Source: Histomonas meleagridis (lineage: Eukaryota; Parabasalia; Tritrichomonadida; Dientamoebidae). Taken from it: a stretch of DNA of 64,000 nucleotides. The position numbers and the translations under genes were made by a program. The notes beneath the pieces were generated by a model. The model was not told where the DNA came from. It worked only from the letters and a program-made list of their open reading frames with translations, and ran no database searches. The stretch spans positions 1 through 64,000 of the forward strand of contig WSYJ01000083.1 in NCBI GenBank assembly GCA_020186115.1, given 5' to 3'. This document shows positions 1-64,000 of the stretch, one piece after another; within the stretch, counting starts at the first letter, position 1; each line of letters opens with the position of its first letter.

Positions 1-189
1 GGATTAACAACAAAACACTAAAATCCACATAGGATTAACAACAACTCAGCCGGATTCATGCCTCACACATTTTAAATATAAATGTCATCATGAATTTAAA
101 TATATTTTATTACTTTCAATCAAAACCAACCGATTTATGATAATTCAATCGATTTTAGCCGTTCATCCTTTAGTTTATGTAGCGCGAGT

Positions 190-241
190 GGGAGCGAGTG
201 CGTAGCACGAAGCTCACATAGCGCTGTGTGTGTGTGTGTGT
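190..241. repeat. GC-richer patch with TG microsatellite
   Basis: A short island with unusually high G+C for this window (GAGTGGGAGCGAGTGCG and following) runs into about nine TG dinucleotides. The first 43 bases of the window also contain GGATTAACAAC twice. No gene is visible from 1 to 306. The island could be the end of another mobile element, but its partner is not in the window. Confidence 0.5.
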
Positions 242-306
242 AATTTAGTTTCTTTTTATTTTATATAATGAAAGAAATATTTTGCATCAGAATTTCTTGT
301 TATGCT

Positions 307-790
307 TTAATCAATAAAATTTTGTCGAATCATCTTCTCAATTATATAACGTGTTTCATTTAATCGTTTTGAAATTATATAATCTTTAAACATATCAATG
401 AGTTTTGGTTCGATGTTCGTTTCGATTTCGTCTTCTTTTGTTTGAAGAGATTGTATGATTTTTTAGTAAATATTTATATCGTTGCTTTGTGAACAAAATG
501 CGTTATAAATCATATCAACTATAACAATATTTATTGAATGTGCGTATTTTAATTGAAATAATTTCATCATTTTTTTAATTGACATTACAAAATTTTGATC
601 AGTTATATCGAATAAAATTTGCTCAATGTCGATGAGTGTTTCTAAGCAAATAGTTTGATTTCTAGTAATTGATTTTTATCTTGATGATCTTACAGGGCTA
701 TAAGTGGTATCATCATCCATCATGTTGAGTTTCGATTTTCGAAAAATGTCATCGGACGTTAATTCCACAGAAAATTTACCAGAATAAACG
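307..790 (-). pseudogene. Decayed unknown coding stretch with two in-frame TAA stops
   Basis: One minus-strand frame reads as normal protein over about 160 codons, ending at a stop at 307-309. It is broken by TAA at 463-465 and TAA at 676-678, which are exactly in phase. Readable pieces include SVELTSDDIFRKSKLNMMDD near the upstream end and KLIDMFKDYIISKRLNETR near the C-terminus. The other two frames are full of stops. I do not recognise the family. It lies next to nested transposons and may be part of another element or a dead gene. The upstream limit is uncertain because no ATG is obvious. Confidence 0.45.
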
Positions 791-1071
791 TTTTTTTATG
801 AACAATGACATTAATAACAATGCCAAAAGCAGTTTCAATATGTTCACAGAAGTTGTATCGAAATAAGTTTCATATAAAATATTTTATATAGGAAGCACAG
901 TATTATAATATATAAATAAAAAATTGTATTTTTATAATTGTGATTATGGTGTATTTTATTCCATGCTTTAACAGAAATTTGTTTGTTAATATAAAATAAA
1001 AAAAATCCGAACTATTGAAATGTTGTTCATTTTAGTTTTCATTTTTTTTTCGAAAGAATATGTGAGATATA

Positions 1072-1278
1072 GATAAGCTAGCTCTCAGTGCTGCAATAAC
1101 ACATCTTCTAGATACGAGGTGTATTAATCTCTTGTTTCCATTTAATAATCTTTTCAAATCTTTAGTAGTTTGATTCGGGATAATACCTAATGATGTAATT
1201 CAATTAATAATTATATGAAAGTCTATTTTTATATTAAGTCTATTTTTGCATAATTCAACATAATTACTGTATGAGATA
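1072..1278 (-). mobile_element. Retrotransposon copy A, 3' fragment (endonuclease region)
   Basis: This stretch aligns by eye with 7048-7260 of copy B, for example CTGCAATAACACATCTTCT and TTTAGTAGTTTGATTCGGGA. It is clearly more diverged than B is from C. It encodes the C-terminal side of the restriction-like endonuclease domain but is no longer open. The homology stops at the mariner end near 1279 and resumes at 2561, so mariner jumped into it. The acidic tail and 3' UTR found in B and C are missing or unrecognisable to the left of 1072. Confidence 0.75.
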
Positions 1279-2560
1279 TACGGTCGAAATGTTAGCATCT
1301 TCATATATAGACAATTAATTTGATTAATATCATTATATTATTCTAGAGCACTTCGCATACAATATAAATATATATATAATATTCATTAAATATTTCAGAC
1401 AATTTGGGAAATTTTGAATTTTTCGTCAAAAAAAATTGAGGGATTAATTTTTTGTCACATTTTAAACACACAAAAAATGATTGACCAAGATAGTGTCGCA
1501 AGATATTTCAGCCTAAAAAGATGGACAGCTGTTAAAATATATAATGATATGAAAGAGACTTTAGGTGCTTCCTGTAAATGATATCAAAGTATTATTAGAG
1601 CAATTAGATTAGGAACAATCGGAACAAATAGTAATGAGTCTAAAAAATCAATTAATTTCACTGAACCATCAAACACTGATGAAAAAATTTTGGAGGTGCT
1701 TGATGAATTCCCTTTTCCTTCAGTTGAGCAAATAGCCCATAAAACAAATATCCCAAGGTCAACTGTTTACGATCACCTAATCAAAATTGGGTTCGTTTGC
1801 AGACATTTTCATTGGGTACCCAATTCTCTTACACCAGAGCAAAAAAAAGTGCGGGTTCGAATATGTACTAAACTATTAAAAGTCATAAGAACTGCAGAAA
1901 AAGATTCCTGGAGGCATTTTGTTACAGGAGATGAATCATGGTTTTATTTAAACTATGATTATCAGAAAAGATGGGTACAAATAGGGAATAACCCAGGAGA
2001 AATTGTATCAAAGAAAATTTCATCTCAAAAATTCATGTTGTCAATATATTTCAATCCAAATGGTTTTGCTCTCGTTGACTGTCTTTGTAAAGGTAAAAAG
2101 TTTAATGTACACTACTACGTGAATAATATTTTATTCAAACTTGTTCAAAGATTCAATGATTGTTCTGATAAAAATTTAATTTTGCACGTTGACAATGCAA
2201 AACCGCATACTGCTCGCATCACCACAAATTTTATTGACTCGAACCAGATGAAAAGAGCTCCACATCCCCCATATTCACCTGACGTAGCACCATCAGATTT
2301 TTATCTTTTGGATAATGTCAAAGAAAAGCTCAAGGGTTATTTATTTAAAACCCCTGAAGAGTTAAGACATCAGGTTCATCGAATTCTGAATGACATTTCA
2401 AAAGATGAATTGAACCGAGCTTTTCTAAACCTGGAAGAGAGATTACAAAGAGTTATTGATACCGAAGGTGAATACATTCACTAAAAAAAAATAATATTTT
2501 TTGTTTTTATTTATTCTCATCCTATGTTGAGATGCTAACACTTCTACCGGACACCCTATA
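1279..2560 (+). mobile_element. mariner-type DNA transposon
   Basis: The right end (2530-2560) reads inward as TAGGGTGTCCGGTAGAAGTG followed by TTAGCATCTC. The left end (1279-1300) carries a decayed version, CGGTCGAAATGTTAGCATCT. Both ends abut TA, the expected target duplication. The length of about 1.28 kb is typical of mariner. It is inserted in retrotransposon copy A, whose sequence continues on either side, so it is younger than that copy. The shortened left repeat and an in-frame stop in the transposase suggest it is no longer autonomous. Confidence 0.85.
1477..2484 (+). pseudogene. mariner transposase with nonsense codon
   Basis: DDE/D transposase that cuts and pastes mariner at TA sites. 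The start at 1477 is in frame with the open part at 1690-2484. A helix-turn-helix region (about 1690-1830) precedes the catalytic domain. TGDESW holds the first Asp, HVDNAKPH the second, and YSPDVAPSDF the third. There are 34 residues between the second and third Asp, the D,D34D signature of mariner. TGA at 1579-1581 interrupts the N-terminal DNA-binding region, after GASCK. Translation from 1690 would keep the catalytic triad but lose most of the terminal-repeat binding domain, so the gene is probably dead. Confidence 0.85.
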
Positions 2561-2763
2561 TTTATCTTCTTTTTCTTTTCTTCTAATAACAGAAGTTGAT
2601 TCAAAGTTGTTATCGAGATTCCTAATTGTACCATAAGGGGAATTGACTATTGTTATTAATGTACCAAATGTCCGGTTTTAGAGTTCCAATTGTTATGTAA
2701 TTTCTATCGATTACTTTTGTGTTTCTATTAAATATGATATTATTACCTTTATGATTATTTTTT
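2561..2763 (-). mobile_element. Retrotransposon copy A, second 3' fragment
   Basis: Homologous to 7245-7460 of copy B (TTGATTCAAAGTTGTTATCGAGATT and on through AATATGATATTATTACCTTTAT). It encodes the catalytic part of the restriction-like endonuclease but contains frameshifts. It is the continuation of the fragment at 1072-1278 on the other side of mariner. It ends where the long-terminal-repeat Merlin element begins. Confidence 0.75.
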
Positions 2764-2985
2764 TGGTACTATTTTACATTTCACGACTTTTTGATATAAA
2801 GTCATTCAAAAAGTGGAAAGTCTCACAATTATTCACGACAATTTGTGTAATATTGAAAAAATTGACATATAACAGAAATTTAGATAAAATATTTTCATTC
2901 AATAAGTATTTGAATGATATATTATTCGTCAAAAATTATTCGAATGAAATTAGGAAATGCCAATAGCTGGAAATCATATATTCAT

Positions 2986-3160
2986 AATATATTTTAATCA
3001 CATAAATAATATATTTTCATCATATATATAACATATTTTAATTATATATATAATATATTTTAATCACATGAATAATATATTTCAATTACATGAATAACAT
3101 ATTTTCATCACATGAATTACATATTATAATCAAATATATTATAATATCTCGTATTTCACA
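2986..3160. repeat. AT-rich 22-bp tandem repeats, left arm
   Basis: About eight imperfect units of the type TAATATATTTTAATCACATGAA. They are part of the left inverted terminal repeat of the Merlin-type element, and the matching inverted block is at 4600-4860. No coding potential is seen. Confidence 0.7.
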
Positions 3161-3539
3161 TTAAAGTGTAATATATAAAGAGTTATTATAGCGAATATTA
3201 TATTAAAATGAAGAATATATCAATAAAAAAATAATAGATTAGAATAGATAATATAATAAAAATATTAATTGTTCATTGAAAAAAATGGGTTTTAAACATT
3301 AAAATCAAATTAAAATTGACACTTTATACATATATCAAATTGGAAATTTAAAATTGACGGTTATGGCTTAACCAATCAGTTAGCCAGTTGTCTTTGGCAC
3401 AGCTGTGTCAACAACAATAGTACAAAACAAAAGATGGTCGGTGTCATTCATCGATCAACAGATCGATCAATGACATCGAACACTAAGCTCTGTAACCAAA
3501 GCTTAGTAGCACTCATCCACATAAAAAAAAATTAATTAA

Positions 3540-3975
3540 TGAGTTTTTGCTCATCGTAGTTTCCATCTGGACCTAAAGTCGTGCTGCTGATGAGTTTGAT
3601 TGCTTGAAGTGATGGTTCACGACCACTTGTTTCATACCTTCTTTAAACAAATTCAGCTAGGTGCGATGGAACTTTGGTTCGAGGTATCCCTTCATATTTT
3701 TTGCTTATTCGTTTAAGTTCTCTCCACAATCTTTCGATGTTTTGAGTATGTGTTTTGGTCTCAGGATCAACAAAATTTTGTGAGTGATTAACATATTTGT
3801 GTTTCCAAATTGTGTGTCCCTTTCGATCAATAGCTGAATAAGCCCTCCAACTATCTGAGATAATTGAGATACCTGGGGCGATGTGATCTTTAATTGCTCG
3901 AAACAAAGTTTTCGATTTTCGGCTAACAACTAAAGCGAAGACACTGTTATCTTCAAGCCATATTCCACACATCAT
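3540..3975 (-). pseudogene. Merlin/ISXO2-like transposase, C-terminal part
   Basis: Carries the second and third catalytic residues of the DDE fold: ISDSWRAY (Asp) and NIERLWRELK (Glu), with the family-typical NHSQNFVDPETKTHTQ between them. The open part is 3643-3975. A TAA after HLAEFV stops it, but the same frame continues as RRYETSGREPSLQAIKLIS to about 3540, so the stop is a mutation. It is the direct continuation of 3953-4381 in another frame, so the gene is broken by one frameshift near 3960 and one stop. Confidence 0.75.
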
Positions 3976-4381
3976 TCAGCAGTCTACCTCTATGGTATTT
4001 CCTTCGACACATCAAACTTTGAGACTCATCAATTTCCACAGTTTTTCCCTCACCTCCGATTAATCTCTCAGGCATACTCAAAACGTAATCGAAACAAGCA
4101 GAACGAAATTGTTTATAAAAAAATGTAACCGTTGCAGGGGTTACACCAACTTCGTGAGCTGCGTCTTTGTTTGAATAGCCATGAGAACAGCAGTATATTA
4201 AACTTAAAATTTTACCCATTGGTGAATTTGAACATGAGAAAATGGTTTTATAAAAAACTGAACAATTCCTTCCGCATTTTTGGCACATGTGGAATTTTTC
4301 AAATTTGCGGTTTCGATTGTTGTAAACATTCATTTGAACATTGCAATCACCACAAATTAATCTTCTATAAAGCATTCCCAT
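3953..4381 (-). pseudogene. Merlin/ISXO2-like transposase, N-terminal part
   Basis: Encodes 142 residues. An N-terminal zinc ribbon is visible (CGDCN near residue 10 and CQKCGRNC near residue 33). An HTH-like stretch, GYSNKDAAHEVGVTPATVTF, follows, and then the first catalytic Asp in VEIDESQ. This order is typical of transposases of the IS1595/ISXO2 and eukaryotic Merlin group. The frame is lost right after RGRLLNDVW and continues in the neighbouring frame at 3975. It lies centrally between the long inverted repeats, as expected for the element's own transposase. Confidence 0.8.
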
Positions 4382-4599
4382 TTCGACAACTTAAATTTTC
4401 GAATACATAAAAAATTTTTAATCGTTGGCTGTTGTAACCAACACAATTTAATTGAAATAAATTGAATTAAATTCTTAGTATATAACAGTTTCATAGAAAT
4501 ATTACAATTGTAACTCCCGTGGTCATCATTTGATTTCAGAGGATTTAGAGGTTATCACCGGACCAATCCTATTGAACAGTGAAGTATTTGTTATATATA

Positions 4600-4860
4600 T
4601 GAATAAAATTTGATATTCATATAATTAAAATATGTTATTTATGTGATTAAAATATGTTATTCATGTCATTAAAATATGTTATTTATGTAATAAAAATATA
4701 TTATACATATGATTATAATATGTTATGCATTAATTTGTTATATATTAATATGTTATACATAAATATGTTATTCATGTGATTGAAATATGTTATACATAAA
4801 TATGTTATACACAACATTAGACATAAATATGCATAAATAAATATATCATATTGAATGAAT
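4600..4860. repeat. AT-rich 22-bp tandem repeats, right arm
   Basis: Units of the type GATTAAAATATGTTATTCATGT. They are the inverted counterpart of the block at 2986-3160 and somewhat longer. No coding potential is seen. Confidence 0.7.
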
Positions 4861-5359
4861 AAATGTAATCAGAGATCACTAAAAATTGATTTCTAATGAG
4901 TACTTATTGACATTTCCTGATTTTATTCAAATAATTTTTAAGAAAATATATAAATCATTCTAATTCAAATTGAATGGGAATATAATTCCCTTTCAATTTT
5001 TTCGATATTACACAAAAAGTCATTAATAATTGTGAGACTTATCCACTTTTTGAATAACCTTCTATCAAAAAGTCGTGAAACGTGGAATATTATATTCAAT
5101 TGCTTTTGGGAATTGGTAATTCTTTAATTTCTCCAATTATTTTTATTTTTTATAATTGAATATTTACTTCATATTTTTTGATATCAAATTTCGGGAATTT
5201 AATATCATTTTCTTCTATCATTATATTAAATTGTGGTATTATAACTTCTTCTGATATTATCTTAAAGTTAGGAATTATAATGTTGACGTTCTGTGTATCT
5301 AAATTTAGATTAGGTTCGTAATTAGATTCTTCATTATTTGCAATTACTATTCCTAAAGT

Positions 5360-5641
5360 TTACGACTTATTATTTTTATAAAAAAAATAGAAAAAATCAT
5401 CTAAAAAACAACATTTCCTTAATATATTACTATAATAAACATTTGAATTGGCATGTTCTGTTAAGTGTAATCCATATTCATCTGAATTACTCAATTTATA
5501 AATTGACCCTGGTTCTTCGCTTTCTTCTATATCGTCTTTTTTCATATCGAGTAAGTTAACAATATCTATATTTCTAAATCTCATATATGGAGCTATTTTA
5601 ATTCTATTGTCCTTATGAAATCTATTTAAGTGTATTAACAA
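5360..5641 (-). pseudogene. Copy A N-terminal region, second zinc finger
   Basis: Continues the protein of 5655-6179 after a frame break near 5650. LIHLNRFHKD supplies the histidines of the first C2H2 finger, and LSNSDEYGLHLTEHANSNVYY supplies those of the second. The cysteine half of the second finger is missing here, so the copy cannot encode a complete pair. It ends in the lysine- and phenylalanine-rich sequence before the repeat domain. It is a remnant, not a separate gene. Confidence 0.65.
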
Positions 5642-5654
5642 TTCTTCCTCACTT

Positions 5655-6179
5655 TCATTTTGTACGAAATGGAAACCATGGACAAAATAGTAACTCTTTG
5701 TTCATACTGTTTTGTAATACTTTCGGTAAGTTATAAAATGTGAACCTAATTTCGTTTCTCATATAGTTAATTTCATTGACTGTGAACTTCCTGGGTTGGT
5801 ATACTGAGTTTTCATCTTCTGTTTCAGTATTTGTTTCCTCATCATCTGCATAATATTCTTGTTCGTTAACGATATTCATTGGATATCTTATATTGTTTAT
5901 CTCAGGGAGTACTATGGGTGTAGGTTGGTTGGATGTTTGGTAACTTGTTGTTTGATCTGATCGATATCTGATTTCCAAATTTTGTGCATAATTTTGGATT
6001 TGATCTTCTTTAAAGGGTTCTGGACTGGTGTACTTTGTTGTTGTGCTGTCTGTGGTCTCTAACCCTTGACTTTCTTCAGCATCAGATTGACGATGGCCGG
6101 ACTCAAAAATTGTTGTTTCTTCTTCATAAAAGATATTGCTCCGCCCTCCTTGAACTTTGAGTTCATTGGTATGCTCCAT
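5655..6179 (-). pseudogene. Copy A N-terminal region, acidic leader
   Basis: Encodes 174 residues equivalent to the start of the copy B and C protein. It has one Ser/Glu/Thr-rich unit (SDAEESQGLETTDS...TSPEPF), then VNEQEYYADDEETNTETED, and the conserved segment MRNEIRFTFYNLP leading into FCPWFPF, the cysteine end of a C2H2 finger. A frame break at about 5650 separates this from the finger's histidines. The ATG at 6179 corresponds to an internal position in B and C. Confidence 0.65.
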
Positions 6180-6336
6180 TTTAAGTTTTGAGCTATCTTA
6201 CTTCGAGATAATCTGGTATGTTCCAAGATCCTCTAATAATCGTCGGAACTTATATGGTTCTGCTCCTCTCCGAGAGCTCTATCCAATGGTGCGCTTTTCC
6301 CCTCTCGAAGTTGCTCAGGTGAAAAAAATAAAAAAA

Positions 6337-6352
6337 TCCGCGCTGCTGGAAT
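6337..6352 (-). repeat. tRNA-Tyr 3'-end scar between copies A and B
   Basis: Sixteen bases identical to the last 16 of the tRNA-Tyr gene (ATTCCAGCAGCGCGGA on the minus strand, equal to 21352-21367). They lie exactly between the 3' end of copy B (6353) and the 5' end of copy A (6336). This is read as the target-site duplication left by insertion of B into the tRNA gene. Confidence 0.9.
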
Positions 6353-6465
6353 TTGGTGTTTATTTACGTGTGTTAGTGCTCATTTGGAATGAGTATGTGT
6401 TGTATAATGACGCGTCCGTCTTAATTTATTGTAGGTTAACCCTACTGTTATGATCAATGTTAGAA
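6353..6465 (-). other. Copy B 3' UTR with two hairpins
   Basis: About 110 bases between the stop codon and the 3' end. It contains GTAGG-GTTAA-CCTAC and CTCATT-CCA-AATGAG hairpins (minus strand) and ends TAAATAAACACCAA directly at the tRNA scar. There is no poly(A) tail. In R2-type elements a structured 3' UTR is what the reverse transcriptase recognises; that role here is inferred. Confidence 0.6.
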
Positions 6466-6807
6466 CTGTTCTTTGGGGGTGGTCGAAACCGTTTTAATAG
6501 ATCGTGTCACTTTTGTTTTCTTCTTATTCTTTTTAATAGTAGAATCTTTAACTATTTCTTCTTTCTTTTTTGCATTGATCGCGTATTGCAAAAGTCTAGA
6601 TGATCGTACAACTCTTGTTCGTCTTTTTAACTCGTTAATACTTTTTCCTTTAAGTATTGAGTTCATCTTCGTCAAGTTATCTTCTTTCTTCTTCTTTTTG
6701 TTCTTGTCTATAATAAAGATCTTTCCTTTTATTATAGATTTTTGTATATTATCTTCTTTGATCGGTTTATTGTACTTCCTCTCTGCTTCATTTAATGCGA
6801 ATTTCAT
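6460..6807 (-). CDS. Copy B C-terminal basic tail
   Basis: Encodes a strongly basic, lysine-rich end of the retrotransposon protein, finishing STTPKEQF just before the 3' UTR. It is the continuation of 6827-7330: copy B has one extra A in a run near 6855, and copy C shifts at a different run, so neither copy is continuous but they agree on the coding frame. The sequence at this position is identical in copy C (13968-14315). No domain is recognised. A basic tail after the nuclease could bind RNA or DNA; this is a guess. Confidence 0.55.
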   Translation of the reverse strand: MKFALNEAERKYNKPIKEDNIQKSIIKGKIFIIDKNKKKKKEDNLTKMNSILKGKSINELKRRTRVVRSSRLLQYAINAKKKEEIVKDSTIKKNKKKTKVTRSIKTVSTTPKEQF

Positions 6808-6826
6808 GTATTCCTTTTGTTCTTCT

Positions 6827-7330
6827 TCATTGGTATCTGATGGTTCTGAGTTTGAAAAAAATATCTGAAAAAGGTACTTCTTCTAATTCTTCATCTTCAT
6901 CTTTATCTTCTTCTTCTTCTTCAGGATTATAATTATCTTCATCAATAACATTAAAGTCTTCTTCTTCTCTTTCTATATTGTTTATATTATTGTTATTATT
7001 CTTATTTTGATTTTTATCTTTCTCATAAATTCTGTAAAATATTAACATAGATTCTCTCAATGCTGCAATAACACATCTTCTTGAAACTAAATGTATTAAT
7101 CTTTTGTTTCCATTAAATAATTTCTTTAAATCTTTAGTAGTTTGATTCGGGATAATTCCTAATGATGAAATAATAATTATATAAAAATCTACTTCTATAT
7201 TAAGTCTATTTTTGCATAATTCTATATAATCTCTATATTTTTCTTCTTTTTTCTTTTCTTCTAATAATAAGAGTTGATTCAGAGTTGTTATCGAGATTTC
7301 TGATCGTACCATACGGAGAATTGACTTCAA
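6827..7330 (-). CDS. Copy B endonuclease C-terminal half and acidic tail
   Basis: From about residue 27 on this frame gives EEKYRDYIELCKNRLNIEVDFYIIIISSLGIIP, the back half of the restriction-like endonuclease, then SRRCVIAALRESMLIFYR. An Asn- and Glu-rich low-complexity stretch (EEEEEDKDEDEELEE) follows. The first 26 residues listed in this frame are a wrong-frame reading of the nuclease core. The catalytic part (KPDIW and LIEVNSPYG) lies just upstream in the next frame at about 7300-7380. Confidence 0.6.
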   Translation of the reverse strand: MKSILRMVRSEISITTLNQLLLLEEKKKEEKYRDYIELCKNRLNIEVDFYIIIISSLGIIPNQTTKDLKKLFNGNKRLIHLVSRRCVIAALRESMLIFYRIYEKDKNQNKNNNNNINNIEREEEDFNVIDEDNYNPEEEEEDKDEDEELEEVPFSDIFFKLRTIRYQ

Positions 7331-7520
7331 TTAAAGTTAATCTATTGTTATTAATATACCATATGTCTGGTTTTAATGTTCCAATTGTTTTGTAATCTTT
7401 GTCTATTACTTTGGTGTTCCTATTAAATATTATATTATTACCTTCATAATTATTTTCTTTAATTCCTTTAATTATTTCTTCTACTATTGCATTATGTCTT
7501 TTAGTAGTTAAATTTCTAAT
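7290..7520 (-). pseudogene. Copy B restriction-like endonuclease core
   Basis: No ATG-initiated frame covers this stretch, but one minus-strand frame reads TTKRHNAIVEEII, then LKPDIWYINNN, then LTLIEVNSPYG. This matches the RHN, KPD and E(V)xxPY blocks of the restriction-like endonuclease of R2/R4/NeSL retrotransposons, the enzyme that nicks the target for target-primed reverse transcription. It is separated from the CCHC knuckle by a one-base shift in an A-run near 7527, present in both B and C. Confidence 0.65.
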
Positions 7521-8052
7521 TTTTTAAGCAACCATTAATTCTATGCATTAATGAATCATTTTGATTTAAATTACATCTATTGCATTTAGGATTTATATTT
7601 GGGTTTTTCTTATTTAAGATTTCATTTGTTGGTAAATTGTTACATCTTGCTAAAATAGCGAACTTAATAATATTATTACTTGTTGGTGCTCTAAAATTAG
7701 ATAAAAAGAAGTTTGAATCAGTTGATTTATCCATTGTACAGAAAGTATGTGCTTTAAATGGTAATTTCTTAAGGTTGTCTAGGTGTTTTTTTCGTATCAT
7801 TTTATTTAAATATTTTGTAATGTCTTTCTCATTAATAAATTCTTCTGTTTCTTCTTCCTCTTCTTTATTTTCTTTATTATCGATTTGATAGATAATACAA
7901 TTATTTTCTTCTAGGTTTGGTTTAAAACCTACTTTTAAGTTATATAATGCTTTTACCGCTCTACAAAATGTACTATTTGTTTTTCTTTCCGATTTTTGTA
8001 TAATTTTACCTTTATTATCAAAAGGAATTCCAAAATAAGGTGAGTTTTTCAT
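7516..8052 (-). CDS. Copy B RT thumb/linker and CCHC knuckle
   Basis: Encodes the region between the reverse transcriptase and the nuclease. It ends with CNRCNLNQNDSLMHRINGC, a CCHC zinc knuckle of the kind that precedes the endonuclease in RLE-type non-LTR elements. The frame stops (TAG) a few residues later; one base fewer in the preceding run of six A would join it to RHNAIVEE of the nuclease. It overlaps 8018-8470, from which it is separated by an extra A near 8048 that copy C lacks. Confidence 0.65.
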   Translation of the reverse strand: MKNSPYFGIPFDNKGKIIQKSERKTNSTFCRAVKALYNLKVGFKPNLEENNCIIYQIDNKENKEEEEETEEFINEKDITKYLNKMIRKKHLDNLKKLPFKAHTFCTMDKSTDSNFFLSNFRAPTSNNIIKFAILARCNNLPTNEILNKKNPNINPKCNRCNLNQNDSLMHRINGCLKN

Positions 8053-8470
8053 CTACTTGTATTTTCCTATAGTCTAATTCTTTGTACATTGTCATTCTAA
8101 TAAAATTCCTGATATTTAAATCCTTTGATAATAATAAACCTATAAATGTTCTTAATTGTAACACATAATTTCTTTCTTTAAAAGACATTAAACTTAAACC
8201 TCCTTCTTTATAATGTGTATAAAATAAATCTTTTGGTAAACCTTTTGTATTTAATATTTGATTTATTGAACCTCTAATAAATTCATCAAGTTTTTTAAGT
8301 TCTTTAATAGAGCATAAACCATTTAACATTTCAAAATCTAATTGAGGAGTAATTATTCTTTTAATTGCATCTATTATTTGATTAACTTTTAAAGGAGAAT
8401 TAATTACTTGTATGATTTCTTGTTTAATTTTATTGATTTTTAGTTTGAGAATGTTGTTTTTTACTTTCAC
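8018..8470 (-). CDS. Copy B reverse transcriptase thumb region
   Basis: Encodes about 150 residues following the palm. LFYTHYKEGGLSLMSFKERNYVLQLRTFIGLLL is the conserved segment after the RT in R2-like proteins (compare the GGLGI motif found there). In copy C the same frame runs on into the knuckle region as one 257-residue frame (15204-15977), which shows that the break near 8048 in B is a single-base difference. Confidence 0.6.
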   Translation of the reverse strand: MKVKNNILKLKINKIKQEIIQVINSPLKVNQIIDAIKRIITPQLDFEMLNGLCSIKELKKLDEFIRGSINQILNTKGLPKDLFYTHYKEGGLSLMSFKERNYVLQLRTFIGLLLSKDLNIRNFIRMTMYKELDYRKIQVDEKLTLFWNSF

Positions 8471-8759
8471 GATTTATTGCTATTGGTGCACCTAAATATT
8501 CTATATATTCCATTAATGGATGATTTGGTATTTCTTCATTATTAATAGTAAAACATTCATTTAAAGTTGGTCTTATATTATTAAAATATATATAAGATAG
8601 AGTCTTACATTTTTGTGAAGCTATTTTAAGTTTAAATATTTTACAAAATTCTTCTACTGTTTTAATCATATTTTGCATTCCATCTTGTGTATTAGAAATT
8701 AATATAACATCATCTGCATAAGCTTGAATATTAAAAAAAAAAAATTCATTTTCTCTCAT
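8430..8759 (-). CDS. Copy B reverse transcriptase palm (YADD)
   Basis: Contains IQAYADDVILISNTQ, the RT catalytic motif with the two metal-binding aspartates, followed by palm and early thumb blocks (IEYLGAPI). It is preceded by the fingers and first catalytic Asp in 8902-10752, joined through GVRQGCPLSPTLFN in an intermediate frame (about 8850-8900). Homopolymer runs at 8736-8747 and 8948 are where the frames part. Confidence 0.75.
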   Translation of the reverse strand: MRENEFFFFNIQAYADDVILISNTQDGMQNMIKTVEEFCKIFKLKIASQKCKTLSYIYFNNIRPTLNECFTINNEEIPNHPLMEYIEYLGAPIAINRESKKQHSQTKNQ

Positions 8760-8901
8760 TGGATCTTCTATAATTACTCCATCTTTTTTATTATAATTTT
8801 GTATTGCTTTGATTAAAGGTTCAAGACATAAATTAAATAGTGTTGGTGATAGAGGACAACCTTGTCTGACACCTCTATTGATGTTAATCCAATCTGAAGG
8901 T

Positions 8902-10752
8902 TTATTTCTTAGTTCTATTCTTGTTTTGGTATCTGTATATAAGTCTTTTTATTAATTTGATAAAATAATTCGGGAATCCTAATTGATTTAATGACCAAGT
9001 AATAAGCTTGTGAGGTACTGAATCGAAGGCTTTGGCGAAATCTAATGTTGTAATATAAATCGAATCTTTTGACCTCACTGATTGTGCAATTATTTCATTT
9101 ATATTCGTAATGTGTTCAGTTATCCCATTGATATTGGTTTTAAAACCTTTTTGTACTGAACTTATGAATGGCGAAGAAACATTTAAATCTTGAATGCATC
9201 GTGCAAAGTGGCACATCATAATTCTGTATAAAGTTGGTGATATTGAAATTGGTCTCCAATTGGTGATTTCATCTGGATTATTCTTCTTAAATAACAATAT
9301 AGTTCTTGATATTTTCCATAATTCTGGAATTTTCTTGAATCTCATTATTTGTTTAATTATGTTTCTGATTAATTTGACTGTAATATTAATTTTGATTTTC
9401 CAAATGGTATTAGAAATACCATCTGGACCTGTAGCTGATAAATTTGGTCTTGTAATAATTGCTTGTTTGATTCTGTCTTTGTCTAGTAACATTAGCTTAA
9501 GTAATTCTTCATCTTTGTTATCTAAGTTTTTATTCAAACAAAATATATCTGGAATATTGTTTTCTTGGTAATTTGGGAGGAATTCCCATTCATCTTTAAA
9601 ATGCTTTTCTATTTTCTCAAATTCAATGTTGCATTCTGGTGTTGGTTCATTTGTAATGAACCATCTCATGGCTCTTTTTGGGTCTTCTGCATACATATCT
9701 TGCACCAATTGTGTATATTTCTTATTCCTTTCTTTTGAAATTTCGTTTTGATATTTGATTAATGAATTTTCAATATACTTCATTCTTTGCTCTCGATGAT
9801 TTGGTTCTTCATCTATGATATTTCTGATATTATCTATATTATCACCTCCAAATGTAGTCATTAAAATTTCTTTGTCAATCTTATTTAATGCTTCTTTTAT
9901 TGCCTCTTCTAAATAAGAGATGGAATTATTTCTTGTATCTGATTCTTGAAGTTTTTTTAGTTTGATAATTTTTTCCATATGCGATATTATTTTAAATAAT
10001 TGGTTTTCTTGAATATATTTTCTTCTTAAATTTGTATTATGAATATTATCATTATTATCTTTCTTTTTATTGTTGCTTAAGCCTAACATATGATTTAATG
10101 GGATTTTGAGAGTTTTCCTAATAGTTTTTCTTAATATTAAATTAATTTTGCATAAACAACCTTGAAATATAATCCATTCTTCTTCTGTTTTTTCTTTAGT
10201 TTTACATTTCTTAAGCAAAGGTAAAATTTTGTTTTCAAAAACATTACTAATTTCTTTATAAATTTTATTTTTTTTTTTTTTATTAATTCTTGGTAATCTG
10301 ATTATATGTGATTCTTGGAATTCATTCGCAAATATCCATTTTTTGCATTTATTAAGTAAAGTTTCTCTATCATTAATTGGTTGGTTCCTTGTGACTATCT
10401 TGTCTGCTGTTAATGAGTTAGTGTTATTAATTTCACTTTTATTTGTATCATTATCTTGGTTGATTTCTAATACTTCTACGTTGTTAATATTTGCTTTTTT
10501 GACTCGTTTTTCTTGTTTTCTATTCTCCTGTTTCTTCCTTTTTATTACATCATCTTTATTTTTAAATTCAATTTCAATTTCACCTTTTGCTAATTTGTTT
10601 AAGTTTTCTTTAGTTTCTTCTTCATTTCTTTTTAATCTTTTCTTCAATCTCTTTAATTTCATCTTTATCAGGATAATTAAAAACAATTGATTTAAATTTA
10701 ACTTGATGTATAGGGATCTTAATATTTTCTTTTCTTGAAATATTATGCGCAT
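8902..10752 (-). CDS. Copy B basic linker and reverse transcriptase fingers/palm
   Basis: 616 residues. The first part is Lys/Glu-rich (about 35-100). Residues around 440 carry the RT fingers block SATGPDGISN, then NWRPISISPTLYRI, and DFAKAFDSVPH near 569 supplies the first catalytic aspartate. This block order identifies a non-LTR reverse transcriptase. The frame is lost at IKRLIYRYQ because of one extra T near 8948 that copy C does not have. In C the motif GVRQGCPLSP follows directly. Confidence 0.8.
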   Translation of the reverse strand: MRIIFQEKKILRSLYIKLNLNQLFLIILIKMKLKRLKKRLKRNEEETKENLNKLAKGEIEIEFKNKDDVIKRKKQENRKQEKRVKKANINNVEVLEINQDNDTNKSEINNTNSLTADKIVTRNQPINDRETLLNKCKKWIFANEFQESHIIRLPRINKKKKNKIYKEISNVFENKILPLLKKCKTKEKTEEEWIIFQGCLCKINLILRKTIRKTLKIPLNHMLGLSNNKKKDNNDNIHNTNLRRKYIQENQLFKIISHMEKIIKLKKLQESDTRNNSISYLEEAIKEALNKIDKEILMTTFGGDNIDNIRNIIDEEPNHREQRMKYIENSLIKYQNEISKERNKKYTQLVQDMYAEDPKRAMRWFITNEPTPECNIEFEKIEKHFKDEWEFLPNYQENNIPDIFCLNKNLDNKDEELLKLMLLDKDRIKQAIITRPNLSATGPDGISNTIWKIKINITVKLIRNIIKQIMRFKKIPELWKISRTILLFKKNNPDEITNWRPISISPTLYRIMMCHFARCIQDLNVSSPFISSVQKGFKTNINGITEHITNINEIIAQSVRSKDSIYITTLDFAKAFDSVPHKLITWSLNQLGFPNYFIKLIKRLIYRYQNKNRTKK

Positions 10753-10813
10753 GACTATTATGTAAAATTATATTTTTATGTGTTTCTGCTAATGCTTTTT
10801 TACAAAAAATCAC
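10622..10813 (-). CDS. Copy B finger 5 fragment
   Basis: A 63-residue frame starting IFCKKALAETHKNIILHNSHAH. Together with the preceding YICD (in the next frame) this is a C2H2-like finger with Cys-x2-Cys and spaced histidines. One T too many near 10803 separates the cysteines. The matching stretch in copy C has its second Cys replaced by a run of Phe. The fragment continues in frame into DEIKEIEEKIKKK of the linker. Confidence 0.5.
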   Translation of the reverse strand: MIFCKKALAETHKNIILHNSHAHNISRKENIKIPIHQVKFKSIVFNYPDKDEIKEIEEKIKKK

Positions 10814-10883
10814 AAATATATGCTTTCCTTTTTTCTTAATAATATATTTGCTGTTGGATTTATATCATATCTTTGAATATAGT

Positions 10884-11858
10884 TTAAAAATTAAAGCCCA
10901 CATCCATCCAAAATCTCTTTTTATCTTCATTATAATTGGAGTGTCTTTTCACTATATGGTTATTAAATGTGTCTTCACAATCTGTAATATAATTACAATT
11001 ATGTAAAGGACATGCATAAAGAGTTTTCCGATAAGTTGAAAGTTGTTTATTACCTTTATCAAATTGCATCCAATATGTTTTTTTTCTTAATATCGATCCT
11101 AAACAATCATAAATAATATTCCCATTTCTTCTTTTTTTTTTTTTTTCTGAATTTTCATGCCTCTTTAAGTCGGTGACTGCATTGAAAGCTTGATAATCAC
11201 ATTTATGGCAAATAAATGGACCAATACCTGGGAATTTATCGAAAACTAACATTAGATTTATGATAGGTATTCTTGTTTCATCTGTTTTATTTAAGAATAG
11301 ATCTTTATCAATTTTATAACTTCTCCATTTATCAATTGTTTGTTTTAACTCTAATGTTGTTTTAATATTTTTAAGGTTGAGATAAAGTTCTTCTGGCGTG
11401 TGTATAATGATTTCTTTATTCATATTAACATTATTATTGTTGTTTGGTGGTGTATTCTCATTGGGTTCATTATTGCTTTCGATATTTTGATTTACTTGTT
11501 GTGATTCTTCTACTGTTTGTTTAACATCATCATCCTTGAAGTTAGTTACTTTGTTATTATTCGATGTTTTATTAGTTTCTTCATTTTTGCTTTGAATGAA
11601 ATTATAATTTCCACTTGGTACAATAATATCAATATCTTTATAAATATAATTAATTTTTGGGATTGTAATGTTAATATTTGTTTGCGATTCATTAACTTTG
11701 ATATTTGGAATAGTTATTGTTTTATTTTCATCGATATAATTGAAGTTTGGTGTTTTTAATATAAATATTTTCACTCGTAACATTAATTTCGGGTTTTGGA
11801 ATATTAATTTTATTTTCTGAATAACAAAAGTTTGGTATAGGGACATTAATATTTTCAT
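10884..11858 (-). CDS. Copy B end of IPKF repeats and fingers 3-4
   Basis: 324 residues. The N-terminal 100 hold the last units of the IPKF repeat (ITIPNIKVNESQ, ITIPKINYIYKD). A Gln/Asn-rich spacer follows, then a helical segment EELYLNLKNIKTTLELKQTIDKWR. Two C2H2 fingers come next: FICHKCDYQAFNAVTDLKRHENS and CPLHNCNYITDCEDTFNNHIVKRH. In copy B the last His of the first of these is lost, because AHNG is replaced by a run of Lys at 11132-11146. In R2-type elements such fingers bind the target DNA. Confidence 0.65.
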   Translation of the reverse strand: MKILMSLYQTFVIQKIKLIFQNPKLMLRVKIFILKTPNFNYIDENKTITIPNIKVNESQTNINITIPKINYIYKDIDIIVPSGNYNFIQSKNEETNKTSNNNKVTNFKDDDVKQTVEESQQVNQNIESNNEPNENTPPNNNNNVNMNKEIIIHTPEELYLNLKNIKTTLELKQTIDKWRSYKIDKDLFLNKTDETRIPIINLMLVFDKFPGIGPFICHKCDYQAFNAVTDLKRHENSEKKKKRRNGNIIYDCLGSILRKKTYWMQFDKGNKQLSTYRKTLYACPLHNCNYITDCEDTFNNHIVKRHSNYNEDKKRFWMDVGFNF

Positions 11859-12282
11859 TAACTTGATTTATTTTAAGATTTGGAATATCAATTGTTTCTT
11901 CAGCATGATTATATTTTGGAATAATAACATTCTTTACTTCATTTTGAACTTTAAAGTCTGGGATTGGGATATTAATATTAAGATCTTGTCTAAAATATTT
12001 TGGTATTGAGATATTTGTTTCATTTTCTGTAAGGTTAAATTTAGGTATAATAACATTTTTCTCTTCGTTCTGTACTTTATAATCTGGGATTGGGATATTA
12101 ACATTAAGATCTTGTCTAAAATATTTTGGTAATGAAATATTTGTTTCGTTTTCTGTAATATTAAACTTAGGTATAGTAATATTTTTTCTCTTCATTTTGT
12201 AAATTAAATTTAGGCATTGGAATATTAATATCGAAATCTTGTTTGTGATATTTAGGCAATAAAATATTGTTAATTTCTTCAT
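11728..12282 (-). CDS. Copy B IPKF repeat domain, middle
   Basis: 184 residues, nearly all tandem units of about 13 residues with a core of I-x-I-P-x-F/Y (for example IITIPKFNITENET, ISLPKYFRQDL, IPIPDYKVQNEE, IIPKFNLTENET). The alternation of short hydrophobic strands with charged turns suggests a beta-solenoid or fibre. I know of no described domain in non-LTR elements with this repeat. Frame breaks at T/A runs separate it from the units in 12436-12714. Confidence 0.6.
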   Translation of the reverse strand: MKKLTIFYCLNITNKISILIFQCLNLIYKMKRKNITIPKFNITENETNISLPKYFRQDLNVNIPIPDYKVQNEEKNVIIPKFNLTENETNISIPKYFRQDLNINIPIPDFKVQNEVKNVIIPKYNHAEETIDIPNLKINQVNENINVPIPNFCYSENKINIPKPEINVTSENIYIKNTKLQLYR

Positions 12283-12435
12283 TTATATTAAATTTCGGAA
12301 TCCTAATGTATTGATCTTTTTGTATAAAATTAATTTTGGGAATCGGTAAATTTTTTGATCTCTTCTATTATTTCTATTTTTGGTACTTGAATATTTTCTT
12401 CATATCTTTCAACATTAAATTCTGGGATTGTAATA

Positions 12436-12714
12436 TCATTTTTCTTCTGTTGTTTTATTAAAATGTGGTATTATAACATCTTCTGGAAATATTTTAAAGT
12501 TTGGGATTCTAATGTTTATATCTTGTGAATTTAAATTGGGATTAGGTCTGTTATTAGGATTATCATTATCACCTGTAATAATTCCTAATGTTGGGAATTT
12601 ATTGTTTTTGGATAAAAGAAATAGAAAACCATCAAAGAAAACAACATTTTCTGAGCATATCACTATAATAAACATTTGAGTTTGCGTGATCCGTGAGATG
12701 TAAACCATATTCAT
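12436..12714 (-). CDS. Copy B start of IPKF repeats
   Basis: Encodes the stretch after the second N-terminal finger: FFDGFLFLLSKNNKFPTLGIITGDNDNP, then the first repeat units (IRIPNFKIFPEDVIIPHFNKTTEE). It is a fragment of the larger protein; in copy C the same sequence is in frame with everything upstream (19549-21351). Confidence 0.55.
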   Translation of the reverse strand: MNMVYISRITQTQMFIIVICSENVVFFDGFLFLLSKNNKFPTLGIITGDNDNPNNRPNPNLNSQDINIRIPNFKIFPEDVIIPHFNKTTEEK

Positions 12715-12758
12715 CAGAATTATTTATTTGTATTTTATTACAGAATGGACACTTAATA

Positions 12759-13844
12759 TTAAAAAATTATTCCTGGTTCCTCACTTTCTTCAATTGCATT
12801 AGTATTAATGTTAAGGAAGTTAACTATGTCTATATCTCTGAATCTCATATATGGTGCTAATTCAATTCTTCTCCCTTTATGAAACTTGTTTAAATGTATA
12901 AATAATTCTTCAACGCTTTCGTTAAAAAAAAAAAAAAAAGGAAACCATGGACAAAATAATAATTCTTTTTTCATATTATTTCGTATTGCTATCGGTAAGT
13001 TGTAGTATGTGAATCTTATTTCATTCCTCATTAAATTTATTTCATCTCCTGTTAGTGTTCTTGGTCTAAGCATTATATCTTCTACTTCTGTATCTGTACA
13101 AGTTTCTTCATCATCTGCATAGTATTCTTGCTCATTAACTATCTTCATATGGTATCTAGTGATACTTGGTACTAATTGTGGATGTGTTTGGTAACTTGGT
13201 GTTTGATCTGATCGAAATCTGATTTCGAGATTTTGTTCTTCATTTGGTCCCATATTCTCTCTGAAAGGTTCTGGACTGGTGTATGTCGATTCTGTGTTGC
13301 TTGCGGTGTACTTCGTTGAACTTTCTTCTGCATCTAATCGAAATCTGATTTCGGAATTTCGTTCGTCATATGGGCTTGAACTTTCTCTGAAAGGTTCTGG
13401 GCTGGTGTATATTGATTCTGTGTTGCTTGCGGTGTACTCTGTTGAACTTTCTTCTGCATCTGATCGAAATCTGATTTCGAAATTTCGTTCGTCTCTTGGG
13501 CTCAAACTTTCTCTGAATGGCTCTGGGCTGGTGTATATTGATTCTGTGTTGCTTGTGATGTTCTCCGTCGAACTTTCTTCTGCATCTGATTCAGGATGGC
13601 CGGACTTAAAAAACGGGTTCTTCTTGATAAATTTAGCATTATTAGGCTCTATTTTTGGTCTTGATTTTCGTGTTGTGCATAGTTTCGAGCCTAAATGTTT
13701 ATCTCGGAGAGATAATCTGATATGTTCCGAGATTCTCCAATGATCGTCGGAACTCATATGGTTCTGCTCCTCTCCGGGAGCTCTATCCAATGGTGCGCTT
13801 TTCCCCTCTCTAAGTTGCTCAGGTGAAAAAAATAAAAAATCCAT
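12759..13844 (-). CDS. Copy B N-terminal region with 42-residue repeats
   Basis: 361 residues from an ATG that starts one base from the tRNA scar. Three units of about 42 residues (SDAEESSTEYTASNTESIYTSPEPFRE...) span about residues 80-205. VNEQEYYADDEE and MRNEIRFTYYNLP follow, and then the first C2H2 finger. In B the second Cys of this finger is lost because CTWQ is overwritten by Phe codons (12924-12939); copy C keeps FCPWFPFCTWQ. The frame ends before the second finger. There is no room for a 5' UTR, so the transcript must begin in or before the tRNA, or start downstream. Confidence 0.65.
   Translation of the reverse strand: MDFLFFSPEQLREGKSAPLDRAPGEEQNHMSSDDHWRISEHIRLSLRDKHLGSKLCTTRKSRPKIEPNNAKFIKKNPFFKSGHPESDAEESSTENITSNTESIYTSPEPFRESLSPRDERNFEIRFRSDAEESSTEYTASNTESIYTSPEPFRESSSPYDERNSEIRFRLDAEESSTKYTASNTESTYTSPEPFRENMGPNEEQNLEIRFRSDQTPSYQTHPQLVPSITRYHMKIVNEQEYYADDEETCTDTEVEDIMLRPRTLTGDEINLMRNEIRFTYYNLPIAIRNNMKKELLFCPWFPFFFFFNESVEELFIHLNKFHKGRRIELAPYMRFRDIDIVNFLNINTNAIEESEEPGIIF
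13270..13580 (-). repeat. 126-bp in-frame tandem repeat, copy B
   Basis: Units of 126 bp (42 codons) beginning at CTGAAAGGTTCTGGACTGGTG and its variants. B has a middle unit (TCATATGGGCTTGAA) not present in C, while the outer units are shared. This points to recombination or slippage within the array. Confidence 0.75.
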
Positions 13845-13860
13845 TCCGCGCTGCTGGAAT
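13845..13860 (-). repeat. tRNA-Tyr 3'-end scar between copies B and C
   Basis: The same 16 bases as at 6337-6352 and at the 3' end of the intact tRNA-Tyr (21352-21367). It sits exactly between the 3' end of copy C and the 5' end of copy B. Confidence 0.92.
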
Positions 13861-13973
13861 TTGGTGTTTATTTACGTGTGTTAGTGCTCATTTGGAATGA
13901 GTATGTGTTGTATAATGACGCGTCCGTCTTAATTTATTGTAGGTTAACCCTACTGTTATGATCAATGTTAGAA
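13861..13973 (-). other. Copy C 3' UTR with two hairpins
   Basis: Identical to the copy B 3' UTR. Hairpins lie at 13887-13901 (CTCATT stem) and 13939-13953 (GTAGG stem). Conservation between the copies is not informative, as the whole copies are nearly identical. Confidence 0.6.
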
Positions 13974-14315
13974 CTGTTCTTTGGGGGTGGTCGAAACCGT
14001 TTTAATAGATCGTGTCACTTTTGTTTTCTTCTTATTCTTTTTAATAGTAGAATCTTTAACTATTTCTTCTTTCTTTTTTGCATTGATCGCGTATTGCAAA
14101 AGTCTAGATGATCGTACAACTCTTGTTCGTCTTTTTAACTCGTTAATACTTTTTCCTTTAAGTATTGAGTTCATCTTCGTCAAGTTATCTTCTTTCTTCT
14201 TCTTTTTGTTCTTGTCTATAATAAAGATCTTTCCTTTTATTATAGATTTTTGTATATTATCTTCTTTGATCGGTTTATTGTACTTCCTCTCTGCTTCATT
14301 TAATGCGAATTTCAT
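13968..14315 (-). CDS. Copy C C-terminal basic tail
   Basis: Same 115-residue basic sequence as 6460-6807. It is separated from the acidic tail (14335-14568) by a homopolymer shift at a different run from that in B: C has six A near 14376 where B has five, and six near 14366 where B has seven. Confidence 0.55.
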   Translation of the reverse strand: MKFALNEAERKYNKPIKEDNIQKSIIKGKIFIIDKNKKKKKEDNLTKMNSILKGKSINELKRRTRVVRSSRLLQYAINAKKKEEIVKDSTIKKNKKKTKVTRSIKTVSTTPKEQF

Positions 14316-14334
14316 GTATTCCTTTTGTTCTTCT

Positions 14335-15040
14335 TCATTGGTATCTGATGGTTCTGAGTTTGAAAAAATATCTGAAAAAAGGTACTTCTTCTAATTCTTC
14401 ATCTTCATCTTTATCTTCTTCTTCTTCTTCAGGATTATAATTATCTTCATCAATAACATTAAAGTCTTCTTCTTCTCTTTCTATATTGTTTATATTATTG
14501 TTATTATTCTTATTTTGATTTTTATCTTTCTCATAAATTCTGTAAAATATTAACATAGATTCTCTCAATGCTGCAATAACACATCTTCTTGAAACTAAAT
14601 GTATTAATCTTTTGTTTCCATTAAATAATTTCTTTAAATCTTTAGTAGTTTGATTCGGGATAATTCCTAATGATGAAATAATAATTATATAAAAATCTAC
14701 TTCTATATTAAGTCTATTTTTGCATAATTCTATATAATCTCTATATTTTTCTTCTTTTTCTTTTCTTCTAATAATAAGAGTTGATTCAGAGTTGTTATCG
14801 AGATTTCTGATCGTACCATACGGAGAATTGACTTCAATTAAAGTTAATCTATTGTTATTAATATACCATATGTCTGGTTTTAATGTTCCAATTGTTTTGT
14901 AATCTTTGTCTATTACTTTGGTGTTCCTATTAAATATTATATTATTACCTTCATAATTATTTTCTTTAATTCCTTTAATTATTTCTTCTACTATTGCATT
15001 ATGTCTTTTAGTAGTTAAATTTCTAATTTTTTAAGCAACC
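14335..15040 (-). pseudogene. Copy C restriction-like endonuclease and acidic tail
   Basis: The nuclease (RHNAIVEE, KPDIW, LIEVNSPYG) and the following EEKYRDYIEL segment are present, but shifts near 15028 and 14752 leave no long open frame. The last 77 residues (14335-14568) are open and hold the Asn/Glu-rich tail. The shift between the CCHC knuckle and the nuclease (A-run near 15028) is the same as in copy B. Confidence 0.65.
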
Positions 15041-15203
15041 ATTAATTCTATGCATTAATGAATCATTTTGATTTAAATTACATCTATTGCATTTAGGATT
15101 TATATTTGGGTTTTTCTTATTTAAGATTTCATTTGTTGGTAAATTGTTACATCTTGCTAAAATAGCGAACTTAATAATATTATTACTTGTTGGTGCTCTA
15201 AAA

Positions 15204-15977
15204 TTAGATAAAAAAGAAGTTTGAATCAGTTGATTTATCCATTGTACAGAAAGTATGTGCTTTAAATGGTAATTTCTTAAGGTTGTCTAGGTGTTTTTTT
15301 CGTATCATTTTATTTAAATATTTTGTAATGTCTTTCTCATTAATAAATTCTTCTGTTTCTTCTTCCTCTTCTTTATTTTCTTTATTATCGATTTGATAGA
15401 TAATACAATTATTTTCTTCTAGGTTTGGTTTAAAACCTACTTTTAAGTTATATAATGCTTTTACCGCTCTACAAAATGTACTATTTGTTTTTCTTTCCGA
15501 TTTTTGTATAATTTTACCTTTATTATCAAAAGGAATTCCAAAATAAGGTGAGTTTTCATCTACTTGTATTTTCCTATAGTCTAATTCTTTGTACATTGTC
15601 ATTCTAATAAAATTCCTGATATTTAAATCCTTTGATAATAATAAACCTATAAATGTTCTTAATTGTAACACATAATTTCTTTCTTTAAAAGACATTAAAC
15701 TTAAACCTCCTTCTTTATAATGTGTATAAAATAAATCTTTTGGTAAACCTTTTGTATTTAATATTTGATTTATTGAACCTCTAATAAATTCATCAAGTTT
15801 TTTAAGTTCTTTAATAGAGCATAAACCATTTAACATTTCAAAATCTAATTGAGGAGTAATTATTCTTTTAATTGCATCTATTATTTGATTAACTTTTAAA
15901 GGAGAATTAATTACTTGTATGATTTCTTGTTTAATTTTATTGATTTTTAGTTTGAGAATGTTGTTTTTTACTTTCAC
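15204..15977 (-). CDS. Copy C reverse transcriptase thumb and linker
   Basis: 257 residues joining what are two frames in copy B. It holds YKEGGLSLMSFKERNYVLQLRTF of the RT thumb and a Glu-rich insert EEEEETEEFINEKD. It ends at a shift (extra A near 15215) just before the CCHC knuckle, which is encoded in the next frame at about 15045-15110. Confidence 0.65.
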   Translation of the reverse strand: MKVKNNILKLKINKIKQEIIQVINSPLKVNQIIDAIKRIITPQLDFEMLNGLCSIKELKKLDEFIRGSINQILNTKGLPKDLFYTHYKEGGLSLMSFKERNYVLQLRTFIGLLLSKDLNIRNFIRMTMYKELDYRKIQVDENSPYFGIPFDNKGKIIQKSERKTNSTFCRAVKALYNLKVGFKPNLEENNCIIYQIDNKENKEEEEETEEFINEKDITKYLNKMIRKKHLDNLKKLPFKAHTFCTMDKSTDSNFFFI

Positions 15978-16266
15978 GATTTATTGCTATTGGTGCACCT
16001 AAATATTCTATATATTCCATTAATGGATGATTTGGTATTTCTTCATTATTAATAGTAAAACATTCATTTAAAGTTGGTCTTATATTATTAAAATTTATAT
16101 AAGATAAAGTTTTGCATTTTTGTGAAGCTATTTTAAGTTTAAAAATTTTACAAAATTCTTCTACTGTTTTAATCATATTTTGCATTCCATCTTGTGTATT
16201 AGAAATTAATATAACATCATCTGCATAAGCTTGAATATTAAAAAAGAAAAATTCATTTTCTCTCAT
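15937..16266 (-). CDS. Copy C reverse transcriptase palm (YADD)
   Basis: 109 residues containing IQAYADDVILISNTQ. The corresponding A-run in B has a G here (16245), showing that B and C differ inside runs. It overlaps the thumb frame at 15977. Confidence 0.75.
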   Translation of the reverse strand: MRENEFFFFNIQAYADDVILISNTQDGMQNMIKTVEEFCKIFKLKIASQKCKTLSYINFNNIRPTLNECFTINNEEIPNHPLMEYIEYLGAPIAINRESKKQHSQTKNQ

Positions 16267-16297
16267 TGGATCTTCTATAATTACTCCATCTTTTTTA

Positions 16298-17755
16298 TTA
16301 TAATTTTTGTATTGCTTTGATTAAAGGTTCAAGACATAAATTAAATAGTGTTGGTGATAGAGGACAACCTTGTCTGACACCTCTATTGATGTTAATCCAA
16401 TCTGAAGGTTTATTTCTTAGTTCTATTCTTGTTTTGGTATCTGTATATAAGTCTTTTATTAATTTGATAAAATAATTCGGGAATCCTAATTGATTTAATG
16501 ACCAAGTAATAAGCTTGTGAGGTACTGAATCGAAGGCTTTGGCGAAATCTAATGTTGTAATATAAATCGAATCTTTTGACCTCACTGATTGTGCAATTAT
16601 TTCATTTATATTCGTAATGTGTTCAGTTATCCCATTGATATTGGTTTTAAAACCTTTTTGTACTGAACTTATGAATGGCGAAGAAACATTTAAATCTTGA
16701 ATGCATCGTGCAAAGTGGCACATCATAATTCTGTATAAAGTTGGTGATATTGAAATTGGTCTCCAATTGGTGATTTCATCTGGATTATTCTTCTTAAATA
16801 ACAATATAGTTCTTGATATTTTCCATAATTCTGGAATTTTCTTGAATCTCATTATTTGTTTAATTATGTTTCTGATTAATTTGACTGTAATATTAATTTT
16901 GATTTTCCAAATGGTATTAGAAATACCATCTGGACCTGTAGCTGATAAATTTGGTCTTGTAATAATTGCTTGTTTGATTCTGTCTTTGTCTAGTAACATT
17001 AGCTTAAGTAATTCTTCATCTTTGTTATCTAAGTTTTTATTCAAACAAAATATATCTGGAATATTGTTTTCTTGGAAATTTGGGAGGAATTCCCATTCAT
17101 CTTTAAAATGCTTTTCTATTTTCTCAAATTCAATGTTGCATTCTGGTGTTGGTTCATTTGTAATGAACCATCTCATGGCTCTTTTTGGGTCTTCTGCATA
17201 CATATCTTGCACCAATTGTGTATATTTCTTATTCCTTTCTTTTGAAATTTCGTTTTGATATTTGATTAATGAATTTTCAATATACTTCATTCTTTGCTCT
17301 CGATGATTTGGTTCTTCATCTATGATATTTCTGATATTATCTATATTATCACCTCCAAATGTAGTCATTAAAATTTCTTTGTCAATCTTATTTAATGCTT
17401 CTTTTATTGCCTCTTCTAAATAAGAGATGGAATTATTTCTTGTATCTGATTCTTGAAGTTTTTTTAGTTTGATAAATTTTTTTCCATATGCGATATTATT
17501 TTTAAATAATTGGTTTTCTTGAATATATTTTCTTCTTAAATTTGTATTATGAATATTATCATTATTATCTTTCTTTTTATTGTTGCTTAAGCCTAACATA
17601 TGATTTAATGGGATTTTGAGAGTTTTCCTAATAGTTTTTCTTAATATTAAATTAATTTTGCATAAACAACCTTGAAATATAATCCATTCTTCTTCTGTTT
17701 TTTCTTTAGTTTTACATTTCTTAAGCAAAGGTAAAATTTTGTTTTCAAAAAACAT
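16298..17755 (-). CDS. Copy C reverse transcriptase, fingers to GVRQGCPLSP
   Basis: 485 residues and the most complete RT frame in the window. Blocks in order: SATGPDGISN, NWRPISISPTLYRI, QKGFKTNINGITEH, DFAKAFDSVPH (first catalytic Asp), INRGVRQGCPLSPTLFNLCLEPL. This block order and the GVRQGCPLSP sequence are diagnostic for non-LTR retrotransposon RTs. The frame stops in a T-run near 16300, shortly before the YADD block. Confidence 0.82.
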   Translation of the reverse strand: MFFENKILPLLKKCKTKEKTEEEWIIFQGCLCKINLILRKTIRKTLKIPLNHMLGLSNNKKKDNNDNIHNTNLRRKYIQENQLFKNNIAYGKKFIKLKKLQESDTRNNSISYLEEAIKEALNKIDKEILMTTFGGDNIDNIRNIIDEEPNHREQRMKYIENSLIKYQNEISKERNKKYTQLVQDMYAEDPKRAMRWFITNEPTPECNIEFEKIEKHFKDEWEFLPNFQENNIPDIFCLNKNLDNKDEELLKLMLLDKDRIKQAIITRPNLSATGPDGISNTIWKIKINITVKLIRNIIKQIMRFKKIPELWKISRTILLFKKNNPDEITNWRPISISPTLYRIMMCHFARCIQDLNVSSPFISSVQKGFKTNINGITEHITNINEIIAQSVRSKDSIYITTLDFAKAFDSVPHKLITWSLNQLGFPNYFIKLIKDLYTDTKTRIELRNKPSDWININRGVRQGCPLSPTLFNLCLEPLIKAIQKL

Positions 17756-18263
17756 TACTAATTTCTTTATAAATTTTATTTTTAATATTTTTATTAATTC
17801 TTGGTAATCTGATTATATGTGATTCTTGGAATTCATTCGCAAATATCCATTTTTTGCATTTATTAAGTAAAGTTTCTCTATCATTAATTGGTTGGTTCCT
17901 TGTGACTATCTTGTCTGCTGTTAATGAGTTAGTGTTATTAATTTCACTTTTATTTGTATCATTATCTTGGTTGATTTCTAATACTTCTACGTTGTTAATA
18001 TTTGCTTTTTTGACTCGTTTTTCTTGTTTTCTATTCTCCTGTTTCTTCCTTTTTATTACATCATCTTTATTTTTAAATTCAATTTCAATTTCACCTTTTG
18101 CTAATTTGTTTAAGTTTTCTTTAGTTTCTTCTTCATTTCTTTTTAATCTTTTCTTCAATCTCTTTAATTTCATCTTTATCAGGATAATTAAAAACAATTG
18201 ATTTAAATTTAACTTGATGTATAGGGATCTTAATATTTTCTTTTCTTGAAATATTATGCGCAT
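17745..18263 (-). CDS. Copy C basic linker
   Basis: 172 residues, rich in Lys and Glu (KRLKRNEEETKENLNKL, KRKKQENRKQEKRVKK), then a helical segment (ETLLNKCKKWIFANEF). It links the fingers to the RT. A single extra A near 17755 separates it from the RT frame. A Myb-like domain is common at this position in R2-type elements, but I cannot identify one here. Confidence 0.55.
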   Translation of the reverse strand: MRIIFQEKKILRSLYIKLNLNQLFLIILIKMKLKRLKKRLKRNEEETKENLNKLAKGEIEIEFKNKDDVIKRKKQENRKQEKRVKKANINNVEVLEINQDNDTNKSEINNTNSLTADKIVTRNQPINDRETLLNKCKKWIFANEFQESHIIRLPRINKNIKNKIYKEISNVF

Positions 18264-18759
18264 GACTATTATGTAAAATTATATTTTTATGTGTTTCTGC
18301 TAAAAAAAAAAAAAAAAAATCACAAATATATGCTTTCCTTTTTCTTAATAATATATTTGCTGTTGGATTTATATCATATCTTTGAATATAGTTTAAAATT
18401 AAAGCCCACATCCATCCAAAATCTCTTTTATCTTCATTATAATTGGAGTGTCTTTTCACTATATGGTTATTAAATGTGTCTTCACAATCTGTAATATAAT
18501 TACAATTATGTAAAGGACATGCATAAAGAGTTTTCCGATAAGTTGAAAGTTGTTTATTACCTTTATCAAATTGCATCCAATATGTTTTTTTTCTTAATAT
18601 CGATCCTAAACAATCATAAATAATATTCCCATTTCTTCTTTTTCCATTATGGGCTGAATTTTCATGCCTCTTTAAGTCGGTGACTGCATTGAAAGCTTGA
18701 TAATCACATTTATGGCAAATAAATGGACCAATACCTGGGAATTTATCGAAAACTAACAT
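18133..18759 (-). CDS. Copy C C2H2 fingers 3-5
   Basis: 208 residues. FICHKCDYQAFNAVTDLKRHENSAH is a complete C2H2 finger, and CPLHNCNYITDCEDTFNNHIVKRH a second. A third begins YICDF, but its second Cys is replaced by Phe codons from the 18-A run at 18302-18319; copy B retains CKKALAETHKN there. The role is presumably target DNA recognition, as in R2-type proteins; the target would be the tRNA-Tyr T-arm. Confidence 0.7.
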   Translation of the reverse strand: MLVFDKFPGIGPFICHKCDYQAFNAVTDLKRHENSAHNGKRRNGNIIYDCLGSILRKKTYWMQFDKGNKQLSTYRKTLYACPLHNCNYITDCEDTFNNHIVKRHSNYNEDKRDFGWMWALILNYIQRYDINPTANILLRKRKAYICDFFFFFLAETHKNIILHNSHAHNISRKENIKIPIHQVKFKSIVFNYPDKDEIKEIEEKIKKK

Positions 18760-18868
18760 TAGATTTATGATAGGGATTCGAGCTTGATCGGTTTTATTTA
18801 ATAATAGATCTTTATCAATTTTATAACTTCTCCATTTATCAATTGTTTGTTTTAACTCTAATGTTGTT

Positions 18869-19366
18869 TTAATATTTTTTAAGGTTGAGATAAAGTTCTT
18901 CTGGCGTGTGTATAATGATTTCTTTATTCATATTAACATTATTATTGTTGTTTGGTGGTGTATTCTCATTGGGTTCATTATTGCTTTCGATATTTTGATT
19001 TACTTGTTGTGATTCTTCTACTGTTTGTTTAACATCATCATCCTTGAAGTTAGTTACTTTGTTATTATTCGATGTTTTATTAGTTTCTTCATTTTTGCTT
19101 TGAATGAAATTATAATTTCCACTTGGTACAATAATATCAATATCTTTATAAATATAATTAATTTTTGGGATTGTAATGTTAATATTTGTTTGCGATTCAT
19201 TAACTTTGATATTTGGAATAGTTATTGTTTTATTTTCATCGATATAATTGAAGTTTGGTGTTTTTAATATAAATATTTTCACTCGTAACATTAATTTCGG
19301 GTTTTGGAATATTAATTTTATTTTCTGAATAACAAAAGTTTGGTATAGGGACATTAATATTTTCAT
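18869..19366 (-). CDS. Copy C last IPKF units and Asn-rich spacer
   Basis: 165 residues equivalent to the first half of 10884-11858 in B: three to four IPKF-type units, then the Asn/Gln-rich spacer and the start of the helical segment. It ends early through an extra T near 18876. Confidence 0.55.
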   Translation of the reverse strand: MKILMSLYQTFVIQKIKLIFQNPKLMLRVKIFILKTPNFNYIDENKTITIPNIKVNESQTNINITIPKINYIYKDIDIIVPSGNYNFIQSKNEETNKTSNNNKVTNFKDDDVKQTVEESQQVNQNIESNNEPNENTPPNNNNNVNMNKEIIIHTPEELYLNLKKY

Positions 19367-19790
19367 TAACTTGATTTATTTTAAGATTTGGAATATCAAT
19401 TGTTTCTTCAGCATGATTATATTTTGGAATAATAACATTCTTTACTTCATTTTGAACTTTAAAGTCTGGGATTGGGATATTAATATTAAGATCTTGTCTA
19501 AAATATTTTGGTATTGAAATATTTGTTTCATTTTCTGTAAGGTTAAATTTAGGTATAATAACATTTTTTCTCTTCGTTCTGTACTTTATAATCTGGGATT
19601 GGGATATTAACATTAAGATCTTGTCTAAAATATTTTGGTAATGAAATATTTGTTTCGTTTTCTGTAATATTAAACTTAGGTATAGTAATATTTTTCTCTT
19701 CATTTTGTAAATTAAATTTAGGCATTGGAATATTAATATCGAAATCTTGTTTGTGATATTTAGGCAATAAAATATTGTTAATTTCTTCAT
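19236..19790 (-). CDS. Copy C IPKF repeat domain, second part
   Basis: Residues from about 70 on read IIPKFNLTENETNISIPKYFRQDL and further units. The first part is a wrong-frame reading, since the true frame there belongs to 19549-21351. An extra T near 19566 splits the domain. Confidence 0.5.
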   Translation of the reverse strand: MKKLTIFYCLNITNKISILIFQCLNLIYKMKRKILLYLSLILQKTKQIFHYQNILDKILMLISQSQIIKYRTKRKNVIIPKFNLTENETNISIPKYFRQDLNINIPIPDFKVQNEVKNVIIPKYNHAEETIDIPNLKINQVNENINVPIPNFCYSENKINIPKPEINVTSENIYIKNTKLQLYR

Positions 19791-21351
19791 TTATATTAAA
19801 TTTCGGAATCCTAATGTATTGATCTTTTTGTATAAAATTAATTTTGGGAATCGGTAAATTTTTGATCTCTTCTATTATTTCTATTTTTGGTACTTGAATA
19901 TTTTCTTCATATCTTTCAACATTAAATTCTGGGATTGTAATATCATTTTCTTCTGTTGTTTTATTAAAATGTGGTATTATAACATCTTCTGGAAATATTT
20001 TAAAGTTTGGGATTCTAATGTTTATATCTTGTGAATTTAAATTGGGATTAGGTCTGTTATTAGGATTATCATTATCACCTGTAATAATTCCTAATGTTGG
20101 GAATTTATTGTTTTTGGATAAAAGAAATAGAAAACCATCAAGAAAACAACATTTTCTGAGCATATCACTATAATAAACATTTGAGTTTGCGTGATCCGTG
20201 AGATGTAAACCATATTCATCAGAATTATTTAATTGTATTTTTATTACAGAATGGACACTTAATATTAAAAAATTATTCCCTGGTTCCTCACTTTCTTCAA
20301 TTTCATTATTATTAATGTTAAGTAAATTAACTATGTCTATATCTCTGAATCTCATATATGGTGCTAATTCAATTCTTCTCCCTTTATGAAACTTGTTTAA
20401 ATGTATAAATAATTCTTCAACGCTTTCGTTTTGCCAAGTACAAAAAGGAAACCATGGACAAAATAATAATTCTTTTTTCATATTATTTCGTATTGCTATC
20501 GGTAAGTTGTAGTATGTGAATCTTATTTCATTCCTCATTAAATTTATTTCATCTCCTGTTAGTGTTCTTGGTCTAAGCATTATATCTTCTACTTCTGTAT
20601 CTGTACAAGTTTCTTCATCATCTGCATAGTATTCTTGCTCATTAACTATCTTCATATGGTATCTAGTGATACTTGGTACTAATTGTGGATGTGTTTGGTA
20701 ACTTGGTGTTTGATCTGATCGAAATCTGATTTCGAGATTTTGTTTTTCATTTGGTCCCATATTCTCTCTGAAAGGTTCTGGACTGGTGTATGTCGATTCT
20801 GTGTTGCTTGCGGTGTACTCCGTTGAACTTTCTTCTGCATCTGATCGAAATCTGATTTCGAAATTTCGTTCGTCTCTTGGGCTCAAACTTTCTCTGAAAG
20901 GTTCTGGACTGGTGTATGTCGATTCTGTGTTGCTTGCGGTGTACTCTGTTGAACTTTCTTCTGCATCTGATCGAAATCTGATTTCGAAATTTCGTTCGTC
21001 TCTTGGGCTCAAACTTTCTCTGAATGGCTCTGGGCTGGTGTATATTGATTCTGTGTTGCTTGTGATGTTCTCCGTCGAACTTTCTTCTGCATCTGATTCA
21101 GGATGGCCGGACTTAAAAAACGGGTTCTTCTTGATAAATTTAGCATTATTAGGCTCTATTTTTGGTCTTGATTTTCGTGTTGTGCATAGTTTCGAGCCTA
21201 AATGTTTATCTCGGAGAGATAATCTGATATGTTCGGAGATTCTCCAATGATCGTCGGAACTCATATGGTTCTGCTCCTCTCCGGGAGCTCTATCCAATGG
21301 TGCGCTTTTCCCCTCTCTAAGTTGCTCAGGTGAAAAAAATAAAAAATCCAT
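19549..21351 (-). CDS. Copy C N-terminal protein: repeats, two fingers, IPKF domain
   Basis: 600 residues, the longest intact view of the element's N-terminus. Residues about 85-210: three 42-residue units. About 290-330: first C2H2 finger (FCPWFPFCTWQ, then FIHLNKFHKG). About 365-390: second finger, histidines HLTDHANS visible; its Cys half appears shifted (LSVHSV instead of a CPFC-type sequence). About 420-600: at least ten IPKF units. The ATG at 21351 follows the tRNA discriminator base immediately; Met30 (MSSDDHW) is an alternative start. The protein would continue through all downstream modules in an undamaged element. Confidence 0.7.
   Translation of the reverse strand: MDFLFFSPEQLREGKSAPLDRAPGEEQNHMSSDDHWRISEHIRLSLRDKHLGSKLCTTRKSRPKIEPNNAKFIKKNPFFKSGHPESDAEESSTENITSNTESIYTSPEPFRESLSPRDERNFEIRFRSDAEESSTEYTASNTESTYTSPEPFRESLSPRDERNFEIRFRSDAEESSTEYTASNTESTYTSPEPFRENMGPNEKQNLEIRFRSDQTPSYQTHPQLVPSITRYHMKIVNEQEYYADDEETCTDTEVEDIMLRPRTLTGDEINLMRNEIRFTYYNLPIAIRNNMKKELLFCPWFPFCTWQNESVEELFIHLNKFHKGRRIELAPYMRFRDIDIVNLLNINNNEIEESEEPGNNFLILSVHSVIKIQLNNSDEYGLHLTDHANSNVYYSDMLRKCCFLDGFLFLLSKNNKFPTLGIITGDNDNPNNRPNPNLNSQDINIRIPNFKIFPEDVIIPHFNKTTEENDITIPEFNVERYEENIQVPKIEIIEEIKNLPIPKINFIQKDQYIRIPKFNINEEINNILLPKYHKQDFDINIPMPKFNLQNEEKNITIPKFNITENETNISLPKYFRQDLNVNIPIPDYKVQNEEKKCYYT
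20770..21090 (-). repeat. 126-bp in-frame tandem repeat, copy C
   Basis: Three units starting at 20770, 20896 and 21022, each exactly 126 bp apart, coding for the 42-residue Ser/Glu/Thr-rich unit. The first two are almost identical to each other, which indicates recent homogenisation. Confidence 0.8.
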
Positions 21352-21433
21352 TCCGCGCTGCTGGAATCGAACCAGCGACCCTTTGATGACTACTTTTCTA
21401 CAGTCAAATGCTCTACCACTGAGCTAAGAGCGG
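21352..21433 (-). tRNA. tRNA-Tyr (GTA) with a very short intron
   Basis: Reads CCGCTCT acceptor, TAGCTCAGTGG A box, D arm, anticodon stem TTTGA/TCAAA, five-base variable loop, T arm GCTGG-TTCGATT-CCAGC and acceptor AGCGCGG with discriminator A. C1-G72 is typical of eukaryotic tRNA-Tyr. The acceptor has one mismatch. The anticodon loop starts CTGTA and is 17 bases long instead of 7, so an intron of about 10 bases follows base 37, the standard place. T-runs just downstream (21332-21348) can terminate RNA polymerase III. This gene is the insertion target of the retrotransposon, and its 3' end is repeated as scars at 13845 and 6337. Confidence 0.92.
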
Positions 21434-21705
21434 CGCTGTTATTTTTTTTATTATAAGTCCAAATTTTTTAAAATACATCAAATGATACACATTATCCAAA
21501 TTTTTGATTCGAAATAAATCAAAAATCTGATAAGCAAACACTTACAGAGTCATTGTAAATCAAGCGATAACAAACCAACACCAGTAAACATTTATTTTTG
21601 TATCAAAATCATTATAAAAATTGTCAAAAAATCATAATATATTTTATAGTGAAGTGCTACACCATAAAGAATTATTTCAAAATATCCTAAAATAATAACC
21701 AAATA

Positions 21706-21840
21706 ATGGAAGGAATCAAAGCTTCTTTTGGTACAAAACTTAGAGAGAATTTGATCGTTGTAACCGCTCTAGCAAAAAAATTGATATCAAACCGTTTAGT
21801 AGTATGGTTCGTTCGACCGTTTGCCAAAAAAGGGCAATAA
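21706..21840 (+). CDS. Possible 44-residue small ORF
   Basis: MEGIKASFGTKLREN... ending WFVRPFAKKGQ, basic with a hydrophobic middle. It lies between tRNA-Tyr and the Rab gene and covers two ACCGTTT motifs. It has no recognisable family and may be a chance frame in a promoter region. The rest of 21434-21884 shows no gene. Confidence 0.2.
   Translation: MEGIKASFGTKLRENLIVVTALAKKLISNRLVVWFVRPFAKKGQ
21785..21822 (+). promoter_or_regulatory. Two ACCGTTT motifs upstream of the Rab gene
   Basis: AACCGTTTAG and CGACCGTTTG lie about 65-100 bases before the Rab start. The same hexamer recurs before many genes in this window and resembles a Myb-type site; function is inferred. Confidence 0.35.
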
Positions 21841-21884
21841 TTAAAGGATATTTGAACGCAAAGGGCAAATTTACTATTTTTTGA

Positions 21885-22522
21885 ATGTCAAGCACCGATT
21901 TCGACCTTCTTTTCAGTATATTTTAATTCTTACATCAGAGGTTCTTCTTATCGGAGATTCAGGTACTGGTAAAAGCTGTATCCTTATCCGTTTTGCAGAA
22001 AACATTTTTAGCGATAACTATATCTCTACAATTGGCGTTGATTTCAAGATCAAGACAATTGAGATAGAAGGAAAGACAGTAAAGATGCAGGTATGGGATA
22101 CTGCTGGACAAGAACGATTCAGAACAATCACAGCTTCATATTACCGCGGAAGCAATGGCATTATCCTTGTATACGATGTCACTGACCGCGAATCATTTGA
22201 TCATATCAACTATTGGATGAAAGAAATCGATCGTTTAGCAACTCCAGACGTTTGTCGACTTCTTGTTGGAAATAAGATTGATCTTGAAGACAAGCGTGTT
22301 GTCACAACTGAAGAAGGACAAGCTCTTGCTAACCAGTATGGAGTTGCCTTCATTGAAACATCTGCCAAAGATAACAATAACATTGAAATGACATTCCAGA
22401 AAATGGCAGAAGCTATGCAGAAGAAACAAGGAGCAGGTGGCCCATCTGCTAATGGCTCTTCTGGAAGTGTTCCAATTGGCGCTTCAAAGAAAGTACAAGA
22501 CAATGGTGGCTGCGGCTGCTAA
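21885..22522 (+). CDS. Rab1/Rab8-like small GTPase, with a 23-nt intron
   Basis: Membrane-traffic GTPase of the secretory pathway. GDSGTGKS (P-loop), the effector region STIGVDFKIKTI, WDTAGQERF (switch II), VGNKID and ETSAK (base binding) are all present, and the protein ends in CGC, a double-geranylgeranylation signal. The usual start is ATG 21885: MSSTDFDLLF, then a GT-AG interval at 21916-21938, then VLLIGDSG. Removal of those 23 bases joins a split Lys codon and gives the standard Rab N-terminus. The uninterrupted alternative from a TTG at 21881 would give a non-Rab N-terminus. TAAA overlaps the stop. The RabGGTase alpha gene at 48103 encodes part of the enzyme that would lipidate it. Confidence 0.9.
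21916..21938 (+). other. Proposed 23-nt spliceosomal intron in the Rab gene
   Basis: Begins GTATAT and ends TACATCAG. It contains a stop (TAA) in the incoming frame. Excision restores the canonical Rab N-terminal reading frame exactly. No other gene in the window needs an intron to make sense. Confidence 0.75.
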
Positions 22523-22609
22523 AGTAAAAACACCAACTCATTAACGACCGTTTATAACATCAATTCCAGTGGTTTACAATTATTTTTTATTGAAAACATA
22601 CAACAAAAT

Positions 22610-23068
22610 TTAGTTCTGATGTTTTGATGAGAGAAATTCTTCAAGATCACTCTGAATAACATTAAAATGCCTTTTGACCCAGAGAAAGATTCCTTGTTTG
22701 TTCCGTTTTTCATCTCTGGTTGGATAAATACCATATTTAGGTCCAACTATCTTTGAAAACTCAACAATATCCCGATGTCTGATTTGTACATTTGATCCAC
22801 GAGATAATTCCTTTGCAAAATTTGCAGCTTCAACTTCATCATTATGATCTAATACAATTTTATTAACTTTTGGTAAAGAATTTGGATCTGGTGGAATACT
22901 TGGGGATTTCAATGAACAAAATGATGAAATTAATAATGGATTTGAAAGTGCTTTTTTTAAAGATTCAAGACCTTTTAAAATTGTTTGTTCTTCAGATGGA
23001 GAAACTTTTGCTCTATTAAATAGCCCAGTTAAAGCATCATGGAGTTCACTTCCATCACCTTTTAACAT
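22610..23068 (-). CDS. Unknown 152-residue protein
   Basis: Starts MLKGDGSELHDALTGLF and is mostly helical and charged. It has a central Pro-rich stretch (SPSIPPDPNS) and a more conserved-looking C-terminal half (IRHRDIVEFSKIVGPKYGIYPTRDEKRNKQGIFLWVKRHF). There is no signal peptide or membrane segment. Convergent with the Rab gene (about 90 bases between them) and divergent from the gene at 23134, with which it shares a 65-base promoter. I do not recognise the family. Confidence 0.65.
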   Translation of the reverse strand: MLKGDGSELHDALTGLFNRAKVSPSEEQTILKGLESLKKALSNPLLISSFCSLKSPSIPPDPNSLPKVNKIVLDHNDEVEAANFAKELSRGSNVQIRHRDIVEFSKIVGPKYGIYPTRDEKRNKQGIFLWVKRHFNVIQSDLEEFLSSKHQN

Positions 23069-23097
23069 CTTTTTTCTTGTCTAAATTGAATTAAGCG

Positions 23098-23106
23098 TCA
23101 CTTTTT
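23098..23106 (+). promoter_or_regulatory. Initiator-like TCACTTTTT
   Basis: Fits the trichomonad initiator consensus TCA-Y-T/A, 36 bases before the ATG of the gene at 23134. The position is plausible for the short 5' UTRs of these organisms. Confidence 0.35.
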
Positions 23107-23133
23107 GTTAAAATTTTCTAAAATTTACATAAA

Positions 23134-23856
23134 ATGGATTTTGTTGGGAAACTTCTTAATTCTTTCCAATCTTTTCCAGAATATAATGCATTAATATCTT
23201 CCATTGAAGACCTTCAAAAAAATGATGGAAAAATTCTAAGCGGATTACAAGTTGCAATTGGTCCCGCATTTAATGATTTTGCAAAAATGCAAGATCAAAA
23301 GCTCAAAGAAGGATTGTTCACTCTACAAAATATGGCCATAGCAGAAGTTACAGCTCTCCGAACCCTTTTTGAAGATACGTCATCTTTTTCGAGCAATATC
23401 AAACAAATTAATATATTTCATGAAGGAATTGTCAAAAAACGCAAAGAAATACAACAGCTTCAAGCACGTTATGATAAATATGACAAAAGAGTGAAATCAT
23501 TTAACGAACCTGAAAAATCAATTACGTCATTTTCTGTCAGTTCTCTTTTTAGAAGTAAAAAGCATCAAACATACGAAGAATGCTGTGCAAAGAAAAACAG
23601 TATTTATGAAGAACTTGAATCACTTAAGCAAGAAAGTGAAAAAGAAGAAAAAGAATATCAAAAAACTTTTATACAAATTATTGTTTCTGCATTTGAATCA
23701 TATTCTGCAGCATATCTTAGGTGTATGAAAGAAATTGGAAGATGTGCAAAAGAAATGTCAAATTATGTTGATTGCTTATCTGAAGAAAGCGGCGATCCTT
23801 CAATAAAAGAACTCGAAGCAAAATTGAAATTACTCGAATCGGAAAATCTGGATTAA
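23134..23856 (+). CDS. Coiled-coil protein, possibly BAR-like
   Basis: 240 residues, almost entirely helical. Heptad-rich helices run at about 90-125 (KKRKEIQQLQARYDKYDKRVKSF) and 150-190 (KKNSIYEELESLKQESEKEEKEYQKTF), with a basic Ser-rich break between (SVSSLFRSKKHQ). The pattern of three long helices, with residues 30-80 forming the first, resembles BAR/F-BAR membrane-bending domains, but no diagnostic residue proves it. The final residues KELEAKLKLLESENL form a short coiled coil. No membrane segments. Confidence 0.65.
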   Translation: MDFVGKLLNSFQSFPEYNALISSIEDLQKNDGKILSGLQVAIGPAFNDFAKMQDQKLKEGLFTLQNMAIAEVTALRTLFEDTSSFSSNIKQINIFHEGIVKKRKEIQQLQARYDKYDKRVKSFNEPEKSITSFSVSSLFRSKKHQTYEECCAKKNSIYEELESLKQESEKEEKEYQKTFIQIIVSAFESYSAAYLRCMKEIGRCAKEMSNYVDCLSEESGDPSIKELEAKLKLLESENLD

Positions 23857-24005
23857 TTCCATATGTTTGTTGTAAATATTTTTTAATTAATGCAATTTTT
23901 TTTGTTACATTTCTATAATTTTTTTTAATTTACAAGATAAGATAACTGAAATACCAATTTCGGTGAATTGATGTCATCTCTTTTGTTAAAATGTAAATTA
24001 TCTAA

Positions 24006-24025
24006 TTTATATATATATATATATT
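24006..24025. repeat. TA microsatellite
   Basis: About nine TA dinucleotides in the 420-bp gap 23857-24276, which otherwise shows no gene. Confidence 0.6.
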
Positions 24026-24276
24026 ATGCTTGGAATGTTCAATGTAAAGATTATAATTGGTAAAGTGTTAACAATTTTGGTTTTGCATTTTGAATTGCAT
24101 TAACTCAACAAATGAATTTATTTTGGTATCAAATGATTCATTGAATTCAAAGCCTATATAGAGTTCAGTTCTGTTTGATGAAGGATTAGTTGGTATTTTA
24201 TAAAATTAATATATAAGTATAGAAGAGTCTTCCAAATGAATTTGCAAATTAAAAAGAGACATTTCAAATAAAACAT

Positions 24277-25359
24277 TTATTTCGATATTTTATGTCCTTT
24301 CTTTGAAGCCGAAATTTCATTATTTTTCGGATCGTAGTAACCAGGTCCCGGCTTTTTAGCCTCTTCTTTTAAGTTCACTACAAATCTATCACCAGATCCA
24401 AGGAATCCGGTGATCGAAGAGCTCTTAGGCTTTATGTCAACGCATCCATAGCTATCAGGAGAAGGTATTTCGTCGTGCGGATTCTTTGTTTTAGAGCGAA
24501 CGCCAATGGTTTTCTTCTTTGGTACAATCGACGATGGAATATCATACATCCCTGGACCAGGTGATACTGTTTCATAACTCGTTGGCGGCCGAGAGTGCAT
24601 TGACATTTTTCGTGGTTTAATCGTTGTACCAACATCATAATAAGGCATTGGGTTAACATCGAATGAACGTACTTTTGTCCTTCCTTTGAGACTCGGACCT
24701 ATTTTAGTGGACTTTGGAGTGCCTTGGTAATCTAATGGACCTGGCGTGATTTCAATTGGTTGATCTCTAGATCCTTTGGGAAAAGAAAACTTTGGTGTAC
24801 TAGACCCTATTTTTTCCCTGATGTTATACATAGGACCTGGATGTTGCTTACGTCGAAAAGGTTCTGGTGTTTTAGATGAGATTGTCATTGGACGACGTTG
24901 TTCCATTGGCGGCTTAGGATAATATGTTCCTGGTGCAACAGTTGCACTATCTACAAAGTAATCAAATCGTTTACCAACGCCAATGGAATATTTGGGACCA
25001 TTGAAAGTACTTGTAGGAAGAGTATAACTTCCGGGACCAGGCGTAACATCAGAAGTTGTAGGATGTCGGTTGTGAATTGAAGTTTTAGGACCTTTGCCAA
25101 TTGTAGTTGATACATAAGATGGTCCTGGGAAATTGTCGCTTTCTTTTTTTGTATAATACTTGCGACCAATTGTTGAGCCTTTTTTACTGAGTGTTGATGG
25201 AAGTAAGTTATAAGAAGGATCATAATCAATTTCAAATTGTTTATGTCGAGAACGCATTGTAAACTTCGGTCCAGAACCAATCGTACTAGGGATATCATAG
25301 TTGCCTACAGGTGGATAATCGGAATCATTTCTTCCTATTGCGAAATCATCAAAAGTCAT
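24277..25359 (-). CDS. SHIPPO/STPGR-repeat flagellar protein (ODF3-like)
   Basis: 360 residues made of sperm-tail PG-rich repeats: PGPGSYTLPTSTF, PGPLDYQGTPKS, PGPGMYDIPSSI, PGPGYYDPKNN and others, each followed by a G-P-K/S-x-S/T-I/M element (GPKFTMRSR, GPKTSIHNR, GPKYSIGVG). About nine units cover the whole protein. Proteins of this family bind microtubules of flagella and basal bodies, which fits a flagellated protist. It starts at MTFDDFAIGRND, and the divergent UBR gene begins 125 bases away, so one intergenic region serves both. Confidence 0.82.
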   Translation of the reverse strand: MTFDDFAIGRNDSDYPPVGNYDIPSTIGSGPKFTMRSRHKQFEIDYDPSYNLLPSTLSKKGSTIGRKYYTKKESDNFPGPSYVSTTIGKGPKTSIHNRHPTTSDVTPGPGSYTLPTSTFNGPKYSIGVGKRFDYFVDSATVAPGTYYPKPPMEQRRPMTISSKTPEPFRRKQHPGPMYNIREKIGSSTPKFSFPKGSRDQPIEITPGPLDYQGTPKSTKIGPSLKGRTKVRSFDVNPMPYYDVGTTIKPRKMSMHSRPPTSYETVSPGPGMYDIPSSIVPKKKTIGVRSKTKNPHDEIPSPDSYGCVDIKPKSSSITGFLGSGDRFVVNLKEEAKKPGPGYYDPKNNEISASKKGHKISK

Positions 25360-25397
25360 GTTGTTGGCATTTTCGAAGACAAAAACGATAGGATATT

Positions 25398-25403
25398 AAC
25401 GGT
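25398..25403. promoter_or_regulatory. AACGGT motif in a divergent promoter
   Basis: Single AACGGT lying 40 bases before the SHIPPO gene start and 80 before the UBR start. TCACTTTT (25427) and TCACTTG (25447) on the plus strand are possible initiators for the UBR gene. Confidence 0.35.
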
Positions 25404-25484
25404 CATAAAGTTACAAGTTTTGAATGTCACTTTTCTCCATTTTTTGTCACTTGTGGCATTTCAACAGACTTTATGAAAATTTGA

Positions 25485-28400
25485 ATGGCATATTTAGTAA
25501 TGACTTCCTACTTCGACGAGGCATCACTCTCAGATCTTTTTAAAACTCATACCCTTGCTGCCATTGGTTTCTGTGAGGCAGTCCTTTGTCATCTTAAAGA
25601 ATTTACAACATTTGATGAATTTATAGAATATGTTAAAAAGAACGAACATCTTTCCACATGTCAGAAATCATGGGCAGCTCCAGAACTTGCTATTCATTGT
25701 CATACATGTGAAGAACAAGAACAAAGTTGTATATGTTTTGAATGTTATCTTAATGGAAACCATGAAGGTCATGCAATAATTTTCAAGCCTAATGTAATTG
25801 GAAGCTGTGACTGTGGTGATCTATCACTTTGGAAACAATCAGGTTTTTGTTGTCATCATCAAAATGTTTGTGAACATCCAGAAGAAAAATATCTTGAAAA
25901 AGACATTATGAATATTCTTATTTCTATTTTTACATGTGCATCCAAATACGTACATGAAATTGCCAAAGATAAACCGTCACATTTAATCAAGTTAATTGAC
26001 TGGTTCTTAAAATTTGTTAATCTTGGTGATGGCTGCCGTCGATGTGTTGTCTTAGGCTTTACAAAAAATGATTCATTTTATAATATTTTAAATAATGCGC
26101 TTGACAATAAATTAGCAATCAACAAAAAGATCGTTGAACTTTTTGGATGTCTTTTGATCGACAACGTCTTTTCAGAGTATTTTGCGAATGCCAATTTCCG
26201 ATGTCTTATTACATATATGAAATATTGGTATGAATCACCTGAGAATGAACGGAATTTAACAAATCTTCGACCACTTTCGAGCTTTCTGTTTCATTCTTAT
26301 TCTATGAAACCACTTCAACTTAACATAAATAATCAAAATTTTGATTGGATTTCATTATATATTAAAGTATTAGAATTAACTCGAGAATATAGCCTAAGAA
26401 TGGTTGGGAATGAAAACAAAAATATTTTATTTCCACAATTTGATTTTGCTTTTCTCCATCAAATTATAAATGCTGTTATTCGTATACCAAATGAACATAA
26501 GAATATGATATTACTATTAAACAAAATTACATCAATTTTACTTAAACCTGATGAAAGAGGTATAACAAATATTAATGAAATTACTCAAATACCACATTTT
26601 CCTAATATATTATATAATATTTATATTGGTATTACATTACAAGAAATGGAACATTTAGAAGAAATTGATTCAAAATATTTACTTGAGAAATTTGATAATT
26701 ATTATACTGAATTATATGGAAATGAAAATAATGAACAACTTTTAAAGTGTTCATTATTTGATAATGCGATAATATCAACGAACTTTGAGTCAATATTCTT
26801 CTTAGTTTCAGTATTAGATCATGAAGGCGATAAAATCAAAGAAATACTTCAAACTACAATAAAAGATTTAGACAAATTCTTACAATATGTCTCAATAAAT
26901 TTACAAAGGAATTTAATTTCTATTTATTTTTATAATCATTCAATCATTAATAAATGTTTTGGTTATATTAATTTCTTGGAAATCTTTACAGAACATGGTG
27001 ATTTACATTTTCGTTTATTTGTTTTGTTACAATATTGCGCAGGTTATATCACTAAGAAAGAACAATTCATTAATTGTATTGCTCATACTATTGGTTTATT
27101 TGATGAAAAAATTGAAAAGAAACAATTAATACAATTTGATTTTATATATTTAATTTCGACGTTAATTACTGATCGAATATTAATGCTTAAAGATGATAAG
27201 GCTATTAAATCACAACGATTAGTTAAGAAGCTTTTGTTTAAGCCTCGACCATTCAACGAAATTCAAGACTTATTAAACTTTGGCGAAAAATTAACAGAAG
27301 TTGGCTTTAAATATTATATCGATAATGTTACATCTACTATTCATACATCGAAAGGTAATTTATATCGATTAAAATCTATTGATTTATGGGACCCACTTGC
27401 ACCAGTACATCGAATTAATAAAGTATTAACAGTTTATTCGAAGTATATATCACAAAATCCTGATCAATTAATACCATTTAAACCATTAAACCCCGAAATT
27501 AAAGGATTAGATTTAGTTTCATATTTATTTACTCCCACGTTAATAACAATTATTTATTTAATATTATTAGAGAATAAATCAAATGAAACGAATCAATTAA
27601 TTTTGAATTTATTAATTTTAGCATTCGAAAATAAAGAAAAATCAAATAATGAAATAAACATTAAAGATGAACCAATAAAAGTTAATACTATTGAAGAATT
27701 CATTAATAATATACCAAATAATTTCGAGTCAATTATGAAACAAAAATTCATCTATAAAGATAATGAACCTTATTCATTAATAGATTTAATACATAAATTA
27801 GGAAAAATCGGAAAAATCGCATTAAACAAAATGTCTTTTGTTGATACAGAAACAAATGATGAAGAAGTTCAAGAAGAAAATAATATAAATCATGAAAAAG
27901 CACAAAAGCTTCGTGAAAATATCCTTAATAAGTTTGCACAATTACAACAACACTTTAATCAAAAAGATCAAGAAGAAAATGATAATAATAACGAAGACTT
28001 AAACATTAATCAACAAAAAGATACATGTTGCGTATGTAGTATCAATCAAGAAAATGAAGTTTTATGTTATCCTTCATTCATAATTAAAACTCATTTACCT
28101 TTAGAATTCGATGGCGATAAAGAATGGGATGCCGTTTATGGATTTTCAATATGTAAACATTTATCACATGATGATTGTTTACCAATTAATTGCCCTATCG
28201 ATCGAATGCTTAAGAATTCTTTCATACCGAAACTTGATAATATAAAAGATTTCGAAACAGAGACCGTTAAGGAGACGTTAAGGAAATTTAAACGTATTAT
28301 GGATTTAGATGAAGATGATAATGTTAATATATTAGCTAATTCTTTGACTTCTTTAATTGTTACTTATGAAGTTCGATTAAGATCTAATCCTGCATGTTTA

Positions 28401-29150
28401 GATAATGATAAATATTCAATCATGGCAAGAAATCTTTACTTATGTATTCGACAATTAGTTAAAATGGGTGATGTATTATATGATGAATATACGAAATGGA
28501 CCAATTTTAGACATTTTATTTGTGATTTAATTACTGCAGAAAATCCGAAAGATGAAATCAAGAACATTACGAAAAAGTGCGCGGGTGAATTAAATGGAAA
28601 AGAATTGACGCTGTTTTTAAAGCGTGTTAAGTTAGCAGAACACTTTCTATTGTATAATTCATCAGAACATAACTCATATATTGATTGGGATGAGATTTTA
28701 TCAAATGAGAATTTATGTCATGAATATGAATTTGAATTTAATGGTGAAGAATATACATTTGAACCTTATAAACTTATTAACTTACCAAAGAATTTCTTTA
28801 TGTTGGGTAAAGAGCCATATAATGCATTGAATGAAATTAAAAATTCGCAAACACAATATTACATCTGTTTGCATAATGGAAAAATAATTAAAGAAAACGA
28901 GCGACTAAAGGCTTTGGAAGAAAACGACTATGATCCTGTGCCTTTGATGGCATTGAACATTAAGCATACTGAGCCGTCTTTCGTGTTCGAAAACAGAGGC
29001 CGCGGAATGTTCTACACGCAGGAGCCGTTCTACTTGGACTTCTTGGGCAATCCGGACGTGGGGTTGAACAACATGCACTTGCTCTACTTGTCGGAAGAAG
29101 GATATGAGCATTTTGTGGATAGGTATTTGTCTGCAGATTACATTAGGTAA
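25485..29150 (+). CDS. UBR-box E3 ubiquitin ligase (N-recognin type)
   Basis: 1221 residues. A UBR-type zinc finger at about 57-130 (CQKSW...CHTCEEQEQSCICFECY...GHAIIFKP...GSCDCGD...CCHHQ) binds N-degrons in the N-end rule pathway. A long helical middle follows. A RING-like cluster at about 848-910 (CCVCSINQEN...CKHLSHDDC...CPIDR) would recruit E2. The C-terminal 100 residues (YICLHNGKII...NIKHTEPSFVFENRGRGMF) match the autoinhibitory C-terminus of UBR1/2/PRT6. The order agrees with the family, though it is shorter than animal or yeast UBR1. TAAA overlaps the stop. Codon use shifts to G/C-richer at the last 60 codons. Confidence 0.85.
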   Translation: MAYLVMTSYFDEASLSDLFKTHTLAAIGFCEAVLCHLKEFTTFDEFIEYVKKNEHLSTCQKSWAAPELAIHCHTCEEQEQSCICFECYLNGNHEGHAIIFKPNVIGSCDCGDLSLWKQSGFCCHHQNVCEHPEEKYLEKDIMNILISIFTCASKYVHEIAKDKPSHLIKLIDWFLKFVNLGDGCRRCVVLGFTKNDSFYNILNNALDNKLAINKKIVELFGCLLIDNVFSEYFANANFRCLITYMKYWYESPENERNLTNLRPLSSFLFHSYSMKPLQLNINNQNFDWISLYIKVLELTREYSLRMVGNENKNILFPQFDFAFLHQIINAVIRIPNEHKNMILLLNKITSILLKPDERGITNINEITQIPHFPNILYNIYIGITLQEMEHLEEIDSKYLLEKFDNYYTELYGNENNEQLLKCSLFDNAIISTNFESIFFLVSVLDHEGDKIKEILQTTIKDLDKFLQYVSINLQRNLISIYFYNHSIINKCFGYINFLEIFTEHGDLHFRLFVLLQYCAGYITKKEQFINCIAHTIGLFDEKIEKKQLIQFDFIYLISTLITDRILMLKDDKAIKSQRLVKKLLFKPRPFNEIQDLLNFGEKLTEVGFKYYIDNVTSTIHTSKGNLYRLKSIDLWDPLAPVHRINKVLTVYSKYISQNPDQLIPFKPLNPEIKGLDLVSYLFTPTLITIIYLILLENKSNETNQLILNLLILAFENKEKSNNEINIKDEPIKVNTIEEFINNIPNNFESIMKQKFIYKDNEPYSLIDLIHKLGKIGKIALNKMSFVDTETNDEEVQEENNINHEKAQKLRENILNKFAQLQQHFNQKDQEENDNNNEDLNINQQKDTCCVCSINQENEVLCYPSFIIKTHLPLEFDGDKEWDAVYGFSICKHLSHDDCLPINCPIDRMLKNSFIPKLDNIKDFETETVKETLRKFKRIMDLDEDDNVNILANSLTSLIVTYEVRLRSNPACLDNDKYSIMARNLYLCIRQLVKMGDVLYDEYTKWTNFRHFICDLITAENPKDEIKNITKKCAGELNGKELTLFLKRVKLAEHFLLYNSSEHNSYIDWDEILSNENLCHEYEFEFNGEEYTFEPYKLINLPKNFFMLGKEPYNALNEIKNSQTQYYICLHNGKIIKENERLKALEENDYDPVPLMALNIKHTEPSFVFENRGRGMFYTQEPFYLDFLGNPDVGLNNMHLLYLSEEGYEHFVDRYLSADYIR

Positions 29151-29780
29151 AATAAAAAAAATTCTTCTAATTGTTTTACGAAATTTTGGAGAACTGATAT
29201 TAATATTATGTTTTCGTTACTTATGAAGTTACAGAAGATGTAATTTAGGTTGAATAATCATTGATCAGATCCAATACAATACTTCATTATCGAGTGGTCA
29301 ATAAAGCAGAACCCCCTTAGAATTCATAAGCTGCGTTTCACAAGAAAAAGAAAAAATTTAAAACTTCTCAAGTCAATTGACTTTAGATAAAATTTTTGAC
29401 TTTAGTTAAAATTTTATCAGAAACATTTCAACAAGAACGATGTAAGGTGCATATAAAAATGTGATTTAAAAAATTGAGGTTTCGGTAATTCCGAAATTTT
29501 TGTAAACATATATTTAATGACATATTCACCCGAAAAATAATCATATTTAAAATTAGATAATATAAAACACAATGACACAAGTCACAACATTCTATTTATG
29601 ACTTGAATTTAAAATGTATCTTGTAATAATTTACTAATAATTATTTTACTATTTTTTTTTCGAATCAAATTCATTTTCTTATAGGAAACACAACCCAATT
29701 TTGGTGTGATGGTAAATATAAGATACTAAAGAAATCATCATACCATATGAATTTCGTTTTTTGAACTTGATTCAGATTAA
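29151..29780. other. Gene-free stretch
   Basis: About 630 AT-rich bases between the UBR gene and the end of the ankyrin array. I see no open frame or RNA-like structure beyond short A/T runs. Confidence 0.4.
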
Positions 29781-32700
29781 CTACATTTTTTTGTTATCAA
29801 ATTTACAATTAGATCATTTTCGTTTTCAGTTGCTAAAACAAGTGCTGTTTTAAACAGTCTAATTAGCCTCCAAACATTACTTATAAACGTCCATTTAATA
29901 AAACAAGTATTGTCTTTAACATTAATATCAATTCCTTCTTGTTCAAGAAGTAATTTAACTATTTCTGTATGACCATTATAAGATGCTTTAATAAGTGCTG
30001 TTTTAAATAATTTAAATAATTTCCAAATATTATTTTGAAATATTAAATTTTTAAAATAAATTTTAAATAAAACAAATAAATATTTTTAGGATTAATATCA
30101 ATTCCTTCTTGTTCAAGAAGTAATTTAACGATTTCTATGTGATTATATTCAGATGCAAGCATTAGTGCTGTGTCAAACAGTTTGTGTAATTTCCAAATAT
30201 TATTTTAATATCCAAAATTATTGAAACTAGTATTGTGTAAAGTGAAAAATTATTTTGAACATTTATATCAATTTTTTCTTGTTCAAGTAGTAACTTCACG
30301 AGATTTTTATAACCATTTGATGCTGCATACATTAAAGGTGTCCAAAATAAGATAAATCAATACCAAATTTTAAAATACAATTATAAAATATTAAACAAAA
30401 AAACATCTTTAACATTAATATCAATTCCTTTTTGTATAAGAAGTAATTTGACAAATTCTGTATGACCTTCTTCAGATGCCCAAGTAAGAGCTGTTTGAAA
30501 CAGTTTAAATAATTTCCAAATTATACTTTTAAATATCATTAAATTGGAATAAAAATTGAATCTAAAGATGAAATATTTTTTGCATTAATATCAATTCCTT
30601 TTTCAAGAAGCATTTTAAATATTTTTGTATTTCCATTAATAGATGCATATATATTAGAAGTATTTAATATTTTGAGTAAATTCCAAATATTATTAATAAA
30701 TTTCATATTATTAAAACATACCCAAAATAAAACGAAAAATTATCTTTGATATTAACATCAATATCCTTTTGTTTAAGAAGCAACTTAAATATTTCAGTAT
30801 GATTTTTAACAGCCGCCAAAATAATTGCTGTTTCAAATATTTTATACATATTCCAAATATTATATTGATATATTAAATCTCTAAAATAATTATTTTGTTT
30901 AAACAAAATGAACACATATCTTTACCATTAATATTGTTTACCCTTTGTTCAAGAAGTAATTTAACTATTTCTAGAAAACCTTTTTCAACAGCAAACATAA
31001 GTGCTGTTTTAAATATTTTAAATATTTCTCATATTTTATTTTCAAACAGTAAATTCTTGGTACAATCTTTGATCAAAATTAATTAATATTTTTTATGTTA
31101 ATATTAATTCCTTCTTGTTCAAGAAGTAATTTAACTATTTCTGTATGACCATTTGAAGATGCATACATAAGTGCTGTTTCAAATATTTTATTTAATTTCC
31201 AAATATTATTTCAAAACATTAAATTATTTAAATAAATATTAAACAAAATGAATTAATGTCTTTGATATTTACATTAATACCTTCATGCTCAAGAAGTAAT
31301 TTAACAATTTCTGTATGACCTTTTTCAGATGAAATCATAAGTGCTGTACTAAATAATTTAAATAATTTCCAAATATTATTTTGAAATATACCAAAATTAT
31401 TAAAATAAAATATAAACAAAATAAATAAATATCTTTAGCATTAATATCAATTCCTTCTTGTTCAAGAAGTAATTTAACTATTTCTGTATGACCATTATAA
31501 GATGCTTTAATAAGTGCTGTTTTAAATAATTTCCAAATATTATTTTGAAATATCAAATTATTAAAATAAATATCAAATAAAACAAATAAATATCTTTAGC
31601 ATTAATATCAATTCCTTCTTGTTCAAGAAGTAATTTAACAATTTCTGTATGACCATTATAAGATGCTAATATAAGTGCTGTAAAAAATAATTTAAATAAT
31701 TTCCAAATATTATTTTGAAATATAAAATTAATAAAAAAAATTTTAAATAAAACAAATAAATATTTTTAGGATTAATATCAATTCCTTCTTGTTCAAGAAG
31801 TAATTTAACTATTTCAGTGTGACAATTCCCAGATGCAACCATAAGTGCTGTATAAAATATTTTAAATTATTTTTTAATATTATCATAAAAAAATTTGAAA
31901 CACAATAAATTGATATTCATAACGTTAACATCAATACCAATTTGTTGAAGAAGTAACTTAACTATATTTATGTGACCGTTGTTTGATGCTAAAATAAGTG
32001 CTGTATCAAATCATATAAATAATTTCCAAATATTATTTTGAAATATCAAATTATTCTCATAAATTCTAAATAAAACAAATAAACAGTTTTAGCATTAATA
32101 TCAATTCCTTTTTGTTCAAGCAGTAATTCAACTATTTCTGTATGACCTTCATATGATGCAATTATAAGTGCTGTTTGAAAAAATTTGTGCAATTTCCAAA
32201 TATTATTTTAAAATAAAGAATTATTGAAATAGATATCAAATATCATAAATAAATATTTTTGTAATTAATATCAATTCCTTTTTGTTCAAGCAGTAATCCA
32301 ACTATTTCTGTATGACCTTCATATGATGCAATTATAAGTGATGTTTTAAATATATTGAATAATTTTCAAATATTATTTTGAAATATCAAATTATTAAAAT
32401 AAATTTCAAATAAAACATTTAAATATCTTTAGCATTAATATCAATTCCTTTTTGTTCAAGAAGTAATTCAACAATTTCTATATAACCATATTCAGCTGCT
32501 TTGATGAGTGCTGTATAAAATAATTTAAATAATTTCCAAATATTATTTTGAAATATCAAATTATTAAAATAAATTTCAAATAAAACATTTAAATATCTTT
32601 AGCATTAATATCAATTCCTTCTTGTTCAAGAAGTAATTTAACTATTTCTGTATGACCATTTGAAGATGCATACATAAGTGCTGTTCTAAATGATTTAAAT

Positions 32701-33385
32701 AATTTCTTAATATTCTTTTGAAATCCAAAATTATTATAATAAATATTAAATAAAACAAATAAATATTTTTAGCATTAACATCAATTCCTTCTTGTTCATG
32801 AAGTAATTTAACTATTTCTATGTAACCTTTATCAGATGCTTTCATAAGTGCTGTTTCAAATAATTTGAATAATTTCCAAATATTCATTTGAAATATAAAA
32901 TTATTAAAATAAAATTTAAATAAAACAAATAAATATCTTCGGCATTAACATCAATTTCTTTGTATTTAAGAAGTAATTTGACAATTTCAGTTTTTCCCCA
33001 ATAAGATGCTTCTATAAGTGCTGTATAAAATAATTTAAATAATTTCCAAATATTATTTTGAAATATCAAATTATTAAAATAAATTTCAAATAAAACAAAT
33101 AAATATTTTTAGCATTAATATCAATTCCTTCTTGTTCAAGAAGTAATTCAACAATTTCTGTATGACCATTATAAGATGCTAATATAAGTGCTGTCCAAAA
33201 TAATTTAAATAATTTCCAAATATTATTTTGAAATATAAAATTATTAAAATAAAATTTATCTTTAGCATTAATATCAATTCCTTCTTGTTCAAGAAGTAAT
33301 TTAACGATTTCTGTATGACCATTTAAAGATGCCCAAATAAGTGTTGTCCAAAATAATTAAAATAATTTCCAAATATTATTTTGAA
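29781..33385 (-). repeat. Array of 22 ankyrin units separated by frame-breaking spacers
   Basis: Units recur with a usual period of 170 bp: about 90 bp coding for an ankyrin repeat core (TALIKASYNGHTEIVKLLLEQ-EGIDINAKD) and about 80 bp of AT-rich spacer with stops. Core positions run from about 33337 down to 29838. Measured spacings are mostly 170, with 152, 153, 161, 168, 171, 173 and 176 as exceptions. In the cases I compared, the length change lies in the spacer and the core stays whole. The last unit ends in a stop at 29781-29783. It follows directly on the ankyrin gene 33386-34624. Short frames such as 31335-31556, 32642-32887 and 32884-33069 are single units of this array. Confidence 0.85.
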
Positions 33386-34624
33386 TTACCAAATTATTAA
33401 AATAAAAACAAAATAAAACAAATAAATACTTCTAGCATTTACATCAATACCATTTTCCTCTAAAACATATTTCATAATTTCGGTGTTTCCTGACCATATA
33501 GCGAAAATTAAAATATTTTTGGGAATTTGATTATTATGAAGGAAATATTTTACTAGATATAAGTTACCAAGTTCTGCAGCTTCATTAATAATTCTATTAT
33601 TAATTTCCATCCCTTCTTCTATTAAAAATGTGAATGTTTCATAATTATGATAGTTAATACAATGTCTTCCTAACAATCCTAAACTATTAATTTTTTCAAT
33701 TTTATTTTCATAAATATATTTAAAAATATCATTTCGATGAAATTCAATTGCTGTTTCATATGCACCTTCAAATGATGAATGATTTTGTTCACATAAATGA
33801 ATAATTTCTTCATTTCCACCTGCAACTGCATATTTACCTGTAAAATAAACATCTGAACCATTCATAAGTAAATATTTAAAACATTTTACTGAGCCAAAGA
33901 ATGCAGCATATTCAATTAATGAAACATTTTCTTCATTAATAAATGAACATCTTTCATAAAGTGATGGTTCAACATATTGATTAAAATCAAATTTTGTTTG
34001 TGATGATATTTCTTGAAGTTTTTCGATTTCATCATTTCGAATTATTTTTGCAATTTCATTTGGATTATGTCCTTCTTTAATATATTTCTTATGAAGTTCC
34101 CAATCATTCTTTGAAAGTTCTTCATAACTTTCGTAAAATATTTTGGTTTTTTGATCAGCATAATATTTATTTGAATTTTTTACACTTTTTATTTCTTCTT
34201 CTGACATGTGGTGAATAAAATATAAATTTAGAATAATTTTATCAAGAAAATTATATTCAATTAATTTCTCAAGAAGATAATGTGATTCTTGCGTTATTTT
34301 ACCAAGAAGAAAATCTGTGAATACTTCGAATATTTTTGATTTTATGTTATTATTCACTTCAAAAGTTTCAATTTCTTTTAAAAAACAAATATAAACATCA
34401 GAATCATTCATTTTTATAACAAATGATGTATATATCATTTTGGTAATTATTATATTTAATGATAATGAATAATTTTTATCAAATTTGCTAATTATTAAAT
34501 TTGAAGATAATTTAATATTTTCTTTATTCAATGAGAAAATTATTCCCTTGAATGAATTCAAAATTTCCCATTCATTTTGTATCTTTTGACTTGAGTTTTT
34601 TCCTTTGATTTTGTTATCAGACAC
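33386..34624 (-). CDS. Trichomonad-type ankyrin protein
   Basis: 412 residues. The N-terminal 200 are helical with no ankyrin repeats (SLNKENIKLSSNLIISKFDKNYSLSLN...FFIHHMSEEEIKS), the usual leader of the very large trichomonad ankyrin family. From about 215 on there are degenerate ankyrin repeats (SLIEYAAFFGSVKCFKYLLMNGSD, RIINEAAELGNLYLVKYFLHNNQ, ILIFAIWSGNTEIMKYVLEENGIDVNAR). The frame then runs into the first AT-rich spacer (IYLFYFVFILIIW) and stops. Such proteins are thought to be scaffolds; no partner is known here. It may be the expressed head of the array at 29781-33385. Confidence 0.75.
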   Translation of the reverse strand: MSDNKIKGKNSSQKIQNEWEILNSFKGIIFSLNKENIKLSSNLIISKFDKNYSLSLNIIITKMIYTSFVIKMNDSDVYICFLKEIETFEVNNNIKSKIFEVFTDFLLGKITQESHYLLEKLIEYNFLDKIILNLYFIHHMSEEEIKSVKNSNKYYADQKTKIFYESYEELSKNDWELHKKYIKEGHNPNEIAKIIRNDEIEKLQEISSQTKFDFNQYVEPSLYERCSFINEENVSLIEYAAFFGSVKCFKYLLMNGSDVYFTGKYAVAGGNEEIIHLCEQNHSSFEGAYETAIEFHRNDIFKYIYENKIEKINSLGLLGRHCINYHNYETFTFLIEEGMEINNRIINEAAELGNLYLVKYFLHNNQIPKNILIFAIWSGNTEIMKYVLEENGIDVNARSIYLFYFVFILIIW

Positions 34625-35105
34625 GACAAGGCAAAGTGAAGTGATATAACGTCTTTTACATTCAGAATTTTTGTCGGTTAATCGACTTTTTTATGAAAAA
34701 GTTCTATCGTAATATCACATAAATAAAACTGTTTCATTTGGTATACTATGAAATTTGGTATTTATATGTATACAGACATATCTATAACATGAATTTTTAT
34801 GGCGGATAATCAGATACATAATTTATCTTCAATTTTTTTTGTCCAAAAGATATTTTATCATATTCTTAAAATATAATAATTGATATTACCTTCAAATGTA
34901 TTATTTGGTATAGTGACAAAATTGTTATTTAAATATACCACATTTTTTTAACATGAAAATTTTATTATTCTTATTATTTTCCAATTTCTAATATAAGATT
35001 TTAACTGAATTTGTAACTCATAATATTATAATAAAATTAAAAATTGTTTTATTTTGCTTTTTCGTGAATAATTTGAAATCTCCATACGATGTTAACATAT
35101 TTTTT

Positions 35106-35106
35106 A

Positions 35107-35138
<32 letters not shown>

Positions 35139-35166
35139 AAATAATAATAATAATAATAATAATAAT
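35106..35166. repeat. GAAA and ATA microsatellites
   Basis: About eight AAAG tetranucleotides (35106-35140) followed by about eight AAT/ATA trinucleotides, just before the end of the gene at 35177. The rest of the 550-bp gap 34625-35176 has no visible gene. TTAACCGACAAAA (minus sense, near 34670) is a possible promoter motif for the ankyrin gene. Confidence 0.7.
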
Positions 35167-35176
35167 TAAATAATTT

Positions 35177-38100
35177 TTATTTAGCCTTTTGAACAACTTT
35201 ATTTTTAGGTAAAGAAAACAAAGTTATCAAATCGACGATTTGATCGAATTCATTATTATCCAATGAACCCAAAGCCAATTGTTTCAAGAACTTCAAGAAT
35301 TCCGCCATACCGAAGTTACACGGTCCGTCACTTACAGCCAAAATTGGCTGAAATATAAACTTCAGCAACTTCAAATGCTTAATTTTATCTTTTGTCTTAT
35401 CGACGAACTTTAATGCGTTCAACGCCATTGAAACGTAATGTGTTGAAATTTGTTCATATGCGTAAAATAAAGACATTAAAGAAGCGAATAACGCTTCGTA
35501 ATCGATGTCTTTATAAGAGTTTAATATTAAAACGGAAACAATTCCTGAAACTCGATGTTGAACATTTTGATCTTCTGAGAAAAGTAATGGAACTAATGAA
35601 TAAAATGAAATCGGACCTTCTTTAATGAAAATTTTTGGGTTATTTTGTCTTTTTGCAATTTCGCCAATAATATTTAATATTTGTATAGAGTTTAATTGTT
35701 TTTTATTTGTTTCGATAAGATTTGATAATACGTATAATATATTATTATAATAATTATTAATATTCTTTGGATTAATACGTATAATTGTTATGATTATTAT
35801 TAAAAATGTATTAATTTCTTTGCTGGAGATAGTGAGTAAAGAACTTAATGTGTTTTTAAGTATTTTTATTATATATTCTTCATTTAATGTTGAAAGTATT
35901 TTTAATGAAAAGAAATTCGGATTATTAATATATATATAATTAATTAAATCATATGATATCTCATTATTAATTAATAAGTTATATAATTTTTCTTGAATGT
36001 TTTGTTTTAATGCTTTCATTTCATTTGTACATGAATTTTCATCAATGAATAACATTACATTAATAATTATTACTATTAATGGCTTCATATATATTATATT
36101 ATTATTTAATGTAAATAATAAATTAATAAATGAAATTAATATCTTAAAATCAGTTAAATATTTTAATGAACGTCCAATAATAGAAATTGTTTCTATATAT
36201 TGTTCTTCAGTAGAAAATTCGATTTTCGGTGGTAAAGGAATTCCAATTATCGAAAACAAATCAATTTTATTAATTACACTTAAAGATATATCATAAGGAA
36301 TTTGATTATTTTTCATGTAATTCACAAAAATTAAAAATATTATAATCAAAAACAAAATTTGTGATTTTTCTTCATATGAAATTATTTCAACATTTATATT
36401 CTTTAAATAAATATTTAATATATTTAAAAGTTTCCTAAGAATTATGAAATTAATTTTCTTTAAATTTTTCGATTTAGTAATTTCGATTGTCGTTTTATAT
36501 AACATTTGAAATATTTGTTTTGTATAACTTTGTATAAATTGTGGTAAATAATTATAATAAAATTCGCCATCATTTGCATCTAATAATTGTAAATAAAACT
36601 TTGATAAATTTGTCTTTGAAAATAAATCAAGCGCTTTATAGTATTGTTGAATAATTGGGAAATCTGCAACTAATTTCATATCTTTACAATGTTGAAATAT
36701 TAATTTGATTATTTTAGAATCAAAATAATTTTTAGGATTAATTTGTATAATATAATTTGTTAATAATGAAATAGAAAATTCACTTTTGTTACCAATTGGA
36801 ATTTCTAAAAATTTTGTTATTAATAATTTTGGATTTGAAATTTTATTCGATAATTCAATTAAATAAGGTTTAACTAATGTAATAAAATCAAATGTAAAAA
36901 CTTTTGGTAATTTTTCGACATCAATTTCTGAATTAATTAAATAAAGTTTAGTTAATAAAGTAATACAAATCTTTGAAATATTAATGTTTGGATTAAACAT
37001 ATTTTGGATTAAATAAAATTCGATTCCAATATATTTACCATTTTCAAAATTATTTATATAATAAGTTCTTTCAAGTGATTGAAATATTTGTAAATTTATA
37101 TTTGCGCTATTAGAAAATATTTTTTCTAATTCAGTTAAATATAAATTTAATGTAATACTTCTAAATTCAGGTGAAAACAATGAATTCTCTATAGAGTTTT
37201 CTTCTTTAATATCAGCTTTTATTAATATATTTAACCAAACTTGACAAGTTTGAATAATTAAACTTTTAGGAATTTCTTTTGAATGAATTAAAATCAATTT
37301 TAATAATTTCGAAAAATTATTTAAATCATATCTTGAATATTGTTTTAACATTTTTGTTAATAAGGTATTTAAATCTTGTTTATCAGTAAGATTTTCAAGT
37401 ATTGATACAACACATTTACATACATATTCAGTATCTTCATTTTCTAATGGTAATGAAAGTAATAATAATTCATATAATGAAGAAGAAAATGGTAAATATT
37501 TCGATATCTTAATTAATGTTTGTCTAATTATATTCTTTCGTTTAGTTTTATCTTTTGAATTAGAAGATAATAATTGACTTAAAAATGATTTTTGTTCATT
37601 TTCAGGATCATTCTTTAAATAATATTTCGCTTCTTGATAAAATGATTGAGGAAATGCACAACCATATAAAGACAAAAACATTTTTAATTTATTATCTTCA
37701 AACTTAGAAATAATCGATCGAAATATTTTTATGTCATCAGTAATTGAAGCTAATGAATATGCATAAATAGTAAATCCATTACTAATTTTATCAAGTAATA
37801 TTTTTATAAATTGTTCTTTTAATTCGGGGATTGATACCCAATCTCTAATTACTATAGAATAACAAAAATTAATATCAGAAGAAAATTCTTCGGATTTTTG
37901 ATAATTAAATATTTCATATTCTTTATTATGAAGATTATTAATTTCTTCATCTTCATTTGTTAAATTTGATTCTTTTTTATTAATATTTTTTTCGGATGTT
38001 ATCATCGAATAATGTAAATAATCACAAAACATTCGTAAGCCAATAGATATATGAGAATCAAAATTAAAACGTGTTGAAACTAATAATAGGAATACTTCTT

Positions 38101-39403
38101 TTGAATATTTACTTGTAATTATTGGAATCTTTTGTTTCTTACCTTCATTATAAAACATTTCTATAATATGTTGAATCTTTTGTATTATTGGCTTATTTGA
38201 CATATATTTAATAGCTGATAATAAATAAAGATTTAAATCAGTTTCAAGATATTTATCAAGAATTTGATATTCATTTAAATTTAATATGGAAAAAAGTTGT
38301 GGAAAATATTTTATTGGTAATGTATTGTTTTGTAAATAATAATAAATTAAGTCATGCGTGTTTTTCATGTTTGGATATTCATTAAATAATTTTGGTATTA
38401 ATTCTTTTGTTGGATAATGTGATATTAAAAACAATGTAAAATAATTCACATTTTCATTTGAAATATTTTGAGTTATTATCGATTGTATTTCTCCTTCAAG
38501 TAATTGATTAAATAATTTCATAAGTTTTTCATCAATCTCTTTTTGTGGTTGATAATATTTAGATAAATAATGTGAAAGACAATCAATTAAATCTTGTGTC
38601 TTAAGTTCAGGAATTGAATTATTTTTCGAAAATTTATAAACTCTTTTTATAAGTAAAATGGCTGATAATACTTCATCAGGATGAACTGTACTTTTTGTAG
38701 TATTAAAAAGATTTAAAAAATGATTAGACAAAATGGTGATGGAAACATTCGGTTGCATAAACTTCACAATTCGTTCAATGAGTTTGAATTTGAGTGAAAG
38801 AGGAACTTCGTCTGTTTGAAGACATTTAGAAAAGATTTCGATAGCATATGCGTCTTTTACATTAACTTTCTCACTATTCATTATTGAGATTATACTTTCA
38901 TACCATTGTGTATACATATTTGTTAAATCACATTTTCCAATATCAATGAAAATTTTGAAAATCCTGGGATAACTTGATGGAACTTTGGTGCAATAAATAG
39001 ATAATGGAATAACAGATCGCTTAAAGGTAAGATGTAATAAATAATCTAAAACAGATTCTGATTGTAAAATAGGAAAAGATATTCGCAAAAATTCTTTGTA
39101 ATTGTTGATGTTTCTATCAGAGTAATCTGATTCAATAACAAGTTTTACTAAAAAATAAAATGCTTGAATATTTGAAACTGAAAATGAATCATTAGCAAAA
39201 GTTACATAAGAAGTGGCGAGTTCTATAATATTTAAAACATCATCTAGAATTGTGTCTGGGCTTGAGATAAATTCTTTTATATAGTCAAATAATTCATCGT
39301 TATGATTATATTTTTGAAGTTGCACTAAGACATCTTTCTTTTTTTCTATGTTTAGTGTGATATATAGTTCATACATAAACTTGAAATACGCATTAGAATT
39401 CAT
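35177..39403 (-). CDS. Large HEAT/ARM-like helical protein, unknown
   Basis: 1408 residues made of paired amphipathic helices from end to end, without Cys clusters, signal peptide or membrane segment. Helical pairs such as LNTLLTKMLKQYSRYDLNNFSKLLKLILIHSKEIP and MSLFYAYEQISTHYVSMALNALKFVDKTKDKIKHLKLLKFIF suggest a HEAT-type solenoid, a scaffold fold. The sequence becomes very Asn/Ile-rich (and DNA very AT-rich) in the second half. I cannot assign it to a named complex. TAAA overlaps the stop codon. The starts are MNSNAYFKF; the frame before it is closed. Confidence 0.7.
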   Translation of the reverse strand: MNSNAYFKFMYELYITLNIEKKKDVLVQLQKYNHNDELFDYIKEFISSPDTILDDVLNIIELATSYVTFANDSFSVSNIQAFYFLVKLVIESDYSDRNINNYKEFLRISFPILQSESVLDYLLHLTFKRSVIPLSIYCTKVPSSYPRIFKIFIDIGKCDLTNMYTQWYESIISIMNSEKVNVKDAYAIEIFSKCLQTDEVPLSLKFKLIERIVKFMQPNVSITILSNHFLNLFNTTKSTVHPDEVLSAILLIKRVYKFSKNNSIPELKTQDLIDCLSHYLSKYYQPQKEIDEKLMKLFNQLLEGEIQSIITQNISNENVNYFTLFLISHYPTKELIPKLFNEYPNMKNTHDLIYYYLQNNTLPIKYFPQLFSILNLNEYQILDKYLETDLNLYLLSAIKYMSNKPIIQKIQHIIEMFYNEGKKQKIPIITSKYSKEVFLLLVSTRFNFDSHISIGLRMFCDYLHYSMITSEKNINKKESNLTNEDEEINNLHNKEYEIFNYQKSEEFSSDINFCYSIVIRDWVSIPELKEQFIKILLDKISNGFTIYAYSLASITDDIKIFRSIISKFEDNKLKMFLSLYGCAFPQSFYQEAKYYLKNDPENEQKSFLSQLLSSNSKDKTKRKNIIRQTLIKISKYLPFSSSLYELLLLSLPLENEDTEYVCKCVVSILENLTDKQDLNTLLTKMLKQYSRYDLNNFSKLLKLILIHSKEIPKSLIIQTCQVWLNILIKADIKEENSIENSLFSPEFRSITLNLYLTELEKIFSNSANINLQIFQSLERTYYINNFENGKYIGIEFYLIQNMFNPNINISKICITLLTKLYLINSEIDVEKLPKVFTFDFITLVKPYLIELSNKISNPKLLITKFLEIPIGNKSEFSISLLTNYIIQINPKNYFDSKIIKLIFQHCKDMKLVADFPIIQQYYKALDLFSKTNLSKFYLQLLDANDGEFYYNYLPQFIQSYTKQIFQMLYKTTIEITKSKNLKKINFIILRKLLNILNIYLKNINVEIISYEEKSQILFLIIIFLIFVNYMKNNQIPYDISLSVINKIDLFSIIGIPLPPKIEFSTEEQYIETISIIGRSLKYLTDFKILISFINLLFTLNNNIIYMKPLIVIIINVMLFIDENSCTNEMKALKQNIQEKLYNLLINNEISYDLINYIYINNPNFFSLKILSTLNEEYIIKILKNTLSSLLTISSKEINTFLIIIITIIRINPKNINNYYNNILYVLSNLIETNKKQLNSIQILNIIGEIAKRQNNPKIFIKEGPISFYSLVPLLFSEDQNVQHRVSGIVSVLILNSYKDIDYEALFASLMSLFYAYEQISTHYVSMALNALKFVDKTKDKIKHLKLLKFIFQPILAVSDGPCNFGMAEFLKFLKQLALGSLDNNEFDQIVDLITLFSLPKNKVVQKAK

Positions 39404-40052
39404 TCTTAAAATAATTTTTTGTGCCTAAATTTGAATACTTTACTTCTTGTGTTGGTCTTTTCATTTCCCAAATAATTTTAATGCAAACTCCACAAATAAT
39501 TCTATATATGCAAACCTAAATCAATAATATTAACCATAATTATGCACAATAAATTTTATTTGATTAATAAATAATTTCAAAATTAATTTCAAGATAACTT
39601 AACACACTAATGTTTTCTTATCCTTCTATTACCACGCTTATCTCTACTTAGTAGAGATGATATGCATCAAATAATCAAATAAAAACAAATTTTTTTCATT
39701 CAACAAATCAAATTTGTTCAGCAATGTTATCTTCTTTAATTAATTCATTTGGAATGAATTTAACGTATTTCATTGTAGTTCATATGAAAATTGTATCCTC
39801 ATTTTTTTTTTCTTCCTAATCATTTGATCCAACAATATTGTTTTAATTTTGTCTTAATAAAATACATTTATTATAATAAAATTAGAACCTTGTTTTAATG
39901 ATCATTCCATGGTAACATTGTGGCGAACATTTTCAAGGGAAGCCGTCGAGCAATTTTTTGGTTCACTTTGTCAAGTGAAAACGTCCGCACCCTCTCAAAA
40001 ATGACAGAACCCACAATTTGTAACCGGTTTATTTTTTCTGTCATTATTAACA
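39404..40052. other. Divergent intergenic region
   Basis: About 650 bases between two divergent HEAT-like genes. AACCGGTTTA near 40021 is a palindromic variant of the AACGGT motif, 30 bases before the ATG at 40053. Otherwise no structure or gene is seen. Confidence 0.35.
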
Positions 40053-42596
40053 ATGGTTGATATAAACCAATTCCAAAACATTGTTCTTCAAGCATACTCT
40101 CCAATAAATGAGAACCTTTCACCACAGATCAAAGGTGAATGTCAACAAACTCTAACACAATGGGCACAAGATTTAAATATCCTTCAATTTTGCTTTCAAA
40201 ACTTCTTTTCATTTCAATCAGTACCCTCTCAAGTTTATACATTAAAAATAATCAGAGTTTGGCTTAAAGAAAGACATGAAACTCAGGGATTTCATGACAC
40301 TTTTAAAGGTTTTCTTTTTTCTCAAATGTTTGAAGAAAGGTACGGCCAAATGGCAGATGAAACAAAAAATGCATTTGTGAAAGCTCAGGCCATGTTTGTT
40401 TTCCAATTTTATCCAGTTGAATTTCTACAAATAGTCCAAGGGAAACCATATGAAATAGATTTTTATTGGGCTTATTCGAAAGTGATTTGTGACGTAACTC
40501 CCACAACATATCAAAAGATAAGTGAGCTTAAAGCTAAACTTAATCAATCACCAATATTCCAGGAAATGTACAAAAAAATCATGGAAACTATCCCCCAAGC
40601 ACCAGCAAATGCATACCGTGCTGCTTCAACCTTTGCAGGATGGGCAAATCCACAAATTTTATATTCACAAGAATTTATTCAAGCTCTTGGCCAAGGGCTA
40701 AATTCTCCTCCATGCGTGTCATTTGTGTTTGACACATACAGAGCATTAATTAATCGAACAGTTGATGATAATACGAAATTGCAACTTATTAGTACAGTCA
40801 TAAACCTCAATCAAATTCCACAATTTTTCCAAATAAATGATCCCCGCGTTAGTATCTCCATCTCCAAAGTTATTGATCAACTTTTAATGTTAACAAATAA
40901 TCCAGATTATTTCCAATTTGCGCTTAACATTTTACAATTACCAAATCAAGCTCCACGACATGTAGTACGTTCTATTTATAATTTTTCGGCGCAAAATCCT
41001 GGTGTAGCAGAAGCATTAACTAATAGCGTATTGAACAAACTTATTCAAATTTTCGGTAGTAATTGTTTGGATTTCCGAACATTAATATCTCAAGCCACCC
41101 GTTATTGTTCATTATTGGAATGTGTTTCATTATTTAATTTTCAAGGTGTTTTCCAACTATTACAAAATGTTGCACAAGGGCTTGATATTGATAAAAATCC
41201 ACATTTATGTTCTGCATTAGCATTTACAGTATGCCATTTATATAAGAAAATGCCACAAATTATTGAACAACAATTACCAAATTATTTGGCACTCTTTAAA
41301 CAATTACTTTTAAATCCTCGTGGATCAAATGAATATTTAATATTTTTAACTACATTATCTTATTCATTAGAATCACAAGCTATTCGTCAAAAACTTGATG
41401 GCGAAATACGTAATGGAATTATAAATATGATAACTATGTTGGTTAAACAAAATCAAGTTCCACCATTTATATCATATAATTTATCATGTTCACTTCAACA
41501 ATTTACTCAATATAATTTGAGTGTTAATAATAACAAATATATATTACAAGATTTCGAACTTATTACGTCATTATTATATAGTACACAAAATGGCTTCATT
41601 AGGTCGGCAGCATTTTTACTGAATACAATTGAAAATCCTCAACAACGAAATGGTGTATTATCACAAATTATCGATCAATTATATGCAAGAATTCAACAAG
41701 AACAAAGTCAAGAATCATTTAAGTCAGCTCTAATCTTTTTACATGGTGTCAATGTAGATCAAGAAATCATGGGTAAAATCATTCAATTATTAACAAACAT
41801 TAATAACCCAGTATCACAAAATGATGAGTTACTTTCGTATTATATTCAAACTGTAGCTAAATTTACATTTGATCAAACAATGCAACAAATATTTTTCAAT
41901 ATTCCAAATGTAGCTAAAGGTTCAATGTCTAATGCAGCGTTAGCTTTATGTAGCAATAAGTTTTTAAACAATGTTAGTGATGCAAATGCTTTCCAAGGCA
42001 TTGTAATACATTTATGTAATTATGTCCCATCATTAATTAATTCGTTTATTTTATTCAAACCAAATGAAGAAAACAATTACATATTTAAATATTATCATCA
42101 ATGCATTACAGAGTTCTTTAAATTTATGATCTCTTTCTTTACTAAAATGATTCCGGATGATATCATCAAATTAATGTTTGATAATGTAAATTTCATATTG
42201 AAGTCAAGATATGATTCACATGTACTTCTAGACGCTGCCTTAATGTTCTGTAATGCAATGGCTGCATCTCAACAATTTTATGTTTTTGTTACTCAAAATT
42301 TCACATTACCGTCGCTTTATATACTTTTTAATAAGTCTATTAACTTCCACGAACCATGGGCAAACACATTAAACAACTTATATAAGTTCCATATCATGTT
42401 GTCACAAAAACAACAATTCGATCCAAACACATTCCAAAATGCTTTTCTTCAGGGATTCCAATTCTTTGGCGCTCAAGAACTTCTGCAACAATACTTTAGT
42501 ATAGCAGGAGAACAAAATGATTATGCAAGGTCAGAATTACTGAGAAGGTCATTCCAACAAATGTATGACGTGTTCCAGAAGATATTGAATCAATAA
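40053..42596 (+). CDS. Karyopherin-like (importin-beta/exportin superfamily) protein
   Basis: 847 residues. The N-terminus (INQFQNIVLQAYSPI...GECQQTLTQWAQDLNILQFCFQNFF...SQVYTLKIIRVWLKER) has the layout of the importin-beta N-terminal domain, which binds Ran-GTP, and an exportin-1-like segment follows. HEAT-type helix pairs continue to the end. It would carry cargo through nuclear pores. It is shorter than typical exportins (about 1000-1100 residues), so the exact member (exportin-7/transportin-3 type) cannot be fixed. Gln is unusually common. CAATAAAAG gives a stop overlapping TAAA. Confidence 0.55.
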   Translation: MVDINQFQNIVLQAYSPINENLSPQIKGECQQTLTQWAQDLNILQFCFQNFFSFQSVPSQVYTLKIIRVWLKERHETQGFHDTFKGFLFSQMFEERYGQMADETKNAFVKAQAMFVFQFYPVEFLQIVQGKPYEIDFYWAYSKVICDVTPTTYQKISELKAKLNQSPIFQEMYKKIMETIPQAPANAYRAASTFAGWANPQILYSQEFIQALGQGLNSPPCVSFVFDTYRALINRTVDDNTKLQLISTVINLNQIPQFFQINDPRVSISISKVIDQLLMLTNNPDYFQFALNILQLPNQAPRHVVRSIYNFSAQNPGVAEALTNSVLNKLIQIFGSNCLDFRTLISQATRYCSLLECVSLFNFQGVFQLLQNVAQGLDIDKNPHLCSALAFTVCHLYKKMPQIIEQQLPNYLALFKQLLLNPRGSNEYLIFLTTLSYSLESQAIRQKLDGEIRNGIINMITMLVKQNQVPPFISYNLSCSLQQFTQYNLSVNNNKYILQDFELITSLLYSTQNGFIRSAAFLLNTIENPQQRNGVLSQIIDQLYARIQQEQSQESFKSALIFLHGVNVDQEIMGKIIQLLTNINNPVSQNDELLSYYIQTVAKFTFDQTMQQIFFNIPNVAKGSMSNAALALCSNKFLNNVSDANAFQGIVIHLCNYVPSLINSFILFKPNEENNYIFKYYHQCITEFFKFMISFFTKMIPDDIIKLMFDNVNFILKSRYDSHVLLDAALMFCNAMAASQQFYVFVTQNFTLPSLYILFNKSINFHEPWANTLNNLYKFHIMLSQKQQFDPNTFQNAFLQGFQFFGAQELLQQYFSIAGEQNDYARSELLRRSFQQMYDVFQKILNQ

Positions 42597-42748
42597 AAGA
42601 TACAAAAATCGATTTTTTTTTTTTTTTTTTTGTGCAATTTATAATTCATAAACTTTTCAACAAAATTTTTTCCATTAATTAAAGTCATTTCATCATTGAT
42701 AATTATGCTTTATACTGGAATGTTATATTTACACTTAAAAACAAAAAA

Positions 42749-42819
42749 TGCATCGCCCGGGAATCGGACCCGGACCCCCAGCTTGGCAAGCTGAAATTCT
42801 ACCATTAGACCAGCGATGC
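42749..42819 (-). tRNA. tRNA-Gly (GCC)
   Basis: Acceptor GCATCGC/GCGATGC pairs perfectly. TGGTCTAATGG A box, anticodon arm CAGCTTGCCAAGCTG with GCC in the loop, T arm with GGGTCCGATTCCC and discriminator A are visible. A run of six T follows the 3' end at 42742-42748. No intron. Confidence 0.95.
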
Positions 42820-43058
42820 TACCTGCTTTTTAAAAGCATATTTATATTATTATGATTAAAAATTTAAAAATTGTTTGAAAAGTATTAAAAAAATTTAGTC
42901 AATATTAATATTTGGAGAATAAACCTATAATAAAATTTAAGGTTTTTTTCTAATTCAAAATGGAAGGAGTCCACTAAGTATCATATATTTTTGTAATTTA
43001 TAATATTAAAAGTATATTTAAAGCAATCGCAAATGAATAGATAAGAAGAAGAGAAATG

Positions 43059-43130
43059 CAAAAAGTTATTTTTTCTTCTTTGTCTAGATTCTCCAGAAAT
43101 GAACAAATTGCTTTCAGAATTATCCTACTT
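43059..43130. repeat. Dispersed repeat near tRNA-Gly
   Basis: AAAAAGTTATTTTTTCTTCTTTGTCTAGA...CCAG-AATGAACAAATTGCTTTCAGAATTATCCTA resembles 49291-49363 at roughly four of five bases. Both lie 160-240 bases upstream of a tRNA gene. The rest of 42820-43330 contains no gene. Confidence 0.55.
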
Positions 43131-43330
43131 ATATTAAAATTTATATTAACAAAAAAATTTTACTGACATTGTGAATTTATAGAATTAAAAAATATTTAAT
43201 TTCTGGGTAATCCAGGGAAAATATTGCGTAGTTTATGCAAAATTGTATCATAAATATAAATAACTTTGAATATTCTTAGTAAAACTACAGATTAATTAAA
43301 AATAATAAAAGTTTCCAACAGCTTTTACTT

Positions 43331-43894
43331 TTACTCCAAACGAATGGTGTGCTTCTTTTCAAGTTGATGACACACTTCATTTGATGTTTGATTTAAGAAT
43401 TCTGGGTTTCGGAGTTGAGCTGAAACAAATCTAAAGATAGAACGGCATGGCATTGGATATTCTGGGTATTCTTTACATACATTTGTACGCTTTTCTCTCA
43501 AAGAAGTCATATTCACATTTCCATCAAATTGACTTTCTGATTTAATTTTATCAGCAATTTCTTCGCATTGGCTTATTGGTATAACATTTTCTGGTTGGAA
43601 ATCTTCGCGTTTAAATCCCAATGAATCACAGATATAATCAAATGGTTTATCGCTTTTAATCATTTCAATAGTTTCGTTAAGCTTTTCTTGAATAATTGTA
43701 TTGCATAATCCTTCTTGATTATTATGATGAAGTTTGCAGAATTTTGTGAATCGTTGTTGAATTACATCAATTTTATCAGTAAACTTTAATTGTTTTTGGA
43801 TTTCACGGACCAAAACTGAACATATTTGGTGACTTGTAATTTTGGTTGGAATTTCTTTTCCAATGCATGATGCTAAAGTAAACAACAAAAACAT
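43331..43894 (-). CDS. Secreted saposin-like (SapB) protein
   Basis: 187 residues. The first 11-12 residues (MFLLFTLASCI) form a short hydrophobic signal peptide. About ten cysteines follow in SapB-like spacing (HQICSVLVREI, FTKFCKLHHNN, GLCNTII, DYICDSLGF, and a second set ISQCEEIADKI, NVCKEYPEYPMPCRSIF, NEVCHQLEKK), consistent with two consecutive helical domains held by disulfides. SapB proteins bind or disturb lipid membranes; in amoebae and trichomonads some are pore-forming effectors, but no activity can be claimed from this sequence. Two AACCGT-type motifs lie just upstream (43920-43935). Confidence 0.6.
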   Translation of the reverse strand: MFLLFTLASCIGKEIPTKITSHQICSVLVREIQKQLKFTDKIDVIQQRFTKFCKLHHNNQEGLCNTIIQEKLNETIEMIKSDKPFDYICDSLGFKREDFQPENVIPISQCEEIADKIKSESQFDGNVNMTSLREKRTNVCKEYPEYPMPCRSIFRFVSAQLRNPEFLNQTSNEVCHQLEKKHTIRLE

Positions 43895-43986
43895 GAAATT
43901 TTTTGAAGTGAAAAATCTAACCGTAACAACCGTAATTTACATTTAAAAAGTTATCAATTGACCAAATATATCATTGAATATTTTGA

Positions 43987-44337
43987 ATGGAAAAATCATC
44001 GAAACAAAAATTATCGAAGCTCCCAAAAAACATCGGAAATTTAAAAAATAAAGAAAAATTACTATTACTTACAAAAGCAAATGTAGGTAAAAACATATTT
44101 ATATATAATTACTTTAAAGCTTTAAAGATTTTATTAGTATCGATACTAATTTATAAATTTTTATTTTTATACTGCTTTTTCCATTTTTGCAGCAAAAATC
44201 AATTCATAATATTGAAACCTAATTTTATTTTGAATTATAAATTATACATTTTTGCTTCTGGTGAAGTTCGTTTTACAAAAATTGAATTAAAAATAATCGT
44301 TTTTTATTCAATTTTTTATCGGTTGATACTTCGATAG
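43987..44337 (+). CDS. Doubtful 116-residue ORF
   Basis: Begins with a basic helix (MEKSSKQKLSKLPKN) and has hydrophobic stretches ILLVSILIYKFLFLYCFFHF and LKIIVFYSIFY. Very AT-rich, with Phe/Ile/Lys composition expected of random AT-rich DNA. It is divergent from the saposin-like gene with 90 bases between. It could be a small membrane protein or a chance frame. Confidence 0.25.
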   Translation: MEKSSKQKLSKLPKNIGNLKNKEKLLLLTKANVGKNIFIYNYFKALKILLVSILIYKFLFLYCFFHFCSKNQFIILKPNFILNYKLYIFASGEVRFTKIELKIIVFYSIFYRLILR

Positions 44338-44354
44338 AGAATTAAAAAATAATT

Positions 44355-45068
44355 TTATTTGTTTCCCAAGTCAATTTTTTCCTTATAAATTTTTCGTTTC
44401 TTTTCGCTCTTCTCTATTGCTGAAAGAATGCTTTTGCGATTTTCTTCTTCAGATTTAATCATTCCTTCAATGTATATAATCTCTTTCTTCAAAGCAGCAT
44501 TTTCATTTCGTAAATTAATCAATTCAGTTGGTGTGAAATTTTGTATTGGTTGGATTTCATATTTATCATATTGAGAATCATTTTGATCATTTTTGATATC
44601 AATGTTACCAAAAACAACATGACTGTTTGAACTTTCGAGATGATTGTATTGCATGTTAGCATAATCTTGCTCAAGATTTTTAAGCGGTTCACTAAAAAAA
44701 GATTTTTCGGATGAATCATATGAATTTGTTGCTAGTTTGAATTTTAAAAATAGAGAATCTATTTCAGACTTTAGAGATCCTATACTAGATCCATCAAATT
44801 GTGATTCGTTTTCAGATTTTGTAAGTGTCTTTTGCTCGATTTTTTCAAATTCATCGCTCGAAGTTGTATAATTTTCGTAATCATCAGAATCAAAGAGATC
44901 ATCATCTTTATCAATGTTTTCAAATGAATTTATTTTAGGAGGGGACCAATTTGGCCATATTAACCGGCACTGCCTATCGATTTCATCCAAATCTGTTTCT
45001 GGGGTTAAGTTTTTTTCTTCTTCATCAAGAATTTTTGAGATTACTATTTCTTTCTTTTCCCCATTCAT
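44355..45068 (-). CDS. Acidic protein with C-terminal coiled coil, unknown
   Basis: 237 residues. The first 180 are acidic and disordered-looking (DDDLFDSDDYENYTTSSDEFEK). Residues about 188-235 form a clear coiled coil (LINLRNENAALKKEIIYIEGMIKSEEENRKSI). One segment, RQCRLIWPNWSPPKINSF, is Trp/Pro-rich and might be a binding motif. No family is recognised. An AACGTTTAG/TTACGGTT pair lies 30-50 bases upstream of the start. Confidence 0.6.
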   Translation of the reverse strand: MNGEKKEIVISKILDEEEKNLTPETDLDEIDRQCRLIWPNWSPPKINSFENIDKDDDLFDSDDYENYTTSSDEFEKIEQKTLTKSENESQFDGSSIGSLKSEIDSLFLKFKLATNSYDSSEKSFFSEPLKNLEQDYANMQYNHLESSNSHVVFGNIDIKNDQNDSQYDKYEIQPIQNFTPTELINLRNENAALKKEIIYIEGMIKSEEENRKSILSAIEKSEKKRKIYKEKIDLGNK

Positions 45069-45169
45069 AATTCATATCACATGTCAAAACAAAACGTTTA
45101 GTCAAATTACGGTTTTTATTTTATGAGTACACTTTTTCAGATGAAAATTCGGTTTTCACTTTTTGGAAT

Positions 45170-46165
45170 TCAGTTGCTTTTGATCTTTCCTTCTCTTTCT
45201 TGGTTCATTTGGTTAGCGTTTTGGCGTTTAAGCTTGAAATGGTCATCACTTGAATTATCAATAGCTTTCACCTTAAGGTGATTTGCAATTAAAAGCTGTG
45301 CATATTTCGCAAATTCTTCTACGCTTCCTTTGCCCTCCTTCTTAAGAGTGATTGCTGGAAGGAACTCTATTGTGATAATTGAGAATGGCATTGTTAAAAG
45401 TCTTAAGATATGACCAATCATTCCAGGTTCTGGCCATGCATATGAGTTCCAACCCTTAGGAACAAACATTTGCCAATGCCTCATACATATCGGTTGAACT
45501 TTTTCGTCTGTAATGAATGCGCCACGATGGAATTTGAGAATATATTCGGCTCTTGATGTGGCAGCTTCAGGGAAAATAAGGACAGGAGGTCTTGCGTGAT
45601 CCTTAGCGCGTTCAATTATGTACTTTGATGCACCTGTGGAAACTTTACGATCAACATATATTGGATCATTATTCTCATATATCAGAGAAAAGACTGGATT
45701 TTCTGAAAGTTCTTTCTTCATAACAAAGGATGCATGAACTGCTGTTAGGATTGCAAATGGGTCAGCAAAGCTAAAATGATTTGATATGAAAATTCGAGCT
45801 TCTGGATCAATTTTACCTGAAACTTTTATCCAAACATGACCGAACGAATATAAGAGAAATCGGAAACCGGCAATCATGAAATTCATGAACGGTTTGTGGA
45901 ATTTATCTCCCATTCCAAGCAAATGCAAAATACCGCGAAGGATTGTATTAACAATTATAGAAAGTAAGAAAAGAACAAATGGAACAATAACTCTTATTGG
46001 TCCTAAAAAGACAAAGAAGCAAACTGCTTGGTAAACTCTATGATACCATGTAAAATGATATGGCTCAAAAAGATTTTGGAATTCCTCGTCACTGATATGT
46101 GAAAGCTCTGTTTGATGTGAACATGCTTCGTCGATTGGAGGGAGACATGAGCAAAATTTTTTCAT
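45170..46165 (-). CDS. LPLAT-family lysophospholipid acyltransferase (LPCAT/AGPAT-like)
   Basis: 331 residues. The acyltransferase motif I NHFSFAD at about 129-135 (H-x4-D) and motif III FPEAATS at about 198-204 are present, with PIYVDRK between as motif II. Two hydrophobic segments near the N-terminus (AVCFFVFLGPIRVIVPFVLFLLSIIVNTIL) anchor it in the ER membrane. It would transfer an acyl group to a lysophospholipid or glycerol-phosphate. The Ala for Gly in motif III (FPEAATS versus FPEGT) is seen in LPCAT1/2-type enzymes less often; substrate cannot be decided. Confidence 0.82.
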   Translation of the reverse strand: MKKFCSCLPPIDEACSHQTELSHISDEEFQNLFEPYHFTWYHRVYQAVCFFVFLGPIRVIVPFVLFLLSIIVNTILRGILHLLGMGDKFHKPFMNFMIAGFRFLLYSFGHVWIKVSGKIDPEARIFISNHFSFADPFAILTAVHASFVMKKELSENPVFSLIYENNDPIYVDRKVSTGASKYIIERAKDHARPPVLIFPEAATSRAEYILKFHRGAFITDEKVQPICMRHWQMFVPKGWNSYAWPEPGMIGHILRLLTMPFSIITIEFLPAITLKKEGKGSVEEFAKYAQLLIANHLKVKAIDNSSDDHFKLKRQNANQMNQEREGKIKSN

Positions 46166-46531
46166 TTCGAATTAAAACTGTTCACCGACCAAACTCTACA
46201 CATGATTCAAAACCAAGAATAATTTCATTGGATTTTTCTATATGAATTGAGTAGAATTCAATATTGAATACCCAAGAAATAACTTTTTCTTAGGTTGAAC
46301 TTACACAGCCGTTGTAAACTGTCGGTTTCTTCTTGGCACAAAGACAATTTCATCAGATTAATACTGAAAAAAACACTAATTTAAAGTAAACATTTTAACT
46401 GAGGATTTTATTCCTATGAGAATGGAATTATTTTTGAAAATAAATAATATCTAAAATTAAAAATCATGCGAATGCTCTTATGAAAAAATAACATTGTTTG
46501 TTTTTTTGATAAAAATGAAAAATAACATTAT

Positions 46532-48022
46532 TTATTCATCTTCCTCGATTTCCTCTTCTTCACCAGCACAAGATTCAAGATCAACAACAGAACAAAACAA
46601 TTCGTCAGAAGATACAAGTGCAATTTTCCTTGGGCTAAATACAAATACAGATGCTCCAATCAATGATACTTCATTTGGTTCTTGTTCTTCTTCGCCTATC
46701 ATCTTGAACATTATCTTTCCGTCATTATTGTAAAAACAACCAATAGATTCATCGTCAAATGCATAAGCAGCAAGTGGCCTTCCTTCGACAATTAACTCGG
46801 TTATTTTATTTTCTCTAAGCGAATACACTAAAATAGTTTCAGCAATGCAACAACATTTACCACATCGCATTGACGATATAACTCCTGTTAACTCTATGTT
46901 TCTTTCTTGAATAGCATTATAAACAGGTTTACATATAGGACCTTCGCCAGTTGAGAACTCTAGCATATCAAACATCTGGAAGTAATTAATAAGAAAATCC
47001 GCAAATTGAGCATTTGGAACAGATAACTTTTCTAAGTCGGTTAAAACCGTTTGCGGTGAATCCAAATAACAAAAAAGTGCATCAAAACAGTTTTTGAGTT
47101 TTCGAATGCTTTTGAGGATTGAAACGCACTTTTTGATCTGTGTACTTGAATCTATTGAGTCCAAGGTAATTCCAAGAGCGGGCAAGAATTCCAAGGTTTC
47201 AAAAAGACTATTCGATGCTTTGTCCATAGATAAAAATGATGGAATAATCTGATCTGCAATAATGCTTTGAATTTGATCAAATTCGTGAATAATGGATTTA
47301 TGAACTCTCGAACGGTGAACTTCGGTAGAAATGGTTGGTGGCGTTGTTCCTGTAAGGAAAGATTTAACAATTTGATCTTTGAAATTTGAAAATTGTTTGG
47401 ATTCATCCCAAATACGTTTCCATGACTCATGAATTAACGCCTTCGAATTGTTGATAATTTGGTGGTGATTCCAGTATTCTGATAATGATGAAGAAATAGA
47501 ATGAATTACTGAATAATCATTTAGAAATGGAAGCGAATAGTGAGAAACTGTTGTGTAATCTTCTAAGACTGCATAAAGATTCATTCCATCTAATGATAAT
47601 TTAATTGCTGGGAGAGGTAATGAAATACTGCATAAAGCAAAATGAAAATCTGAAAAAAGAGATATTTCCGAGTTATCAAGAGCTACTGCTGATATGTTAA
47701 TTCCGTTGTATTCCCCAAATGCAATTGCTGTAATTTCTGAATTAAATGAAATTGAAGATAAAAGTTCTCTATTTTCAATATTAAAAAGAGATAATATATT
47801 ATCACTTGTTGCAACACATATATTTCTTCCATTCGAATTGAAGCAAAATGTATTTATTGGAGAATTTAATTTTATTGAATTGACTTTTGTCCAATCCATT
47901 CTCCTAAGTTCAATTAAGTCAGGTGAAACAGCATATGTTAAAGCAATTACGTCGATTTTTGGGGACCATTCTGAATGTATTACAGGTGATTTTAAGCAAG
48001 AAGAAGAAATCGCTTCAAGCAT
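46532..48022 (-). CDS. APC4-like anaphase-promoting complex subunit
   Basis: 496 residues from ATG 48022 (a longer frame begins with TTG at 48040). The N-terminal half holds beta-propeller blades (HSEWSPKIDVIALTY, INTFCFNSNGRNICVATSDNILSLFNIENRELL, ITAIAFGEYNG), matching the WD40-like domain of APC4. A long helical insert follows with FLTGTTPPTISTEVHRSRVHKSIIHEF, the characteristic APC4 segment, and a C-terminal beta part ends in an acidic tail (EEEEIEEDE). APC4 is a scaffold of the cell-cycle ubiquitin ligase. The gene is divergent from RabGGTase alpha with about 50-80 bases between. The stop overlaps TAAA. Confidence 0.7.
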   Translation of the reverse strand: MLEAISSSCLKSPVIHSEWSPKIDVIALTYAVSPDLIELRRMDWTKVNSIKLNSPINTFCFNSNGRNICVATSDNILSLFNIENRELLSSISFNSEITAIAFGEYNGINISAVALDNSEISLFSDFHFALCSISLPLPAIKLSLDGMNLYAVLEDYTTVSHYSLPFLNDYSVIHSISSSLSEYWNHHQIINNSKALIHESWKRIWDESKQFSNFKDQIVKSFLTGTTPPTISTEVHRSRVHKSIIHEFDQIQSIIADQIIPSFLSMDKASNSLFETLEFLPALGITLDSIDSSTQIKKCVSILKSIRKLKNCFDALFCYLDSPQTVLTDLEKLSVPNAQFADFLINYFQMFDMLEFSTGEGPICKPVYNAIQERNIELTGVISSMRCGKCCCIAETILVYSLRENKITELIVEGRPLAAYAFDDESIGCFYNNDGKIMFKMIGEEEQEPNEVSLIGASVFVFSPRKIALVSSDELFCSVVDLESCAGEEEEIEEDE

Positions 48023-48064
48023 AATAATAAACGTTCTCAAGAAGACGTTTAAAATTTGTTTTTG

Positions 48065-48073
48065 TCACTTTTC
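48065..48073 (+). promoter_or_regulatory. Initiator-like TCACTTTTC
   Basis: TCACTTTTC is placed 11 bases before ATG 48076 and 38 before ATG 48103. It fits a trichomonad-type initiator and indicates transcription of the RabGGTase alpha gene from here. GTTCTCAAGAAGACGTTT on the left may belong to the APC4 promoter. Confidence 0.4.
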
Positions 48074-48102
48074 GAATGTTTGCCCAAAAAAGTGACAGCA
48101 AA

Positions 48103-48954
48103 ATGCACGGAAGAAAGAAGGTTTCGATTGATGAAGCAGAAAGAATCAAAGACCAAAAGAAAGCAAAGATGCTTAAAGAAATGATTGCTGAAGCAAATGA
48201 AGCTATTAAAGACCCTACCAAATTCGAAGAATTTTTACCAAAGTCAGCACAATTATTGGTTTACCTTGACGACTTTGCTACACTATGGAATATGCGTAAG
48301 AAGAGAGTTCTTGAAAACAAAACTGAAGAGAATCTAACAAAAGAACTTCAAGTTGCGTTACAAGTACTTCGTAAGAACCCTAAAGCTTATTGGGCGTGGC
48401 ATCACCGTCGTTGGTGTGCAGATCTTTGTGAGAACTTTGACTATAAATATGAAGTCGAACTATGCAATCAATACTTAGCTGCCGATTGCCGTAATTTCCA
48501 TGTCTGGCGTCACCGCCGTTGGGCTGTTTCACGCTGTGGTGAAGACATATATACTCAAGAACTTGCTTTTTCATCCAAGTTAATTGCAGCCAATTTCAGT
48601 AATTTCAGTGCATGGCACTACCGTTCACAACTACCAAACCTCACAAACTTTGAAGAAGAGATAGAAACTGCCAAAGCTGCATTTTGGACCGATCCTAATG
48701 ATCAATCAAGTTGGATCTACTATCGATGGCTTCTTACTCGTCCTTCAATCAAAGAAAATGTGGAACTTCTACAAGAGGAAGTAAGCGGTATGGACGAATT
48801 AATGCATGATGAGCCAAAGTGCAAATATCCTTATCTTGCTGGAATTTGGCTACAAAGAGCACTTCCAAATCCGGACGAAAAGAAGATTTCCGAACTAAAG
48901 GAGAAACTTAAGCAAATAGATCCAATAAGAGCACCTTACTACGATGAACAATAA
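48103..48954 (+). CDS. Rab geranylgeranyltransferase alpha subunit
   Basis: 283 residues from MHGRKKVSI, the family's usual start (an in-frame ATG at 48076 adds nine residues). Prenyltransferase alpha repeats: PKAYWAWHHRRW, CRNFHVWRHRRW, FSNFSAWHYRS and NDQSSWIYYRW, each with the Trp and Arg of the PPTA motif. The enzyme attaches geranylgeranyl to C-terminal cysteines of Rab proteins such as the one at 21885. The alpha chain ends after the repeats, without the Ig-like and LRR domains of animal RabGGTA. Confidence 0.88.
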   Translation: MHGRKKVSIDEAERIKDQKKAKMLKEMIAEANEAIKDPTKFEEFLPKSAQLLVYLDDFATLWNMRKKRVLENKTEENLTKELQVALQVLRKNPKAYWAWHHRRWCADLCENFDYKYEVELCNQYLAADCRNFHVWRHRRWAVSRCGEDIYTQELAFSSKLIAANFSNFSAWHYRSQLPNLTNFEEEIETAKAAFWTDPNDQSSWIYYRWLLTRPSIKENVELLQEEVSGMDELMHDEPKCKYPYLAGIWLQRALPNPDEKKISELKEKLKQIDPIRAPYYDEQ

Positions 48955-49058
48955 GTAAAGTAATTTTTATAAATTGGATCTGTTTTATATCAAAAACAAT
49001 CAATGAAAAATTGAAAATTCAATTGCAAAAATCATTTTCTACAAATATATAAAAAAAA

Positions 49059-49130
49059 CTCCGGCTCGGGGAGTCGAACCCCGCTCGCACGGATGAGAAC
49101 CGTATATCCTAACCGATGAACGAAGCCGGA
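49059..49130 (-). tRNA. tRNA-Glu (CTC)
   Basis: Acceptor TCCGGCT/AGCCGGA pairs fully. Anticodon stem TACGG/CCGTG with loop TTCTCAT gives CTC. T arm CGGGG-TTCGACT-CCCCG is perfect. Discriminator G. Eight T follow at the 3' end (49051-49058). No intron. Confidence 0.95.
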
Positions 49131-49290
49131 ACCCGAAAAAAGATTTTTTATCAAATATTTGATTATCAAAATAATAGTTTTAATGTTATCTATGAATATT
49201 CATTTGGTTACTTGTTGTGAGTATCGCTCACTATTGGAGGAACAATCAATGCGGTTACAAATCAAGATTCGTTCCTCCGCAAAATTAATT

Positions 49291-49363
49291 CAAAAAGTCA
49301 TTTTTTTTCTTTGTCCAGAGCCTCCAATAATGAATAAATTGCTTCAAGAATTATCCTATTTAT
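49291..49363. repeat. Dispersed repeat near tRNA-Glu
   Basis: CAAAAAGTCATTTTTTTTCTTTGTCCAGAGCCTCC...AATGAATAAATTGCTTCAAGAATTATCCTA, the partner of 43059-43130. Nothing else is recognisable in 49131-49812. Confidence 0.55.
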
Positions 49364-49812
49364 AGAACATATGAATTATAAAAAATTGTAAAGACAAATT
49401 TTTGAATTTTTGCTCTGGTCTATAGATATTGAAAATCTTGTATAACTTAAAAACAGAATAAAAACTATAAAAAAATTATATAAATTAATATTGACTATTA
49501 TTAGTTCTATATATTTATTGAATTTGTATTTCTGTATTTGATTCTAGAGCCCAAAAAAGCATTTTGAAATTTTGGAGATTGCTCATAAAAAAATAAGATA
49601 ACAAAATTTGGTTAAGATAATTTTATTGAATAGAATGTGTATACTTTTTTATTTATATTTTTTTAAATTTATTTCAGTGGAAAATGAAAAAAATTGATTT
49701 TCTGATTTGAAACGACCGTTTATTTGGTTGACAGCATCTTATTTGAATTTCATGAATTTTTTCAAAATTTCTTTCACTAATGTTATTTGCGCGTAAGCTG
49801 TAAAAGATTTAA

Positions 49813-50334
49813 TTAATTTGTTTTTATTGGAAGGAGAGATTTGGCATATTCTAAAAAAAGATTGATGTTTCTTTTTTTTAATTCACTGTGTCTTATTTTC
49901 TTGGGATGGATTGCTCCTTCTTCCTCTATGTTCCACAAAATAACTCCTTTTGTTATTGTAAAATCGATAATATTTGTGATTTTCAATAAATTTTTGTTTG
50001 GGTCTTTGTCTGGGATTTCTTTTAAAGATCCATCCAGTGATTTTTTGAAATATATCGCATAAAGATCATCATGTTCGTTGATGTTTACGTGTTGGAAATC
50101 TTCAGTTTGTTTCGCACTCCGATTTTTCTTTCTTCCTTTTTTCTTACCTCTTTCCTCAATAATTTCTTTTTCTGTATTTTCATTGACTAAAATGAAATGA
50201 TCTTTTTCCAACCAAAGCCATTTGGAAGGTTCATTATTTTTCCTGCATAACCGAACGTAGTACTCTTTTTTATCATTTAAATCCCTTTCTGCACCAATGA
50301 AATCGACTTCGATTTGCATGGAAAGGGGATCCAA
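49813..50334 (-). CDS. Possible HP1-like chromodomain protein
   Basis: 173 residues. EYYVRLCRKNNEPSKWLWLEKDHF (about 25-48) resembles the strand and Trp pattern of a chromodomain, which reads methylated histone tails. After a basic linker (ERGKKKGRKKNR) the C-terminal part (ITNIIDFTITKGVILWNIEEEGAIHPKKIRHSELKKRNINLFLEYAKSLL) has the length and order of a chromo shadow domain. The match is by shape only; one aromatic-cage residue or more may be missing. If correct, it acts in heterochromatin. Other small SH3-like folds remain possible. Confidence 0.4.
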   Translation of the reverse strand: MDPLSMQIEVDFIGAERDLNDKKEYYVRLCRKNNEPSKWLWLEKDHFILVNENTEKEIIEERGKKKGRKKNRSAKQTEDFQHVNINEHDDLYAIYFKKSLDGSLKEIPDKDPNKNLLKITNIIDFTITKGVILWNIEEEGAIHPKKIRHSELKKRNINLFLEYAKSLLPIKTN

Positions 50335-50840
50335 AGGTGAAAGCTTTGAACCAGTAAATGTAAACCGCTTTTCAAATAAAAATATCTTTAAAACAAAAGG
50401 AGCTTTATTAATTTTATTCTATTTAATAGATATTGCTCTGTGTCCAATTAATAGATATTATTATTGCTATTATAATTATGAAAAATTGAATTTCGTAATA
50501 AATTTATTCAGACAATAAATATCACTTGCGCAATGAAACTCAAAACCAAGTTTTACACTCAACCAAATAACTTTCCCATAATATATATTATTAATTTGAA
50601 TAAATCCAAATTTCCCCATACCCATATCAGAGTATGATGATCAAATTTTTCTTATTTTTGAATGAAAATTTTATACTTGTATATAAACTAGTTTTTGTTA
50701 TGTTTTACTAGGTATTATTATCAGATTTATGAAATTTAACAACAAATAATCCTCAATGAATTAGCCAGAAAAAATCATATCATCTCAGTAAACTATAGAA
50801 AAATGAATGACAAAAACCGCCTTGAATTTTCCAACCTCCG

Positions 50841-50850
50841 ATCGACCGTT
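50841..50850 (+). promoter_or_regulatory. ACCGTTT motif upstream of glucokinase
   Basis: CGACCGTTTG about 30 bases before the ATG at 50873, the same core as before the Rab gene. AAAACCGCC lies 25 bases further upstream. The remaining gap 50335-50840 has no visible gene. Confidence 0.35.
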
Positions 50851-50872
50851 TGATCAAGCTGAATAAAATTTT

Positions 50873-52072
50873 TTGTCGATGGTTGCATCCACTCACTCAA
50901 TCTCTTTTAGTGACAACGACTTTGCTGCGCTCAGTAACTGGGATAAAGAAGAGTTGAACAATTTGTGTTTAACTATATGGGTCAATTCTAATGATATGCG
51001 CATTGCTGTTTGTCCAGCACCACCCACCGCAGACAAAGAGAGCAATCAATCTGTTGTTTTTCCAAAAAATTCGATATACATTCCTGCGTATAAAGTCACA
51101 AAATCATCACAAGTTCAAGAAAAATTTGATTCTATCAGCGCGGCATTTGCTCAGCATGACTGCACAGTTGTTTTTGCCACCATGAGTTTTGCCGGACCAG
51201 TTTCACAAGATCATGTTGTAGTAACTAATTGGCAATGTGAAGCACGTGAGCGAGTCATACATTTTACTCAGCTACCTTTTGATATATTTCCATTAGGCCG
51301 TCGTAAGTTTATGAATGATCTTGAAGCCGCTTCATATGGGATCATTGCCAAAGAGTCCATCTTTAACGAAGTTTTTTCATTATTAATCGGCTCACCTGAA
51401 CCAGATGATCAAAAGCTTGATGGTTCATCTCTAGTTTTATCCATTGGCTCAGGTTTTGGTGCTTCATATATTTGTCGGGATAATTGTAGCGATTACAACT
51501 GTGTAGTTTCATCAGAAGCAGGCCATTGCCAAGTTATCCGTTGTGAGCCTAACGACCCATATTATGAAGACGAATATCGGTTCATTCAATTTGTCAGTCA
51601 AAAACTCCACGGCGGTTCACATCAACCAGAATGGGAAGACTTATGCGCCTGCCGCGGTCTTGAGCTTGCGTACATGTATCTTAAGACGCAAAAAAATGTT
51701 GCTACCAATAAATGTGCAAGTTACGATGAAATCAGGCAAAAAGCCATCAAAAGAGAAGACGAAGATGCGATGAAAGCGTTTGTTATGCACTTTAGATTCA
51801 TAATGCGAGCTGCGCAAACACTCAGCTTAGGTATCCCATGCCAAAGAGTGTTTTTGATATCTGTTTCGCAAGTGAAAAATTACGAAATAATGAACAATAT
51901 TGCAAACGACTTGAAGTTGGTATTCGAGGAACACCCGAGAAAGGAATGGTTCAAGAACACAAGAGTGTACACGCAAAAGGCATTGTCCAACTTTTCGCTA
52001 TCGGGAGGACTGTTCTTGTCAAGGAATTTGGCGAAGTTGCATCGAAGAGAATCACATTTTAACACTTCGTGA
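50873..52072 (+). CDS. Glucokinase (bacterial-type, ROK-related Glk family)
   Basis: 399 residues. Phosphorylates glucose with ATP at the start of glycolysis. FMNDLEAASYGI (about 144-155) carries the catalytic Asp of the family's ND(L/F)EA block, LSIGSGFGASYI is the glycine-rich loop, and SSEAGHCQ matches the EGGH-type sugar-binding block. The first phosphate-binding motif (normally D-x-GGT-N) is degraded to IWVNSNDMRIAV, so activity is uncertain. Trichomonads are known to have glucokinases of bacterial type instead of eukaryotic hexokinase. G+C is higher here than in neighbours. It starts MSMVASTHS; the frame is single and intact. Confidence 0.75.
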   Translation: MSMVASTHSISFSDNDFAALSNWDKEELNNLCLTIWVNSNDMRIAVCPAPPTADKESNQSVVFPKNSIYIPAYKVTKSSQVQEKFDSISAAFAQHDCTVVFATMSFAGPVSQDHVVVTNWQCEARERVIHFTQLPFDIFPLGRRKFMNDLEAASYGIIAKESIFNEVFSLLIGSPEPDDQKLDGSSLVLSIGSGFGASYICRDNCSDYNCVVSSEAGHCQVIRCEPNDPYYEDEYRFIQFVSQKLHGGSHQPEWEDLCACRGLELAYMYLKTQKNVATNKCASYDEIRQKAIKREDEDAMKAFVMHFRFIMRAAQTLSLGIPCQRVFLISVSQVKNYEIMNNIANDLKLVFEEHPRKEWFKNTRVYTQKALSNFSLSGGLFLSRNLAKLHRRESHFNTS

Positions 52073-52564
52073 ATTTGTTTTATTGAAATTGTTAAGTAAA
52101 AATTTAATAATTTTATGTTGATATTAAGAATATTCGAATAAATGATAAAATTTACTTAAATAATCATTGGCGCTTAAATGGAACAAAACTTTTTGTGTTG
52201 AGTAATTCTTTAGATACTTTATCATGTTATAATTAAATATTTAATATACATTACAAGAAACATGTGAATCATTTACTTATAAAGGATATTAAGGATTTTG
52301 ACTTTAATAAATGCATTCATGCTAAAGCTGTGATTCTGTTGTTATAAGAAAAAAAATGTGTATTTTAGCAAGAATCATGCTGAAAAACTTTAATATTCCA
52401 TTTCACTTGCTTCCAAAGTAAAAAATATTTCCTTGATCATGATTTTTTTTAATAAATTCCGCTTAATCACTTGTTGAACAAGGTTCCAATTCTTCAAAAG
52501 TTCCTCAAAAAAAAGTGGTATTATTCGGATTTAATGAAATAATTATATCAAGTATATGAAATAT
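52073..52564. other. Gene-free stretch
   Basis: About 490 bases between the glucokinase and the serpin pseudogene, AT-rich, with no open frame above about 40 codons and no RNA-like structure noticed. Confidence 0.35.
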
Positions 52565-53625
52565 TTAATATTCAATCTTAGGTAAATAGACATTACCAGC
52601 AAACAAAATTGCATTTGTTGAATTGTTCATTATCACGAAAAAGAAAGGGTAATTTACCCAAAATATTGTTGGTTGGTTCCTAGAACTATGGCTTTTAGGT
52701 CTGTATTCCATGGTCGACACAGCAGCTGCGACTGTTGATGTCTCAGAAACATCGATTTTCACCTTCTGGTACCAAATCCTGAAACATAATACTGGAATTC
52801 TTCATTCGGGCATTCTGCATTTTCTGAGAAAATTAAATTCATTCCAAGTGATTTCAAAACAGGAACAAGGTCTATGTGGGATGAGAATTCAAATTTTGGC
52901 ATTATTAATCTGATATTGGTGCTTGACATTGAATTAATTCCTGTCATAAATTCTTCTTCAGTGATTTCGATTGGTTTTATTTCATGAGGAAGACAAATAA
53001 CCATAGAATATTCATCTTGGTAAGGAATACGAACCATTTTGAAAGTAGGAAGAATGGCTACTGGTAAGTTTATAGACTTGATGACCATGTAATTCATTGC
53101 TATTGAATCAAATGCAAACTTGGGATTTGCAATTTTCCATACGTCATCCGGACTTCGAGTTTTCATATCAAATTTTGTCTTCCATTTGGAATTAAAGCAT
53201 AATGCATTGATTAAAACCATAGATGTTGTACTACTTAAGTTCTCAACTGCTTTGGGAATTATACCTTTTGTGGCTCTGTTGACAGCTGAATTGATCATAT
53301 TCGTAGCTGGTTGTGGAAAAATTTCTTGTTCAATCTTAATACCAATTTCATTAAGACACTTAAATAAAGAGTCAGGGATATTTAAAAGTTTGTTGAGCCA
53401 GATTTGACTATATGTACTAACACAACTCCTACTTTATTGATTAATCATTGTTCGAAGCTCTGAAGCAATTGCTTCATCTGAGACATCATCATCAAGTTTA
53501 AGTACTTATATAATTTCAGATCTGGTTTGCCCCTTGAATAATGATGGCGTCATTGACAAAATCATATAAATACTGATTGGTGAAACAATGTTATTCTTTT
53601 CAGGTTCTGCCAATAATTTAAACAT
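52565..53625 (-). pseudogene. Serpin pseudogene
   Basis: Serpins are protease inhibitors that trap their target by loop insertion. From ATG 53625 the frame reads MFKLLAEPEKNNIVSPISIYMILSM, typical of the serpin start. It is broken by TAA after RSEII and TAA after RTMINQ, then runs open through 53298-52759 (LINALCFNSKWKTKF, the breach/shutter region). A frameshift after SEN-type sequence near 52760 moves it to 52565-52762, which holds the hinge KIDVSETSTVAAAVST, the reactive loop, and the C-terminal NYPFFFVIMNNSTNAILFAGNVYLP. Two stops and one shift in a family-complete sequence show a recently dead gene. Confidence 0.8.
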
Positions 53626-53996
53626 GTCGAACGCTAGCTTGCTACATTATGAAATTTAAAATAATTGCTTTTTTAACTTGGCTATTAATTCGAGTTTATT
53701 CTATTTTTCAAATCAAGTTAGCCAACTTGGTTATAAAAAACAAGTTTATTTCTTGATATAATTTTTTGAAATTTATAGTTTTAACCAGAAAAAATGATTT
53801 AAGGAAGTTTTGGATACATTATTACATAAAATATCACACATTTTAGGTATAATCATATAAAAACTGATTTTTATTTACAAGAAAAGTTATCATATTAAAT
53901 AACTTTAAAAAATTACAATATATATTATATATACCATAATTATTTATCTTTAGATTTATATTAATTTTTGTTTTAGGATTAAATAATGAACCAAAA

Positions 53997-56582
53997 CTAT
54001 ACTTTTATAAATTCATCTTCTTTGAAATCATTTGCAAATGGATCATCTTCAACATAACTAGTACTAAACACTGATGTAAAACTGTTTACCGAATTTCCTT
54101 TTTCATATTGTTTTGTTTCATTGTCTTCGCCATCATTTTCATTTTCTGTACTAATTGTTTTATTATTTTTGTTACGGTGAATTATATAAATTACAATAAC
54201 AACAACAATTATTATTATTACTATGATACATACTATAACAATAATAATAATTGTTTTTGTATTTTCATTATTTTGTTCATTAATTGGATTAACTAATGTA
54301 AAGAAATTTGAATAAAAATTATAAATCGTTGAATAATATATAACAGTATAATTATAATAAATAATATTAGTGAAGATATAAGTTTCCTTTGAACCAATAA
54401 TAGAAAATGTAATAGTATTCAAATAAAATGTCTTTTGAATAATTGTTTCTGTTATTGAATACGAACTATATAAAACTCTTGAATTTGATAAAATATAACC
54501 AATTGGAAGAGATGCTGTAAATGAATTTGATTTAGTGAATGAATTTGATCTAGTAAAAGTATTTGAACTTGTAAATGTATTTGATTCAGTAAAAGTATTT
54601 GAACTTGTAAATGTATTTGATCCAGTAAAAGTATTTGTTGGTGGAAGACATTCATCAATAATTGTTCCTTTGACTATATCAAAATACGCAAATTTTGTTC
54701 CTGTATATGATTCAAGTGTCATTACGACTTTTACCTGAGAATAAAGAAATGCATCGAATTCAACAAATGGCTCATTCTCACCTAAAAAATAAACACACTC
54801 AAGACTCCTACAAGAAATAAATGCATTCATATAAATTTCTTGAACGCTTCTTCCTATTATAACTGTTTTTAATTGGTAACATGACGAAAAAATATAATCA
54901 GAAATATAACCAATTTGATCAGGAACTATGAAATTTAACAATGAAGAACATGAACTAAATGCACCAGATCCAATGGAAACAACAGAATCAGGGATTATTA
55001 TATGTTTTAATGAAGTACATGAACTAAACGCATATGATCCAATGTAAGTCAATTCAGATGGAATCAAAATATTACTTAAATTTGAACATGAGATAAATGC
55101 GTATGATCCAATAGATGTTACAGATGTCATAATATCAAATGATTCTTTAGAATTTCCTGGTGGAAAACATATAATAGAAGTAAAGTTTTTGTCATAAAGA
55201 ATTCCATCGTTTTCATAATTTGCATAATTTAAGTTTTCATTCGAAACATTAATAAACTTCAGATTTTCACAGTATGAAAAGACTCCACTTCCAATTGAAG
55301 TTACTGAGTATGGAATTGTGATATTTTTAAATAAAGTACATGAAGAAAATGCATTATTTCCAATCGAAGTAACCGAATTAGGAATAGTAAAATTTGTTAA
55401 TAATACACATGAAGAAAAAGCTGAAGAACCAATCTTTTTAATGTTTCCTAAAATAATAACCTTTTCTAATTTCCTACAACTCAAAAAAGTATAATCTTCA
55501 ATAGATGTCACTAGTTTAGGAATTGTAATATTTTTTAATGATGTGCATTGCCAAAATGCATAAGATCCAATTGTTTTCAGACTTTCTCCAAATGTAATAT
55601 TTTCTAACTTCGAGCAAGAATAAAATATATTTTCTCCAATTGTTTCCACATTCTTTCCAACAAAAATTGTCTTTAAATTATCACAATAGCTAAATGCATC
55701 ATCTCCAATAGTTTTTACATATTCACCAATAAAAATTGTTTCTAAATCATCACAATTATTAAATACATTTGATCTAATTTCTGTTATTTGCCGATCAATT
55801 GTCAATGATTCGAAAGAACAATAAGATAAAGAGGAATCACCATAAATTGTAACTGAATCTGGAATATCAGATATTTTGGATGTACTTTCTGCTGGAAAAA
55901 TAAGAAGAATAGTGAAATCTTTGCTATAAAGAATTCCATCATTATTGTAATTAGCATAATTCGGATTTTGATCAGAAACTTTGATAAACTTAAGTTTTTG
56001 GCATTGAGCAAAAGCTTCATTTCCAATAGATATCACATTACTTGAAATTGTAATTTCTAATAATGAAGAACAGAAATTAAATGCATGATCACCAAACGAA
56101 GTGATGGAATCAGGAAGTGTTACATTTATTAGGTCCCAGCATGAATGAAAAGCCATCCTACCAACTGTTTGAACTGAATTAGCAATATCAACAGAAACAA
56201 TATCGACCCAAAAATTAAAAGCCCAATCAGGAATGCTTGTGATTCCATATGAGATAATAACGTGCAATGTTTCATCTTCATATTCATCTGAAAAATCATC
56301 TACTGTATTAATAGTGAGAGTATTTGTTATATTATCAAAAATTTGAAATGAAAATGTAAATAAACAAACAAAAAGAATTATGAAGAAGTTAACATTCGAA
56401 ATTTCTTTGTAAGTAAAATATTTTGTAGAAAATAATTTTATGCCACATAATAGCAGAATCAAAGTAAGCATTAATAAATGAAAATTCAGTAGCCAATAAA
56501 AATAATTTGTAAAAAGATTGCAACTGAGTTTGAACAATGGTTTACTGCATAAGTCATAACTTTCATCGTATTTATTATTCAA
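53997..56582 (-). CDS. BspA-like leucine-rich-repeat surface protein
   Basis: 861 residues. An N-terminal membrane segment (about 28-50) is followed by about 17 LRR_5-type repeats of 23 residues (consensus ...LKNITIPNSVTSIGSYAFSSCTS), then a Ser/Thr-rich stalk of seven NTFT-type hexamers (about 650-695), a C-terminal membrane segment (TIIIIVIVCIIVIIIIVVVIVIY, about 786-810) and an acidic cytosolic tail ending FANDFKEDEFIKV. This is the layout of the BspA-like family of trichomonads, which are cell-surface proteins thought to bind host cells or matrix. A second hydrophobic stretch at about 75-90 is also present. It starts MNNKYDESYDL. Confidence 0.88.
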   Translation of the reverse strand: MNNKYDESYDLCSKPLFKLSCNLFTNYFYWLLNFHLLMLTLILLLCGIKLFSTKYFTYKEISNVNFFIILFVCLFTFSFQIFDNITNTLTINTVDDFSDEYEDETLHVIISYGITSIPDWAFNFWVDIVSVDIANSVQTVGRMAFHSCWDLINVTLPDSITSFGDHAFNFCSSLLEITISSNVISIGNEAFAQCQKLKFIKVSDQNPNYANYNNDGILYSKDFTILLIFPAESTSKISDIPDSVTIYGDSSLSYCSFESLTIDRQITEIRSNVFNNCDDLETIFIGEYVKTIGDDAFSYCDNLKTIFVGKNVETIGENIFYSCSKLENITFGESLKTIGSYAFWQCTSLKNITIPKLVTSIEDYTFLSCRKLEKVIILGNIKKIGSSAFSSCVLLTNFTIPNSVTSIGNNAFSSCTLFKNITIPYSVTSIGSGVFSYCENLKFINVSNENLNYANYENDGILYDKNFTSIICFPPGNSKESFDIMTSVTSIGSYAFISCSNLSNILIPSELTYIGSYAFSSCTSLKHIIIPDSVVSIGSGAFSSCSSLLNFIVPDQIGYISDYIFSSCYQLKTVIIGRSVQEIYMNAFISCRSLECVYFLGENEPFVEFDAFLYSQVKVVMTLESYTGTKFAYFDIVKGTIIDECLPPTNTFTGSNTFTSSNTFTESNTFTSSNTFTRSNSFTKSNSFTASLPIGYILSNSRVLYSSYSITETIIQKTFYLNTITFSIIGSKETYIFTNIIYYNYTVIYYSTIYNFYSNFFTLVNPINEQNNENTKTIIIIVIVCIIVIIIIVVVIVIYIIHRNKNNKTISTENENDGEDNETKQYEKGNSVNSFTSVFSTSYVEDDPFANDFKEDEFIKV

Positions 56583-56942
56583 AGCTAGAGGGTAAGAAAA
56601 ATTTATATTTGAATGTTTCTAAAGAATTTGATTTTCTTGTAACAAATTCATTGTATTGAGACTTTAATTTAAAGTCAGTTCCAACACTGTCTAATAAGCA
56701 AACGATTGATATAATAAGCATTAGAAATCGTATATTCGCTTTAATCGAAAGATGGATTTTGGTAAGAACGGTAACAACAGAAAACTTTATCAATTTTTCA
56801 ATTTATATAGAAATGCTTTTGAAAAATGTGTAACTGCAACTAACGGATTATCATTTCGCAAAAATGATGGCGAAAGTCAAACAAAGTTAGTCAAAAGTAC
56901 GGCCACAACACGGCTTTGAAAAAGTAGAAAATTGACATTTCG
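56583..56942. other. Divergent intergenic region
   Basis: 360 bases between the BspA-like gene and the Ub-like-eS31 gene. CTAACGGATTATCA near 56840 resembles the AACGGT motif, about 100 bases before ATG 56943. Confidence 0.3.
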
Positions 56943-57371
56943 ATGCAGATCTTCTTGAAGACGCTGGATGGAAGGTTTATTAGTTTAGATGTTGAATCTT
57001 CAGACTCCATTGAAAACATCAAGGCTATGGCAGATGTTAATGGCCTTCTTGTTTTCGGTGGTAAAGAATTAAACGATGAATTTTCACTTGCTGATTATTC
57101 AATCGTTGAAGACTCGATTCTTTACGATTTACCAGAAGTCGATGGAGGTAAAAAGAAGAAGAGGAAGAAGAAGAGCTTCACAACAAAGAAAAGGGTTCCA
57201 CATACAAGAAAGAAGGAAAAGATGAAGCTTCTTAAACTATTCAAGATCGGTAAAGATGGATCAGTTGAACCACAACGCAAAGAATGCGAGAACTGCAAAG
57301 GTTGTTTCATGGCCAAACATAAAGATGGCCGTCTATATTGTGGAAACTGTCATTTAACCATTACCAAGTAA
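56943..57371 (+). CDS. Divergent ubiquitin-like / ribosomal protein eS31 (S27a) fusion
   Basis: 142 residues. Residues 1-69 are a ubiquitin-like domain (MQIFLKTLDGRFISLDVESSD...GLLVFGGKELND...LADYSIVEDSIL) ending DGG, shorter and much diverged from ubiquitin; it lacks the LRLRGG tail. After GG a basic block (KKKKRKKKSF) leads into eS31 with its zinc ribbon (CENCKGC...CGNCH) of the 40S subunit. In most eukaryotes the front part is normal ubiquitin; a degenerate version may act only as a folding partner cut off after GG. The companion ubiquitin-eL40 gene lies 4 kb away on the other strand. Stop overlaps TAAA. Confidence 0.88.
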   Translation: MQIFLKTLDGRFISLDVESSDSIENIKAMADVNGLLVFGGKELNDEFSLADYSIVEDSILYDLPEVDGGKKKKRKKKSFTTKKRVPHTRKKEKMKLLKLFKIGKDGSVEPQRKECENCKGCFMAKHKDGRLYCGNCHLTITK

Positions 57372-57663
57372 ATACATATCCTCTTCTACTTTCCCACTCT
57401 ATTAAGGCGGGTGATTCAGATGATCAACGAAAGCATCAAAACATTTTATTTGCATAAATAATTTCAATCATCATTATTGATATTTCATGAAGCACTTCAT
57501 TTTGTAACTAACCAAAGGGACTTTATCCTTTATTTAGTTCAACTATGAAGTCCAAATTGTAATCTCAATAATGTCGAAGTTATTTACAAATTTATGTTTT
57601 CGAATGTTTTTGTTGTTCATTTTGATTACCCATTTTTTAAAAAAATGTTTTGTTGTGGATTGT

Positions 57664-59808
57664 TTATTGTTCCTCAAAACCTTTGAGTTCTTCCATCATT
57701 TTGTACACCTTTCCAAGGATATTTTCTTTTTCATTTTGGTCAGTTATTGTCTTGGAAAGTTTGACTTCTCTGGCAATGGATGCCTTTAGCAACTTAATGT
57801 ATTGTTCTTGAGAGATTTCTTCGGATTGAATCTTCCCAACGAGATCTTCGATTTTTTTGTTGACGTACAAAAACTGTTTCTTCAGCGGCAGAGGAACTTC
57901 ACCTCCTTGGAACATTTTGACGTTATTCTCAAGAACTTCTTTGTAAATTTCCAAAATTGTAATTGGCCAAAATTGTTCAATTTCTTTTTGTGGGAAAATG
58001 AAATATTTCTTTTCTTCTTGTGGTGGTGGTGCAGCTGGTGCTGGCGCAGCAGGTTTCGCTGGTGCTTGAGCTGGTGGCTTTGTTGTAGCTGCAGGTTTTT
58101 GTGGAGGAGCTTTTGTAGATGCTTGTGCTGGTTTCTTAGCTTGTGCAGGCGCAGGTGCCGGCGCATTAGCCATATTCAAATTGATGACTTCTTGTTGTTG
58201 TGCCGCTGATTTATATTGTAACACAAGAGGTGACACAAAGTACTGCTCAAGTGTTCTAACGGTTTTGACCCCCTCTTCTATCGGCGCTCGAATTGAGACC
58301 ATTAACTCGACGGTTATGCCGCTGAATGTCACTTTTGTTTTGAATGAGTTTTGTTTCAGCAATTGAGCGCACGAAAATTCCGCTCCTTCTGCTTGCTTAC
58401 CTTGTAGAAATATCTTAGCACGAGTACGTTGGACTTCCTTTAATGCAACCTTGGGATCAAACGAGGATGAGGTTAATGACTTGTTAATCTTTACATCTGA
58501 TCCTTCAACTTTTATTACAAATTGTGAAGATATTGATGGAAGACGAACACAGATTTGATATGGACCTTTACCTTTGTATCCACTAGCAGAAAGAAATCCA
58601 ACTTGTATCTCTTTTTCAGAAACAGATAAATTTACATTAGTAACTACAAGTTCAAGGTAATTAGGTACTAAGAACGGTGGAGATGGAAGCTTGAGCTTGG
58701 ATTTCTTTGTCTTATCTATAGCTTCGTCAACTTTCTTTGCAGATACATTATTCTTTTCTTGAACAAATTTCTGCTTAAGCGTTTCCAATTTGTCTTGTTG
58801 AGCTTTGAGAACTTTGTCTACATCTTGTGTAGTTTGGAATGCAGAACGTGGAGTAATAGCTTTTTGTTTGACATTTCTCCATTTTGCAAATGGAAGTACA
58901 GGAGATTTTGGAAATGAGTATAAGTTAACATCAGGAATCTCTTCTTCAGGTCCATCACAGATAATAGGAAGAAGTTCTTCAAGTTTTTCGGAGAAATCTG
59001 AACATATCTCTGGATTATCTGTATTCAAGAGCAAATTGTAGAAACATTGTGTGAAGTTTTCGAACACATTTTCGTATTCTTCGGAATCAGAATACTTATA
59101 TGGAAAGTTGGGGTCAATTTCGTGAGGTTCCTCTTTTTTAACGTGCTTCTTTGGGGCACCCTTTTCTACCGGCGGTTTTTTATCGGTTGTCGGTTTCTTT
59201 GATGTGGACTTTGTTGATGATTTTGATTTCGATGCTTGCTTAGATGGAGCTGCATCTTGGGCTTGAGGTTTGGGTGGTGGTGCTTTTTCCTTTTTTGCAG
59301 CTTGTTTCTTTTTCTTTTGTTCTTCAAGTGCTTCTTTAATATCATCTTCTGAAAATCCAAGTTCACGCATTTCTTCAACTGAAAGATCTACGTCATCAAG
59401 ATCGCCATCATCAACATCATCAGGCATTTCTGCCATGTTCATAGCAGCCATCATTAAACGTTCAGCATCTTCTGGTGTGTTAACTTCAATCTGTTGATGT
59501 TTGGGCATTGATTTTGGTTTTGTTTGAGCTGGCGCTGCTTTTGGAGATGATTTTGTCGCTGGTTGCTTCGAAGACGATTTTGCAGCAGGTTGCTTCTTTT
59601 TGTTTTGTTCTGCAAGAGCTTCTTTGATATCATCTTCTGAGAATCCAAGTTCACGCATTTCTTCAACTGAAAGATCTACGTCATCAATATCATCCTCATC
59701 AACATCAACAGGCATTTCTGCCATGTTCATAGCAGCCATCATTAAACGCTCAGCATCTTCTGGTGTGTTAACTTCGATTTGTTTATGAGTAGCTTTTGAT
59801 CTTGACAT
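57664..59808 (-). CDS. Protein with duplicated acidic N-terminus, unknown
   Basis: 714 residues from ATG 59808 (MSRSKATHKQ; a longer frame begins with TTG). Two nearly identical units of about 95 residues (KQIEVNTPEDAERLMMAAMNMAE...DIDDVDLSVEEMRELGFSEDDIKEALAEQ) are joined by Lys/Pro/Ala-rich linkers; EMRELGFSEDDIKEAL looks like a UBA-type helix set. A folded middle (about 290-370 and 410-560; LELVVTNVNLSVSEKEIQVGFLS, VTFSGITVELMVSI) has strands that suggest a C2-like sandwich. An Ala/Pro/Gln-rich linker follows, then a coiled-coil C-terminus (KQFLYVNKKIEDLVGKIQSEE). CC2D1-like proteins have a related layout, but I cannot confirm it. AACGGTT lies 12 bases before the ATG. Confidence 0.65.
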   Translation of the reverse strand: MSRSKATHKQIEVNTPEDAERLMMAAMNMAEMPVDVDEDDIDDVDLSVEEMRELGFSEDDIKEALAEQNKKKQPAAKSSSKQPATKSSPKAAPAQTKPKSMPKHQQIEVNTPEDAERLMMAAMNMAEMPDDVDDGDLDDVDLSVEEMRELGFSEDDIKEALEEQKKKKQAAKKEKAPPPKPQAQDAAPSKQASKSKSSTKSTSKKPTTDKKPPVEKGAPKKHVKKEEPHEIDPNFPYKYSDSEEYENVFENFTQCFYNLLLNTDNPEICSDFSEKLEELLPIICDGPEEEIPDVNLYSFPKSPVLPFAKWRNVKQKAITPRSAFQTTQDVDKVLKAQQDKLETLKQKFVQEKNNVSAKKVDEAIDKTKKSKLKLPSPPFLVPNYLELVVTNVNLSVSEKEIQVGFLSASGYKGKGPYQICVRLPSISSQFVIKVEGSDVKINKSLTSSSFDPKVALKEVQRTRAKIFLQGKQAEGAEFSCAQLLKQNSFKTKVTFSGITVELMVSIRAPIEEGVKTVRTLEQYFVSPLVLQYKSAAQQQEVINLNMANAPAPAPAQAKKPAQASTKAPPQKPAATTKPPAQAPAKPAAPAPAAPPPQEEKKYFIFPQKEIEQFWPITILEIYKEVLENNVKMFQGGEVPLPLKKQFLYVNKKIEDLVGKIQSEEISQEQYIKLLKASIAREVKLSKTITDQNEKENILGKVYKMMEELKGFEEQ

Positions 59809-60260
59809 TTTCGATTTATTAACCGTTGGAATTCCACCAAAAACCGAAAAGGCCGATAGACTCAATTTTTAGCTTTTACTGTTGAGTTTAATCGTATCCC
59901 ACAATAATTTCAGTAGTTTACTTTGGATAAGTGAAAACATAATTTTGCAATTTTTTTCACTGTAAAAAGCTCAACAAAAATGGATATTATTCTTTGAAAT
60001 TAACTTCAAGATAAAAGCATGAATGATTCTAATCAATACCTTCGAAACTTTATTTTAATCTTTTCAGTGTGCTACCATAAACATTTGTCTCTAAATGATA
60101 GTATATGCTTAAAAATATCAATATTTAAATATCTTGAAAGGATATCCATAATATCCATTATTGTTACTTTTAATTTTAATGATAAATTTAATTCCAAAAA
60201 AGTTTTACCGATTTTTTTTTTTAATCACAAAGCAAATGATTAACATTAAATATGACTAAT
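59809..60260. other. Gene-free stretch with AACGGT motif
   Basis: Promoter region of the gene at 57664-59808, with ACGGTT at about 59820. A plus-strand frame at 60019-60243 has no recognisable content. Otherwise nothing is seen. Confidence 0.35.
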
Positions 60261-60725
60261 GAATTTTTTTCTATGAAATCATCTGGGGTTGGGTTTTAAT
60301 CAATATTATTTGTTGGTGCTCCTATTGCAAATGAATTTTTGCTTTCATTTTGATTTTCTTTGTAACTTTTTATTTCTTGTGCATTACTTGATTAAGCAAT
60401 TGCTTTCTAAACATTAAGTGTTTGTGTATTAAACAATGTTTTCATTAATGTTATTTCAATCGATATTATTATTCTTTCGAATATGAAAAAGTAAATGAAT
60501 TCGAAACAACAAATGAAATTTCATTTGATTTAGTCAATGTGTTTGTTAACAAAGTGCAGTCATTTATTACTGTTCCTTTAGTGACATTTGTTGTAATTAC
60601 AATTTCTGTTGCAATATCTGTGAATGAATTTGTTGTTTCTTCTTATCCAGAGTAATAAATGCATTCGCTTCAATCTAAGGAACATTTTCGATTTCATTTA
60701 CTGAAAATGGTGTTATCGAAGTCTA
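60260..60725 (-). pseudogene. Relic of a BspA-like surface-protein gene
   Basis: The minus strand reads, in shifting frames, ENVP...EANAFITLDKK, then TNSFTDIATEIVITTNVTKGTVINDCTLLTNTLTKSNE, which aligns with AFLYSQVKVVM...KGTIIDECLPPTNTFTGSN of the intact BspA-like protein at 53997-56582. Further down, NNID and PTPDDFIEKN resemble its cytosolic tail. Stops and shifts break every frame, and the membrane segment is not recognisable. It is a 3' remnant only. Confidence 0.6.
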
Positions 60726-60793
60726 GAATTGCTTCAACACAATGACAAAAACAAGTATTTTGTATACAAAAACAGAAACTTAATATATTTTTA

Positions 60794-61279
60794 TTATTGC
60801 CAAATCCGAAGGATAATACCAACAAGAAATAGAATAACGACAGACATTGAAAGAACCACAACGTTGGGCCCATCAGCGACCATACTTTCTTTCATGGTTT
60901 CTTCAATCGAAAAAATATGATTTGTTTTTTCCATTTTTTTAAACATTTCAATATTTCTATCAATTCTACTTTTAAAAATGTGTTTAGAAATATAAGGGTC
61001 TGTTGATGATATAACAATCACTACAATTAAAACGCATACCCCAAAAATCATAATTTTTGTAATTGGTTTAGTTTGTTTTGGTGGAACGTACAGCGTTGTT
61101 TTCAGAAGTGATTCTTCAGGAGCCGAATCTGAAAACTGTCTAATTGAGAGGTCGGTTTTAAATAATTGTTGAGGATTTGCGTCATAAACCTTTGGTGATG
61201 ATGCAAAGTGAACTCTCTTAGGAACTGATTGTGACCTAGGGAGGAGAGGTTTTGCCATTAACATTATTTTTCTTTTCAT
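60794..61279 (-). CDS. Two-TM protein, unknown
   Basis: 161 residues. The first 80 are basic and Ser/Pro-rich (KPLLPRSQSVPKRVHFASSPKV). Two hydrophobic segments follow, at about 82-102 (KIMIFGVCVLIVVIVISS) and at the extreme C-terminus (VVVLSMSVVILFLVGIILRIW), with a charged helix between (SRIDRNIEMFKKMEKTN). The C-terminal end suggests a tail-anchored arrangement. No family is recognised. AGCCGTTAAAA near 61307 is upstream of the start. Another in-frame Met (MLMAK) is five residues in. Confidence 0.55.
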   Translation of the reverse strand: MKRKIMLMAKPLLPRSQSVPKRVHFASSPKVYDANPQQLFKTDLSIRQFSDSAPEESLLKTTLYVPPKQTKPITKIMIFGVCVLIVVIVISSTDPYISKHIFKSRIDRNIEMFKKMEKTNHIFSIEETMKESMVADGPNVVVLSMSVVILFLVGIILRIWQ

Positions 61280-61412
61280 TCTGATTTTTCTTTATTCAGG
61301 CCCAAAAGCCGTTAAAAGTGCCGATTTTAAGTTTTTGAAAGAAAATAACAAAAAATCAAAAATTGTATGAAAATAAATTGACATTTTTTTGTTCTGAGAT
61401 GATGTTTAGAAT

Positions 61413-61814
61413 TTAATCTTTACCTGCCTTCTTAGCGCGAATCTTCTTGCAATGTCCACAACGCTTGTGACGGCATTGTTCTGCACGAGCAGAAAGACGA
61501 GCATAGCACTTACGGCAAATTCTACGTTGAACATTTGTCTTTTCTGCAAGAAGACGAAGTGATGGTTCATAGCTATCTTTACCACCACCTCCACGGAGAC
61601 GAAGAACAAGGTGGAGCGTGGAATCTTTCTGAATGGAGTAATCTTGGAGTGTGTTACCATCTTCTAATTGCTTGCCTGCAAAAATAAGACGTTGTTGATC
61701 TGGTGGAATTCCTTCCTTGTCTTGGATCTTTGACTTGACATCTTCGATACGGTCAGTTGGTTCGACTTCAAGAGTAATGTGTTTTCCAGTGAGTGTCTTT
61801 ACGAAGATTTGCAT
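61413..61814 (-). CDS. Ubiquitin / ribosomal protein eL40 fusion
   Basis: 133 residues from MQIFVKTL (a longer frame adds MAFPFL). Residues 1-76 are canonical ubiquitin with Lys48 (AGKQLEDG), Lys63 (IQKDSTLHL) and the LRLRGG end. The eL40 part follows ([31 protein letters not shown]...[16 protein letters not shown]) with its four-Cys zinc site, in the 60S subunit. De-ubiquitinating enzymes cut after GG. It supplies both ubiquitin and a ribosomal protein. ATAACCGTCC and AAAACCGTA lie 20-55 bases upstream. Stop overlaps TAAA. Confidence 0.95.
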
Positions 61815-61831
61815 AAGAAAAGGGAAGGCCA

Positions 61832-61870
61832 TAACCGTCCTAAGGGCGCCCTAATTTGTCAAAACCGTAT
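61832..61870 (-). promoter_or_regulatory. Promoter motifs of ubiquitin-eL40
   Basis: Two ACCGT cores (61836 and 61864 on the plus strand, so ACGGTT/ACGGTTTT in the sense of the gene) within 60 bases of the start codon. Confidence 0.35.
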
Positions 61871-62039
61871 ACTTGAATAAAGCTGATTAAAAAAATGTCA
61901 TTTTGACGTAGACTTATCAATTATTTGTAAGCAGAAAAAGTGTTGATTAAGCCAGAAACTCTTCTAAAAATTGATACTTTAAAACCTTTTAATTAAAGAG
62001 TTAAAATTAAAAAATACTATTTAGAAAAAAATCTCTTTG

Positions 62040-62430
62040 GTTTTAATGACCAAATGTAGAAGACATTTTGTAAACTAGGGTCCTGTAAGTGTAAGAGTGG
62101 CATTTAGTCACGATTCACTGAGGGTCAGCCTAAGTTGTATGGTTATTATAATGTAATATAAAAAAATTTTTTTGAATTTTTTATTATTGTTTTTATCCGA
62201 CCAAATAAGAAATCAAAATATTTTGTATACTTTATCATAATAATGAATAAGCTTTCATAAATTTCTAGAATAGATTTTTTTTAGTTGGAAGGAAGCGAAG
62301 GAAAGCAGTTTTTTCTGTGTTTCCAATAAACGTTCTCTCAGCTTTGAAGGTCAGGGAGTACTCCTTAAAAAGAAGTATTTACAGAGGTACCTGCAGGCAA
62401 AAAATTTCCCACAATAGGATTTTTTACCAA
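62040..62430. ncRNA. Possible structured non-coding RNA region
   Basis: In a 1-kb gene-free gap (61833-62863), two patches are clearly richer in G+C: 62085-62135 (GGGTCCTGTAAGTGTAAGAG...CACTGAGGGTCAGCCTAAG) and 62285-62400 (GGAAGGAAGCGAAGGAAAGC...GGTCAGGGAGTACTCC...GAGGTACCTGCAGG). GGAGTACTCC is a perfect palindrome. I could not match them to U1, U2, U4, U5, U6, SRP or RNase P RNA. They may be small RNAs of unknown class or decayed sequence. Confidence 0.25.
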
Positions 62431-62863
62431 ATTTATATGGTATGTTGGAAATGTAATATAATTTTGTTTTAATTCACTTTGAAAATTTTCATTTTTTTCG
62501 TCCACTTAGGAAGATGCAAAACTGGGTATTTTGATGCCATATTCATATTTTAATTTTTTTTAATCAATCAAAATTATTTGTTAAAAAATGGATTAAATAT
62601 GTTTTAATATCGAACAAACATTGCCAGTTCATATCTTTTGACATCAAAAATAGCAAACCGAAACAAAAGAATCTTCGAACCGAGTTCATAAAATTTTTTG
62701 ATTTAAAAAATAAATTATTTTTTAATTCATAGAATGCTTACATGTAGAATAGAAGAAGAAGAAGAAAAAATGTTTTGTGTTGAAATACCTCTTACAAGAC
62801 TTCTTATTTTTTATGGCTATTTTTTCTATAAAAAGTTTAAATTTTCCTCTGTGAAAATATGTT

Positions 62864-63667
62864 TTATTGATTTCCTTTATACTCTAAAATCTTATTTACA
62901 TGTGTCAGGAGGCTAATGTCAATTCCATTAGTTCCCATGATTCCGTATGCAATACAGTCAATAATTACAATTACTTCGTTTAAGACAGTTAAGTATATCT
63001 CTGCTTCCTCCTTGCTAAGCTCAATATATTTGTTGATGTATGGGAATTGATTTGTAATTAATAAATAGATGATGGAAACCATAAGATTTTTGATAAACAC
63101 TTTACCTGAAAACTGTCTGATTCCATCATTGTTTACAAGCCAAACAATGGATTCTGTCGATGATAAAATAATCGAAATGAGGATGGCGCCTACAGAAGAA
63201 TTTGGAAATGCACGGAAACCAATATTTACGCCATGACATGTTTCGCGAATCTGTATTAAACCATATGCAATTTGAAACAATAAAACTAAAAATTTGTGAT
63301 CAAGTATTGAATAAAAGAAATCATATGGAGAACAATTAACTAAAAACCATATAAGCAAGAAAATTGGTAAATAGTATTGTCTTTCAAATAGGGGTGGTCT
63401 TCTCATTGTGAAATATGCTGTTAAAACTCTTCCAAAAAAGGTCATAAAAGCCGATGTTAAGATATTTACATACCAAGATTTATTGTTGGAATATTTACGT
63501 ACAATATAGCAAATGTAAATTGTCTGGATAATAAAAAATATTGGAAAATGTGGTGTTAAAAAAAGATAATCATGAGCAAGTTCAAGCGTCATATCCAAGA
63601 AAATATCTTCGATTTTATTATACTGTTTGCGGAAAAAAATGCTGATCGATTCGAGATTTGATTCCAT
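62864..63667 (-). CDS. Multi-pass membrane protein, possibly TRIC-type cation channel
   Basis: 267 residues with about seven hydrophobic segments (HFPIFFIIQTIYICYIV, VNILTSAFMTFFGRVLTAYFTM, YYLPIFLLIWFLVNCSP, LVLLFQIAYGLIQI, VGAILISIILSS, VFIKNLMVSIIYLLIT, YLTVLNEVIVIIDCIAYGI). Segment count, length, and the central LPIFLLIWFLVNCSPYDFFYSI, which matches the W-x-L-x-x-x-x-P-x-D-x-x-Y block of TRIC (TMEM38) channels of the ER, support the assignment. The glycine-rich hinge motifs of TRIC are weak here. AACCGTT lies 60 bases upstream (63726). Confidence 0.5.
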   Translation of the reverse strand: MESNLESISIFFRKQYNKIEDIFLDMTLELAHDYLFLTPHFPIFFIIQTIYICYIVRKYSNNKSWYVNILTSAFMTFFGRVLTAYFTMRRPPLFERQYYLPIFLLIWFLVNCSPYDFFYSILDHKFLVLLFQIAYGLIQIRETCHGVNIGFRAFPNSSVGAILISIILSSTESIVWLVNNDGIRQFSGKVFIKNLMVSIIYLLITNQFPYINKYIELSKEEAEIYLTVLNEVIVIIDCIAYGIMGTNGIDISLLTHVNKILEYKGNQ

Positions 63668-63846
63668 TTTATTTGTTGTCTTGGAAAGTCACTTTTACAT
63701 ATAAACTATTCAAATAGAAAAGAAACCGTTAAAAAAACATTTTCAAGCAAAATAAATTTTCATTTATATCACACTAAACTTAAGTCTTTTACTGGAATTA
63801 CTCATTCATTCAAAGTTATATGGGATAAAGAAGCTCAAAATGACAT

Positions 63847-64000
63847 TTATTGAATTGATTCCTTAACGGTTTTCATCAGATCCGCCCAAATAGGTTCAGA
63901 AAAAATGGGGAGGTCTATGGGGTGGTACAAATTTGGTTCTTTCTCGAAGACGATTTTAGATTTGTATTGTTGCTGCTTGGCAATCTGCGCTTTTTGCTGA
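63847..64000 (-). CDS. C-terminal end of an unknown gene, cut by the window
   Basis: The last about 50 codons are in frame to the window end and stop at 63847-63849 (TAA followed by ATG). They read QQKAQIAKQQQYKSKIVFEKEP, then LPIFSEPIWADLMKTVKES. The G+C content and even codon use suggest a real gene whose main body lies to the right. The Gln/Lys-rich helix gives no family. Confidence 0.6.
   Translation of the reverse strand, partial: QQKAQIAKQQQYKSKIVFEKEPNLYHPIDLPIFSEPIWADLMKTVKESIQ

Follow-up and report, generated by a model that had tools for sequence, protein, structure and literature searches.

A family of tRNA-associated non-LTR retrotransposons with restriction-like endonuclease motifs in Histomonas meleagridis

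A family of non-LTR retrotransposons encoding a restriction-like endonuclease (RLE) has very probably radiated over the tRNA genes of the poultry parasite Histomonas meleagridis, dividing into distinct lineages for seven or more tRNAs, with a proposed cycle in which an element cuts a tRNA gene, restores it and allows further copies to stack behind it. The evidence comes from a tandem array behind one tRNA-Tyr gene in the window (the whole 64,000-nucleotide stretch of contig WSYJ01000083.1, virulent strain), from the corresponding sites of seven tRNAs across the genome, and from a phylogeny of the reverse transcriptase (RT).

The tRNA-Tyr array and its elements

Behind an intact tRNA-Tyr gene lie two near-identical full-length R2-type copies (B and C) and one older, broken copy (A). 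The features, all on the minus strand, are as follows.

21352-21433, minus: intact tRNA-Tyr with a short intron, head of the array (ARAGORN and sequence; compared with 22 genomic sites)
21365-21352, minus: duplicated part of the head tRNA-Tyr, T60 to A73
21333-21346, minus: T-run TTTTTTATTTTTTT at the 5' end of copy C, putative Pol III terminator
13861-21351, minus: retrotransposon copy C, 7491 bp
19549-21351, minus: first ORF of copy C, with an additional CX5CX12HX4H read by eye
18717-18649 and 18519-18448, minus: two C2H2 zinc-finger patterns 5' of the RT (pattern search; weak Pfam zinc-finger matches)
16216-17755, minus: reverse transcriptase of copy C (Pfam and motif)
14830-15091, minus: C-terminal endonuclease motifs of copy C (CCHC 15091-15035, RHN 15006-14998, PD-X12-E 14877-14830)
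13845-13860, minus: tRNA-Tyr stub ATTCCAGCAGCGCGGA between C and B
6353-13844, minus: retrotransposon copy B, ~99% identical to C
6337-6352, minus: tRNA-Tyr stub between B and A
about 1082-6336, minus: copy A, older, internally deleted, with two nested DNA transposons (BLAST against C)

ARAGORN labelled the head tRNA as tRNA-???, and Tyr was assigned from GTA in the anticodon loop. The only DNA between neighbouring copies is the last 15-16 bp of tRNA-Tyr: copies B and C end in GTAAATAAACACCAA, followed at once by ATTCCAGCAGCGCGG plus A and then by the 5' end of the next element. The 14-mer 3' end of tRNA-Tyr (≤1 mismatch) occurred twice in the window as against a mean of 0.17 in shuffled sequence. 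These coordinates and junctions agree with the first-pass annotation, which had described three minus-strand copies head to tail, separated by tRNA-Tyr ends and headed by the intact gene; of the extent that it gave the array (6337 to 21433), B and C lie inside, while copy A lies beyond, from 6336 to about 1082, and is not whole. An alignment of B with C (7503 columns) shows 67 substitutions and 21 indels; 20 of the indels are single-base, and these fall mostly in homopolymers. Of copy A, BLAST against C recovers ~1.25 kb from the 5' end plus two fragments of the 3' part (72-85% identity), and DNA transposons lie within it at 1272-2560 and 2767-5092; an RT search gave no match in it, it has no recognisable 3' end, and the search of tRNA-Tyr ends found no stub behind it.

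Judged from their predicted domains, the elements belong to the RLE-encoding non-LTR retrotransposons, and to the R2 group (CRE, R2, R4, NeSL, HERO) in architecture, with an RT, CCHC and endonuclease motifs, and N-terminal zinc fingers; the earlier assignment to a non-LTR element with such an endonuclease thus holds for both the RT domain and the endonuclease motifs. Pfam RVT_1 matched copy C at ~16304-16792 (E 2.7e-22), with YADD at 16227-16216 in the next frame. Restriction-like endonucleases are defined by the motifs RH[N/D] and PD-X11-14-D/E; besides those of copy C, RHD and PD...E are also present in a C-terminal fragment (L057), and the copy B ORF matching the endonuclease region gave a zf-RVT match below the Pfam cut-off. 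The zinc fingers of copy C likewise scored below the cut-off in Pfam, two C2H2 being recognised by pattern. The closest solved structure was R2, ahead of LINE-1 (E 4.5e-40 for the Cys lineage and 8.5e-60 for a relative, P0001), and it is on these PDB matches that affinity to R2 over APE elements rests, APE rows having been preset as the outgroup of the RT tree. An AlphaFold model of P0001 was set aside (mean pLDDT 33.7). Neither an APE endonuclease domain nor an Ulp1-like protease (PF02902) was found by Pfam in the 10 window ORFs. PF02902 is reported for nematode NeSL and one Utopia and is not obligatory for every NeSL-clade member.

tRNA targets and lineages across the genome

The 15-mer 3' end of tRNA-Tyr was present at 22 genomic sites (21 exact, 1 with one mismatch; reversed control, 0), comprising 11 intact genes and 11 stubs. 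An element 5' end follows directly behind 10 of the 11 intact genes, and 20 of the 22 ends continue into the 5' end of an element (on contigs C40 and C66 just a brief stretch of it is recognisable), with a T-run behind all 20 after the variable bases AATGG, ATGG, ATGA or none. All 11 stubs are directly preceded by element sequence, although at C2:7049 the last ~32 bp of the element are absent. Conversely, the 24-mer 3' end of the element had seven exact matches in the genome, and a tRNA-Tyr end came next in 7/7 (one with a one-base change), which is the listing by which the proposal of tRNA-Tyr as target was to be judged, and it bears that proposal out. Contig C68 (L024) appeared to carry an empty gene, but an element remnant of 77% identity begins ~357 bp behind it, so none of the 11 intact tRNA-Tyr genes is cleanly empty. 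A single Tyr insertion whose far flank lacks any element match was present on C120.

The same arrangement was found behind six further tRNAs, namely Cys(GCA), Lys(TTT), Ile(GAT), Met(CAT), Asn(GTT) and Arg(ACG). Searches of their 3' ends with ≤1 mismatch gave 10 sites for Cys, 16 for Lys, 21 for Ile and 12 for Met (one being neither gene nor stub), and there were 12 for Arg, controls giving 0 in each case; Asn gave 37 sites (≤1 mismatch) against 1 in the reversed control. Arrays with the most copies are those of Asn on C65 and C120. The 3' junctions of Lys and Ile are known as positions plus 16 matched letters. Single insertions with a far flank lacking element match were found for Cys (C78) and Met (C33, C71, C114), and the sequence flanking Met C112 on the far side weakly resembles the Met element 5' end. 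A lineage 5' end was absent from the 300-1500 bases read behind some genes, namely those of Cys (L082, L087, L089), Lys (L076), Met (L098) and Ile (L078, L079), L078 sharing just a 15-bp T-rich piece. Among 65 RT-bearing elements found, 62 had a same-strand tRNA site within reach (5.5 kb upstream or 3.5 kb downstream of the element) as compared with 1/65 on the opposite strand, and every element bounded on both sides had the same tRNA at both ends (39/39). The remaining 3/65, all on contig C16, had no site of the seven tRNAs; a B-box plus T-run pattern was without a match on C8 and C16 among the matches listed (contigs up to C33), and an Rfam tRNA search, in which 63 of 2480 candidates were scored, serves as a lead only.

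In the RT tree the Tyr, Cys, Lys, Met and Asn elements each formed one clade (100/100), these being the five targets with at least two rows; Ile elements were left out of the tree. A clade of Histomonas rows alone was rejected (p 0.003), and the relatives P0001, P0002 and P0076-P0080 branch among or beside the Histomonas lineages. Four Ulp1-bearing proteins, NeSL-like stand-ins in a tree with no named NeSL row, fell outside the clade with the Histomonas rows (97/90). Lineages with a common cut position and different tRNAs amount to a natural experiment in DNA recognition and target switching by R2-type proteins, a subject that currently matters for targeted gene insertion.

Insertion cycle, array growth and element RNA

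At Tyr, Cys and Met loci the junction lies in the T-loop, between positions 59 and 60. At the Cys insertion on C78 and the Met insertion on C33, a duplication of ~14 bp stops at position 73, the last base of the tRNA, and head and far flank diverge from the next base on, the far flank having no element match; insertion therefore restores the gene. In the proposed cycle, the protein would first bind one tRNA gene, its zinc fingers presumably making the contact. By analogy with R2, a bottom-strand nick at the observed 59/60 junction would prime reverse transcription, and the top strand would be cut ~14 bp further on, at the last tRNA base, where the duplication ends at the one Cys and the one Met insertion. 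The duplication would thereby rebuild the complete tRNA gene that is seen upstream and leave the 14-16 bp stub seen downstream, and the T-run of the element 5' end may take over from the displaced native terminator. Later copies would then enter between the restored gene and the earlier copy. Because a restored gene is a full target again, arrays can lengthen while the tRNA gene at their head remains complete; by cutting within an essential gene and rebuilding it, an element can reuse the same gene repeatedly, which explains how 10/11 tRNA-Tyr genes found can have one directly behind them.

The proposed direction of growth is supported. Entry at the head had been proposed earlier, and in the five Tyr arrays holding an old copy a young copy lies nearest the tRNA side, which falls short of proof: by hand calculation the chance of a young head copy in those arrays is ~6%, or 11% leaving out the array at C61:79k, upstream of which no tRNA-Tyr was found. 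The further suggestion that the window array is an age-ordered record was borne out only in part, and strict order is not supported: in the C2 array similarity is 86-89% in the second copy and 96% over the first 415 bp of the third, which looks the younger of the two, and B and C, which may have arisen by local duplication, cannot be ordered by age. We tried in-frame stops as a gauge of decay and rejected them, since the head copies on C92 and C61 seemed by this measure older than those behind them, yet are 97-98% like C in DNA. Frames are broken in many copies, and most B/C indels are of a single base in homopolymers; given that the assembly was made from Oxford Nanopore plus Illumina reads (PMC8529796), such decay is indistinguishable from base-call error. 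The stacks are partial records of past activity.

Unequal crossing-over between neighbours after one insertion, rather than repeated insertion, is an unlikely main source of the arrays. It would account for the ~99% identity and equal unit length (~7.5 kb) of B and C, for the younger-looking copy behind an older one in the C2 array, and for the shortened 3' end at C2:7049, which joins at ATTCC, a motif present within the element, as in a recombination deletion. However, neighbours elsewhere diverge widely (~98% versus 77% identity to C at C61:79k; 96% versus 66-72% on C44), the junctions carry different 5' variants (AATGG, ATGG, ATGA, none), and the single insertions at Tyr, Cys and Met genes named above stand alone. 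That the tandem is an assembly artefact is very improbable: RT matches do reach the contig end on C61, C62, C65 and C16, the window starts near copy A, and homopolymer indels make up part of the B/C differences, but arrays of at least two elements occur on many contigs (Tyr, Asn, Ile, Cys), some with diverged neighbours that no assembler would invent. Scarcely credible is the idea that the tRNA piece is a tail carried by the element instead of a target, since, for all that the 15 bp are identical at all Tyr junctions, each lineage has a different tRNA end, genes of Cys, Lys, Ile and Met tRNAs occur without the lineage 5' end behind them, and at single insertions the stub runs on into DNA lacking element match.

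The tRNA gene could conceivably be promoter, processing site and renewable landing site at once, the element RNA being a read-through tail of the tRNA with its 5' end made by tRNase Z, a possibility that we raise tentatively and consider doubtful. tRNase Z cuts after the discriminator base, and at the loci read in all seven lineages the element starts at or beside the base after position 73; in R2 the 5' end of the RNA is generated by a self-cleaving ribozyme, and Rfam ribozymes gave no match at the 5' ends of six lineages (all but Arg; ~40 to 2,000 bases each). The first element bases, T-run included, are retained from copy to copy, so the RNA must start at or before the tRNA/element border. 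An ATG lies ≤20 bases from the border in six of the seven lineages, and the frame behind it is long in Tyr (499/499 codons read) and Lys (103/103 read); the shorter frames in Cys, Met and Asn count against co-transcription, Ile has no ATG-opened frame in its first 250 bases, and few bases were read for Arg. Against it also stand the T-run, at which most Pol III transcripts should end, an internal Pol II initiator, which may start the RNA instead, and the T-loop cut with its 14-bp stagger, which gives the same border by geometry alone.

Relation to known elements

Targeting of tRNA genes by RLE elements is already known, at tRNA-Pro in Trichomonas vaginalis, host of NeSL-1_TV, and the Histomonas case varies that theme. 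Like the Histomonas elements, NeSL-1_TV is of RLE type, tRNA-specific and from a trichomonad. The published account gives tRNA-Pro as the target of NeSL-1_TV and tRNA-Arg and tRNA-Glu as those of the planarian LIN15_SM and LIN25_SM, all RLE non-LTR elements with one tRNA target reported there per family (PMC4640811), whereas Histomonas has at least seven among its lineages. The first-pass annotation, which knew of rDNA and spliced-leader targets, had missed both the six other tRNAs here and the tRNA-targeting RLE elements described in that account (PMC4640811). Stacking, gene restoration and elements behind nearly every tRNA-Tyr gene further set Histomonas apart from NeSL-1_TV and the LIN elements.

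The TRE5 and TRE3 elements of Dictyostelium are also tRNA-tied non-LTR elements of a compact genome, but their endonuclease is of the APE type and so differs in class from that of Histomonas. Their described insertion points lie ~50 bp upstream of many tRNA genes or 100 bp downstream, and TRE5-A requires the B box (PMC5391098); they thus insert outside tRNA genes, while the Histomonas cut falls within the B box of one tRNA species. R2 (28S rDNA) and Utopia (U2 snRNA) likewise combine zinc fingers, RT and CCHC plus endonuclease with a fixed multicopy RNA-gene target, and 20-bp duplications are described for reptile Utopia (PMC4640811). R2 is described as disrupting the host gene it enters (PMC4370867), in contrast to the Histomonas duplication, which restores it. 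Two named R2 rows lie apart from the Histomonas elements in the RT tree, and R2 sits in 28S rDNA where 62/65 Histomonas elements are at tRNA sites instead. Prophages and genomic islands of bacteria also integrate into the 3' part of tRNA genes; the gene is restored, a 3' stub remains on the far side, and stacking can follow. They do this by an integrase and attachment-site recombination, with unrelated enzymes.

In the paper on the H. meleagridis genome, retroelements are listed at only 5,358 bp for one strain (PMC8529796), so that this tRNA-targeting repeat class has been largely overlooked. Several contigs terminate within it.

The tRNA-Tyr array and its target

The assembly searched comprised 43.3 Mb in 121 contigs (C-numbers below), with the window forming the first 64 kb of C52. 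The array behind tRNA-Tyr described in the first-pass annotation was borne out: copies C and B are full-length, minus-strand copies of the same retrotransposon behind an intact tRNA-Tyr gene, with the terminal 15-16 bp of tRNA-Tyr after each. Below them lies copy A, which is internally deleted, survives as pieces of 72-85% identity and contains insertions of two transposons, one mariner-type and one IS1595-type.

Features in the window
1272-2560: mariner-type transposon nested in copy A (hits to DDE_3 and Transposase_1; inverted ends of 38 nt, 74% complementary)
2767-5092: second DNA transposon nested in copy A (IS1595/ISXO2-type transposase; 51-nt ends, 86% complementary)
11880-12305, 13193-13590, 19388-19940 and 20700-21097: repeats of 126 bp (42 codons), arranged in tandem within the element's N-terminal region, with one block holding three copies in C versus two in B

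The proposal that tRNA-Tyr is the insertion target was upheld when the sequence following the element's 3' end was listed: the exact 24-base 3' end occurs seven times in the genome and is followed in all seven cases by ATTCCAGCAGCGCGG, once as a one-base variant. A genome search with ATTCCAGCAGCGCGG returned 22 places (21 exact and one with one mismatch), and the reversed pattern, used as a control, had no genome matches. These 22 tRNA-Tyr sites consist of 11 complete genes and 11 stubs (tRNA 3' ends left downstream of an element), with every stub directly behind element sequence; at the stub C2:7049 the element's last ~32 bp are absent. Twenty of the 22 pass straight into an element 5' end, those on C40 and C66 being short pieces. 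The stub on C120 continues into DNA with no element match, and the gene on C68 has only an old element remnant, 357 bp beyond. Of the 11 tRNA-Tyr genes found, 10 are thus immediately followed by an element 5' end, and a remnant lies close to the other one.

Seven tRNA targets and the insertion junction

The larger finding is a radiation onto seven tRNA targets with gene-restoring insertion. Genome counts are lower bounds: a first reverse transcriptase (RT) search gave at least 93 matches (88 of 136 candidates scored), clustering into at least 61 elements, and a second RT query, taken from another lineage, added at least 4 (57 of 153 candidates scored), for 65 elements. Junctions read at these elements carried the ends of six other tRNAs (Cys, Lys, Ile, Met, Asn and Arg). 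For 62 of the 65 elements, a site belonging to any of these seven tRNAs was present on the same strand, at most 5.5 kb upstream of the RT match or 3.5 kb downstream of it; the same tally on the opposite strand gave a site for 1 of 65. By target, the elements were distributed as Asn 25, Tyr 15, Lys 5, Met 5, Ile 5, Arg 4 and Cys 3. Sites were present on both sides of 39 elements, and the tRNA was identical on both sides in every one, the downstream bound of the Cys element on C57 being an intact gene (L087), not a stub. RT-to-target distances were narrow within each lineage, as in the Ile elements, where RT and stub are 2003-2005 bp apart in five of five. No site for any of the seven tRNAs lay within these distances for three related elements, all on C16 (C16:63698, C16:116061 and C16:24216); they may sit at Asn stubs that have diverged, or at an eighth target. 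Among genes with flanks read, an element 5' end lay behind 5/8 Cys genes (two as short pieces), 6/7 Lys genes, 4/6 Ile genes (16 intact Ile 3' ends in all) and 6/7 Met genes. RT matches reach the contig end on C61, C62, C65 and C16, so the arrays are probably longer than assembled. Two divergent tRNA-Cys gene pairs were observed (L085/L086 at C57:690004- and 690702+; L083/L084 at C40:102316- and 104079+), both with an element 5' end behind each gene, one per pair being a short piece only.

The element end falls in the T-loop at the 3' junctions read (Tyr 11, Met 4, Cys 2, Asn 1 and Arg 1; positions follow the standard tRNA scheme). Position 59 is G and T in the two Asn genes read; across 37 Asn sites it is G or T in 11 and A or C in 26, sites between two elements having A or C; for Ile, it is G in 16 exact sites and A or T in five stubs. 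From these differences, base 59 appears to be supplied by the element, the target resuming at position 60. In the Tyr, Cys, Met and Arg lineages base 59 is the same in stub and gene, as it is for two of the five Lys stubs; these five lineages are neutral as to its origin. At Cys C78 and Met C33 the difference from the far flank begins at the first base after position 73 which, together with the T-loop junction, gives a 14-bp duplication of positions 60-73, extending to at most 16 bp if bases 58-59 are counted. As the duplicated segment makes up the tRNA's 3' portion, insertion leaves a complete gene. At one further Met locus (L099, C112:966047), the flank after the stub weakly matches the 5' end of the Met element, which may reflect an old second copy, and is therefore weaker as a host flank.

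At C120 (Tyr), C78 (Cys) and C33 (Met), insertion has left the native T-rich flank downstream of the stub, on the far side of the element, and a T-run lies within the first element bases at the loci read in all seven lineages. In Tyr and Met the T-run is preceded by bases (AATGG, ATGG, ATGA; AAATGGATCA) that recur from locus to locus and are missing from the far flanks, and it is therefore element sequence. It would presumably stop Pol III at the restored tRNA gene. That the element RNA is a read-through tail of the tRNA transcript, with its 5' end generated by tRNase Z, appears rather unlikely, its odds being lowered by the short reading frame after the first ATG in three lineages.

Order of copies within arrays

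The array had also been read as an age record, with each new copy entering next to the tRNA gene. With DNA identity to copy C as the proxy for age, the copies nearest the tRNA side in seven Tyr arrays were about 94-100% identical over their longest alignments, that on C44 showing only 83% over its first 192 bp. The part of the claim that stood is that old Tyr copies (A on C52, second copies on C61:79k, C44 and C2, and one on C40 with only about 100 bp recognisable) were in no case nearest the tRNA side, an outcome with a chance of about 6% by hand calculation, or 11% without C61:79k, upstream of which no tRNA-Tyr was found. A strict order was not supported: on C2 a third copy (96% over 415 bp) lies behind an older second copy (86-89%), and no relative order was obtainable for B and C. 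Head entry with some exchange between copies would, from these sequence comparisons, be the likelier rule. Some single insertions are also old (C120 and the remnant at C68).

Encoded protein and relationships

The element's RT matches RVT_1 (Pfam), and R2 ranked first and LINE-1 second among relatives of known structure, both for the Cys lineage and for P0001, an outside relative. Copy C has two C2H2 patterns upstream of the RT and a CCHC knuckle, RHN and PD-X12-E downstream, the same layout as in R2-type elements. Neither an APE nor an Ulp1 domain was detected among ten window ORFs scanned.

A maximum-likelihood tree was built from 40 RT rows (Arg with one row, from C83, and Ile with none); in it, the rows for Tyr, Cys, Lys, Met and Asn each formed a single clade (100/100). 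The Lys clade included the fourth Lys-site element, C84:2543, and the Asn clade included unk_C16m, whose Asn site was found later. The Histomonas lineages and outside proteins fell in one clade (97/90), which excluded both R2 and the NeSL-like proteins carrying Ulp1. A Histomonas-only clade was rejected by the data (p 0.003), so the lineages predate the host species or have moved between hosts. Deep placement in the tree is unsure, with the R2 and APE rows on long branches.

In PMC4640811, NeSL-1_TV is described as tRNA-Pro-specific and two planarian LIN families as targeting tRNA-Arg and tRNA-Glu; tRNA-specific elements with a restriction-like endonuclease are thus a kind already known. The H. 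meleagridis genome paper gives 32 retroelements (5,358 bp) for one strain and 23 (2,568 bp) for the other, obtained with RepeatMasker set to trichomonas, and the word tRNA is absent from its main text (PMC8529796). No report of these H. meleagridis elements was listed in the open-access literature searched. GPJ56_000962 is the deposited H. meleagridis entry for one of the element proteins.
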